Assembly: GCA_949751835.1 (NCBI GenBank)
Contig: CATKHK010000093.1
Span: 62,001-126,000 of the forward strand
Source: Blepharisma japonicum
Taxonomy: Eukaryota > Ciliophora > Heterotrichea > Heterotrichida > Blepharismidae
Length of the DNA stretch: 64,000 bases
Direction: 5' to 3'
The notes below the pieces were generated by a model that saw only the letters and a program-made list of their open reading frames with translations, did not search any database and was not told where the DNA came from. This document shows positions 1 to 64,000 of this stretch, in pieces; positions within the stretch are counted from its first letter, which is position 1; each line of letters begins with the position of its first letter. The position numbers were made by a program, and so were the translations under genes.

Positions 1-3000
1 TTTTCTTAAAATACCGAATATTGCTATAGATTTGACATTGAGTCCTTCCTGCAGTGTATTGCTGAAAAAAACTGCTGAAAATCTAAAATTTGTTATAATT
101 TCCCAGAAGAGAGAAATTGGTATAGTTAATGATTGAGAGTTTTTGATCCATATTTCAATTTCTGACAAAATAAGTGCATTAAACAATATTATTAATTATC
201 TAGGATGGGAGAAATTTATTGTGATACATGATGAAAATAATTACTATTTTTGTAGGAAATGAAAATCTGAATTTCCTACGAAAATAGTTAATTTTTTCCA
301 TTTTGCGAATAATGCAACTCAAGATTCAGCAGATTTATTTATTGGAAAAACAATAAAACCGATAGGGATTAGAAATTTTATTATTCTTAATAGTGGGAGT
401 AGTACACAAAAAATAATAAAAAGCTTAAAATCAAAAAATTTGTTGACTACTGGAAGTGGCGTCTTATTGGGAACTGAAATTTTAGAAAATATCAAAGCAG
501 ATGGAATTCTGGCTTTTACAGAGTCAGAGTTAGAAAATGCAACAGATTCTTATTCCTATGAGTTTTTAGCTATTCAAAAAATCATTAAAAACGTTTTGAG
601 CTTTCCTTCATACTATGACTCATTTTCATTAAGAGAATTTTTAGAAACAAATATGAAAAATCACAGCCAAATACCAAAATTCTCTTTTATTAACATTCAA
701 AATCAGCAAAAAATTTTGGTTGGAACTATTGAAAATGAAAATTTAAATTTAAACAAAAATGCTATCTGGCCTGGAAATTCTACAACAATACCTAACTCTC
801 CATATACAAATATAACTATTTCTTTAGACGATGGGGTGAATAATCCTAATGGGCAGCCTCCTAATGCATTTACAAGGAAAAGCAAAGAGGGTTCTATCTA
901 TTCTTTTATGTATATCAAAGAAATTCATTTTTTTGATAATTTCGAAATCTTAGTTACCCATACAGAATGCGGGGCTGATGTTTATAATGCTACTTATAAC
1001 TTAAACTGCTTTCGGCAATTAAAGGATCAACTTGGGGTAGGCTTCATAACATCCTCTCTAGGTTTATTAGTTGTTGGAAATATTATTTCTTTGAGAACTT
1101 TAAATATTTCTATTCCTCATATCTCAGATTATGCAATGTCCCATGCCCTTACTCCTAAAAATACTTTTCCTGAGTTTATGAGAGTAGCTAAAGATAGCGA
1201 GTTTAATGCTGCTGTAATTATTAAATTCTGTGCAATTTATGGGTGAAGCAACATCATTGCTATATATGAAAATAATGCAGGACCAACTTTTGCATATAAT
1301 CAACTTGAAAATCAAGCGAAACTACACAATATTAATATAGTGAATACCCCAGACCAAAGAAAGGTAAAGGCTGGATATCACCATACTGATTATGATAGTT
1401 ATAAGCCGTGAATGCAAAATTACATAAAGTCTAAAGTCAGAATTTATGTCGTCTTCATATCTAATCCGTCTCGACTTTATTTTTTTGAAGACTTATATGA
1501 TGCTGGAATTCGGCGTGGAAAAATTCTGTTTTTGTTCTATGACTGAGCTATGACTGGTTTTGACTATGAAACTGATCCAGTCCAAATGTACAAATTAAGA
1601 GAGCTGTTCTATGGATGTTTAATTATAACACAAGCTGAGTGGACTGGGGAATTTGGCCAAAAATTAAAGAAAAGCTTTATGGAAGCTATATCTTATGACA
1701 CACAATTTAGATGTTTTTCTTTTGACGCATCTATGCTTTTATTTCATGGAATAAGATATACGCTAGATCATGGAGGGAATTTAGAAAACTCGACCCTTCT
1801 TAATGCAAATATAAGAGCTCAAAAATTTGTGGGGTGTTCTGGGGTAATTTCTATTGACCCTGAAAGCAATGACAGAAGTTCAAATATTATGGGGATTTAT
1901 AATGTAATAGAAAATAAAACATCTGGAGCTATGTATGAGAATTTAGCGGGAAGGTATGATTTGGATAGTATTCAACTATTTACATTTTGAGATGAAATTA
2001 TATGATACGATAACACAACAAATGTTCCAACTGATATAATTAATTATGATGATTGTTCTTTTGATGATAATTTAGTCAAATATAATTTGAAAGGCGCTGG
2101 AATTTTATATGCAATTTCACTTAGCATTCTAATTACTGCCTCAACTATAATAGCAGTTAACTGGAAAATAAGATGAAATTTTCCATTTGACCAAATGACT
2201 GAAAAATCACTCATTCAGTTTGAAGACTACGTAGAAATGCTTATCATTATTATCGATTTTTTTCAATTTATTGCTGTAGGACCGGATATAAGTGAATATG
2301 ATGAATTTTCAAGTACTTTAGCTAGTTATGGAACTATGCATTTTGGGCCGGCAGCAAAAGGGCGTGCGTTTTGAATGTACGTTTACTCGTCATTTTTAGG
2401 GGTTTTAGCTAGTGTTTATTTTAGTGCTCACATTATTTTTAATCTTGGGAAATTCAACAATTGATTTTTCTCTTACAGCGAAACATTCGTTGAAAAGGCA
2501 CTACCTATACTTGGAAATATCGCTATTTTACCAATAATTTATATCCTTTTAAGTGTCATTCAATGCGACCAAGGAATAGGCTCAGATTTAACCCAATCCT
2601 TTCCACATAATGACTGCTCAGTATTTTGCTGAAAAGGAAACCACATTACATGGGCTGTATTAGCAGTTATTTCATTATTTATTTATTTACCACTTTCTCT
2701 TTATTCGAGGCATAAATGAGAGAATATAAGTAAACAAGCGAATATTCAAGTTCAGCCTCTCTTTTTATTGCTTAAAACACTATTTCAAGTCAGCATTATT
2801 ATTTCAAATAAAACTTTGAAAACTAACCATCAATCATTACATGGGCTTGTTTTTATTTTGCTATTATTGAGCTTTACAGGGATTTGCTATAAGAAAAAAC
2901 CTTACAATTATAATAGATGCAATCTTTGAGTTATAATATCTTATTTGGCTGTGCTATGAAGTGTATCCTTATCTACGATTTATTGACTTTTATCAAGTCG

Positions 3001-3316
3001 CTATGGTTCCATATGGCTGTTAATTCAATGGTTGGGATGGCTTACTCTTTTTGTTGTTGGGCTAATAATTCAGCAAAAATATTGTCCAGGATTACTATAT
3101 ACTGAAAAAGCACCTGATATTGGGCTATTATTCAGATTTTCATTGGGAAGGTCAGTAGCAGCTTGTGATATCATTAAAAGCAAAAGCGGTTATTTCAAAA
3201 GCATTAACGAAGCATCATCATGTGTTTTATCTGGAGAGCAAATTAAAGAAAAATTCCCAGAAGATATTAGCTGCACCCCTATGTCCGTAGATTATTTATC
3301 TTTGGAAAGAAAATAA
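1..3316 (+). CDS. Family A receptor A1: tandem PBP-type-1 ectodomain plus ~9 TM (5' end cut by window)
   Basis: The gene is open in a single frame from base 2 to a TAA at 3314-3316, giving about 1104 residues if TGA is read as Trp; the signal peptide and roughly 65 residues are missing at the window edge. The visible order is the end of PBP module I (to about base 780), PBP module II (about 790-2090) with the ANF-receptor-like closing motif G-C-S-G-V-I-S-I-D around 1833-1860, then about nine hydrophobic helices (about 2095-3090) and a tail containing FRFSLGR. It is very similar to its neighbour at 3447-6947. Expected location is the cell surface, sensing a small extracellular ligand; this is inferred from the fold, not shown. 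Compared with the neighbour it has a 12-base in-frame insertion at about 255-270, inside a near-perfect inverted repeat. No frameshift was seen. Confidence 0.85.
243..288. repeat. Near-perfect inverted repeat (18-bp arms, 10-bp loop) inside A1
   Basis: Bases 243-260 and 271-288 are reverse complements with one mismatch; the core arms are GTAGGAAAT and ATTTCCTAC. The paralog at 3447-6947 lacks 12 of these bases and has only a poor palindrome at the matching place (about 3879-3912). The pattern fits a template-switch event that copied one arm from the other, adding four residues in frame. Confidence 0.8.
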
Positions 3317-3367
3317 ATTTTTATTATGCACATAGAAATATTTATTAAATATTTATAAAACTAATTT

Positions 3368-3446
3368 CTTGCCTTATAAATTGCATTAATTTTTTATAAT
3401 TACAACGGATTAACTTTTGCCAAATGATTTTTTTTTTAATAAATAT
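3368..3446 (+). promoter_or_regulatory. Conserved 5' flank of A2, shared with the pseudogene at 11980
   Basis: The bases before the A2 start resemble those before the decayed copy at 11980 (about 11860-11979): a block around TTATAAATTGCAT, then TATAATT, then GGATTAA, then an A/T-rich run into AATAAATATATGA. Shared flanks could hold the promoter or merely reflect shared descent; no specific element can be named. Confidence 0.3.
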
Positions 3447-6400
3447 ATGATGAATTGTTTCATTTTCATATGCTTTCTTTGCTTTGGGTACTCTCAACTC
3501 TTAATAGAGATCTTCTACAGCTCTTTCACAGATATAGAAATGGTAGTAAATATAGAAGCTTCTCTTAATGCGAATTTTGCAAAAGAAATCGAAGTGCAAA
3601 CTGCTGAAATTAATCATACACAAAATGGGGTAAATTTTCTTAAAATACCGAATATTGCTATAGATTTGACGTTGAGTCCTTCCTGCAGTGTATTGCTGAA
3701 AAAATCTGCAGAGAATTTAAAATTTGTTATAATTTCACAGCAGAGAGAAATTGGTATAGTTAATGATTGAGAGTTTTTGATCCATATTTCAATTTCTGAC
3801 AAAATAAGTGCATTAAACAGTATTATTAATTATCTAGGATGAGAGAAATTTATTGTGGTTTATGATGAAAATAATTACTACTTTTGTAGTGAGTTTCCTA
3901 CGAAAATAGTTAATTTTTTTCATTTTTCGAATAATGCAACTCAAGATTCAGCGGATTTATTTATCGGAAAATCAATAAAACCGATTGGAGTTAGAAACTT
4001 AATTATTCTTAATAGTGGGAGTAGTGCACAAAAAATAATAAAAAGCTTAAAATCAAAAAATTTGTTGATTACTGGGAGTGGTGTCTTATTAGGGACTGAT
4101 GCTTTAGAAAATATCAAAGCAGATGGGATTTTGGCTTATACAGAGTCAGAGTTAGAAAATGCAACAGATTTTTATTCCTATGAGTTTTTAGCAATTCACA
4201 AAATCATCAAAAAGGTATTGAGCTTTCCTTCATGCTATGACTCATTTGCATTAAGAGAATTTCTAGAAACGAATCTTAAAAATCACAGCCAAATACCAAA
4301 ATTCTACTTAATGAACATCCAAAATAAACAAAAAAAATTAGTTGGAATAGTTGAAAGTGGAAATTTAAATTTATTCAAAAATATTATTTGACCTGGAAAT
4401 TCAACAACAATACCTAATTCTCCCTATACAAATTTAACTATTTCTTTAGAAGATGGTGTGAAAAATCCTAATGGGCAGCCTCCTAATGCATCGCCTCGGA
4501 AAAGGAAAGAGGGTTCTATCTTTTCTTTTGCCTATATTAAAAAAATCCATTTTTTTGATAATTTCGAAATCTTAGTTACCCATACAGAATGCGGGGCTGA
4601 TGTTTATAATGCTACTTATAATTTAAACTGCTTTCGGCAATTAAAGGATAAGCTTGGGGTAGGCTTCATAACATCCTCTTTAGGCTTATTAGTGGTTGGA
4701 AATATTATTTCTATGAGAACTTTAAATATTTCTATTCCTCATATCTCAGACTATGCAATATCCCACGCCCTTACTCCTAAAAAAACTTTTCCTGAGTTTA
4801 TGAGAGTAGCTAAAGATAGCGAGTTTAATGCTGTTGTTATTATTAAATTTTGCGCAATCTATGGATGAAGCAACATTATTGCTATATATGAAAATAATTC
4901 TGGACCAGCTTTTGCATATATGCAGCTTGAAAATCAAGCAAAACTGCACAATATTAATATAGTCAATAGTCAAGACCAAAGAATGATAAAGGCTGGATAT
5001 CGGCATACTGACTATGCAAATTATAAGCAATGAGTGCAAAATTACATAAATTCTAAAGTCAGAATTTATGTCGTCTTCATATCTAGTCCGTCTCGACTTT
5101 ATTTTTTTGAAGACTTATTTGATGCTGGAATTCGGCGTGGAAAAATTTTGTTTTTGTTCTATGACTGAGTCATGACTGGTTTTGACTATGAAACTGATCC
5201 AGTCCAAATGTATAAATTAAGAGAACTGTTCTATGGATGTTTAATTATAACACAAGCAGAGTGGACTGGGGAATTAGGCCAAAAATTAAAGAAAAGCTTT
5301 ATGGATACTATTTCTCAAGACACAAAATTTAGATGTTTTTCTTTTGATGCAGCTATGCTTTTATTTCATGGAATAAGATATACGCTAGATCATGGAGGAA
5401 ATTTAGAAAACTCTACTCTTCTTAATGCAAATATAAGAGCTCAAAAATTTGTGGGGTGTTCTGGGGTGGTCTCTATTGACCCTGAAAGCAATGATAGAAG
5501 TTCAAATATTATGGGGATTTATAATGTAATAGAAAATAAAACATCTGGAGCTATGTATGAGAATTGAGCAGGAAGATATGATTTGGGAAGTATCCAGCTA
5601 TTTACATTTTGAGATGAAATTATTTGATACGATGGCACAACAAATGTTCCAACTGATATAATTAAATATGATGATTGCTCTTTTGATGATAATTTAGTCA
5701 AATATAATTTGAAAGGCGCTGGAATTTTATATGCAATTTCACTTAGCATTCTAATTACTGCTTCAACTATAATAGCAGCTAATTGGAAAATAGTATGAAA
5801 TTTCCCATTTACAGAAATGACTGAAAACACACTTATTCAATTTGAAGACTATGTAGAAATGCTTATCATTATTATCGATTTTTTTCAATTTATTGCTGTA
5901 GGGCCGGATATAAGTGACTATGATAAATTTTCAAGTACTTTAGCTATTTATGGAACTATACATTTTGGGGAGGCAACAAAAGGGCGTGTGTTTTGAATGT
6001 ACGTTTACTTGTCACTTTTAGGGGTTTTAGCTAGTGTTTATTTTAGTGCTCACATTATTTTTAATCTTGGGAAATTCAACAATTGATTTTTCTCTTACAG
6101 CGAAATATTTGTTGAAAAGGCACTACCTATACTTGGAAATATCGCTATTTTACCAATAGTTTATATCCTTTTAAGTGTCATTCAATGCGACCAAGGAATA
6201 GGCTCAGATTTAACCCAATCCTTTCCACATAATGACTGCTCAGTGTTTTGCTGAAAAGGAAACCACATTACATGGGCTGTATTAGCAGTTATTTCATTAT
6301 TTATTTATTTACCACTTTCTCTTTATTCAAGGCATAAATGAGACAATATAAGTAAGCAAGCGAATATTCAAGTTCAGCCTCTCTTTTTATTGCTTAAAAC

Positions 6401-6947
6401 ACTGTTTCAAGTCAGCATTATTATTTCAAATAAAACTTTGAAAACTCAGCATGAGTCATTGCATGGACTTGTTTTTGTTTTGTCATTATTGAGCTTTACA
6501 GGAATTTGCTATAAGAAAAAACCTTATAACTATAATAGATGCAGCCTTTGGGTTATAATATCTTATTTGGCTGTATTATGAAGTGTGTCCTTATCTTCGA
6601 TTTATTGGATTTCATCAAATCGCTCTGACTCCATATGGCTTATAATTCAGTGGCTGGGATGACTCACTCTTTTTGTAGTTGGGCTAATAATTCAACAAAA
6701 ATATTGTCCAGGATTGCTATATACTGAAAAAGCACCTGATATCGGGCTATTATTCAGATTTTCATTGGGAAGGTCAGTAGCAGCTTGTGATATCATTAAA
6801 AGCAAAAGCGAATATTTAAATAGCAATAATGAAGCATTATGTGTTTTATCTGGAGAGCAAATTAAAGAAAAATTCCCAGAAGATATTAGTTGCAGCCCTA
6901 GGTCCGTAGATTATTTATTTTTGCAGGGCCACATAGAAAGAAAATAA
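3447..6947 (+). CDS. Family A receptor A2: complete tandem PBP-type-1 / ~9 TM protein
   Basis: The gene encodes 1166 residues from ATG 3447 to TAA 6945-6947, with many in-frame TGA codons at sites where A1 often has TGG. An upstream in-frame ATG at 3417 exists, but starting at 3447 or 3450 places the hydrophobic signal peptide (MMNCFIFICFLCFGYSQ) at the terminus. Residues about 18-320 form PBP module I and end in NIQN...VG, as in the amino-terminal domains of ionotropic glutamate receptors. Residues about 330-740 form module II, with FPEFMRVAKDS, EDLFDAG and GCSGVVSID motifs matching the ANF-receptor pattern. About nine helices follow from residue 755 to 1090, then a cytosolic tail of about 75 residues with FRFSLGR. 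It is intact and is the best full-length + strand member. Function is inferred as a surface receptor or channel; the ligand is unknown. Confidence 0.88.
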
Positions 6948-7194
6948 ATTAATTATTATGAACACAGAAATATCTATTAAACATTTATTTCTATAATCTA
7001 TCTTAAATACTTTAAAGTTTGGTAAGCAATAAGTGATTCCTAAGATTCACGCAAAACTCACGCTTAATTTATCTCAGATAGATGTTTATATTTAATAAAT
7101 ATTTAGCTAAGTAAATACCTAGATAGGAATTTATTAAAAATCGAAGTTCCGCGTTCATAATTTGGTTAAAGTTTCCTATTTATGACTCGGAAAG

Positions 7195-7745
7195 AGTTCT
7201 GTTCAAGTATCTCTTAGAAAATTTTTAGAAAGAATTATACTATAATAGATATTCAAAATTCCCAAAAAGTCATTATTGACAAGGTTCCTCGACTTTTTCT
7301 CGAGTCCAATATTTCCTAGAAATTCCTCACTAATGCTTAATTCCCATATACAAGCGTCTCTCTATGAATGAGAGTTAGACCTACCAATCATATGTATTTT
7401 TTTCTGAAAGCCCTTTCTTGTAGTCAAAGACGGTGCAAAGTATACCTTCAAAACTGCAGGAGGCAGCCCTTTTTTGATGTTTTTAAATTTTTTACCTATA
7501 TAGACTGCGGTTAGGAATTATACAAGCCAAATTGATGCAAAAATAGTAAATGAGTGCACATGACCAATTATAACTCTAGGATATATTATTATAATTTACA
7601 GATTACATGTTACAAGATTATTAAGATCGATCATTTAACATTTGGGATTCTTTCCTGTAAAACAAAATACTATTTATTTATGAAAGAGTAGGAATGATAT
7701 TTATATATGCAGTGTTTTGGCTGAATTATTCATTTTTTTTGGTTT
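7195..7745 (+). pseudogene. Decayed family A fragment, closest to A3
   Basis: This 0.55-kb stretch aligns with about 8970-9595 of the next gene, for example the shared string ATTCAAAATTCCCAAAAAGT, the TATAGACTGCGG block and GTTTTGGCTGA. It covers the end of PBP module I and the first half of module II. It carries stops (TAG, TAA) and several small indels and has no signal peptide or membrane part. It lies about 430 bp upstream of its nearest relative and looks like an eroded duplicate. The rest of 6948-8178 shows no coding signal. Confidence 0.75.
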
Positions 7746-8178
7746 AAAAGGTATAGAAACTACAATAGCTAGTTTATTAACTTATTTTATATAAAAAAAG
7801 TTTACAGTAATAACAATTTCTTTTTAATTAAGCAGACAACTCTGTCAAATTTAAAATTAGCTTAAACTAGCAATAATAATTTTATAAATGGCATGTTTCT
7901 TCAATAAATTTATGATTTATATGTAAGCTGCATTATAATTAAAAAGCAATATAATGCAGTTATGAAAAAACTCTATGATTCAAAAATATAGTATATTCAA
8001 CAACCTTTATTAATTTCTATTGAATATGTTGATTATCAATAATTTGTATTAGACAAAATATATAGATTATTCTATACAAATACTATCAATGCTCATCATT
8101 GTTCTATCCGCTTACTTATTCAGCTCTTAGATAATTAAATATTGAGAAATTTGAAAGAATCAATGGGATGAATAAAAA

Positions 8179-11100
8179 ATGAATTTTGGCCTTATTTTTT
8201 ATTTTATTTTTCAATTTGTCCAATCTCAACTACTTGTGGATCTATATTATAGTGCTGACACAGATCTTGAGTTAAAGTCATATATACATGAAAAACTCAA
8301 TGAAAATTACCAAAATCAGCTAGAAGTAAGAGAAAGCCTGATAAACTCGGAGATTGATTTGAATCATTTTACAAAAAATCCAAATATTGTTGTAGATTTA
8401 ACTTTCAGTACTTCAATTTTAGCTTATATAAAAGAGTTTGTGGCTGAAAACCATATAATTTTGATTTTAATTCAAGACCTTCCGAGTTCTTATAATGATT
8501 GACAATTTTTTAGTCATTCCTCCAGGCAGGATCATGATAATGCTCTTAGTTATTTGGTCTCTTTCTTTAATTGAGATGAATTTTTAATAGTATCAAGCAC
8601 TTTAGATAAAAATTTTCACGATATAGCAGCTAAAAAATTCAATATATTTTATTTGTCAGAAACTAAAGATAATAATGAAGTTGATTTATTTGCTGGTAAA
8701 ATAATTAAACCAACAGGGATCAGGAATTTGGTAATTTTAAATCAAGGAGAAACTACTGATAGACTATTGCAAAGCCTTGTAAATAAAAGTATTATTAAAA
8801 GAGGAAGTGGGATTATTTTAGGAAGTAGAAGTAGTTGGAATACAAAATTAGATGGAGTGATTGGCTATTTTGAGTCAGGTTTAGAAAATGCTACTGATTA
8901 TTATAGCTATGAAGCTTTATCAATTGCAAAAATATTGAATTTGATACTTAGCTTTTCAGATTCTTCTAGCCCTTTAGCTCTCAGGAATTTTTTAGAAAGA
9001 AACACAGTCAATCATTATTTAACTGGAAATTTCAGTGTAATAAATATTCAAAATTCCCAAAAAGTCAATATTGGCAGCATTTCACAAGGCTTCTTAACAT
9101 TTTTCAGCAATCCAATATTTCCTGGAAATTCCTCAATAATTCCCAATTCCCCATATACAAACGTATCCCTATGAATGGGAGATGGACCTTCCAATCCTCT
9201 TGGGCTTCCTGATAGCACTTTCACTATAGTAAAAGACGGTGCAAAATACGCCTTTAAGGCCGCAGAAGACAGTCATTTTTTTGATGGTTTTAAAATTGTA
9301 TTTACCCATATAGACTGCGGTGCAGAAGTATATGAGCCGACATTTTCTCTAAATTGTTACAAAAAGCTAGTAAATGAGCCAGGATTTGTCTATATGTTAC
9401 ATCCATCGCCAATTGTAGCCTTAGGGGACATAATTTCAATGCGTAAATTAAATATCACAATGCCTATGGTGGCCGAACACGTAATACTTGGCACTCTTTC
9501 GAATAAAACAGAATACCCTTTATTTATGAAAATAGCTGGGAATAGTTTTTATAGATGCACTGTTTTGGCTGACCTATTAGTTATTTTTGGGTGGAAAAAC
9601 ACTAGTTACTTAGCTGTTGCCACTGGATAAAAGTGGAAAAGCCAAAGTCTTACAGTTTTACAAAGGACTAGCCAGATGTCTGACTTCCAGGTTGATTATG
9701 ACCTTACCTGAAGATAAAGCTTGCTCGTCTCATAATAAAAAAATATAGAGTGAGGACTGTTGATGAGCACATCAGTAGCATATAAAAACCGCGTTATTTG
9801 GTTGGAAAAATGTCATTCTAATAACAGAAAATTTAACAAGCAGCTTACAAACTTATCATCATCTAAAAGGGCGTATAGAAGCTGCGAATATCAATATTGT
9901 AAATAAACCTGAAGAGATGATGGTTATGGGAAATTATAATCACAATTATTTTAATCGTACAAAAGATTTAATGCTCAGCCTGCTAAAATACAAAACTCGG
10001 CCTATCATTTTGACAGTCACTCCTCCAGCTGTTTTTTATTTTATAGAAGACCTGTATAATGTAGGAATTAGGAGGGGAGATCTTATTATTATGATACCGA
10101 ATAGAATGGTGTTTGCATATACACTACTACCTATTAAGACTATGCTGAATAAAATGACAGAGCTTTTATATGGCGGAATTGTTATAAATGAAGCTGAGTG
10201 AATTGGAGAATTCGGTCAAAATCAGCTAAAGAACTTTCTAAAAGCTTACCCAAGTATAAACGTAGATTATCGGTGTTTTGCAATCGATGAAGCATGGCTA
10301 ATATTAAATGCGCTGAAATTTACAATTGAACAAGGAGGAGATATTTATGATCCTTGGGTATTTAACACCTACTTAAGACAGCAAAGGTTTTTAGGCTGCT
10401 CAGGGATAGTTTCTATTAATTCTCAGTCAAATGATAGGAATTCAGCGCCAATTGGGATTTATAGCATGAGATATGACAATGAACATGATATGCTATATGA
10501 ACAAATGATAGGGGCTTATGATCAAGGAAGTTTACAGCTGTTTACATTTTATGGAGAAATTAATTGGTATGATAATACAACAAATACACCTTCAGATATT
10601 ATAAAAAGTGAAAATGGCTGTCCATTCAAGGACAGTCAAATTGAGTACTCAACAAATGGCGCTGGAATTTTTTATGGGATTACTGTTGGGATTACAGTAA
10701 GTACGATGCTTATAACTTTTTATATATGAAAAAGGTGGTGAAACATAGAGATTCAAACAATAACTGAGCCAAGGCTAATTCAATTTGAAGATTACATAGC
10801 AATGCTTATCATTTTAGTAGATTTTTTGCAGTTTTTATCAGTTGGGCCAGATATAAAGAATTATGATATTTTTACTTATACACTCACTTATTTTGCTTCG
10901 ATTACTTTTATGACCGAAGACAAATATCTATGAATCCATTTATATTCTGCAATAGGTGGTGTTTGTGCGTGGCTTTTATTTGGGATAACTCATATTTTTC
11001 AGATTGGGGAAAATTCAAATAATAGCTTATTGAATTATTGAATAGCGCTATCAAAATTTTCATTGCCTGTTCTTGGCCATGCACTATTTTTACCACTTGT

Positions 11101-11821
11101 TTCAGTATTTATAAGTGTTATCCAGTGTGACCAACAAATTGGCTCAAAATTGACCGAAACTTTTGTGAGAAAAGATTGTAACACTTTTTGCTGAAAAAAT
11201 ATCCATATTTTATGGGCAACCCTCTCTATAATTTGCTTAATTCTGTATTTGCCTCTTGCAATTTATCTCAGGCCTTATTGGGATTTCTATGAAGAAAATA
11301 TCAATATAAAAACGCTGCCACTTTTTTTGATGGTAAAAAGTGTATTCCAATTAAGCATTATTGCTCTCAATAAAACAGTAAAACCACAAAGTCAAGCCCT
11401 TCATGGACTCTTTTACATTGTTTTATTGTGTGGTTTTCTATTTATTTGTATGAAAAAGAAGCCTTATAACGATAGTCGTATGAATCTTTGGCAAATCATC
11501 TCATATTTAGCCATTTTATGGAGTGTGGCTTTATCTTCTTTGTATTGAATAATTCCATGAAGATTAATGGAAGCTTGAATATTATCAGAATACTTAGGCT
11601 GAATTATTTTAATAATTATTGGGCTCTATATTCAGAAACATTATTGCCCAACTATGCTTTTTAATGAACCTGGGATAAATGTTGTAAAGCTGTTTAGGTT
11701 TTCACTAGGCAAATCTATAGAAGCTTCTGAAATCAATAAATACAACTTGCATTTAGTCAGTTCTAAAAGGTTTTTAGACATCAACAGCTCTTCACATCAA
11801 GTTATTATCGAAATGAATTAA
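8179..11821 (+). pseudogene. Family A member A3, interrupted at ~9600-9800 (broken gene, or gene holding an unexcised insert)
   Basis: ATG 8179 starts a good signal peptide (MNFGLIFYFIFQFVQSQ). One frame runs through PBP module I and into module II, then meets TAA at 9628-9630, giving 483 residues. Coding resumes in a different frame by about 9790 and stays open (TGA as Trp) to TAA 11819-11821, through the rest of module II, about nine helices and a tail with FRFSLGK. The motif F-G-W-K-N occurs on both sides of the break, at 9586-9600 and 9797-9811, 211 bp apart. The insert is not a multiple of three. Apart from this break the downstream part is well preserved, including GCSGIVSI and CPTMLF, so the damage is recent or is removed from the expressed copy. 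See the separate entry for the insert. Confidence 0.75.
9578..9784 (+). other. Interrupting segment in A3; candidate TA-bounded eliminated sequence or recombination scar
   Basis: Removing 205 bp between the TA at 9578-9579 and the TA at 9783-9784 restores one reading frame and gives exactly the spacing that paralogs have between the R-x-x-x motif and the W-K motif of module II. TA-bounded excision is how ciliate internal eliminated sequences behave. Against this, the left end of the segment itself reads as receptor sequence (V-I-F-G-W-K-N), and the decayed copy at about 7725 has the same continuation. A recombination junction between two paralogs is therefore equally possible. Confidence 0.4.
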
Positions 11822-11979
11822 AAGTTTGGAAAAAATTATTAATTATTAATAAAAATATTTTCTGACTTTATAAATTGCATGATTATTTTTATAATTGAAT
11901 GGATTAATTTTATAAATAAATCCTCAATTTTTAACTAAGAAATTTTCTTGTCAAATTAAATTATTTTATAAATAAATAT

Positions 11980-12760
11980 ATGAAGAATTGTTGTATTTTC
12001 ATATGCTTTCTTACTTTGGATACTCTCATCTATTAATAGAGATCTTCTACAGCTCTTTTATAAATACAGAAATGGTATTAAATATAGAAGCGTCTCTTAA
12101 TGAGGAATTTGCAAACGATATTGAAGTAAAAACTGCTGAAATTAATCATACACAAAATGGGCTAAATTTGCTTAAAATACCGAATATTGCTTTAGATTTG
12201 ACATTTACTCCTTCATGCAGTTTATTGCTGAAAAAAGCTGCGGAGAATTTAAAATTTGTTATAATTTTCCAGCAGAGAAAAATTGACATAGTTAATGATT
12301 GAGAGTTTTTAATCCATATTTCAATTTCTGACAAAATAAGAACATTAAACAATATCATTAATTATCGAGGATAGGAAAAATTTATTGTGGTTTATATGAA
12401 CTGCTTTAACTAAATGAGAAATAATTTGGTTTATTAATTACTTTTTTTAATTAATAAAAAAAGAACACTATTTCAGTAACAGTAAATATTAAGGAGATTA
12501 AAAGCTATATGAAAAAGAAGACAAGAAAAAGAAAAGGTTTAATTAGGGCAAGCCCCTGAAATAAAGGGTAATAAGCAATAAATAAGAAAATTATGTCAAG
12601 ATGACGGTGCTTTTATAGCCATTTTTATGTATAAAAAACTGGATCATTGTATAAGAATTTAGCGAGGTATGATTTAGGTAGCGCAGAATTATTTATATTT
12701 TATATGAAATTATATGATAACAAAAAAATATATAAGAAATTATTCAATCTTTTTTCATTT
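11980..12760 (+). pseudogene. Family A pseudogene with frameshifted signal peptide and large internal deletion
   Basis: ATG 11980 begins a signal peptide nearly identical in DNA to that of A2, but one base is lost within CTTTCTTACTTTGG, so the frame changes inside the signal sequence. The sequence then follows the start of PBP module I to about 12400, with a TAG at about 12372. A short block at about 12640-12725 matches the end of module II of A1 (around 1910-2005), so most of the middle is deleted. Nothing of the membrane region remains. It lies directly downstream of A3. Confidence 0.78.
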
Positions 12761-12932
12761 AAAATATAACAATTGCATCTATGAAAAAATTAACTAATAT
12801 ACCAGAAGTATGCGACTTCTTACTTTTTTAAAGGTTTTATTTATTAAGTTTAAATTACTATGAGATAATATATCTTTCAAAATACAGAAAAAGTTTATTA
12901 ATTTATTATAAAATTCTTACCAAATTGTGCTT

Positions 12933-14729
12933 TTATTTTATGGCATATTTATTTTCCAGCTTAATTTTTTTATCACTTAGGCTGAATTTAAAGCAGCAAC
13001 AAAAAGGGAAAATCCCAACCTGGATTATACCAATGAAGATAGAGTCCTTATTGAAAATTCTGAATGCTTGTTCGAATCCTTCTATTATGCATTTTCCAAT
13101 GGCTTTTCAATTATTTTCATCACCTATCTCACTTTCGTAAATTTTTCCTGAGCATTCCATTAAATAAGCTCTTGAGTTCCCAGAAATTAATAATTTCTGG
13201 CTTTCTATGTTTAGGTCTAGAGAAGAAATTGCAGAATAAATTGAATTTTCATTGTCTAATTTATAAATTTTTGATAATTTGGTCCCAGCTATTAATATAT
13301 CTTTTTTAAAAAGCATGCAAGAGCATGTATTAGGTGCTACAGGAAGTGGAGGCAATTTCTTCCACGAATGTTGAGATAAATCATATTTTTCTGCGAGATT
13401 TAAAGAGTTTGCATTAGCATCTTGACCTCCAAAAATATAAACTGAATTATTATAAAAAACTCCCGATGCAGAACTGCAAGGAACTCCTTCTGGTAACTCT
13501 GCTATAAATATACATTTTTTTGTATCAAAAATAAAAGCAGCACCTGAAGGAGGGAAGTTTCCAAATAAAAATAGCTCAAAATTAGATATTTGGACTATGC
13601 AAGTATGCCTCGTTAAAGCTAATGGGCTAGCTATAATTTTTTCGTCTTTTTTCTTAGTTTTTAGGTTATTTATAAAAATTTTTGTTGAATTCTTTTCTGT
13701 GTCTATTAAATATATTGAGTTGTTTCCAAAACAAGCAAAATTGATTAAATTTTCATTGATGGTCTTTAATAAACTTTCACATAATTTGGAATTATTATAA
13801 TTTTTCTTGACATATTCATTATGCATTTTTTTGAAATTTTTATTTGTTTCGCTCAGCAACATAAAGTTCTCATCATTTTTGCAAATAAAAGAAAAAACTC
13901 TGAATTTATTTGCTATTTTTATTTTCATTTGCTCTATTTCTTTTATTATTTGTTGATATTCGCTAATAAATGACATTGTAAAAAGGGCTTGGCTTCTTTT
14001 TGATAACTCTTCTAATTGATTTTCAAAACTTCGAGCTTCGTGTAATTTATTTTTTAACTTTTCAACAATTTTAGTTTCTGTTGTGATTGATACCCGTTGA
14101 TCATAATAAATGACTTCCTGACTTATATTAATATTATTTAAAATTTCAGTTTCTAATAATTCAGCTACTTTTGTTTTATCTTCAAACAAAATACTTTGGA
14201 AAAAGTTCGGATTTTCATATGGAATTTGATCAATAGAGGTTATTTCTCTAATTAAGCTATAGCAATAATTTATTTTTTCATAGACCTTTCTACAATATTC
14301 TGATAAAGCATTTTCTAAGTTTGCAATTTGTTTCCCAATACTTAAGATTTCAGATTTTTTGAACTCATCTAATTCACTAATTGAATCTTCTTTGTTATCT
14401 TTATGATTACTAAGCAAAGATTCTTCATTATCGATTGCTTGAATATTTATTGCTAATTTTCCATTGAATTCTTTGATTTTATTGAATATTGTTATTGTAC
14501 CTTCTAGACAACTATTTCAAAGCATAGAGATGCGTTTGTTTATTAAATCAACAATAAAAATTTTAGTTTCTTGATACTCGGCAAGAAACAAGTAACGAAT
14601 TTCATGAGGATTTGGAATTTCTGAGGTTTTGTGAGCTGCTAAATGCATATAACAGATAGGCAATACCCCAGAGCAGGAGCATAAAAACATCGCTTTAAAT
14701 GAGCAATTTTTATAAAAGCAGTGGGCCAT
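12933..14729 (-). CDS. Zinc-finger / coiled-coil / kelch-repeat protein
   Basis: Reading TGA as Trp joins several pieces into one 598-residue protein from ATG 14729 to TAA 12933-12935; the TGA codons at 14517-14519 and 13107-13109 become Trp71 and Trp541. The N-terminus has a B-box-like metal-binding pattern, C4-x4-C9-x7-C17-x-C19-x6-C26-x2-H29-x3-H33. Residues about 105-270 are Lys/Glu/Leu-rich and probably coiled coil. Residues about 330-540 contain kelch-like blades, clearest at VYIFGGQD followed by YDLSQHSWKKLPPLP. The last 57 residues (with CCCFKF) match nothing I recognise. There is no signal peptide, so it is cytosolic: probably a scaffold or ubiquitin-ligase-adaptor-like protein, though no BTB or RING domain is visible. 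It is unrelated to the receptors that flank it on both sides and lies where they converge. Confidence 0.8.
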
Positions 14730-14915
14730 TTATAAGTCTATAAAAGACTTGCATATCAATATCAAATTCTATTCATAATTAAGACTTTTTTAAATAGTAT
14801 AATTATACTAAATGCTATAAAAATGCTTTATCACTAAGAATTGTATTTTTACAATTATCGAATTTTAAAAATTATTATTTATATCTATGTAAAAATAAAA
14901 CAGCCTTCTATTTAT

Positions 14916-17900
14916 CTAATTAATAGTGTGCCTATATTCTTCTTCCTTAATATCCATTCCATAATGCTCTATTGAGACCACTTCTTTTTCAGAAATCACT
15001 TCTTTTTCAGCGGCAGAGAATTTCACAGTTGTAAGATCAAATGAGCTTCTTTTAAGGAAATCTTGATCACTAGAATCAGAATACATCATATATTTTTTCC
15101 CCGTTTCTCTATTTATTTCTTCAGCAGCCATCTTATTTCCCAAGGCAAATCTAAAAATTACCCCAAGGTCAATTCCTTTTTCTGTATAGAGCAGGCTAGG
15201 GTAATATTGTTTTTGAATAAAAAATCCAAGTCAAAATAGTAAAATAATTCCAATATACTGAAAAATAAGCCAGAATATTATAAATTTGTGCGAGGATATT
15301 TGATATACCGACGATAATAATATACTTCATGAAGCAAATGAATAAAAAATAATCAGTCAAAGATTGCAACGATGATAGTTATATGGTTTCTGCCTTAAAC
15401 ATCATAAAATAAATAATGATAAAATAATACCTAAAATAAACCCATTTAAAGGTTGACTGTAAGGCTTTAGGGCTTTATTTAGGACTATTACGATTATTTG
15501 AAAAAATGATTTTGACATAGTGTGAAATGGTGAGGTCTTGATGTTGAGTTCTTTTTTATTTAAGTCATATAAATAAGGTCTGACGAAAATATCGAGCGGC
15601 AAATAGATAAATAAAGCAAGAATAGAAAGCACTGCCCAGATTGAATGTGAATTTTCTCAGCAAAAAGTGGTGCAATCATGCTTAATAAAGCTATTGCTTA
15701 AATCTTCTCCAATGCCATCAACACATTGAATGACACTTAGCAATATCGATATAATTGGTAAGAAACAGATGCTGCTAAAAATAGGCAGCAAAAGTTCAAA
15801 AATTACTGAATCAGGCAAAAATAGCCATTTTTTCCCACAATTTTTACAAATAACGCAAAAGCAGTAATAAATCCACACACAAATCGCTATCAGTGCTGAA
15901 TAAACATAAATTCAAAAATCTTCCTTTTTTCCAGATTCATCAAAATTTGCATTAGAATAATAAGCAAGAAATCTAAGAGGGGCATCAAGCTTATCCCTAT
16001 CAGGCCCCATTGCAATAAACTGTAGGCTCTCAATAATTATTACAGGCACAACAAAATAGTCCTCAAATTTCATAAGAAATCTTTCATCTATAATTTTAAC
16101 CTCAGAGTTGCCGTATGCTTTTCATATATAAAACCCAATCATAAATGTGGTCGTAATAAGTCCGAGGGAAACTCCATACAAAATTCCAGCACCTTTATAA
16201 GAGTATTTAACTAATTCCTCTTCAAAAGGGCAGTCTCCTGAAATTTGTATTAAACCATTGACACTTTCATAGAAAGTTAATAACTTTACTGATGCAAAAT
16301 TATATTGTCCTATTGAATACTGATAAAAATGCTCAGATGTGTCGTTTCATTTTATCTTAGAAATTCCTATTATGGCTTCTGATCTATCATTTTTTCCTGT
16401 CCCTATAGACACAATTCCAGAGCAGCCTATGAACTTTTGCTGTCTTAAATTTTTATTCAAAATAGTAGAATTTTCGAAATTTTGGCCGTGATTAATGGTA
16501 TATTTAATTCCATGAAATAAAAGCATTGCGGCATCAAATGAGAAACATCTAAACTCCAAATTATCATCACTATACTTTATAATAAACAGCCTAAGCAATT
16601 TTCCAAAGTTGCCTACTCATTCTTCTTGATTTATATTTAAAATACTATTCGCCAACGGAATTTTTGCTTTTTCACGGATAGCTGATATTTCGTACATAAT
16701 ATTGCTAAACATCATAAAAATCCCCTCTGAGCTTCTAAGCCCTGCATCATAAATTTTTTCAAGAAATTGCAGTTCTGACTGTGGCTTTAACAATAATATA
16801 TAAATTCGTTTTTTATAGCCTATAATATTTTTTATCAATTTCTCATAATCGCCACTCAGTGCTCTTTCATCATCTTTATTTACAATATTAATATTAGTAT
16901 TACTTATCAATAATAGGAAATATTGATAAGCTGACAGAGATTCATATGTTTTTTCATATACAAGAATAATATTTTTCCATTGGAGAGCTGCAATAAGGTT
17001 TATTATAACTTTCACATAAAAATTCCTATTTTTTACTACGCTCATAAACTCAGGATAAGCTTCTATGCTTGATAAAGAAGTCCCTGGGGCATACTCCGAT
17101 ATTTGAGGAATAGAGATATTTAAGCTCCTCAACGCTAAAATATTACTGATAACTGTCCTTGTATAGATTGAGGTTAAAAAACCGACCCCAAAATTTTCTA
17201 TTAAATTGCTTAAACAGTCATATGATTCAGGAGTTGTAAAATATTCAGCACCACAGTCAACATGAGTGGCCAAGATTTCAAAGCCATCAAAAAAATTGAT
17301 GGATTTTATATGAAGTAAAGCAATTTTTGCCCCTATTTTGGCGCTTGATGAAATATTACTGTGAGGGTAGCCAAAGTTTGTATCGCCATCTGCTATTGAG
17401 ATTGTTATATTTGTAAAGGGAAAATTTGGAATTGACTTGGCACAACATAGAACACTCATGATTCCATTGAAAATACTGCCTATAACATTTTTTTGATTGT
17501 TTTGTATATTTATAAGTGAATAGTCAGGAAGTGGATGATGGCCCACAGTAGCCTTTTCTAAAGCCTGGCGCAAATTGTCCATGTCATATATATTTTCAAA
17601 TTCCAGCACTAAATCAATGAATTTTTCAATAGCTAATAATTCGTACATATAGTTATTAGTTGAATTTTCCAGCCCTCTTTCTATATATGTCCAAATTCCA
17701 TTTTCTGTTATATTTCCTAAATTTTCACCTTTTAATATAACTCCACTTTCTAAGCCTAAAATATTTTTTTCTTTCAAACTTTTCAGCAGTTTTTGAGTCC
17801 CATTTTCTTGGTTTAGAATTATGATATTTCTGATACCTGTTGGCTTTATTTGTTTTTCTATCAATAAATTGGATATATCTTGGCTATCAGTGTCAATAAA

Positions 17901-18383
17901 ATTAAATTCCTTCACTATTTTTCCTTGAAAAATGTCTTTTGAGCTTATTCCTGAGTTTCCATTTGAAATTAGTATGAATTTTTCTCAATTTAAATAAGAA
18001 ATTACAGTCATAAGTCCCTTTTTATCATCTTCTTGAGAAAAATGGGTAAAAAATTGCCAATCATTGAAATTATTTTCTTTTCCTTTAATTGACAATAAAA
18101 TAAATTGTTTTTGCTTTGCTAACTCATGAAGATAAATTTCCAAAGAAATGCTGAATGTTAAATCTAACACAACTGTGGGATTATCTTTGAGGTCTAAGAT
18201 ATCAGTATTCGAGTTTATTTTTTTGTGGAGAAAATCAACTTTGATATCAAAATCAAGGACTAAGTTCTGAATTAGGCGGTCAATAAATTCTTGGTCAGTT
18301 TGTGAACTATATAGGATCTCAAAAAGAATCTGACTTCTAGAAATGGTCAGAAGCAAGAAAAAAACAACTGTCGCTACCATCAT
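14916..18383 (-). CDS. Family A receptor A6: tandem PBP-type-1 / ~9 TM protein
   Basis: The gene encodes 1155 residues from ATG 18383 to TAG 14916-14918 in a single frame with TGA as Trp. An in-frame ATG at 18446 is less likely because the hydrophobic signal sequence MMVATVVFFLLLTISRSQ begins at 18383. PBP module I is about residues 20-325, with TGIRNIIILNQ. Module II is about 330-715, with YPEFMSVVKN, DAGLRSSEG and GCSGIVSIG. About nine helices run from 730 to 1060, and the tail holds FRFALGN. It is a divergent member: the segment corresponding to ELLYGSIVITQAEW in other copies is altered here (ANSILNINQEEW). The tail is longer and acidic. It is the - strand copy nearest the kelch gene. Confidence 0.86.
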
Positions 18384-18989
18384 GCAATATTCTATAAGAT
18401 AACGCGAATAATTACAATGGAATATATTTAAATCGAAATTGAGCAAGCAAGTAAAAATTTTGAAATTTACACGTATATATAAACAGTTATTAAGTAAGCA
18501 TAATATTTGATAATTATATTAAGAAATGATTGAAATAATTTTTTTATAAATTTCAGCTGAAAAATTGCCTATCGTATGTGCATCTCAAATAATTAAGATG
18601 CTAGTCTGGATTTTAATACAAAATGCTATTTTTTGTGAAGAATATGCTTTTCTGGAAGCAAATATATATTATAAGAGCTTAAAATTCACATAATGAGATT
18701 GATTTTTTGATTGCAAAGCTAGATATTAAATTTATAATAAAAATGATAGCTATATCAGAAATTCTTGTATTCAAATTGCAAGTTTATTTTGCTATTTAAT
18801 TTAAAAAAAATATCCTTCGTTTCAAATAATTGTGTTTATTTTTATGTCTTCTTGCTTGATATTTGAATAAATAAAACTTTAACTGCAATTTTTTTACCTA
18901 AACTAAGAATTAAATATATTTTTGCCTGTAAGATAATAGGTTATTGATATTTTTATATTAGAATAATTTACTTATCTTATTGATCTAAT

Positions 18990-20028
18990 TGCTTTTCTTT
19001 GTAATTTTAATTCCGTTTTCAGCTCATTCCTTTCTAGATAATATCCACAATTAATGTTTTTTCTGAAGTGTTGTCGCCTAAAGAAAATCTAAAAATATAC
19101 ATATATCAAATGATTTTTCTGAAAATAAGAAACTTAAGCATATCTTTATTGGATAAAAAGCCCATAAATAATAAAATAACACATTTTATATATTCACTGT
19201 AAAACGAAACAGTAGTTAGAAATCAAAAAATTTGATAATAGTATTCAGCTTCACAAAACAGCAATATGAGTAATAGCGAGCCAAAGGCTGCATTTATAAT
19301 AATTATATGATTTTTTCTTAAGATAAAGCAAAGAAAAAATAGCAATAAAATGCTATATATAAGACCAGTAAGATCCCATTTTGAGGCTTTAAGGTTTGTT
19401 TATAATAATTTGAGGATTTTAAACGCCATATGCCATGATATTGGCTTTATATTGACACCTCTATTTTTGTTTCCCAGTATCATCGAAAATAAATAGATAA
19501 ATTAATAATGCGGAAATTAATAAAAAATGTCAAATTTCTTTAACAAAAGAGCTGTGCAGTCATTTCTTGCAAAAGATTATGACCAGTATTACACTATTGT
19601 TTATCGCATTTAAAAAGCTCATAAGAAACGAAATTATAGGCAAAAGGAAGTGTTCTATATGAAAGGTAGTCTTAATTCTGCAAAGTTCATTCTGAAATGA
19701 CATAAAAATAAAATATACACAAGTAAAATCCTTGCAAACACGGATTAGAGCAAGGTCCAACATCTTTCCCCTCTTGTAAGTCATGAGTAGTTATGTTTGC
19801 AAAGTGAGCTAAATACTTAAATTGTAAGCCCTGATTTTGGAACCATTCCTAAATTGAAACAAATCAGTAATAATTATATCCATTGCGGCCTATCTTGAAA
19901 AAATATGAATACTATATCTGAAATTTGTATTTTTCAAAATTTTTTCATAAATAGAGCGTAATATTAATTGAAAAAGAACTCCTAAAGATATAAAATAAAG
20001 AATTCCTGCCTCAGTTTTTGGATATGTT
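18990..20028 (-). pseudogene. Decayed family A membrane domain
   Basis: The + strand text here follows the 3' half of the gene at 20543-23956 block by block. The order is the tail region (about 19070), the helix 8 motif (AGCCAAAGGCTGCATTTATAA), the helix 6-7 region (GGCTTTAAGGTTTGTTTA), the Cys/Trp loop (GCAGTCATTTCTTGCAAAAG), helix 4, and helices 2 and 1 at 19800-20010. There are many stops and indels, and the signal peptide and both PBP modules are gone. It is a full-length loss of the ectodomain half of one array unit. The interval 18384-18989 shows no other recognisable content. Confidence 0.72.
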
Positions 20029-20349
20029 TTATTGCGGTCTCACCAAAAAGACATTAGGGTTATAAATTATGCAATCAGGAACTTTCTGGTTTATCAGAAC
20101 TGCCCCATTAAGTAAAATGATGGAAATTTTTAATTTATATCTCCCCATCCCAATGCTCATAAAAGGAGCTTGAACTCTGGTTCTCACAAGAATTTGCTCT
20201 TCAATTTTTCGTAGGGATATTTCATTAGATAAAACGAAAATTAAATCATTTGAAGGGCTATATAAAAGATCAATACAATTGCAATGAGAAGCAAAAAATA
20301 ACGTATGATTATAAATTTTATGAGGATATTCTAATGGCATTAAGAACAA
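20029..20349 (-). CDS. Orphan 106-residue ORF of unknown nature
   Basis: An ATG-to-TAA frame of 106 residues (ATG 20349, TAA 20029-20031) lies between a decayed receptor and the 3' end of A7. It contains no TGA codons and does not match the receptor family at this position. The alternation of short hydrophobic strands with an SPSNDLIFVLSNE stretch is vaguely beta-propeller-like. It could be a fragment of an unrelated gene dropped into the array, or a chance frame. Confidence 0.25.
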   Translation of the reverse strand: MFLMPLEYPHKIYNHTLFFASHCNCIDLLYSPSNDLIFVLSNEISLRKIEEQILVRTRVQAPFMSIGMGRYKLKISIILLNGAVLINQKVPDCIIYNPNVFLVRPQ

Positions 20350-20542
20350 ATAATTCTTTTGAAGTTAAATGAAAAATAATGATGTTTATGTCATTTTATA
20401 AGCTGCTTGGCTAATAAATTAAAATAAAAATGTTTTTATCCCAAAATATTAATTGTAATTTCTCTGCTTATCATGCTTCTCAGATTTATTTATCAACCTC
20501 AGCCCTAAATAACTTATTAAACTTATAATAGATTTTAATTTT

Positions 20543-23500
20543 TTATTTATTACTTATCCTATCATTTTCTTCATTTTTTACCTCAATATCTAATTTATCA
20601 ATTTTTTGAGATTTTTGGTTTCTCTTTCTCGTCATTTCAAGAAAAAGTGATTTTTCCATAGCATTATGACCCAGTGAAAACCTAAAAAACAAGCTGATAT
20701 CAAGTGTTTTTTCCCTATACAATAAACTTGGATAAAATTTAGTTTGAATCAAAACGCCGACAATTATTATCACAGTCCAGCCAAGGTACTCAAGAAAGAT
20801 CCAAAACAGCGTAAAATGATTCCCAGATACCAAAAAAACTGAAGAGACGACCAAGCTTCATAAAACAGCAAAATGGGACACAGAAAGCCAAAGGTTGAAT
20901 CTATTATAATTATATGGTTTTCTTTTTAAACAAAATATAGTAAAGCTTGAGAAAAAAATGATATAAATAAGCCCATATAAAGGTGAATTTTCAGGCTTTA
21001 GAGTTTTGTTTAGAACTATGATAACAATTTGGCAAAGACTCTTTAGCATCATATACCAAGGCCTTGCCCGGACATTTATAGTACTATTTTGGTTATCCCA
21101 ATAAGGTCTAAAATATACAGCTAGAGGGATATATATTAATAATGCTGATATTGAAAGACTTGCTCATAGTATATGCAAGCCTTTTCAGCAAAAAACTGAA
21201 CAGTCATTCCTTACAAAAGATTGATCTAAGTCTTGTCCTATTCCTTGAACACATTGAACTACTCCTAAAAGGATAGAAATTATAGGTAAAAAGCAAGTAT
21301 TACCTATAATTGGCAGTACAAAGTTAGAAAAATTTTTGCAATAATCACAAAAAAATTTATCAAACCTCTGAAAATTGATTAAAGTATGAATACTCATTAA
21401 AATCCACACACAAAGCAAAATCAATATCACTTTTACACAAATCCAAAACCTAGCTCCTTTAGTTATCCATGAATAATTAATAGTCGCATAATCAGCAAGC
21501 AAACTTGAAATTTCATCATATCCTTTAATGTCAGGTCCCATGCCAATAAATTGCAAAAAATCAATAAAAATTATTCCCATACTTATATAATCCTGCAAAA
21601 AAATTAGGCTTCTTTGGGTCATATCTGGGATTTTTATATTCCAATATAATTTTCATATATAAAAAGTCACAATAACTGAAATAATCAAAACGCTAAAAGA
21701 TATGCCATAGAGAACTCCAGCTCCTATATCAGAATATTGGACTATATCTAAATCAAAAGGACATTCAGGATACTCAACGGTGTCTCCAGGCGCGATGGTA
21801 GAGTTATCATAATAAATAATAGGGTCTCATAGAGTAAATAATTGGGACTTTTCAAGGTCATATCTCCCGACTCAGGACTCATAGAAGATGTTTGAGCTTG
21901 AATTTCAGCGAATATTGTAGACCCCAACTATGCTTGTGCTTCGATCATTAGTGTCGGATTCTATTGAAACAGTCCCTGAGCAGCCTAGAAATCTTTGATG
22001 ACGTAGATTATAATTAAGAAGTGTTGAATTTTCTGCATTTCCACCTTGATCAATGGTAAACCTAATCCCATGTAAGAGAAGCATAGCTGCATCGAATGAA
22101 AAGCATCTGTAGTCTGCAGGGCTTGAAAATACTTTAAGGTAGCCTTGCTTTATTTGTTCTCCATAGTCTCCAACTCAATCAGCTTGAGTTATAATAATAG
22201 ATCCATATAATAATTCTTTTAATTTTTTTCGCTCAGCTTCATCAGGTTCTAATAGGTAAGAATATGCTACTTTTTCATATAAAATAAAAATCCCCTTACC
22301 TCTTCTTAATCCAGCATCATGCATGTTTTCTATAAAATAAAACTCATTTGCCATCAAAATAATATAAATTCTTACATCAGTTTTTATATAGTTTTCCATT
22401 CATTGTTTGTAGGTCGGATAATCAGACCTCAAATAATTTGGCTTTATAGTCCTCTCATTAGGACTATTTACAATATTTATATGTGATTCTGTAGTTTTTG
22501 TCAAAATCTGGTTATAAGCATATATTGGTCCAGTGCTGTTTTCATATATAACGATTATATTTTTTCAGCCAGAAATCATACAAAAATTTACTATTATAGC
22601 TGCTATATACCTGCTGTCCTTTGAAACCCTAATAAATTCAGGAAAATTGGCCTTATTTGTAAATGTTCCTGCAATCACCAGATCAGAAATGTGAGGGATT
22701 GTTATGTTTAGGGCGCGAAAAGAAAGGATATTTCCAAGAGCAACTGTAGCGAAAATATTGGTAAGAAATCCAACCCCCAGCTTATCTTTTATACTTTTGA
22801 AGCAATTTAAGCTAAAAGTTGCATTGTAAATATTTGCCCCACAGTCTGTGTGGGTGACGGAGATATCAAATCCATCCAAAAAGTGGGTACTTTTTATATA
22901 CATTAAGGCATATAAAGCTCCATTCTTGATTAGCTTACCTGTTAATGGACTGTTTGGTAATCCAGGGTTTGTTATACCATCTGCGATTGAGATTTTTACT
23001 TCTGTTGAAGGATTGTTAGGGATCGAAGACGACCCATTAGGCCAAATAATACTACCACTAAAATTTATTTTTCCATCAATTATGCTGCCTACATTGGTTT
23101 GCTTGCCCTTTTGTATATTAATTAATGTGAAATTAGAAGATGAGACATTTGAAAGGTCGTTTAAATATTCGGATTTATCATTGCATTTCAATATGTTTCT
23201 CAAAATTTTTACAATTGCAAAGGCTTCTTGCTCATATTCATTGTTCGCAATTTCTAGCCCAGACTCTGTATAAGAAAATAATCCATTTTCTGGAATATTT
23301 CTCAAATTCTGATTTAGAAATAAAGCACCTTTGAGAAGATTTTTCTGCTTTAAGCTTTTTAACAGCTTTTTTGCGCTTTCGTCTTGGTTTATGATAACAA
23401 AATTTTGGATTCCTGTAGATTTTAGGTATTTGCCGATAAATAAATTGGAAAGTTCTTGAGTCCCATTTTTTGGGAAATAAAAAATTTTAAAATTTCAATT

Positions 23501-23956
23501 ATAAGAAATAGATGAAATTTTGTCAATAAATTGAGTATGATATTCATCAGAAATTATAATGAATTGCTGCCAGCCTAAATAAGATACCAAGATCTCAAAT
23601 GCCTTGGTGTGCTCTTTCACGGAGTAATGCCAAGACACAAGATTTTTGAATTTTTTCAATGGCTCTTCTGATGATAGGACGATAGATCCATTTTCAGCAG
23701 TACTAGCTCATATTAGACTTTCTCCAACAAGATTTATAATAATATCAGGTGCAAATTCGTAATTTGATAGGCTAGATGATACTTCTTTTGTCCTTAGTGT
23801 AACTTCTTGGCCTGAGAAATTTTTCTTCAATGCAGCTATTAATGTTGATACCAAATTGCCATCAGTCGAAGAATTGAATAAGATATAAACTAAAAGTTGG
23901 CATTTCATAAGGTAAATAAGTCCACAGAAAAAATAAAATTTTTGCGTAATCAACAT
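20543..23956 (-). CDS. Family A receptor A7: tandem PBP-type-1 / ~9 TM protein
   Basis: The gene encodes 1137 residues from ATG 23956 to TAA 20543-20545 in one frame with TGA as Trp. The signal peptide is MLITQKFYFFCGLIYLMKCQ. Module I is about residues 21-325: LGWQQFIIISDEYH, STGIQNFVIIN and NIQKGKQTNVGSI. Module II is about 330-720: DGFDISVTHTDCGA, FPEFIRVSKDSRY, HDAGLRRGKG and GCSGTVSIE. Nine helices span about 740-1065, with DFLQFIGMGPDIK in helix 2, FCWKGLHI after helix 4 and KRKPYNYNR after helix 7. The tail contains FFRFSLGH and a basic stretch. It forms a close subgroup with 32383-35775 and 36395-39793, sharing most of both coding sequence and flanks. Confidence 0.88.
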
Positions 23957-24672
23957 GAGTATTAATATTTTAATACAAATAGCTATGAAATTATATTATT
24001 AAATTAATAAATTTTTTAATTATTAGTTAGGTAAAAATCACACATTTTCTGAGAAATCTATTGGAATTTCTGCACCATCTTAAATCTTGGCTTTTCTTAA
24101 ATATTAAGCCATAATAATTAAAAATATTATTTATTTTACCAAATTTCCCTGGCATCCAGTTTTTTGGATTTAAATAATATCTCCTTATTATAAATAAAAT
24201 TTATATGATCAGCAGATTTTAGGATTTAGGAATGCTTAAAATAGATGCATATGCTGCCATTTATAGTTATGGATTTATTTTGGCAACATTATAGTCTCTA
24301 TAGAGAGTCAAATACAAACTCATCTACTATACTCTTGGAATATTTCGCCTCATTCCCTATGCAATGGAATTGAGAGATAAATAGAATCATGTGTCATAAA
24401 GCTTGGTGAGATAAAAGGAGGTTATGTTAGATGTGTACCAAGTTACATTAAGCTATTTAAATAAAATTTTGATATAAATTTATAGCTTTTTATTGTTTTT
24501 AGATATTTTATTCTTTGTGATTTGTATTGTGAGCCCATAATTTTTGTATCTATGCTATTTAATTCATATTTAATCAAAATTAATCTAAATGTACAAGGTA
24601 GCTTATGTAAAGATGATATCAAATAATAATATTAGAAATAATAAAATGATATTAAATTACTTTATTCTTTAA
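23957..24672. other. A7-A8 spacer, no gene seen
   Basis: About 100-200 bp upstream of A7 a block with CACCATCTTAAATC resembles the 5' flanks of A10 (about 35890) and A11 (about 39920). Near 24620-24660 a block around AAATAATAAAATGATATTAA matches 40185-40215. These are shared intergenic pieces of a duplicated unit. The central part (about 24230-24450) resembles nothing else in the window and has no open frame. Confidence 0.45.
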
Positions 24673-27600
24673 TTATCCAGTAGCATCTTTGGAAACTTGG
24701 AATGCCATTTCATATTTGCTAGACCTATCTCTATTCAATTGATTTATTTGACTTGCTGTTATTTTTCTGCCTAATGAAAACCTGAAAAAAATAGAAATAT
24801 CTGGAGGTCTCTCTGTAAAGAGTAAACCCGGACAAAATTTTAGTTGAATTAGTACACCAGTAGCTATTAAGAAAAATCATCCTCCGTATTGAAATAAAAC
24901 TCATATCACTAAAATTCCATTATCAGTAAGTTCATATATTGAGGCAATCCCCACATTGCAAATTACAGCTATATACGAAACACCTAGCCAAAGATTGCAT
25001 CTGTTATAGTTATATGGTTTTAGTTTTGAAAATGAAATACTAATAAAACAAATTATTAGCAAAATATATATTAGTCCATATATTGATGGCTTATGGGCTA
25101 GTAATATATTGTTTAATACTACTATGATTGTTTGAAATGCACGCTTTTCAAGAAGAAAAGTTGGCCTAACTTGCACATTTGAATGCGTGTTTATATAATT
25201 TAAATATGGTTTTAAATGCATTGTAGCAGGTAAATATAGAACTAATATAGCAATTGATAGAACTACATACGTAATATGCAAGCCTTTCCAGCAAAATATA
25301 TTGCAATCTTCTTCCATAAAGCTATCTGTAATTTCATTTCCAATACTTTGGTCACATTGAAATACAGCTAACAAAGTAAAAATAACTGGAGTATAACATA
25401 TACTCCAGATAAAGGGAATTATCCATTTCGGAATCTTCTCATAAATATTTCAAAAAGATATTTTTATTCTTCCTTTCCAGTTTAAACTTTGGATGCTAAA
25501 AATAATTATAATAAATGCTAATATCAAGCTGATGTAAAAATATGCTAAAAATGAGTATTTATTAGATTTTAAATCTAATCGGAACATAGAGAGCTTCACC
25601 ACTTGGTATAAATACAAATCATAGTCACTAAAATCTGGTCCTAAGTAGAGAAACTGAAGAAAATCAACGAAAATAACAAGAAAAGCCAAATAATCGTCAA
25701 ACTCAGCTACTTTTGGCTCGAATAATGGCTCTGTCTTCAAATTGCGTCAGCATTTTCTGATTATTGAAACAGTGATAAAAATACTGATTAGTACACAAGC
25801 ATCTACAGCGTAAAGAACTCTTGCTCCATTCGTAGAGAATTCCACAAGTTTTGGATCAAAGCCACATGGATATGTTCTTAAATTGTTCGGTATATTTGTC
25901 GTATTATCATATCAGATAATAGGATCAGTAAAAGTAAATAGCTGTTGACTACCTAGATCATAAGTCCCTATTTGATAGTTATATAAAATATTCAGATCTG
26001 GGTTCCATTTGACATTAAAAATACCTACAACCGTTGTACTTCTATCATTTGAATTTTTGTCTATTGATATAGTCCCTGAGCATCCTAAAAACCTTTGCAA
26101 CCTCAAATTTGTATTCAGAGTTGCAAAATCTTCAATATTTTGGCCTTGATCGATTGTATATTTAATTCCATTCAGCAACAAATTAGCAGAGTCAAATGAA
26201 AAGCAGCGATAATCAGTAAACTTAGTAAATGATTTAATAAAACCTGATTGTATTTTTTGGCCATAAGTGCCAACTCATTCAGCTTGGTCTATTGTGACTG
26301 TTCCATAATATATTTCTCACAATTTTGGTATATCTGAAGGATCGGAATAATAGAAAGTAGTGCTGCTAGGTCTATTATATAAAAATAAAATTGCATCTCC
26401 TCTTCTAAAGCCTGCATTATATAAATCTTCTGCAAAATATGTTTGGGAAGGTGGCGGCATCAGAAGAATAATAATTCTTACTCTAGAATTATAAAAATCT
26501 ATCATTCATGGTTTATATGTAAGGTAATCGGTATGGTTATAATTTTGCTTTATAGATCTCTTTTCTGGAGGATTCGCAATCTCAAAGTCTGTTTTGCCTA
26601 AAATTGATAAGAGATACTGATAAGAGGTGAGAATACCAGGTGTTTGATCATGCACAATAATAAATTTTTTTCAGTTAAAAATTGTGAAAAGGTTTAAAAT
26701 GCCTTGAGTGTTATATCGATTATCCTTGGTCATCCTCATGAACTCAGGATAAATTGTTTTATTTGATACATTTGCATATTCTGAAATGTGCGGAATCGAA
26801 ATATTTAAAGCCCTCAAAGTAAGAATGTTTCCAATTGAGGTAACTGCATAAGGTGTAGTTAAATAGCCCACTCCAAGCACATTTTTTAGCTTTTTAAAGC
26901 AATTAAGACAAAATATAGGATCATAAACATCAGCACCACAGTCAGTATGGGTAACCAAAATTTCAAAACCATCTATAAAATTATCTTCTTGAGCGAGCAT
27001 TAACGCATATTTTGCTCCTTGTTTAAAGTTACTTGAGGTTGAGCTATTAGAATATCCTGGATTTGTAGAGCCATCTGACATTGAAATTGTTATATTTGTA
27101 TAAGGAGAGTTTGGTATGGAAGAGGAGTTACCGATAAAAATTGGAGCATCATAAATAAATAGCTCTTGATCAAAAATATACCCAATTCTTGTTTTTATGT
27201 GATTTTTGATATTTAAAACTGTGAAATTTGATATTGGTTTATGATTTATTGTATATTTTTCTAAATATTGTCTCATATCATGAGTATCTGAACAATAGTT
27301 GCATTTTAGCAATAAATTGATTATTTTTTCGATCCCCAATGCTTCATAGCTGTAAGAGTCTATCGAATTTTCAAGCTCTTTTTCAGCAATCCCAAATAAC
27401 CCATTTTCTGTGGCATTTTGCCAGCTTTTACATCCTAATATGACCCCAGTGCCCAGATTAAGTAAATTTGCATCGGCTATACTTTTTAAAAGATAGCTAG
27501 CTGTTTTCCCTCTATTTAAAATTACAATATTTTTGATTCCAGTAGGCTTGATTTCTTTCTTAACCAATATTTCAGCAGATTTTTGAGTCTCGTCATGAGG

Positions 27601-28077
27601 AAAAAAAAAAGACTTAATATTTTTATTTTGGAGAAATTTTTCTATAACCATATAGCTGGAATCTGTAATAAAAATTATTTTTTCTCAATTTAAATAAGAA
27701 ATGATGCTTGAAAGCGCATTTACTTGTGTTTCTTCTGAAGGGTGGGTGAAAAATTCTCAGCTATCAAAAGAGGGTGTTGGATCCTGGATAGAAATTAATA
27801 TTAGTTCTTTTTGGGTAGCATATTCCTTTATCAAATTCGACAATGATAAAGTAAAAGTCAAATCTATTGCAGCATGAGATATATCTTCTGAATTAATCAA
27901 GCTAGAATTCAAGCTTAAATTAATAACTCTCATTTCAGCTTGATTAATAAATTTTTGTTGGAACGAATCTGAAATTGTCGAAATCAATAGCAAATCTGTA
28001 TAAAGGCTGTAAAATATTTCTATATATATCTGGCAATAGGCAAGACTTGTGATGGCAAAATATTTAAAATACTTCAT
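24673..28077 (-). CDS. Family A receptor A8: tandem PBP-type-1 / ~9 TM protein
   Basis: The gene encodes 1134 residues from ATG 28077 to TAA 24673-24675, without frameshift. Signal peptide: MKYFKYFAITSLAYCQ. Module I (about 17-320) carries IDLTFTLSLSNL and PTGIKNIVILN. Module II (about 325-745) carries FEILVTHTDCGADVY, YPEFMRMTKDNRY, EDLYNAGFRRGD and FLGCSGTISID. The first helix is at about 755-778, helix 2 has IFVDFLQFLYLGPDFS (from about residue 790), the loop after helix 4 has FQCDQSIG and FCWKGLHI, and the PYNYNRCNLW motif follows helix 7. The short tail includes FFRFSLGR. Its closest relative is 44904-48371. Remnants of a similar 3' end sit next to A10 and A11, so this type was once present several times. 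Confidence 0.88.
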
Positions 28078-28439
28078 ATTATAACTAATAAAAAAATCAA
28101 TGGGATAATAAAGTAAATATTAAAATTTTTTAGAACTCATCAAAGTGACTAATATTTAAGACATTTATTAACTATAAAAGCACTCCTAAAAATTAAAATA
28201 AATGAGGATGAGATTTTGAAATATAAATGAAATTATTTATCTAAGGTATTCAAATCCATGTTCATCCGATTTATTAAATTAAACAATCTAATTACAAGAG
28301 GATTCTTTATTGTGATTTTTTACTACTTGAGATTGTTAAATCTTTGTGCTGGCATTTGTTTTGTTGAAAAAAACTCCAATAGAAAAGAGAAATGGATAAA
28401 TAAGAAATGAGTAACAGGAGATTCTTTCAGCAAGATATC

Positions 28440-28560
28440 GGAATATGATCGCAGCTATAATGTAAAAGTATCCATATAAAGGTGATTATGGACTATCAAG
28501 ATCTGTTAAATATAGTTATTATCATTTGGTAAAATGTTTTGATATAAAAAGATTTCACGT
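28440..28560 (-). pseudogene. Short relic of family A helices 6-7
   Basis: About 120 bp matches the helix 6-7 region of other members (compare 41050-41150): GCTATAAT, then CCATATAAAGGTGA(T)TATGGA, then ATTATCATTTG and a TTTTGATAT end. No frame is open. The rest of the spacer 28078-28638 shows nothing recognisable. Confidence 0.55.
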
Positions 28561-28638
28561 TTAAATATTAAATTATTTCATCATGGCAATTATATATTTA
28601 TTAATATAAAATTAACTAGCTATTTTCTCTTCAGTTAC

Positions 28639-31600
28639 CTAAGCTCTAGTAGTAAAGACAATTACTTGAGAGTCAATATCGCATTTTGTTTCATTAATTC
28701 TGCTTTCACTTTTCATCTTATTAAGGTCTGCAGCAGATATTTTTCTTCCAAATTCAAATTTAAAAAAGTATGAGATATCGACTGCCTTATCAGTATATAG
28801 AAGACTTGGGCACCATTTGCATTGAATTGCAATACCAGCTGCTATTAAAATAACGAATGCTGAGTAATCAAGAGCAAATCATATTATTGAGTCAATATTT
28901 ATAAGCCAATAAATAGAGGATAGGATAAAGCATCATAAAATGGCTATATATGAAATAATAAGTCAAAGATTCATTCTATGATAATTATAAGCTTTTTGTT
29001 TCAGGCATAGCAAAATCATTAAAAGGAAAAGGATTATACAACAAATTCCATGCAAAAATTGACTGTAATTTTTTATTGTTTTATTCATAACGACAATAAT
29101 TACTTGGCAAATAGATTTCTCTATATTAAAAATTGGATTTGTTCTTATGTTTATGTGACTATTGATAATTTCATAATAATATCTAAGAAAAATTGCTAAA
29201 GGGATATAGGATATTAATGAAATTATTGAAACCATTGCTCATAAAATATAATTATGACTCCAGCAATATGTAGTGCAGTCTTGCTTTATAAAAGATTCTG
29301 TAATATCATCACCAATCCCTTCATTGCATTGAAAAATACTAAAAAGAACCGAAATTATTGGCACAAATATAATATGTGCAATTATAGGAAGCAATAATAG
29401 AGAAAGATTTCTTGCATGCTTCAGTATTATGCTAAAGAGATTATTTAATCTGTAAAATAAAACAAAGGCTGCAAAAATTCAATAGCAAGAAATTCCCACT
29501 GCGACATATCAGTAAATTCAATATTTATCACCCCTAATTGAATCTTCGAAATTAATCATTGAATAAGTGCACAATAAAGATAATCAAGGGAATAATTTAA
29601 TGATATCTGGACCTTGAGAAATAAACTGGAAAAAATCTATCACCAAAACCCCCATCAAAACATAATCTTCAAAATGTACATGAACAGACTCAGTTAATTT
29701 TTTTATCCTGAACTGTTTTAAAAATTTTCCTCAAATTCAAAATGACTCAAAAAATGTAATAACTATCAGTCCAGCTGCAAGCTCATATAAGGTATTAAAA
29801 CCTGCTGTAGACCGAAAAATCATCCTTGCAGGAAACGGGCAACCATTTTCATAGTCCATTATATCAGTAGGGACATTTGTAGTATTGTCATATCATATTA
29901 TGGCTTTGTTAAAAGTGAATAATTGAACTTTGCTATAGTCGTACACTCCAACTAGATCCTCATATAATTTTTGTGAGCTCTCATCTCATTTTATGTTATA
30001 AATTCCAATTATGGGTGAGCTTCTTTGATTACTCCCAGGCTCAATTGATACAATCCCAGAACACCCAGTAAATTTTTGTTTTCTTAGATTTGTGCTCATT
30101 TTTTCATAATTCTTAACATTTTGTCCTTTCTGAATAGCAAATTCTATTCCATGCAGAAGTAGCATGGTAGCATCAAAAGGCAAGCAACGAAAATCTGTGT
30201 TATTGTCGTTATACTGTTTAATATAGCCATTTTTTAGCATTTGCCCATAATTTCCAATCCATTCGGCTTGAGAAACAGCTATCCCTCCATATGTAAGCTC
30301 AATAAGTTTTCTACGCTGCACTGCATCAGTTTCCCACTCAATTGAATAAGCAACTCTTGAATTTGATAAAAAAAAGGAATCTCCCCTTCTTAATCCTGCG
30401 TCATACAGGCTTTCTGCAATATAAAATCCATAAGACGGTGTCAAAAAACCAATAAGAAGCCTTCCTCTTAGGCTTATTAGCTTTTTAAACCAGCCTTTTC
30501 ATTTCGGATAATCATCTCTGGTATAATTAGAAATAATTTTTCGGAGTTCAGGTGGATTAACGATATTCATATTAAATTCTTTTATTTTTGCTGCAAAATA
30601 ATTGTACATTGCTGCATGTGCTTCATCATAAAGAACGATAAAATTTTTCCATCCAAAAATTAATGCGAATTGTAAAATAACTTGAGTATTGAAGGCGTCA
30701 TCCTTTGTGACTGTCATAAATTCTGGGAAATTTGTGGAATTTTTTGTAGCATTTGAAGCAGCATAAGGCGAAATGATTGGGATTGAAAAATTTAAAGATC
30801 TCAATGTATATATGTATCCAACAGTGATTCATGGGTAAAATGATGTTATAAAGCCTACTCCTGGATTAGGGAGTAATTTAGAAAAGCAGTCATAAGCATA
30901 ATCTGAATTATATACTAATAACCCACATTTTGTAGTTGTAGCTGTTATTTCAAAGCCATCTAGAGCATGTATGCTTTTTCAATAGCTTAAAGCATAATTT
31001 TTGTGATAGATTTCAGAGCCTGCCAACTGTCCTGATGTAGAGCCTGGATTAATTGGCTCATCTGCAACTCATATATTGATGTTTGTAGTTGGCGAGTTGG
31101 GAATTATTAAAGAATTTCCTGGATAGACTAGAGGATTTAAAATAGTCAAATTTCCATTAAAAATATTCCCCTGTATCGATTTCTGATTGTTTTTGATGTT
31201 TATTAGAGTAAAATTAGAAACTGGATGATGGTCAACTGTCTTTTGATTTAAATATTCAAGGAGTGCTAAAGGATTAGATATTGAAGGGAAGCTTAATACT
31301 AATTCTAAAAATTTTATAAAAGCTAGCCCTTCATAGCAGTAATAACAATCAGCGCTTTCAAAACCTGATTCTATATAAGCTATAACCCCATCCCCATATA
31401 AATTTCATGACCCTTCACTTCCTACAATAACTCCAGTCCCATTATTAAGCAAATCATGCTCTTCTAAACTTTCCAGCAACAATTTTGTACTTTCTCCTTG
31501 GTTTAAAATAACAAGATTTTTTATTCCAGTTGATTTTATAGTCCTCCCTATAAATAAATCAGCAGAAGCTTTATCATTTCCATTTGAAAAAAAGAATCAG

Positions 31601-32076
31601 TGACAATCTTTATCATAAAAGTAATTAAAAAATTGATCATCCTTATTAGAAATTTTGTCAGAAATCACTATAAAGATTTTCCAGTTTAAATAGGAAACAA
31701 TAATATCTAAAGCTTCAACTTTATTTTCTCAAGAATTATGGATAAAAAATTCCCAGTCAGAATAGAAAACATGTGGCTCATTAATGCTTGCTATAATAGT
31801 ATGCTTTTCCATGGCGAACTGTTTTATTGATTCTGATAGTGATAAACTAAATGTGATATCAAAAATAATGTCAGGGATACTTATGAATGTTTGAGCATCG
31901 TTGATGGTGTTAATATTAATCAATTTGAATTTAAACTTGCCTTGAAAGCGGTTTTGCACAAAATCAGTCAAATTTGAAGCAAAATCTGAATTTGTAAAAG
32001 AGCTATAAACTATATCAACTAACATCTGGCTTTTGACAAATATAATTGCACAGAACAAAAGCTTTAAAACTTTCAT
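28639..32076 (-). CDS. Family A receptor A9: tandem PBP-type-1 / ~9 TM protein
   Basis: The gene encodes 1145 residues from ATG 32076 to TAG 28639-28641. I checked the + strand codon by codon across the stretches 28621-29280, 29281-30000 and 30781-31740, and only TGA (Trp) occurs. The signal peptide is MKVLKLLFCAIIFVKSQ. Module I includes FDITFSLSLSESI and STGIKNLVILN. Module II includes FPEFMTVTKDDAF, ESLYDAGLRRGDS and FTGCSGIVSIEP. About nine helices follow, with the CYWSHNYI-type loop (C-Y-W where most members have C-W) and KQKAYNYHR in place of K-x-K-P-Y-N-Y. It is one of the more divergent copies. Dense in-frame TGA codons would split it into fragments under the standard code. Confidence 0.86.
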
Positions 32077-32382
32077 TTATTCTTTTATTAATCTTTTAAT
32101 ACCATTTAATAAAGCGCAAAACTAAAGACAAAGAAATCTAACCCCAGCAGCTTTAATATGAATTATGCTTGAGTTTTTTCATTAAAAATAGCTTAAGTAC
32201 GTTATAGATAATATGCATTTTAATTTTCAATTGAGTAAATATTAACTGTGCTAACCGCCTAAATAAGATAAATTAAAAATATTCTAGTAATAAAGACTTG
32301 AAAATTTAGATAGAAATAACGATAAGATATATGTTTCATAAAAGCTATTTATAGGTGCTAGAATTAAAAAGCTTATTTAAAT
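32077..32382. other. A9-A10 spacer
   Basis: About 306 bp of very AT-rich sequence holds the 5' flank of A9 and the 3' flank of A10. I see no gene, RNA or clear repeat in it. Confidence 0.5.
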
Positions 32383-35300
32383 TTATTTATTACTACTTTC
32401 TCCATTTTTTACCTCAATATCCAATTTATCAATTTTTTGAGATTTTTGGTTTCTCATTCTCGTCATTTCAAGAAAAAGTGATTTTTCCATAGCATTATGC
32501 CCAAGTGAAAACCTAAAAAACAAGCTGATATCAATTGTCTTTTCCCTATATAATAGACTTGGGTAAAATTTAATTTGAATTAAAACACCAACAATTATTA
32601 TCACAGTTCAGCCAAGATACTCAATAAAGATCCAAAGTAGTGTAAAATGATTCCCAGATATCAAATAGACTGAGGATACAGCCAAGCTCCATAAAACAGC
32701 AAAATGAGACACAGAGAGCCAAAGGTTGAATCTATGATAATTATATGGTTTTCTTTTTAAACAAAATATAGTAAAGCTTGAGAAAAAAATGATATAAATA
32801 AGCCCATGTAAAGGTGAATTTTCTGGCTTTAGAGTTTTGTTTAGAATTATGATCACGATTTGGCAAATACTCTTAAGCATCATATACCATGGTCTCGCCC
32901 GGACATTTATAGTGCTATTTTGGTTATCCCAATATGGCCTAAAATATACAGCCAGTGGAATGTAAATTAATAATGCTGTTATTGAAATACTTGCTCATAG
33001 TATATGTAAGCCTTTTCAGCAAAATACAGAACAGTCATTTCTTACAAAAGATTGGTCTAAGTCTTGACCTATTCCTTGGTCACATTGGAATACTCCTAAA
33101 AGGATAGAAATTATAGGCAAAAAGCAAGTGTTGCCTATAATTGGTAGTACGAAATTAGAAAAATTTTTGCAATAATCACACAAAAATTTATCAAACCTCT
33201 GAAAATTGATCAAAGTATGAATACTTAATAAAATCCACACAAGAAGCCCAATCAATATCACCTTTACACATATCCAAAACCTCACCCCTTTAGTTATCCA
33301 TGAATAATTAATTGTCGCATAATCAGCGAGCATGCTTGAAATTTCATCATAACCTTTAATATCAGGGCCCATGCCAATAAATTGCAAAAAATCAATCATA
33401 ATTATTCCCATGCTTATATAATCCTGAAAAAAAATTAGGTTTCTTTGTGTCATGTCTGGGATTTTTATATTTCAATACACTTTTCATATATAAAAAGTCA
33501 CAATAATTGAAATTATCAAAACGCTAAAAGATATGGCATAGAGAACGCCAGCTCCTATATCAGAATATTGGGCTTTATCTAAATCAAAAGGGCATTCAGG
33601 ATAATCGACAGTGTCTCCAGGTGCCATGGTTGAGTTATCGTAATAAATAATAGGGTCTCACAATGTAAATAATTGGGATTTTTCAAGGTCATATCTCCCG
33701 ACTCAGAACTCATATAAGATGTTTGAGCTTGAATTTCAGCGAATATTGTAAACCCCAACTACGCTTGTACTTCTATCATTTGTGTCAGATTGTATTGAAA
33801 CAGTTCCTGAGCAGCCTATAAATCTTTGATGTCGTAAATTGTAATTAAGAAGTGTCGAATTTTCAACATTTCCACCTTGATCAATAGTAAACCTGATCCC
33901 ATGCAAAAGAAGCATAGCGGCATCGAACGAAAAGCATCTGTAATCTGCAGGGTTTGAAAATGCTTTTAAGAAGCCTTGCTTTATTTGTTCTCCATAGTCT
34001 CCGACTCAATCAGCTTGAGTTATAACAATAGACCCATATAGCAATTCCGTTAATTTTTTTTTATCCTCATCAGGTTCTAATGTGTAAGAATATGTCACTT
34101 TGTCATATAGAATAAAAATCCCCTTACCTCTTTTTAATCCAGCATCATGTAGATTTTCTATAAAATAAAACTGGTTTGCTATAAAAATAACATAAATTCT
34201 CACATCAGTTTTTATATAGTTTTCCATTCATTGCTTATAGGTCGGATAATCTGAACGCAAATAATTAGATTTTACAGTCCTCTCATTAGGACTGTTTACA
34301 ATATTTATATGTGATTCTTTAGTTTTTGCCAAAATCTGGTTATAAGCATATATTGGGCCAGTGCTGTTTTCATATACAACAATTATATTTTTTCAACCAG
34401 TAATCATACAAAAATTTACTATTATAGTTGCGATATAACGGCTGTCCAATGCAACCCGAATAAATTCAGGAAAATTGGCTTTACTAGTAAGTGGCCCTGC
34501 AATTACCTTCTCAGAAAGGTGAGGAATCGTTATATTTAAAGCTCGAAAAGAAAGGATATTTCCAACAGCAAGTGGGGCATATATATTAGTCAGAAATCCT
34601 ACACCAAGCTTATCTTTTATACTCTTGAAGCAATTTATGCTAAAATTTGCATTGTAGATAGCTGCTCCACAGTCTGTATGTGTGACTGAGATATCAAATC
34701 CGTCAAAGAAGTGTGTACTTTTTATATACATCAAGGCATATAAAGCTCCATCCTTGATTAGCTTGCCATATAATGGACCATCTGGAAATCCAGGGTTTGC
34801 TATCCCATCTGCGATAGAGATTTTTACTTCTGTTGATGGATTGTTAGGGATTAAAGACAACCCATTAGGCCAAATAATACTGCTACTAAAATTTAATTTC
34901 CCATTAATTATGCTGCCAATGTTAGTTTGTTTTCCTTTTTGTATGTTAATTAATGTGAAATTAGAAGATGATCCACTTGAAAGATCTTTTAAATATTCAG
35001 ATTTATCATTGTATTTCAATATTTTGCCTAGAATTTTTACAATTGCAAAGGCTTCTTGCTCATATTCATTGCTAGCAATTTCTAACCCAGACTCTATATA
35101 AGCAAATAATCCATTTTCTGGAATACTCCTCAAATTTTGGTTTAGAAATAAAGCACCTTTTAGAAGATTTTTCTGCTTTAAGCTTTTTACAAGCTTTTCT
35201 GTACTTTCATCTTTATTTATGATAACAAAATTTTGAATTCCTGTAGATTTTAGGTATTTGCCAATAAATAAATTGGATAGCTCTTGAGTCCCATTTTTTG

Positions 35301-35775
35301 GGAAATAAAAGATTTTAATAGTCCTGTTATATGAGATAGATGAAATTTCGTCGATAAATTGGGTATGGTATTCATCAGAAATTATAATGAATTTTTGCCA
35401 GCCTAAATAAGAAATCAAGGTCTCAAATGCTTTGACGTGTTCCTTCATGGAATGATGCCAAGACACAATATTTTTTATTTTTTTTAATGGCTCTTGTGCT
35501 GAGAGGACGATAGATCCATTTTCAGCAGCATTTGCATATACTAAACTCTCTCCAGCAAGATTTATAATAATATCAGGTGCAGATTCATAATTTGATAGGC
35601 TAGATGATACTTCTTTTGTTCTTAGTATGACTTCCTGGTCTGAAAAGTTTTTCTTCAATGCAACTATTAGTGTTGATACCAAATTACCATCAATTGAAGA
35701 ATTGAATAAGATATAAACTAGAAGTTGGCATTTGATAAGGTAAAGAAGCCCGAAGAAAAAATATAAATTGTGCAT
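32383..35775 (-). CDS. Family A receptor A10: A7-subgroup tandem PBP-type-1 / ~9 TM protein
   Basis: The gene encodes 1130 residues from ATG 35775 to TAA 32383-32385. A TTG codon one position upstream is not needed as a start. The signal peptide is MHNLYFFFGLLYLIKCQ. Module I contains YLGWQKFIIISDEYHTQF and STGIQNFVIIN. Module II contains FDISVTHTDCGAAIY, FPEFIRVALDSRY, HDAGLKRGKG and GCSGTVSIQ. The membrane part contains DFLQFIGMGPDIK, the F-C-W-K-G-L-H-I loop and KRKPYNYHR, with FFRFSLGH in the tail. It is nearly the same as A11 and A7 along its whole length, and its 3' flank is compact. Many positions differ only by TGA versus TGG at Trp codons. Confidence 0.88.
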
Positions 35776-36239
35776 CAATATTTTAATAAAAATATCTAGG
35801 AAATTAAAAATTTAAATTTAATAAGTTTAATTAGAAGGAAAAGAAACCTATTCAATCAATATTGTACATTTTCTAAAATTATTGGATTTCTACGCCATCT
35901 TAAATTGTAGCTTTTCTCAGCTAAATTTAAAATTTAAGGATGCTTTTAAATTTATTATTCATTTTGTTAAATGTTTATATTGCCAAATTTTTGTTTATCT
36001 TTGTTTATTTAAAATGCTCGCTATCTTTATTTTTGGTTAAGCTGTCGTTTATTTTTGTTCTTTTATTGTGAGCTTAAAATAAAACTTTGTTTCATCAAAA
36101 ATATTAATTATAGGTCATATCCCAATCCAAGTTGCTATCTGAAAATTATAAGACAGCTCTTGTAAGAAATTGCATCAAATGGTAATATAAATTGAGCAAG
36201 ATTACTTTATTTTACTTGGCTTTATCTTTATAATACAGT

Positions 36240-36390
36240 AGCTCATTCCTCTAAGTACAGGAAATCCCGACATTGCTAATAATAGCTATATACGAAATGC
36301 TTGGCCATAGATTCCAACTATTATAGCTATATTGTTTTTGTTTCGAAAATTTAAGCAAATTACTAAAGAAAATGTTTTATTAATGTAAAA
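36240..36390 (-). pseudogene. Relic of an A8-type 3' end between A10 and A11
   Basis: The stretch CATTGCTAATAATAGCTATATACGAAATGC (written here only as a location, 36272-36301), then GGCCATAGATTCCAACTATTATAG, follows A8 at about 24950-25020, the helix 8 and PYNYNR region. An almost identical relic lies between A11 and A12 at about 40240-40400. It appears to be all that remains of an A8-like gene in this unit. The rest of 35776-36394 is 5' flank of A10 shared with A11. Confidence 0.65.
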
Positions 36391-36394
36391 TTTT

Positions 36395-39300
36395 TTATTT
36401 GTTACTACTTTCTCCATTTTTTACCTCAACACCCAATTTATCAATTTTTTGAGACTTTTGATTTCTCGTTCTCGTCATTTCAAGAAAAAGTGATTTTTCC
36501 ATAGCATTATGCCCCAGTGAAAACCTAAAAAACAAGCTGATATCAAGCGTTTTTTCCCTATATAGCAAACTTGGATAAAATTTAGATTGAATTAAAACGC
36601 CAACAATTATTATCACAATCCAGCCTAAATATTCAAGAAAGATCCAAAACAGCGTAAATTGATTCCCAGATACCAAAAAAACTGAGGAGACGACCAAGCT
36701 TCATAAAACAGCAAAATGAGACACATACAGCCAAAGGTTGAATCTATGATAATTATATGGTTTTCTTTTTAAACAAAATATAGTAAAGCTTGAGAAAAAA
36801 ATGATATAAATAAGCCCATGCAAAGGTGAATTTTCTGGTTTTAAAGTTTTGTTTAGAATTATGATGACAATTTGGCAAATACTCTTAAGCATCATATATC
36901 AAGGTCTTGCCCTGACATTTATAGTGCTATTTTGGTTATCTCAATATGGTCTAAAATATACAGCCAGTGGGATGTAAATTAATAATGCTGCTATTGAAAG
37001 ACTTGCTCATAGTATATGCAAGCCTTTTCAGCAAAATACAGAACAGTCATTCCTTACAAAAGATTGGTCTAAGTCTTGTCCAATCCCTTGGACACATTGG
37101 AATACTCCTAAAAGGATAGAAATTATAGGCAAAAAGCAAATGTTGCCAATAATTGGTAGAACGAAATTAGAAAAATTTTTGCAATAATCACAGAAAAATT
37201 TATCAAACCTCTGAAAATTGATCAAAGTATGAACACTCAATAAAATCCACACAAGAAGCCCAATCAATATCACCTTTACACATATCCAAAACCTCGCCCC
37301 TTTAGTTATCCATGAATAATTAATTGTCGCATAGTCAGCGAGCATGCTTGAAATTTCATCATAACCTTTAATATCAGGGCCCATGCCAATAAATTGCAAA
37401 AAATCAATCATAATTATTCCCATGCTTATATAATCCTGCAAAAAAATCAGGTTCCTTTGTGTCATGTCTGGGATTTTTATATTTCAATACACTTTTCATA
37501 TATAAAAAGTCACAATAACTGAAATTATCAAAACGCTGAAAGATATGGCATAGAGAATCCCAGCTCCTATATCAGAATATTGGATTATATCTAAATCAAA
37601 AGGGCACTCACTATAATCGACAGTGTCTCCTGGTGCCATGGTAGAGTTATTGTAATAAATAATAGGGTCTCACAGTGTAAACAATTGGGGTTTTTCAAGG
37701 TCATATCGCCCGACTCAGAACTCATATAAGATGTTTGAGCTTGAATTTCAGCGAATATTGTAAACCCCAACTAAGCTTGTACTTCTATCATTTGTGTCAG
37801 ATTCTATTGAAACGGTCCCTGAGCAGCCTAGAAATCTTTGATGTCGTAAATTGTAATTAAGAAGTGTTGAATTTTCAACATTTCCACCTTGATCAATAGT
37901 AAACCTGATCCCATGTAAAAGAAGCATAGCTGCATCGAATGAAAAGCATCTGTACTCTACAGGGTTTGAAAATACATTTACGAAGCCTTGCTTTATTTGT
38001 TCTCCATAGTCTCCGACTCATTCAGCTTGAGTTATAACAATAGACCCATATAACAATTCTGTTATTTTTTTCTTCACATCCTGATCAGGCTCTGATGATA
38101 AAGAATATGCCGTTTTTTCATATAAAATAAAAATAACTTTACCTCTTCTTAATCCAGCATCATGCAAATGTTCTATAAAATAAAACCCGCTTGGCATCAA
38201 AATAATATAAATTCTCACATTAGTTTTTATATAGTTTTCCAGTCATTGCTTGTAGGTCGAATAATCTGAACGCAAATAATTAGGCTTTACCGCTCTCTCA
38301 TTAGGACTATTAGCAATATTTATATGTGATTCTGTAGCTTTTGCCAAGATCTGGTTATAAGCGAGCATTGGACCAGTACTGTTTTCATATACAACGATTA
38401 TATTTTTTCAGCCTGAAATCATACAAAAATTTACTATTATTGTTGCGATATACCGACTGTCCTTTGCAACTCTAATAAATTCAGGAAAATTAGCTTTACT
38501 AGTAAGTGTCCCTGCAATCACCTTATCAGAAATGTGAGGAATCGTTATATTTAAAGCTCGAAAAGAAAGGATATTTCCAATAGCAAGCGGGGCGAGAAAA
38601 TTGGTTAGAAATCCTACCCCTAGCTTATCTTTTATACTCTTGAAGCAATTTATGCTAAAATTTGCATTATAGATAGTTGTCCCACAGTCTGTGTGGGTGG
38701 CTGAAATATCAAATCCATCAAAGAAGTGTGCACTTTTTATATACATCAAAGCATATAAAGCTCCATTCTTGATTAGCTTGCCTGCTAATGGACCATTTGG
38801 AGCTCCAGGGTTTGTTATCCCATCTGCGATTGAGATTTTTATTTCTGTTGAAGGATTGTTAGGGATTGAAGACGACCCATTCGGCCAAATAATACTGCTG
38901 CTGAAATTTAATTTCCCATTAATTACGCTGCCAACATTAGTTTGTTTTCCTTTTTGTATATTAATTAATGTGAAATTAGAAGTTGAAACATTCGAAAGGT
39001 CATTTAAATACTCGGATTTATCATTGTATTTCAATATTTTACTCAGAATTTTTACAATTGCAAAGGCTTCTTGCTCATATTCATTGCTAGCAATTTCTAA
39101 TCCCGACTCTATGTAAGCAAATAATCCATTTTCTGGAATATTTCTCAAATTTTGGTTTAGAAATAAAGCACCTTTTAGAAGATTTTTCTGTTTTAAGCTT
39201 TTTACGAGCTTTTCTACGCTCTTGTCTTTATTTATGAAAACAAAATTTTGGATTCCTGTGGATTTAAGATATTTGCCAATAAATAAATTGGATAGCTCTT

Positions 39301-39793
39301 GAGTTCCATTTTTTGGAAAATAAAAGACTTTAAATGTCCAATTATAAGAAATAGGTAAAATTTCGTCGATAAATTGGGTATGGTATTCATCGGAAATTAT
39401 AATGAATTTTTGCCAGCCTAAATAAGAAATCAAGGTCTCAAATGCTTTGACGTGCTCCTTTACGGAATGATGCCAAGACACAATATTTTTTAATTTTTTT
39501 AATGGCTCTTGTGCTGATAGGACGATAGATCCATTTTCAGCAGCATTTGCATATACTAGGCTCTCTCCAGCAAGATTTATAATAATATCAGGTGCTACGG
39601 ATTCGTAAATTGATAGGTTATTTGGTATTTCTTCTTTTCTTAGTGTAACTTCTTGGCCTGAGAATTTTTTTTCCAATGCAACTATTAGCGTTGATACCAA
39701 ATTACAATCAGTTGAAGAATTGAATAAGATATAAACTAAAAGTTGGCATTTCAGAAAGTAAATAAGTCCAAAGAAAAAATATAATTTTTTCAT
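36395..39793 (-). CDS. Family A receptor A11: A7-subgroup tandem PBP-type-1 / ~9 TM protein
   Basis: The gene encodes 1132 residues from ATG 39793 (MKKLYFFFGLIYFLKCQ signal peptide) to TAA 36395-36397, in one frame. Two codons further upstream are open but include no ATG. Module I carries LGWQKFIIISDEYHTQF and STGIQNFVFIN. Module II carries FDISATHTDCGTTIY, FPEFIRVAKDSRY, HDAGLRRGKV and GCSGTVSIE. The helices carry DFLQFIGMGPDIK, ICFLPIISILLG, the FCWKGLHI loop and KRKPYNYHR. The tail contains FFRFSLGH and a basic TRTRNQKSQK patch. It shares both coding sequence and 5' and 3' flanks with A10, which marks A10 and A11 as a recent tandem duplication. Confidence 0.88.
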
Positions 39794-40239
39794 TATCAAC
39801 CTTGGTATTAATATTTTAAGAGAAATATCTAAGAAACTAATGCTATAAGTTTAGTAAGTAGAAAAATAAACCTATTCAAGCAAATATTATATATTTTATA
39901 AAAAATTTATTTGGATTCCTCCCAATCTTAAATTATAGTTTTTCTCAACTATGGTAATTTTAAGATTAATTTATTAATTAATTTTACCAAATGCCTACAT
40001 TGTCGAGATTTTTATTTATCTTTTAATTATTTAAAATAAGCGCTATCTTTACATTTGGAAAAGCTGTCTTTTATCTTTGTGCTTTTAACTCTGAGTTTAA
40101 AATAAAATTTTTTTCCACCAAATATTATTTATAATCATATCCCAATCCAAATTGCTATCTAAAAGATTACATTAAATGGCAATATTAGAAATTATAAAAT
40201 GATATTAAATTGAGAAAATTTAATTTATTTTACTTGGCT

Positions 40240-40400
40240 TTAGCTTTATAATCCAACAGCTCCATTCTCTAAAAGTATAGGAAGTCCCGACATTACAAAT
40301 AGTAACTATATACGAAATGCTTAGCCAAAGAATCCATCTATTATAACTATATTGCTTTATTTTCAATTAATAAAGCAAATTATTAGCAGCATCTGATTTC
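40240..40400 (-). pseudogene. Relic of an A8-type 3' end between A11 and A12
   Basis: This is a second copy of the relic at 36240-36390, with the same AAGTCCCGACATTAC and TATATACGAAATGCTTAGCC text, again derived from the helix 8 region of an A8-like gene. The upstream bases (TATCCCAATCCAA at about 40138 and 36120) are shared too, so the duplicated unit was one A7-type gene plus this relic. The rest of 39794-40603 holds the A11 5' flank and otherwise nothing clear. Confidence 0.65.
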
Positions 40401-40603
40401 ACATCTGTAAATTTCACCCATATGTGAAGTTCGAATCCATTCATGGACAAAAGAGTATACAGATTCTCATCAATTGTATTTCAGCATTAAATTGCAATAT
40501 ATAAAAGCATTTTCATCATATTAAATTATGCATTGCTAGTCCATGCCGTCTTAATATTGCTTTTTTTATCTAAAATTAAACTTGCACACAATATTTTTAA
40601 AAT

Positions 40604-43600
40604 TTATTTATTAATCATATTTCTAACAGAACTCACATTTCCAACTAGCAGACTGGACTGATTTAATTTTTCTTTATCTTTATTCATTTCAAGTGACATG
40701 AATAAATATTTTTTTTCCGCTTTTTCTTTATTCATACGATTGATATGATCAGCTGATATTCTTGAACTCAACGAAAATTTGAAGAACATAGCAATATCTG
40801 GAGGTTTTTCACTAAAAAGCAGATTTGGGCAGTATTTAAGCTGCAAAATTCTTCCAATTACTGCCATGCATATTCAGCCTCCATACTGAAGTCCTTGCCA
40901 AAATAAAGGATGATCATAGTCTACTTGCTTAAAAATTGAAGAAATTGCAATAGTCCATAACAGAGCTAAATAAGAAATAAATGACCACAGATTGCACTGA
41001 TGGTAATTATATGGCTGCTTTTTTAAGCAGAGCAACAAAAAGATAATAATAGCTATAATACAAATGAGCCCATATAAAGATGAGTTATGGATAACCAAGG
41101 TGTTCTTCAATATAATAATAATCATTTGAAAAATAGTTTTTGATATTATAAACAATGGTCTTGCTTTAATATTTGTGGAATTGTTTGAGATTTCGATACT
41201 CGGTCTACAATAAAGTACAGTAGGGAGATAGAATAAAAGCGAAATTGAAGAAAGGATAATAAAATTGATGTGAGAATCTTGCCAGCAGAATAATGAGCAA
41301 TCATTTTTCAGAAAACTTTGAGTAAGATCTGATCCAATACTTTCTGAGCAATTAAATTCATTAATAAGAACTGAAGTTATAGGTAAAAAACACAAATTAC
41401 CAATCAGCGGTAATAATAGTTCTGATATTTTTTTATAGTAATCAAAGCAGCATTGTTTGAATTTCCTATCAAATCGACATACTGTCTGTAGCAGCAAAAA
41501 CAGCCACAAAAAGGCTAATACTATCATAAAATAGAAATAAAACTCATAAGATGTCCCAAAAGATCTCCAATTTAACCTGAGCATGAAAATCTCAGAAATT
41601 GATGTAAAAATTGAGTCATAGTGAGAAAAATCAGGAGAAAGAGAAAGATTCTGAAGAAAATCTACAATAATCATTGCAAATTCAATATAGTCTCCTGAGT
41701 CAATTAGCTTGCGCTCTTTTAAATTTTCTATTTCAATGCCTTTAAGCTTTTTTCATGCATAAGAAACTGTGATGATCGTCACCAGCAAACATAAGCAGTC
41801 AACTGAATAAAGAATAGAAGCACTTTTGATAGAAAATTCAACATATTTCTCATTAAATGGGCATCCATTCGAGTATACTATTAGATCAGAAGGGATATTA
41901 GTAGTATTATCATATCATTGAATGTTATCAGAAAATGTGAATAGCTGCTTCCCTCCAATATCATAAACCCCCACTTGATTTTCATCTATCAGTTTTTCAG
42001 CTTTATTCCACCTCATATCATAAATACCTATAACACTAACACTTCTATCATTTGACGATCCATCAATAGAAACTATCCCTGAGCAGCCAGTAAATTTTTG
42101 GCTTCTCAAGTTTTTATTTAACACCCTTGGGTTTTCTACAAGTTGGCCTTGCTGAATTGTGTACTTTATTCCGCTGAACAATAGCATAGCTGCATCAAAT
42201 GATAGACACTTGAAATTAGGCGAAGAATGGTAAATACTTAAAAATTTTTCTTTGATTTCTGCGCCAAAAGTTCCAAGCCACTCAACTTGGTCAACTGCAA
42301 GTCCTCCATAAAAAAGCTCATTTAATTTTTTAAGCTGATCAGGGTCTTTTTCGTTCAATAACTGATATGCAGCTCTCTGGGGAGACAAAAAAATGGCATC
42401 GCCTCTTCTCAACCCTAAGTCATACAAATCCTCAATGAAATAAAAACAAGAAGGAGGGGTCAAGTTTATATAAAAAATCCTAACTCTTTTGTTTATAATG
42501 TTTTTCATTACTTGCTTATACTCAGAAAAGTCTGAGTGCCGATAGTTTGCTTTTATTATTCTTTCATTCGGAGGGTTCACTATATTTATTTTATATTTTG
42601 CTGTTTTTTCCAGCACGTACTCATATGTCATTATTCCTCCGGACTGATTTTCGTATAAAAATATCATATTAGACCATTGAAAAATGGCAAAAAACTTCAG
42701 CAGGACTTCAATATTATATCTAAATTCTTTTATAGTCCTCATAAACTCTGGATAAACTGTAGAGTTGCTTAAGGACATTGACTGGGAATATTCAGAAATG
42801 TGGGGAATTGTTACATTTAAACTTCTTAGTATCATTATACTTCCCACAGCGGTTAAAGGGAACGGAGAAGTTAAATAGCCAACACCAAGCTTGGTTCGCA
42901 GAACTTTAAAGCAAGCTATAGCATACGTTGAGTTAAAAACATCAGCACTACAATCAGTATGGGTAACTGACATTTCAAATCCTTCCAAAAAATTGTGATC
43001 TTTGATATAAGTAAGTGCATAAAGAGCACCTTCTTTTGTTTTATAAGTGCTATCAGAGTATCCTGGATTTGTGAGGCCGTCTGCTATAGATATAGGAATA
43101 TATGTAAAAGGAGAATTTGGCATTTTTGTAGTATTTCCAGGGAAAATTGGGGAAGATGTGATATTTAAAGAGCCATTTGAGAGGTTTCCAATAATTATTC
43201 TTCGATAATTCTGGATGTTTATTATCGAAAAATTTGGGACTGGACAATGATTAACTGTATTTTTCTCTAAAAAGTTATGTAAAGCCAGCTGGTCAGAATT
43301 CGAAGAAAAACCTAGAATAAGGCTAATAAATTTTGCATAGGCTAAAAACTCGTATGTGGAATAATCAATTGATTTTTCTAGTCCTGATTCTATAAACCCT
43401 ATAATCCCATCAGCTGTCATATTAGAGCTAAAACTACTACTTCCTAAAACTATCCCAGATCCTGCATTAAAAATATTTTTGGTTCTTAAACTGATTATAA
43501 TTTTTTTGGTATTTTCTCCTTGAGTAAGTAAAACAATGTTCCTAATTCCGGTAGGTTTAATCAATTTTCCTATAAATAAATCTGCAGAATTCTGATTTCC

Positions 43601-44098
43601 GCCACTAAGAAACGAATAGAATCCTGCAAGCTTATCAGAAAATTCAGTTTTCAATTTTTGGAGAGTTGATTCTTCTGTATTGTCATAAACTATAAGAAAC
43701 TTATCCCATTTTAGGTAAGAAATTATTTTTCTGACAGCTGTTACATGATCATCAATATGGTTATGAGTAAAAAAACGCCAATTATGGAAGCCTTGCTCTT
43801 GGTTTTTAGACGATAGTAAAATTGAATTGGCTTGCGTAGCAAATTCTTCAAGATATCTTGCTAATGAGAAGCTTGAAGTCAAGTCAATGATAAGTTTTAT
43901 GTTTCTTTTTAGAGCTAAAATATCAGATGCTCTGCTTATTTTAGTGGTTTTTAGCTCGATTTGGCTGGTAAAGGTATTTTTTAAAGCTACTGCTAAGGAT
44001 TGGGCTGATTTGATCTCAAGTGCTGAGCTATAAACTATTTCAATATATAACTGACAAGAAATAAAGTGAAGAAGAACGACAATGAAAAATTTCACCAT
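40604..44098 (-). CDS. Family A receptor A12: tandem PBP-type-1 / ~9 TM protein
   Basis: The gene encodes 1164 residues from ATG 44098 to TAA 40604-40606. It uses TGA sparingly, so its first 727 codons are open even under the standard code, which makes it the clearest view of the ectodomain. Signal peptide: MVKFFIVVLLHFISCQ. Module I (about 17-320) has LKWDKFLIVYDNTEES, PTGIRNIVLLTQ and NIQNYRRIIIGNL. Module II (about 325-730) has SVTHTDCSADVF, YPEFMRTIKEFRY, EDLYDLGLRRGDA and FTGCSGIVSIDG. Helix 2 has IIVDFLQNLSLSPDFS. The loop after helix 4 is FNCSESIG then FCWQDSHI, and KKQPYNYHQCNLW follows helix 7. This loop is the copy that most resembles the family B loop at 56917-56990. The tail has FKFSLSSR, a variant of the usual FRFSLGR. 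Confidence 0.9.
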
Positions 44099-44903
44099 TT
44101 ATAAACGAAATCATGTTTGAGTACGGGTAGAAATCTTAATCTATTTAAAAAAGCTTTGGTAATCTTAGTTTTCCTAAATTGTAAAATTATTATTACTATT
44201 TAATAATAAATCTTTAAATATAAAAATATAGCAGTTTTTATTTAGAATAAGAACTTATACTTGGCGTTGTTGAGCATAGAGAATTCGTGCGAAGCAAGAT
44301 GTTTGAGTGAATGAAGATATAAATTGAACATATGAAATTGTTATTGGATATAAAGAATATGTATAAAAAATAAAAGGAAGAATAATTTAGTCTAAGTAAA
44401 GGAAACATAGAGAATGAGTAAAAATATACTTGATATCAGCATTTAAAAAATCACGAAAAGCACTCAAAAGAAAATTTTACATAATTTCGCAATTTTCTTG
44501 TTTCTCTAGGACCTGCATTTTAAAATTAAATCTATCTCCAGTAAAACTTTGATAAGTTGTTACTGCTGGGGTTAAATTAAGCACAATATTTAGTCATTAA
44601 ATTTTGTTTATTCTAAAGAAAGAGTTCAGCTTTCCTTAGTCAGATTAATCACCTATTTAAAGCATTATCTGGCTGAATTAAAATCAATTACATTTTAAAT
44701 GTCATATTAATAAATTATTTTCAAGAATAATTTATTGGAAATTACAAAATTAAGTAATCCAAATTGCAAGTTTTTAGCTTCACATATTCATCTTCCAAAA
44801 AATACCTATTTAGATAGCAGAAAGGCAGTTATCAGTATTTAAAAACTATTTTAAAAAGAAAATAAAATTATATTAAACTATTGATTTTTTATACGAAATT
44901 TGG
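44099..44903. other. A12-A13 spacer
   Basis: About 800 bp has no open frame. Parts resemble the spacer to the right of A13: the ATTGTTATTGGATATAAAGA block (about 44338) resembles 48680-48710, and text around 44690-44740 resembles 49060-49110. It is therefore a shared upstream segment of two tandem units. No RNA gene or element could be identified. Confidence 0.45.
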
Positions 44904-47900
44904 CTAATTAGCTGAATTTTCACAGTTTTGGAATTTTATTTGAGAACGGTCAGAAAAACTAGAGTAGCTGTTACTTCTCATAGAAGACATGATATTTCTT
45001 TCAGTCTTTTCTTTATTTATTTGATTTATTTGGTCTGCTGATATATTTCTGCTTAATGAGAATCTGAAAAAAAGAGCAATATTTAGAGGATTCTCTGTAT
45101 ATAATAATCCAGGGCATTTTTTTTGTTGGATTAATACACCAGCAAATAATAAAAAAGCCCACCCCCCATATTGAAATAAAGCTCATTGCGGTTTGAACTC
45201 TTTATTGGTGAGCTGATATATTGAAGAGACCCCTACATTTCAAATAATAGCCATATATGTAATTATTAGCCAAAGATTACATCTGCTATAATTATATGGT
45301 CTTTCTTTCAGAAATATAAAACTGATAAAAGACATTATTAGCAAAATGTATATAAGTCCATATAATGATGGCTGATGGGCTAATAATATGTTGTTCAAAA
45401 CTATTATAATAGCCTGAAATACATGCTTTTCAAGTAAAAATGTTGGCCTCATCTGTACATTTGAGCTTTTAATTGAATAATCCCAAAATGGCTTTAAATT
45501 CATAGCTGTGGGCAAGTATAGAGAAAACATAATAATCGAAAGAACTACTAATCTGACGTGCAAGCCTTTCCAGCAAAATATAGTGCAATCTTCTTCAATG
45601 AAACTGTCTGTAATTTCAATTCCTATGCTTTGGTCGCATTGAAATGTCCCTAATAAAGTAAAAATAATTGGTACATAGCATATATTTCCAAGAAAAGGAA
45701 TTACTCATTCAGGTATCCTGTCATAAATATTCCAAAAAAAATTTTTAAATCTTCCTTGCCAATTTCACAAACTCGGGATGCTAAAAATAATCATAATAAA
45801 AGCTAATACCAAGCAGGTATAAAACTGTTCTAAAAATGAGATCTTAGGAGATTTTCAGTTTAATCGGAGCATAGAAAAATTCACCAATTTGTTTAAGTAC
45901 TTGCTATAGTCGCTAAAATCTGGTCCTAAGTATAGAAACTGAAGAAAATCAATGAAAATTATAAGATAAGCTAAATAATCGCCAAATTCAACTGGTCGTG
46001 GCTCGACTAGAGGTTCTAACTTTATATGGCATCAAAATTTTCTAATTATAGAAAGAGCAATAAAAATACTAATTAGGACACAAGAATCTACAGCGTAAAG
46101 GACTCTTGCTCCAATCATCGAGAATTCGATAAGTTTTGGGTTAAGGTCGCATGGATATGTGATTAAATCTTCTGGCACATTTGAGGAATTATCATACCAA
46201 ATAATATTGTCAGTAAAAGTGAACAATTGCTGACTGCTTAGATCATAAGTTCCTATTTGATAATCGAATAAAATATTTAGTTTTTTATTCCATCTGATGT
46301 TAAAAATCCCAACAACGCTTTTACTTCTATCATTTGAATCCTTGTCTATAGAGATAGTTCCTGAACACCCTAAAAATCTTTGGAGTCTCAAATTCGCATT
46401 CATTGTTGTAAAATCTTCAATATTTCCTCCTTGGGCTATTGTATACTTAATCCCATTTAACAGAAGTGTAGCAGAATCAAATGAAAAGCAGCGATAATCT
46501 GTAAATTCAGAAAATGCCTTAATAAAACCTGATTTTATTTTTTTGCCATAAGACCCAACTCATTCTGCTTGATCCATCGTAACTGTTCCATAGAATAATT
46601 CCTTTAGTTTATGTAACTCTAAAGGATCGGTTTCATAGAAAAAAGCATTACTTGGCCTATTATATAAAATAAAGATCACATCTCCTCTTCTAAATCCTGA
46701 ATTATATAAATCTTCGACAAAATACAATTGAGAAGGAGGCAGAATTAACAGAAAAATAACCCTTACCCTTAACTTCAAAAACTCTTCCATTCATTGTTTA
46801 TATGTAGAATAATCACTATGATTATAATTTGGCTTTATTTTTCTTCTATCAATAGAATTCGCGATTTCTATGTCAGTATTATTAATGCTTGATAAGAGAA
46901 ATTTGTAGGAGGAGAGATGCCCTGGGAGGTCATCGTATAAAATAAGAAATCTTTTCCACTGAAAAATTTTAAAAAGATTCAAAATGCCTACAGCGTTATA
47001 TCGGTTATCTTTGGTCACCCTCATAAATTCAGGAAAATTTTGTTTACTTGCTAGAGTTTCTCCAGTTGCGTATTCAGAAATTTGAGGAATTGAAAGATTT
47101 AAAGCTCGCAGTGAAATAATATTTCCCATTGAAGTAGATGTGTAAGGAGATGTTAAAAGGCCAACTCCGAGCTCATTCTTTAGTTTGCTAAAGCAACTAA
47201 GAGAAAATTTAGGATTATAAACTTCAGCCCCACAGTCAACATGGGTCACCAAAATTTCAAAGCCATCTATAAAATTATCTCTTTCTGCACACATTAATGC
47301 ATATTTCGCTCCTTCTTTAAACTTATCTGAGTATAAGCTATTAGGATATCCTGGATTTGTGATACCATCTGACATAGAAATTGTTAAATTTGTATAAGGT
47401 GAATTTGGGATTAAAGAAGAATTCCCAATAAAAACTGGAGCCTCAAGAATAACTAATTGTTGCTCCAAAATATATCCAACTTTTACTTTTTCACTATTCT
47501 TGATGTTTAAAACTGTAAAATTTGACTTTGGTTGATGATTTATTGTACTTTTTTCTAAATAATTTTTTATATCTAAGGTATTTGAGCACTGATTGCAGCT
47601 CAGCACATGATTTATCATTTTTTCAACCCCCAAAACTTCATAGCCGTAACAATCTGTTGCGTTTTCTAGCCCACTTTCAACAAGTCCAAATAGACCATTT
47701 TCTGTTGCATTTTGTCAACTTCTACTTCCGAGTATAACACCAGTTCCCAATTTAAGTAGACTTGCATCTGCTATACTTTTTACAAGAAAAGCAGCTGATT
47801 CCCCTTTATTCAAAATAACAATATTTTTGATTCCAGTAGGCTTAATTTCTTTTTTAATCAGAATTTCAGCTGATTTTTGATCTCCATCATTTGGAAAAAA

Positions 47901-48371
47901 AAATATTCTAATATTGCTACTTGGGAAATTTTGGTTAAGAATTGAAAAATTGGAATCAGTAATAAAAATTATTCTGTCTCAATCTAGATAAGATAAGATA
48001 GTTGAAAGTGCATAAATTCAGGCTTCCTCCGATATATTAATGAAGAATTCTCAGTCGTTAAAAGAGGGAGATGGCTCTTGTATAGAAAAAAGTATTATTT
48101 CATTTTGAGAAGCATATTGCTTTATCGAACTAGAAAAAGACAAAGTAAAGGTCAAATCTATTACAATTTGGGGCATTTGTTCTGAATCAAGAACGCTTGA
48201 TTCTAAGCTTAAATTAGTAAGCTTAGCTTCAACTTGGCTCATAAATTTTTGTTGAAGTGAATCTGAGATTGATAATACCAATAATATATCCGTATAAGAG
48301 CTATAAAATATTTCAATGTATATCTGGCAATAGACAAAGCTTGCGAAAATGAAATATTTAATGGTTTTCAT
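44904..48371 (-). CDS. Family A receptor A13: tandem PBP-type-1 / ~9 TM protein
   Basis: The gene encodes 1155 residues from ATG 48371 to TAG 44904-44906. I followed the frame across the unassigned stretches 47634-48050, most of 45564-46031 and 44904-45239 and found only TGA. Signal peptide: MKTIKYFIFASFVYCQ. Module I carries IDLTFTLSFSSSI and PTGIKNIVILN. Module II carries FEILVTHVDCGAEVY, FPEFMRVTKDNRY, EDLYNSGFRRGDV and FLGCSGTISID. The helices include DFLQFLYLGPDFS, the FQCDQSIG...FCWKGLH loop and KERPYNYSRCNLW. The tail includes FFRFSLSRN and a Ser-rich end. It is the sister of A8 (24673-28077) although three A7-type and other genes separate them. It is the last intact gene of the array. 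Confidence 0.87.
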
Positions 48372-50401
48372 ATTTATAATTAAATTCCAAAAATTTTGTC
48401 CAAAGATAATTTAAATAATAAAATAAGATATGCAAGTTAATAAAATTTCCTTCTTTATTTGTATTCACACAAATACTTTTAACTCAAAATAATAAAATAT
48501 TATATGATAAAGTTTTATGAAACTTTTACTTGCAGTAATGGAAGAAAATAATTCAAATAATTGAAACCGAGAAGGAACTGTTATAAGAGTTTGCAGTCAA
48601 ATTACATTTTCACACTAAATAAAGAGAGATAATACTATGAGAAATTCATAATCGAGTACTTGAGCAAAGCATAGCATTGCTATTGAATATAAAGATTATC
48701 ATAAAAATTAAAAGGAATACACATTTAGCATTTAAATATTTTATTATAAATGTGAAGCCAGCATCCAGAAAACCATGAAAGGATACTCAAAATATAATTT
48801 GATCTAATCGCAATTTATATTCTTCCAATAAAAATTGAGCGATGAACTATTATTGAATTTAAAATTCATAAGAGTTGAACTAAAGATGATCAGCTTGCCT
48901 AGCAAAACTGGTGAGAATTTTCTTATGTGCAGCAATTATACCTTTCAAATTTTGATTGCTTTAGTTTTAGCTGTTATATGATTCATTATCTATTTATGAA
49001 CTCAGCATATCAATAAGCTTCAACAGGCTGAATAAATATAAAATCGTTTAATTTAGCTGAATCATAATTTTGAATGCCATATTAAAAGTGAAATGCAATT
49101 ATCTACGGGATTCTTAAGGGAAAAACCTATTTAAGAAAATTTCTTGTAAAAACATAACTTAAAATTTCACACTTAGAATTACTCCAGAAAAAAAATGCGA
49201 TATAATAGTTTATTAATAAGTAGTGACCTCAAAAAATGAATTATAATAAACTATTAATAAAGTTTTATAAGCAACTAGAGCTCATAAGCTGCATTTTCAT
49301 AAATCTGAACTTCATTTGAGATTGATTAGAAAAACTGCTATTTCCACTTTTTCTTATACAAGACAGAAGATTTCTTTATTTATTTTATTTATTTGATCTG
49401 CTGGTATTTTTTGCTTAGGATTTAAGCTTAAATTTTCATAGCCCCAGCTTTTTTAGTGTTGAAAAATTCACAAAAGAGTAGCTTCTTAGAGATACTATAA
49501 ATCACAAATTTATCACTGGCACTTTATTATATATTCAGCATCTTCATCTGAACAAAGTTCTACTTCTCTATTGACTTCATTCTTAATGAGGTGACCTCGA
49601 AGACGGTTATCTCCTTAGTTGAAGTCCTCATAAAACTTTGCCATCTCAAAACTTTAGCTCTCTTTATTGCCTCCCTAATCCAAAAGCATTTCAATTTGCG
49701 GCTCAATTCATGAATTAACTAGCTATTTGGAATAATCAAAATTTGTGTTAATTAAAAGAATATTGCTATATTTGGCATCTGATCAGAAAGCTGCTAGAAA
49801 GGATGTTAGTTCATTTGACAAGCATAATATCTGCTGATCATGTAAGAAACTCATTAATGCATTCGCATAAAAATTTTGATTTTCTGAATAAAGGACTGAG
49901 TAAATATGAAAAATCTTTTCTTCATATTTATAATTTTTATCATATAAAATAAAAATTCAATTCATTTTAATTAAGACCTATCTATTAAAACGGTCATTTT
50001 AATTATTACGTTCAATAATTCAATATCACTATAATAAAAAATTTTACTTAGCCTTTCTCAAAAATTCTTAAGAATCTAAATGTATTATATAAATAAGTTT
50101 AAATTATAAGCTCTATGCATTTCTTCCTGATCAAATTTACTCAATAGAGCAATTTATAACGGACAATTATAAAAATATGAATATATACTTTTTTAAGATT
50201 GCCTATAGGCTTATCACAATCCAGAATTAGCATTTGTAGAAAAGAAAACTTATAGTAACCTATGAGATGGACCAAGCACATGCAGAAACTTTTCGATCCT
50301 TTATTGTTTATTGCTTAAAGATTAATTTTTACTCTTACTAAAATGGTTGACTAAATTTCAAAATGATTTTACTCCAGACGCTAAGAATAATATAAATAAT
50401 T
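48372..50401. other. Gene-poor spacer between the receptor array and the LNR genes
   Basis: About 2 kb contains the A13 5' flank (to about 49200), the relic at 49260-49445, a region around 49560-49735 with a broken minus-strand frame of unknown nature, and from about 49905 onward sequence shared with 58840-59837, the flank of the second LNR gene. Shared strings include AAAAATCTTTTCTTCATATTT and AAAAATTCAATTCATTTTAA. No intact gene was seen. Confidence 0.55.
49260..49445 (-). pseudogene. Relic of a further family A 3' end, right edge of the array
   Basis: The text CTCATAAGCTGCATTTTCATAAATCTG, then TTCATTTGAGATTGATTAGAAAAACT (given only as locations, 49280-49335), follows the last codons and tail of A13 (44905-45050), including TTTATTTGATCTGCTG for the IN-Q-I-N motif. 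No longer match follows. An additional A13-like gene once lay to the right and has been lost except for this tail. Confidence 0.6.
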
Positions 50402-53400
50402 ATGGTTTTCACAGCTTTAATTGCCCTTATTGCAGCAGCTCAGGCTGCAAGCTTAAATATTACGTGCAATTTGAATTTATGTCCTTCTGACGTTGTAAGA
50501 AAAACTTAGAGAGGTGATAATTACTGTGATAAAAGCTGTATGTTCCCTTACTGCGGCTATGACTCTTCTAGCTTAAGTGACCCACAATCACAAATGTACA
50601 GTTCAGACTGCACCTGACAGTGCTTATTCAGCAATGGATGCTCTTCCTCTCTACTCGGGGATGGAAACTGTGATTCTAGTTGTAATATAATAGAATGCGG
50701 TTATGATTTAGGAGACTGCGGGTATTGTGCTGATGGATGTAAGCTCTATTTAGGCTATGAGTTCATGCTAGGTGGGACTTGTGACACAGCTTGCAACGTT
50801 TCGTCTTGCTATTACGATCTGGGTGCTTGCGATACTTGCGCAGTAAACTGTACTCAAAATATGCTTGGGAATGGAGTCTGCAATCCTGAATGTGACAATA
50901 GTGATTGTAATTACGATTTTGGAGATTGTGCTGGCGAAACTTGTGCTAATAAATGCTATAAATATATGATTGGGGATTCAATTTGTCAGAGCGAATGTCA
51001 TGTAGCTTCATGCAATTATGATAATTTTGACTGCGACTGTTACCCTGGCTGCACTTCAGACTTGTTAGGCGACGATAAATGCGACTCTGTGTGCAACTCT
51101 GCCAGATGCTACTACGATAATTATGACTGTGGAGACTGCGCTTCTGGGTGCTATACAAGGATGCTTGGGGATTTGGAATGCAATGATGAATGCAATAACG
51201 AAAACTGCAATTGAGACTATGGAGACTGTGGCTGTGCCGATGGGTGTGCCTTAACAGATTACGGTTCTTGTAAGCCTGAATGCTTAGTTGGCAAATGTGC
51301 TTATGACCAGCTTAGTTCTGATCCCGAAAAAAGATGTCAGGACTATGTACTGGTTATGTTCGATCTCCATCAAAACCTAATCTGGCACGATTTTAGCTTC
51401 CAGCCTGATTACTATTGGTGCCAAGAAGATTCATGAAAATGGGATGATGCAACTTGGCAATGGTATAAGTGTACCGAAGAGATGGCTTATGATTCTACAA
51501 GCTGCTATCCTCTCTGTGAAACAAAATCGTGTATATATTCGTGGCTAAACTGCTGAACTGAGCAATCTTATTATTGCTATCAGGTCGGATGTGAATATTG
51601 CTATACTGGTTATTATGGAGATTGCTATCAATGCAAAGAAGGCTATGTTCAGTGATTCGGGTACTGCGATTTGATGTGTGAATATGGCTATGAACCGCGG
51701 CGAATTATGGACAGCAATATTGTCTGTCTGCCTTTTATAGATACCTCGACGTCTGAAAATCCAAAAGTTTTTTATGCAACTTCTATAAGGTCCGGGGATA
51801 CCTCAGGAGGAGAAGGAACATTGGAGTCTCCATTTGAGACATTTTCACTTGCCTTGGCCAAGATCCAACACGCTTATTCTATTCTTTACCTTATTAATGA
51901 TGGGATTTATGAGTGAGCTTCAGTGGATCATCTTTATATTATTTCTGGGTGAGTGTATGACCAAACTAAGCCACTTAATCATGATAATCAATATGATACT
52001 GGGACTTTAAAGTACTTAAAAATTGCGAGTCTTGATGGGAGCACAATTACAATTAGAACAGCTCTTGATAAGTGGAATATCCATATAGAGATATGAAGTG
52101 GTTTCAAAGTAGAAGTAGAGAACCTGATTATTGATGGATATTATACACAGTCAACCTGCAAAGGCTCCGATTACTGTGACTATTGTCCATATGTGGAGCA
52201 GCAAATTGATGCATCATATAAAAATGACAGAGGGGAAGTAATTTCAAGTAGTGATTTTTTATCATCATCAAGCTATTGCAAATGGTCATATAACGTTAAC
52301 CTTTTTGGAGTTTCATATGGATCGTCCTTGACTTTGACAAATGTGACTTTTCAGAATTGGAGAACTGGATATTACGCGATTCTCGAAAGCTGGGGAGGGT
52401 CTATTACCTTAACAAATGTAAATTTCGATAATATCTATATATATAGCAGCGAAGCTTCAGCTGTTATCTCAGTCCATGACTGTGGAGACAGCAGCTACAT
52501 GTGCGGATTTATTAATTATACCAATGGAAATGTGACAAGGATTAACAATGGCTACGAGTATGCAGACCCTATTGATTTCCGAGGTTTCATATACTCAGAA
52601 AGGACTAATTATGTAAGCTTGAAAAACATAAACTTCCAAAACAATTTCGTGTCAATTCAGACCTCCTCTGCCTTGACAACCGCATCTCTTATAGCTTTAA
52701 AAGTCTTCAGGTTCTTAGAAATTGACCACTGCAACTTTAATTATAATATCGCTGACACTGGCATTGTGAGTATAACTTCTAAAGGATTGAACTTTAGGAC
52801 GTATATTAATGAAGATAAAGAACTAATTGACTTGCTGCTCAATCACGTTTATATACATGATTCTATTTTTACTCACAATTATGGGAAATATTATGGAATT
52901 CTTTCTGCAAGCTATCAAGGGGAGCTGCAAAATATCAAGCTGGAAAATTTGATTGTAGACTCAAATGGTGTTCAGAGCGGGCCTTTGATTTATGTCAAAA
53001 ATAATGAAATTAAGCAAGAGTTTTTGGTAGATGTGACAAAACCAGTTACATTACCATCAGGGCAAAGAACTTCAGCTGTTTATAAAGCCAGGTGGTTCTC
53101 TACAAAATATATAAAGTTCATTAATAATTATCAAGGAGGCTCAGGAGCGATAGATCTCATTAATTTGGTTAATTTACAGATAAATGACCTTTTAATAGAT
53201 TCCAATGGAGCGCCTGCTTCAAAAGGGGTAACAGTGAACTCAGTCATACTTGACTATTGGATTGCTAACCCAGATATCTACATTAATTTAGAATACAGTG
53301 AAGCACAAACAATTGACTGCGTTTCTATGGCTTATCTGTCTGGAATAGTCAATGCTTCTATTTTCAATATAAACTTGACAAATAACTACTGCGAAGAAAG

Positions 53401-56400
53401 CTCACCAGCTTTCTGAGTCTCCAAAGTCAAAAATGTTGGAATTTCTTATCTAAATTGCACAGGAAACCAAGGCTCAGGTGACAACCCTCTATGCATTAAT
53501 GTAGAGGGCAATATGAAGCTGACAGTCTCGAATTCTGTTTTTTACGACAATATAAACCATTTATCTTCAGGGGTAGGAGCGATTGGCACCACAATTGACC
53601 TTTTGAACCTTACTATAGAAAACTGTGTTTTCAAATCAAATAGCGCTGGGTATGGTGGAGCTTTACTATTCCAAGGGCAATATCTCAATTTATCAAATCT
53701 ACTTTTCGAGTCTAATGATTCTCCAACTCAATTTGGAGGTGCTGTTTATTTTTACCCTGAGCTAATTTCAAATAAAAGCGGAATTTATATACAGGACTGC
53801 AATTTTATTAAGAATACAGCACTCAGCTCTGGAGGAGCTATATATATGGAGGAAGCCAACTTGGGCTCATCCAAAATTGACTTCCAGATGACAAATTGCC
53901 TATTTGATGGAAACAAAGCTGATAGTGGAGCAGCAATTTTTATTGAAAAAACAGCTGCGCTATCCCTGGCTTCTACTGTTTCCAAATCAAAATTTATTAA
54001 CAATGTAGCTTCTTCACTTGGAGTATTTTCAGCTTTACACTATAACGGAATCCTCACGATCACTGATTCTGAGTTTTCAAAGAATTCTGCTAAACTCGGT
54101 GCAGCCATTTATATAAATACAAATGAAGGCAGTGCTTCTGCAAAGTCTCAAACCATTGTAAACGCATGCACGATAACCAACAACTCAGGCGACTCTATTG
54201 TCTGCATGGATGACCTCAGCCAATATTCATACTTAGAAACCTATAACTGCATTTTTGACTCAAATTCAGGAACTGCTGTAGCTTTGAATTACGACCACTG
54301 GGTTGATTCTGGGTCTGTTTTCAAATATAACTCTGCAATTAAAAGAGGGGGTGCAGTAAATTTACAGAATGAGGCACTTGCAGAATCAAAAAATGCTTTA
54401 TTTTTTAACAATACCAATAGAGGGACTGGAGGAACTGTCACTATCAGCAGCCAATCAATTTTCCAATGCAATACTTGTAATTTCACCAACAACTATGCAG
54501 GAAACTCTGGCGGGGTCTTTTTTGTTGAGCAGAACTCTTATTTTGCCATCAACAATTCACTTATAACCAAAAACTCCTGCTTGAATAAAGGCTCTGTAAT
54601 GTACTTACTTGGGACCTCTTCAGCACCTTCTTCTATTAACTCTACAGATATTTATGAAAATTATGCCTCAGGAGAAGGATCCATAGTTCTTCTAGACGCA
54701 GCAGTAACTATTTCTTCTTCAAAAATCCACGAAAATTATGCAGAAAGCACGAGCCCAGGAATTCTCTTGACTCTTTCCTACGCCACTATCTCTGATAGCC
54801 AGATGTATTCTCAAAAAGGGAAACAAGGGTGCTTTGTATACGTGTCGACTCAAAGCAATTTGACTATTTCTAATAGTGATTTTACCGACGGAGATGCTTC
54901 TGGGTCTGGTGGGGCTATTTTTTCGATTTCAAGTACATTGAACATCAATAACTGCCAGTTCATGAATATTTATGCAAGTTCAGAAGGAGCCATTATGGCC
55001 TACTCTGACACAATTCTCAATATTCAAGGATCAAGCTTCTGAAATACCACATCAGACACCTCTGGAGGCATTGTGGGCGCCTCTCAGAGCTCCATTTCAA
55101 TCAAAAGTTCAAATTTCGACATTTTTTCCAATTCAGGGATATATGGAGAAAAACTATATAGCCTGTCTATTTATGACTCTCGCTTTGACGACGGCTTTGG
55201 AGTATACGGAGGGTCTATCTACTGCTCAATGTGCAACCAAGTTACCATTAAAAATAGTGAGTTTTCTAACTGTAATGCAACTCTTGGTGGAGCTGTCTAT
55301 TTAATCACGCAATCTGACTTACTAATTCAAAATGTATATGTCATAGAAAACTCCAAATTTATTAAAAATTCAGCAACTAATGGAGGGGCTATTTTTACAA
55401 ATAACGTTAAGCTGTCTGTGAGCAACTCAGAATTGAGGAAAAATACTGCACTGGCGTCTGATTCAACACTTGTCGGAGGTATTGTGCAGTATGGTATTGG
55501 AGGTGGGCTCTGTCTGAACTGCAGGGATGTTGACATTTGTGAATTTAATTTGACAAATAGCCTGTTTATTGAAAATGAAGCAAGCTATAACGGAGGAGCT
55601 TACTCTTGGAATGACATTATGCCTTCAGTTTCGGGGAACACTTTTACTAATAACTCAGCTGCCTATGGCTCAGATGTATCGTCATACCCGATTTCGATGT
55701 CAGCTGTAGACACTTCTGCAGGAAATTCAACAAGAAGATTGGAAAACACTCCAGTGGTTGCGAGTTTAGATGGGATAGCCTCTGGACAAATGACGTCTAT
55801 ACCTTTATCAATTGCGCTGGTTGACCATGATGGGAATATAGCAAAAACTGATAATTCAAGCCAAGCTGAGCTGCAGCCAACTGACAGCCTAACTACAATA
55901 GGAGGAACAACGAAAGTGACAGCTGTGGAGGGAGTTTTTTATTTCGATGAATTTATTATCATCGGAACCCCAGGAAACAAAACTCAAATCAAAGTTTACA
56001 CGTCTGCAATAGATGTCTCAAAAGCACAGAAAGCTCATGATAACGCTGTTTACAATCAAGAAATTTATATTAATGTCACATTTAGATTATGTCACCTTGG
56101 AGAAGCCACTGTAGGCGCTATATGCAAAATCTGTGAAGCAAACTATTACAGTCTAAACCCTAAGAACCCTTCTTGCCTTGCTTGCCCTGATGGTGGAATC
56201 TGCTATGGAAATTACACAATGGCTCCTAAGTCTGGATATTGGAGAGATAACGAGTACTCAAGCGTGTTTTGAAAGTGCCCGAACTCAAATGCTTGCTTAG
56301 GCCCAGCGAATTCAAGCAGCATCTCGTACACAGGAGAGTGCTCAGCTGGCTATAAAGGGAACATGTGTCAGTCCTGCGAATATGGCTATTCAAAGACCTC

Positions 56401-57985
56401 TCCTGATACTTGCAGTCCTTGTCCAGACAAAGCCACAAACAGTATCAGAATTATTGGCATCTTCATCGCCATTATTATCCTGTATGCAATCATGGTTAAA
56501 TCAACAAGAGAGTCTGCCTTTATCCCAAAATCTCTCACTTCTGTATACATCAAAATCTTTGTGAACTACCTGCAGCTGGTCATGCTTGTGACCACTTTTA
56601 ACCTCAACTGGCCAAGTCTAGTCCTCAAAGTCTTTTCAGCCCAAAATAACACTGGATCAGTCAGTGACCAAATCTTTTCATTTGACTGTTTTTTACAAAC
56701 CAGCAAAAGCGACCCAAATCAATACTACTTCAACAAGCTGATCCTAATGAGCCTGATGCCAATCGGAATAGGTCTGCTCGCACTGCTTGTTTGGGTTTTC
56801 ATCGATCTTAAACGTAAAAGTTTCCATCATTTTTGGAACGACTATGTGTCAACATGCATTATATTGCTATTCATTGTACATCCAAACATTGTAAAAATGA
56901 TGTTTGCGTCGTTTAATTGTAAGCAGATCAATTCTGGAGAATACTGACTTACAGACGACCTCGATATCCGGTGTTGGAACAGCAAGCACCTGTTTTATTT
57001 GTTTATAGTTTCGATTCCTTCTGTTATAGTTTGGGGAATCGGAATCCCTGCTGTTTGTTGGCTAAATCTCATGAAGAATAAGAGAAAACTGAATAACTTA
57101 GGTGTAAGGCTTAAATATGGATTCTTTTTCAATGGGTATACAGCATCATGCTACTATTGGGAATTCATTATTTTGTACAGAAAAATCTTAATTATCTGCT
57201 GCTCGGTGTTTCTGGCAAATATTTCAGTCAGCATTCAAGCACTTACAGTAGCGATCGTACTTGCTACCAGTCTCCATTTGCAGTATAGGTACCAACCTTA
57301 TAACGGAAAGCCTTTGAACAAAATGGAACTGAGATCTGTCCTTGTGTCATCTATCACCATTTATTGTGGACTTTACTACTTAACTGATGACTTGGATGAG
57401 TGGAGTAGCTTAATTTTCTTTTTGCTCATTGTAATAGTGAACCTTTACTTCTTATACTTCTGGCTCATCAAAATTTTCCACGCAGGTCTTCAAATGGTTA
57501 GTGAAAAAATCCCCTTTATACGGAAATTAATGGGCCGTAGGCCTGATGGCTTCGAAAATGAAATCTTCCACAATCCAAAGAAGGGTCATGTATTTTCGAA
57601 TGACGGGGAAAAGATGTTTTCGCTCTTGCACAGTATGAAAGAGACAAAAGAGCGCCCAAAGCCTTTTGATCCTAAATATACCATGGCTGATATGTTCATA
57701 AGTGTGATCCCAGAATTTGAGGCAGGAAAAGAAATGTCAATTGATAGCTATGAGAACCGAGATTCAATTTCTGAATTTCAAACGAGTAGCATTATTGAAT
57801 CTGAAAGAGAAAGATACACCACGTCTACCATGCAGGAGATGAATGAAGAGGAAGGGAGTGAAGATGAAAGTAAAGAATTCAGGGGACGGGAAAGTGGCGA
57901 AGAGTTGGATGAGAATGAGATTGAGCCAGATATAATTGACTCTTCAATTGAGGCGGTCAGAGTGCCTTATAATCAGTATGGCTAA
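50402..57985 (+). CDS. Family B: LNR-repeat / beta-helix / GCC2-GCC3-like / ~9 TM surface protein, complete
   Basis: ATG 50402 to a TAA at 57983-57985, minus one 15-base intron (50495-50509), gives 2522 residues with TGA as Trp. Layout: signal peptide 1-16 (MVFTALIALIAAAQAA); about eight LNR/Notch repeats at 20-305, with the recurring C-x-x-x-C ... LGDG-x-CD-x-x-C ... C-x-YD-x-GDC pattern; a Cys/Trp/Tyr-rich stretch at 310-440; a right-handed beta-helix at about 450-1770 with many N-x-A-x-x-x-GGA-[IV]-x strands; an Ig/filamin-like segment at about 1780-1885 (IALVDHDGNIA, GTPGNKT); a GCC2/GCC3-like Cys-rich region at about 1890-2005; nine helices at about 2010-2360; and an acidic tail of about 160 residues. 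It is expected at the cell surface, perhaps in adhesion or contact sensing (inference). No catalytic residues of pectinases were recognised. Confidence 0.9.
50495..50509 (+). other. 15-nt intron in the family B gene
   Basis: GTAAGAAAAACTTAG starts with GT and ends with AG, lies between codons (phase 0) and contains an in-frame TAG. Removing it joins C-P-S-D-V to R-G-D-N-Y-C-D and completes the first LNR repeat. The second copy has the same intron at 59931-59945 with one base changed. Confidence 0.9.
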
Positions 57986-58372
57986 AGAAAAGGTTAAAAG
58001 CAAATAAAGATTACTTTCTTATAATTAAATACTATATTGTAGCGCTGTCTTAATAAATATGTATATAAATGGTTATTTTGAATTAATAAACCTTAACAAA
58101 AAGATTAAGCATCAAAGATAACTTTGCTAAAGATTTAAAATATAAAATTAAATGTGCATAATCTCCTTAGTAATTAATCTTTACACTCAAGAATAGTAAA
58201 ATAGATAAAGTGATTAGAATTCATTACTCTTATCCTTTGCAAACAAGCAAAAAATCTTGCTCAAGTGGGGGTTAAATTCTTTTCAGATTTGCAAAAGATG
58301 AAATAATTATTCTAATTAATTTATGAAATTAAAGTTTAAAATGTAGGTTGCTTAGGATTCTGGATGTATCAG

Positions 58373-58806
58373 CAGATAGATAGGACAGAGGAACTACGCT
58401 TGATAAGGAACCTCATTAGACAAAGGAAAGATGAGCTCAAACTTATCTATATCAACATAAATGGGCTTCTAAGCAAGGCCACTAAGCTGAGCAAGCTGCT
58501 GATTGAGGAGAACCCCAATATGATTGACTGAGACCAAAATTGTAGACCAATTAAGGCTGCCTCAGTTCCAGAATGGATCCATACCCAATGAACCAGTTAA
58601 AAGCATGGAGTAGCTTATAGAAGGGAAATAACTGGTTGATTCCAAAAATTGACATGGAATCAAGAATAGTCAGTCTTTTACGAAGGCTTTAACCTTCATT
58701 GGAGCCTATATCCCGTTGAAGGTTCAAGCCCAGACGAGGTTGACAAATTTGATAAATGCCTAAGCAAGATGGCCGATATAGAAGATATTTCATTGTTTAA
58801 ACAATA
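58373..58806 (+). mobile_element. Degenerate non-LTR (LINE) retrotransposon endonuclease fragment
   Basis: One frame, with TGA as Trp and two true stops (at about 58590 and 58670), reads KLIYININGLLSKATKLSKL, then EENPNMID, HGVAYRREITGWF, and GSSPDEVDKFDKCLSKM. This order resembles the N-terminal APE-type endonuclease of LINE ORF2 proteins: an I-N-x-N-G-L-x-S-K start, an H-G-V-A block and a segment before the next strand rich in D-E-V-D-x-F. Reverse transcriptase is absent. The base composition is less AT-rich than the surroundings. It is truncated at both ends and not functional as seen. Confidence 0.65.
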
Positions 58807-59456
58807 AAGTTGTTTTACTAATGATTAAAGAACTAAGAAAATATAAAAATCTTTTCTTCATATTTGATTTATTTATGTTTCACCAATAATCACTAAAGCA
58901 TTTTTTGAATATAGCTTGCGAGTTAGTATTTAGGAAAACAGTAGGATAGTGAAATCGTAATAAGATTGTAAAAAATGTAATTAAGTAATTCAACTGCATA
59001 TAAGATAAAAATTCAATTCATTTTAATTTAAAAAACTCTTTATTCGAAGTTTCGTTTTAATTATTGCGTTCAATAGTTTATAATTTTTTAAATTGGGATT
59101 AAACTATTAAAGAGCTGAGTCTATCTTAGCTCACTTTAACCTTTATTTCAGTACTTTTCTGCCAAGAAGGCAAGCTGAAGGGTTCCCTATTTTAATTTAT
59201 CACTTAAATCTGGGATATTTGATTATATTTTTAATAAATCTACTCTACATCACAAACCTTTTTATACTCTTATCAGCATAAAAAAATGATTTTCAATATA
59301 TTCAGTTCAATCAGCAATGCAGCTAAGTTAGTAGATATTATAATAAATGAATATAGAGCTTGCGAATTCTTTATCATTTTGACTAAACATTTAGAATAAA
59401 ATTTCTCCCAAAAATTCTTAATTGTCTAACTATGAAATATGATATCTGTATTAAAT

Positions 59457-59479
59457 TATAATATATATATATATATATT
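59457..59479. repeat. (TA)n microsatellite
   Basis: An uninterrupted run of alternating T and A of about 20 bases lies in the spacer upstream of the second family B gene, followed by a shorter TATATAT run. Confidence 0.8.
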
Positions 59480-59837
59480 CTTTTATATATAGATTCTTAA
59501 AATAAGCTATCTTCCAACCTATATAATTCTTAAGCCAAAATATGCTGGAATAAGATTTAGCAGGAATGAAATAAGAACATTGCACTTTTTACAATTGCAG
59601 ACTAGGCTAAGCATAATCCAACATTAGCATTTTTAGAAAAGAAAACTTGCAGTAGCCTTAGTCTTAAACTTGCAGTAGCCAATTAGATGATTAAGGCATA
59701 TGCACACATTTTTCGATTCTTTTATTTCTTGAAATTCAGTATTTTACGCCTATTAATAAAATGGTCAACTAAATTTCAAATTATTTTAGCTCTTTAGTTA
59801 TTTCATTAGATACTTTCTAAGAATGATATAAATAATT

Positions 59838-62800
59838 ATGGTTTTTGCTGCTTTAATAGCCCTTATTGTGGCAGCCCAAGCTGCGGACTTAAATATTGTG
59901 TGCAATTTGAATTTATGTCCTTCTGGCGTTGTAAGAGAAACTTAGAGAGGTGACAATTATTGCGATAAAAATTGCATGTTTCCTTACTGCGGCTATGACT
60001 CTTCTAGCCTGAGTGACCCAAAATCGCAAATGTACAGCTCAGACTGTACCTGGCAGTGCTTATTCTTCAACGGATGCCCTTCTTCTATACTCGGGGATGG
60101 AAATTGTGATTCTAGCTGTAATATAAGGGAATGCGGCTATGATTTAGGAGACTGTGGATATTGTGCTGATGGATGTAAGTTCTATTTAGGCTATGAGTTC
60201 ATGCTAGGTGGGACTTGTGACACAGCTTGTAATGTTTCGTCTTGCTATTATGATCTAGGTGCTTGTCAAAATTGTGCAGAAAAGTGCACTCTAAATATGC
60301 TTGGGGATGGAATCTGCAATCCTGAATGTGACAATAGTGATTGTAACTACGACTTTGGAGATTGTGCTAGCGAAACTTGTGCTAATAAATGCTATAAATA
60401 TATGATTGGCGATTCCATTTGTCAGAGCGAATGCCATGTAGCTTCATGCAATTATGATAATTTTGACTGCGACTGTTACCCTGGCTGCACTTCAGACTTG
60501 TTAGGCGACGGTAAATGCGACTCTGTGTGCAACTCTGCCAGATGCTACTACGATAACTATGACTGTGGAGACTGCGCTTCTGGGTGCTATACAAAGATGC
60601 TTGGGGATTTGGAATGCAATGAAGAATGCAATAACGAAAACTGCAATTGAGATTATGGAGACTGCGGATGTGCCAGTGGGTGTGCCTTAACAGACTACGG
60701 TTCTTGTAAGCCTGAGTGCTTAGTTGGCAAATGTGCTTATGACCAGCTTAGTTCTGATCCCGAAAAAAGATGTCAGGACTATGCACTGGTTATGTTCGAT
60801 CTCCATCAAAACCTAGTCTGGCACGATTTTAGCTTTATTTCCAAATACAGTTATTGCGAAGATGAATCATGAAAATATGACGAATCAACTGATGAATGGT
60901 CTTCGTGCACAGAAGCGATGGCTTATGATTATACAAGCTGCTATCCTCTCTGTGAAACAAAATCATGCATATATTCGTGGCTAAACTGCTGAACTGAGCA
61001 AGCTAATTATTGCTATGAGACTGGATGTGAATATTGCTATAGTGGTTATTATGGGGATTGCTATCAATGCAAAGAAGGCTATGTGCAGTGATTCGGATAC
61101 TGCCTTTTGATGTGCGAATATGGCTATGAGCCGCGGCAAATTATGGACAGCAATATTGTCTGTCTGCCTTTTATAGATACCTCGACGTCTGAAAATCCAA
61201 AAGTTTTTTATGCAACTTCTATAAGGTCCGGGGATACCTCAGGAGGAGAAGGAACATTGGAGTCTCCGTTTGAGACATTTTCACTTGCCTTGGCGAAGAT
61301 TCAGCACGCTTATTCTATTCTTTACCTTATTAATGATGGGATTTATGAGTGAGCTTCAGTGGATCATCTTTATATTATTTCTGGGTGAGTGTATGACCAA
61401 ACTAAGCCACTTAATCATGGTAATCACTATGATACTGGGACATTAAAGTACTTAAAAATCGCTAGCCTTGATGGAACCACAGTTACTATTAGAACAGCTC
61501 TTGATAAGTGGAATATCCATCTAGAGATCTGAAGTGGTTTCAATGTAGAAGTCGAGAACCTGATTATTGATGGATATTATACACAGTCGACCTGCAAAGG
61601 CTCAGAATATTGCGACTATTGTCCATATGTGGAGCAGCAAATTGACGCATCATATAAAAATGATAGAGGCGAAGTAATTTCAAGTAGTAATTTTCTATCA
61701 TCATCAAGCTACTGCAAATGGTCATATAGCGCCAACCTTTTTGGAGTTTCAAATGGATCGTCCTTGACATTCACAAATGTGACCTTCCAGAATTGGAGAA
61801 CTGGATATTATGCAATTATTGAAAGTTGGGGAGGGTCCATCACCTTAACAAATGTAAATTTCGACAATATCTATATATATAGCAAAGAAGCTTCAGCTGT
61901 TATCTCAGTCCACGACTGCGGAGACAGCAGCTACATGTGTGGATTTATTAATTATACCAATGGGAATGTGACAAGGATTAACAATGGCTACGAGTATGCA
62001 GACCCTATGGATTTCCGAGGCTTTATATACTCAGAAAGGACTAATTATGTAAGCTTGAAAAACATAAACTTTCAAAACAATTTTGTGTCAATCCAGACCT
62101 CCTCTGCCTTGACAACCGCATCTCTTATAACTTTAAAAATCTTCAGGTTATTAGAAATTGACCACTGCAACTTTAATTATAATATCGCTGACACTGGTAT
62201 TGTGAGTATAACTTCTAAAGGATTGAACTTTAAAACGTATATTAATAAAGATAAAGAGCTAATTGACTTGCTAATCAATCACGTTTATATACATGATTCT
62301 ATTTTTACTCACACTTATGGGAAATATTATGGAATACTTTCTGCAAGCTATCAAGGGGAGCTGCAAAATATCAAGCTGGAAAATTTGATTGTAGACTCAA
62401 ATGGTGTTCAGAGCGGGCCTTTGATTTATGTCAAAAATAACGAAATTAAACAAGAGTATTTAGTAGACATTACAAAACCAGTTACATTACCATCAGGGCA
62501 AAGAACTTCAGCTGTTTATAAAGCCAGGTGGTTCTCTACAAAATATATAAAGTTCACTAATAATTATCAAGGAGGCACAGGAGTGATAGATCTCATTAAT
62601 TTGGTTAATTTAGAGATAAATGACCTTTTAATAGACTCCAATGGAGCGCCTGCTTCAAAAGGGGTAACAGTGAACTCAGTCATACTTGACTATTGGATTG
62701 CTAACCCAGATATCTACATTAATTTAGAATACAGTGAAGCACAAACAATTGACTGTGTTTCTATGGCTTATCTATCTGGAATAGTTAACGCTTCTATTTT

Positions 62801-64000
62801 CAATATAAACTTGACAAATAACTACTGTGAAGAAAACTCACCAGCTTTCTGAGTCTCTAAAGTCAAAAATGGAGGAATTTCTTATCTAAACTGCACAGGA
62901 AACCAAGGCTCAGGCGACAACCCCCTCTGTATTAAAGTAGAAGGCAATATGAAGCTGACAGTCTCGAATTCTGTTTTTTACGACAATATAAACCATTTAT
63001 CTTCAGGGGTAGGAGCGATTGGTACCACAATTGACCTTTTGAACCTTACTATAGAAAACTGTGTTTTCAAATCAAATAGTGCTGGATATGGTGGAGCTTT
63101 ACTATTCCAAGGGCAATATCTCAATTTATCAAATCTACTTTTTGAGTCTAATGATTCCCCGACTCAGTTTGGAGGTGCTGTTTATTTTTACCCTCAGCTA
63201 ATTTCAAATAAAAGCGGAATTTATATACAGGATTGCAATTTTATTAAGAATAAAGCACTCAGCTCTGGAGGAGCTATATATATGGAGGAAGCCAACTTGG
63301 GTTCATCCAAAATTGATTTTCAGATGATCAATTGTCTATTTGACGGAAACAAAGCTAATAGTGGAGCAGCAATTTTTATTGAAAAAACAGCTGCACTATC
63401 CCTGGCTTCTACTGTTTCTAAATCAAAATTTATTAACAATGTAGCTTCAGCACTTGGAGTATTTTCAGCTTTACACTATAATGGAGTCCTCACGATCTCT
63501 GACTCTGAGTTTTCAATGAACTCTGCCAAACTCGGAGCAGCCATTTATATCAATACAAATGAAGACAGTGCTTCGGCAAAGTCTCAAACCATTGTAAATG
63601 CATGCACGATAACAAACAACTCAGGCGACTCTATTGTTTGCATGGACGACCTCAGCCAATATTCATACTTAGAAACTTATGACTGCATTTTTGACTCAAA
63701 TTCAGGAACTGCTGTAGCTTTGAATTACGACCACTGGGTTGATTCTAGGTCTATTTTCAAATACAACTCTGCAATCAAAAGAGGGGGTGCAGTAAATTTG
63801 CAGAACGAAGCACTTGCAGAATCAGAAAACGCCTTATTTTTTAATAACACCAATAGAGGGACTGGAGGAACTCTCACTATCAGCAGCCAATCAATTTTCC
63901 AATGCAATACTTGTAATTTTACCAACAACTACGCAGGAAACTCTGGCGGGGTCTTTTTTGTTGAGCAGAACTCTTATTTTGCCATCAACAATTCACTTAT
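59838..64000 (+). CDS. Family B second copy: LNR-repeat / beta-helix protein (3' end beyond window)
   Basis: ATG 59838 begins the same signal peptide (MVFAALIALIVAAQAA), and after removal of the 15-base intron at 59931-59945 the frame is open to the window end, about 1382 codons. The eight LNR repeats, the Cys/Trp/Tyr-rich stretch and the first two thirds of the beta-helix match the copy at 50402 with an exact offset of 9436 bp at both the start and the window end, so there is no net length change. Differences are mostly single bases, except for a sharply divergent patch at 60837-60906. The GCC2/GCC3-like, membrane and tail regions lie outside the window. Confidence 0.9.
59931..59945 (+). other. 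15-nt intron in the second family B gene
   Basis: GTAAGAGAAACTTAG lies at the same phase-0 site as 50495-50509, with the same GT/AG ends and in-frame TAG. One base differs between the two introns. Confidence 0.9.

Follow-up and report, generated by a model that had tools for sequence, protein, structure and literature searches.

Candidate chemoreceptors of Blepharisma japonicum with two periplasmic-binding modules on a nine-helix membrane core

Which kind of membrane protein is encoded by a tandem gene array whose products place two ligand-binding modules on a core of about nine helices? We addressed this question in a window (the whole stretch of DNA analyzed) of 64,000 nt from Blepharisma japonicum contig CATKHK010000093.1, positions 62,001-126,000 (GCA_949751835.1), with the array at positions 1-48371. 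Window ORFs were translated with TGA as Trp; under table 11, the frames break.

The array and its family in the genome

ORF reading of positions 1-48371 identified eleven family members on mixed strands, one of them broken, with one Kelch gene in between. A profile search for the membrane core returned 11 core loci within the window; the eleven paralogs counted in the first-pass annotation were borne out. The features are as follows.

A1, 2..3316, plus strand: family member; leader-bearing N-terminus left of the window, start read from locus L061
A2, 3417..6947, plus strand: family member; close pair with A1, dN/dS 0.25
A3/A4, 8179..11821, plus strand: one member split over two frames by an insert with stops
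A5, 12933..14729, minus strand: Kelch protein
A6, 14916..18446, minus strand: family member
A7, 20543..23956, minus strand: family member
A8, 24673..28077, minus strand: family member
A9, 28639..32076, minus strand: family member
A10, 32383..35778, minus strand: family member
A11, 36395..39799, minus strand: family member
A12, 40604..44098, minus strand: family member, reference sequence
A12 leader and module I, 43121..44098, minus strand: periplasmic-binding protein (PBP) type 1, PF01094 at 28.5 bits
A12 module II, 41969..43120, minus strand: PBP type 1, T1R/mGluR/GLR-like, approximate limits
A12 nine-helix membrane core, 40838..41830, minus strand: from hydropathy, alignments and loop charges, limits set by hand
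A13, 44904..48371, minus strand: family member

A5 was rejected as a receptor family member, being a Kelch protein by domain scan. The insert in A3/A4 is flanked by imperfect repeats at 9586 and 9797; the first half of the gene holds module I, and the second half holds the remainder of module II and the membrane core. By eye, a hydrophobic leader and, after it, [SC]-Q were identified in 11 of 11 members (in A1 through L061), in agreement with the signal peptide annotated for each paralog. The FRFSLGR tail ascribed to the array was retained in part: exact FRFSLG-type tails occur in seven members (7 exact DNA matches compared with 0.02 expected), whereas the other four carry the variants RFALG, KFEFG, KFSLS and RFSLS. 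The five window paralog pairs tested gave dN/dS values of 0.15-0.27. For the three pairs among A7, A10 and A11, dN/dS was lowest in the core (0.09-0.14, compared with 0.17-0.30 in the ectodomain); in the A1/A2 and A8/A13 pairs, the core value was not the lowest.

Genome-wide, we counted at least 179 core loci of this family (A cores), and a further 29 PF01094 places for which no core was listed; these counts are lower bounds, with approximately 100 of 250-268 candidates scored per search and some places partial or containing stops. The count merged four core lists (99 of 99 places, 100 listed, 100 listed, and 10 of 103 judged likely new) and took 101 of 106 PF01094 places, the five omitted being partial or additional stretches close to places already in the list. 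Among the 208 family places, 161 lay within 10 kb of another, and one 164 kb contig holds 27 cores. At all 30 core loci tested, module II was found upstream of the core; the 30 A-core loci L039-L068 include eight window genes. The proposed resemblance of the array to chemosensory families in size and divergence was upheld by this count, and the family, large, often tandem and divergent, looks chemosensory.

The two modules of the ectodomain

By its sequence, the ectodomain is composed of two successive type-1 periplasmic-binding modules in cis, as had been annotated. ANF_receptor (PF01094) was matched over the curated cut-off by eight of eight window members scanned as whole proteins (A1 without its N-terminus, A2, A6-A9, A12 and A13; E 9e-26 to 9e-12, with 1e-21 in A12), the best stretch lying in module II, and by the whole proteins of eight of eight divergent relatives. 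Peripla_BP_6 was likewise matched among divergent members.

The PF01094 match was clear for module II; for module I alone, it varied among the sequences scanned. Module I alone exceeded the PF01094 cut-off in 5 of 10 sequences (A12, L001, L002, L003 and L006), fell below it in three and gave no match in two. Among six window module I sequences, E was 1e-6 in A12, 3.6e-4 in A2, 1.4e-3 in A13 and 0.14 in A6, and a PF01094 match was absent in A9 and A11 (2 of 6); only A12 passed, at its 28.5 bits against a cut-off of 25.4. Module I of four of four divergent relatives matched PF01094 (2e-17 to 7e-12), and a profile built from module I of four divergent relatives matched GluN1/GluN2B best (1.3e-5); judged by these matches, module I of divergent members is most like the amino-terminal domain (ATD) of NMDA receptors. 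Such ATDs bind modulators. The two modules resembled each other weakly when only window members were compared (P 0.008), and a module II model matched module I in three of eight divergent full-length members (L001 3e-10, L002 7e-8 and L003 2e-5).

Module II aligned to T1R1, T1R2, T1R3, mGluR3 and GABA-B1, the window profile reaching 3e-8 against T1R1. Module II of L001 matched GLR3.4 best (7.8e-18), followed by T1R (8e-11), GABA-B1 (7e-10) and a bacterial binding protein (2.3e-9). In these alignments, module II resembles the module that binds ligand in T1R/mGluR/GABA-B receptors and in plant GLR. Class C-like cleft loops are kept in module II of L001 and L002; among window paralogs, the cleft loops vary on a conserved scaffold and are unlike those found in divergent members.

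The membrane core and its relatives

The annotated nine-helix core, as opposed to seven helices or one, held up: hydropathy averaged over 38 cores showed nine separate peaks, and single sequences gave 7-9, i.e., nine in A1, A7 and A13, eight in A6 and seven in A12 (threshold 1.3, core part counted by eye). Lys and Arg made up 18.9% of inside loops compared with 7.8% of outside loops (10 paralogs, hand-set helix limits). These charges fit an N-terminus outside and a C-terminus inside, and their alternation fits nine helices. The long helix 4-5 loop, outside in that topology model, carries three conserved cysteines, and the helix 7-8 loop is short and strongly positive.

Class C GPCRs (mGluR, GABA-B, T1R and CaSR) likewise carry an extracellular ANF_receptor PBP type-1 ligand module; in contrast to them, the Blepharisma family has two modules in cis, not one, and nine helices. 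The proteins might nevertheless be metabotropic, with a core that couples to a G protein or other intracellular effectors, in the manner of a class C GPCR that has diverged and gained two helices, and passes no ions. The class C/ANF type of the ectodomain agrees with this reading, and the positive helix 7-8 loop together with the conserved FRFSLGR-type tail could bind an effector. However, 7tm_3 was not found in the window members, divergent members and 23 A cores scanned; the A core scored 16.2, the null level, against profiles of the 7tm_3-like proteins of the genome; and the core aligns instead with the B core described below. The 7tm_3-like genes themselves (3 places, 1 over the cut-off) had no PBP module in their DNA examined. 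Since a 7tm_3 match is absent, the family does not belong to the class C GPCRs, and membership as a class C GPCR with extra helices was rejected on this absence and the null-level comparison; a metabotropic mode of action as such seems rather unlikely.

Ionotropic glutamate receptors (iGluRs) and plant GLRs likewise have a PBP type-1 amino-terminal domain (GluN1/GluN2B being the best match to module I of four divergent members and GLR3.4 that to L001 module II). The membrane part of iGluRs consists of three helices and a re-entrant loop, whereas the Blepharisma family has nine helices, and a Pfam match to the type-2 PBP ligand/channel domain was absent in 16 proteins (8 window, 8 divergent). 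Receptor guanylyl cyclases of the natriuretic-peptide type share the ANF_receptor ectodomain and continue with one helix and a cyclase domain. The PF00211 cyclase domain was absent in the 16 proteins scanned, and a receptor cyclase was rejected, as no PF00211 place lay within 45 kb of a PF01094 place in a by-eye comparison of lists.

The core is distantly related to that of a second protein group in the same genome, which has members next to the array.

B1, 50540..57985, plus strand: LNR/Notch repeats, beta-helix-like repeats (by eye) and a multi-helix core; not a receptor family member
B1 membrane core (P0001), 56312..57559, plus strand: used for the core comparison

These LNR/beta-helix proteins (B1 and B2) have a related core profile and related motifs; in contrast to the receptors, their ectodomain consists of Notch-type LNR and beta-helix-like repeats (by eye), and module II was found at 0 of 30 B-core loci. 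In a profile-profile comparison, 38 A cores (L046 left out for a stop in frame) and 30 B cores aligned with a score of 48.6 (P 1.6e-5, probability 79%, which falls under the usual 95% profile probability). Reversed profiles scored 21.3 and 17.1, and the A-B score exceeded 100 of 100 block shuffles (mean 24.5, maximum 37.6). The A profile matched the single B1 core weakly (P 0.044), and deeper profiles were therefore needed; the link strengthened with profile diversity, from P 0.044 through 1.9e-4 to 1.6e-5. Eight divergent members alone aligned with the B cores over 249 columns, helices 2-8 (P 5e-5), and four L001-type cores alone aligned weakly (P 0.012). A useful alignment of the core profiles was not obtained with hhalign in global mode, and PDB chains gave only chance-level matches to both core profiles. 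L001 and B1 have C-x(17)-C-W-x3-H and P-[FY]-N-x4-N-x2-E-L in common, in register; window members depart from these motifs, the cysteine spacing in A12 being three residues longer and the Glu of the second motif being absent. The averaged B-core hydropathy gave eight peaks including a wide one, and we read this profile as nine. The comparisons support the placement of the A core and the B core in the same superfamily by distant homology.

Through the B cores, the receptor core may also be distant kin of the TRP-like family PF06011, which includes the fungal Flc calcium proteins, a relationship that is weak at this second step. Searching the genome with PF06011 gave 35 places at E up to 10, of which 19 were on B-core loci, one of these over the curated cut-off (the best place, 1.6e-6, on B core L031) and two below E 0.001. 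With hmmscan, which applies a bias filter, PF06011 was not listed for 14 B cores, including L031, or in a scan of B1. None of the 35 places was on a listed A-core locus (by eye), and PF06011 was absent among the matches of 23 A cores; direct membership of the A core was rejected, as it did not match the family model. The comparison of 19 of 76 listed B-core loci with 0 of 179 A-core loci (Fisher 1.7e-11) is a guide only, as tandem copies are non-independent and the zero was obtained by hand; it used 76 of 98 B-core places, omitting fragments from the bottom of the list, and all 35 PF06011 places. Because of this difference, composition bias seems unlikely to be the sole cause of the matches, but PF06011 did not appear in the bias-filtered hmmscan of the 14 B cores. 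That the B cores belong with the TRP-like family PF06011 is a weaker and fragile conclusion. We presume that S. pombe Pkd2 is itself a PF06011 member. In the available part of PMC12028594, Pkd2 is tabled with Flc1-3 as one family and passes Ca in vesicles on stretch. The majority of fungal homologues have an ML-type domain, according to the available part of PMC9600462; the Blepharisma receptors instead have PBP modules, and no A core matched the PF06011 model.

The first-pass annotation had proposed a different receptor class. This stands for the layout, which is that of neither a class C GPCR, an iGluR nor a receptor cyclase. The core is not an orphan, having distant B-core kin. Literature searches found no description of two PBP modules on a nine-helix core, and the word 'receptor' is absent from the main text of PMC9942806 as far as available.

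Possible function and meaning

The receptor core is distantly related to that of B proteins, some of which match PF06011, mostly weakly; this favors a channel over a GPCR-like receptor, the last step being weak. We tentatively favor a lineage-expanded family of plasma-membrane chemoreceptors, possibly ligand-gated Ca/cation channels.

Alternatively, the proteins could be scavenging or endocytic receptors or transporters, whose modules capture nutrients that the core moves or hands on, as bacterial PBPs do for ABC transporters. PBP folds bind nutrients in bacteria, Peripla_BP_6 also matches, and Flc1, a PF06011 protein, is named a flavin carrier in the available part of PMC9600462. At least 179 divergent core loci, however, would better suit recognition of many cues, and L001 module II matches eukaryotic signaling receptors better than the bacterial protein, by a small margin for T1R and GABA-B1; we consider this role distinctly unlikely. 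Least probable is a mechanical or adhesion role, with the ectodomain as a tether, PBP modules that bind protein partners and a stretch-gated core, possibly also in the LNR/beta-helix neighbors: the core kinship to B cores and, weakly, PF06011, the stretch activation of Pkd2 (PMC12028594, available part) and the ATD-like module I agree with it, but the class C-like cleft loops of L001 and L002 and the loop variation on a kept scaffold among window paralogs do not.

In a ligand-gated chemoreceptor, a small ligand, amino-acid-like in divergent members, would close module II, and module I would provide a further clamp for binding or regulation; the pair may serve as an in-cis dimer. Clamp closure would pull helix 1 and thereby gate an assembly of cores that conducts Ca/cations, and this conductance would control ciliary beating or mating behavior. 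Tandem duplication and cleft-loop divergence would yield many specificities. The bolder proposal of a new ligand-gated channel class, with tandem PBP clamps on a TRP-like nine-helix core, approximately 200 genes forming a main chemosensory repertoire of this heterotrich and the in-cis pair replacing the dimer, seems rather unlikely at present. In that case, some members could read mating pheromones, e.g., the Blepharisma gamone that is small and Trp-derived.

Textbooks describe two ways of coupling a PBP clamp to a membrane, class C receptors and iGluRs. The Blepharisma family has two clamps per chain, a different core and, within one cell, a scale comparable to animal odorant repertoires. In the available part of PMC12716839, 7tm_3 was the bait for Glutamate Receptors; if ciliates were searched by that method, this family would be missed. 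Blepharisma may sense chemicals through a receptor kind so far undescribed. A conducting core would show that a TRP-like channel and PBP clamps came together independently of iGluRs, would make it possible to test, in a chain with a built-in clamp pair, whether clamp receptors need dimer contact, and would provide a testable receptor set for ciliate chemotaxis and mating.

An array of putative receptors with two binding modules

The window (62001-126000 of contig C93) belongs to an assembly of 45.2 Mb in 224 contigs, and its long frames depend on reading TGA as Trp, the meaning reported for UGA in Blepharisma stoltei (PMC9942806). The source is therefore probably Blepharisma or a near heterotrich relative. 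Eleven paralogs of about 1130-1180 aa each occupy 1-48371, one of them (A3/A4) split, in agreement with the array of eleven described in the first-pass annotation. As judged by eye, each of the 11 starts with a hydrophobic leader, after which comes [SC]-Q. Overall dN/dS was 0.15-0.27 in five paralog pairs, indicating that the copies tested are under constraint. Features within and beside the array were as follows.

8179-11821, plus strand: A3/A4, one paralog interrupted by an insert with stops
9586-9810: the insert in A3/A4, with stops inside, flanked by imperfect repeats TTTGGGTGGAAAAA at 9586 and TTTGGTTGGAAAAA at 9797
12933-14729, minus strand: Kelch-repeat protein inside the receptor array (Kelch_1 1.5e-11), with a Cys/His-rich start
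50540-57985, plus strand: B1, the next gene after the array, combining a membrane core with Notch-type LNR repeats (5.7e-18) and beta-helix-like repeats (by eye)
59976-64000, plus strand: B2, with LNR/Notch repeats and beta-helix-like repeats (by eye)

The A3/A4 insert may be a germline-limited segment that was retained, or the scar of a local duplication.

PF01094 (ANF_receptor) matched all eight window members scanned and all eight more divergent relatives, in both sets most strongly in the second PBP type-1 module (module II). The first module (module I), scanned alone, matched in 8 of 10 sequences; five passed the curated cut-off (relatives L001, 2.1e-17; L002, 2.7e-15; L003, 4e-13; L006, 7e-12; and the window member A12, 1e-6) and three fell under it (A2, 3.6e-4; A13, 1.4e-3; A6, 0.14), and no match was found in these single scans for module I of A9 and A11. 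A home-built module II model matched module I in three of eight divergent members (L001-L003, 3e-10 to 2e-5). Against PDB, a profile built from module I of four divergent members retrieved NMDA receptor ATDs (1.3e-5), the window module II profile retrieved taste receptor T1R1 (3e-8) as well as mGluRs, and L001 module II retrieved plant GLR3.4 (7.8e-18), together with T1Rs, GABA-B1 and bacterial binding proteins. The terminal strand pattern noted at first pass is present at the ends of both modules.

The membrane core and its genome-wide distribution

Mean hydropathy of 38 receptor membrane cores (A cores) gave nine separate peaks. In single sequences, counted at a Kyte-Doolittle threshold of 1.3, A1, A7 and A13 each showed nine peaks, A6 eight and A12 seven; the earlier estimate of about nine helices thus holds for the average, with single sequences ranging from seven to nine. 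In an N-outside model, Lys+Arg made up 18.9% of predicted inward loops versus 7.8% of outward loops (10 paralogs), and the helix 4-5 loop, outside in this model, carries three cysteines invariant in 23 aligned A cores. The Pfam scan found no family claiming the A core, and no matching PDB chain was found.

The genome-wide member count proposed at first pass was obtained for this genome: merged core searches (queries A12, L001 and L007, plus 10 places from the L004 list) gave at least 179 distinct A-core loci on 50 contigs, at least 27 of them on C93 alone. These counts are lower bounds, and part of the places are partial or broken. Of 47 matches to a 30-base pattern drawn from the helix 7-8 motif, 44 lie within listed cores (by eye), and its backward control had 0. 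At least 29 further PF01094 places lack a core among those listed; 161 of these 208 places, cores and PF01094 places together, lie within 10 kb of another. Among the places listed, 22 coreless PF01094 places on C126, C129, C17, C105 and C127 may belong to an additional divergent subfamily or to proteins with a different layout.

Module II lies directly upstream in all 30 A loci fetched by core alone (8 window genes included), in the same frame in 28, and in none of 30 loci of the B core, the membrane part of B1-type proteins. At L046 and L068, A-core loci outside the window, module II is in a different frame from the core, indicating a frameshift, intron or assembly error between them.

Relationship to the B core and possibly to TRP-like proteins

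In the averaged B core profile one of the eight peaks is broad enough to hold two helices, and from this we read nine helices. Profile comparison of 38 A cores with 30 B cores gave a score of 48.6 (P 1.6e-5, probability 79%), compared with 21.3 and 17.1 for reversed profiles and a mean of 24.5 (maximum 37.6) for 100 block shuffles. The P value dropped with growing diversity, from 0.044 to 1.9e-4 to 1.6e-5. The eight divergent members alone aligned with the B cores over helices 2-8 (249 columns, P 5e-5); four L001-type A cores alone aligned weakly (P 0.012). Two motifs coincide in register between L001 and B1: the helix 4-5 loop holds C-x(17)-C-W-x3-H, and the helix 7-8 loop holds P-[FY]-N-x4-N-x2-E-L. 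A12 departs from them by a cysteine spacing three longer and a missing Glu. At the level of sequence, a relationship between the A core and the B core is supported. The B1 core had 98 matches genome-wide, about 70-75 of them long and many in tandem, and DUF7630 weakly matched the Cys motif in all 14 B core sequences scanned.

The PF06011 (TRP-like) model matched 35 places in the genome at E up to 10, of which 19 fell in B-core loci, mostly at model positions 271-420. Only one of the 19 passed the curated cut-off (the best, E 1.6e-6), and one more was below 0.001. No PF06011 place fell on a listed A-core locus when the lists were compared by eye, and hmmscan of 14 B cores, including the one with the E 1.6e-6 match, did not list PF06011. 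Because the place matches contrast with this hmmscan, the step from B core to TRP-like proteins is weaker than the A-B link, and membership of the B core among them is suggestive only. Clusters of places at or near the PF06011 cut-off on C139 and C110, outside the B-core loci, are probably other TRP-like genes. Fungal PF06011 proteins include Flc1 (PMC9600462); a review tables S. pombe Pkd2 and Flc1-3 as one family and describes reconstituted Pkd2 in vesicles as passing Ca on stretch (PMC12028594).

Class C receptors and a possible mechanism

The class C GPCR membrane domain (7tm_3) had only three places in the genome (L069-L071), one over the cut-off; no PBP module was found in their fetched DNA, and profile comparison found no similarity to the A core. 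Their frames, of 431-433 aa, begin with a 7tm-like part and continue into a long C-terminal part, which looks RGS-like by eye. PF00211 (cyclase) had 87 places genome-wide, often paired about 1.5 kb apart (by eye), and the pairs are probably many two-domain cyclases.

A recent study of non-animal Glutamate Receptors describes choosing its ciliate proteins by 7tm_3 (PMC12716839); therefore, a receptor family with the A core would be missed. In the open-licence literature searched, no account of a nine-helix core carrying tandem ANF modules was found. The component parts are already known; their combination, the relationship of the core and the size of the family appear not to have been described in that literature.

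We propose that module II would close on a small ligand, that closure would be passed via a short linker to helix 1, and that a cation path would be gated in an assembly of cores. The main rival is a metabotropic mechanism instead of cation gating. Module I might bind a ligand of its own or play a regulatory part, and the two modules in cis might take the place of a receptor dimer. In L001 and L002 the module II cleft loops resemble their class C counterparts, with the SYGAT and R-T-I-Q-P-D segments aligning with T1R3 and GABA-B1 stretches. The window paralogs have altered versions of these loops, which vary from one paralog to the next, and keep the GCSG-x-[IV]-S-I...N-[DQ]-R-S scaffold of module II. 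Varying cleft loops on a constant scaffold fit receptors that respond to a wide range of cues.
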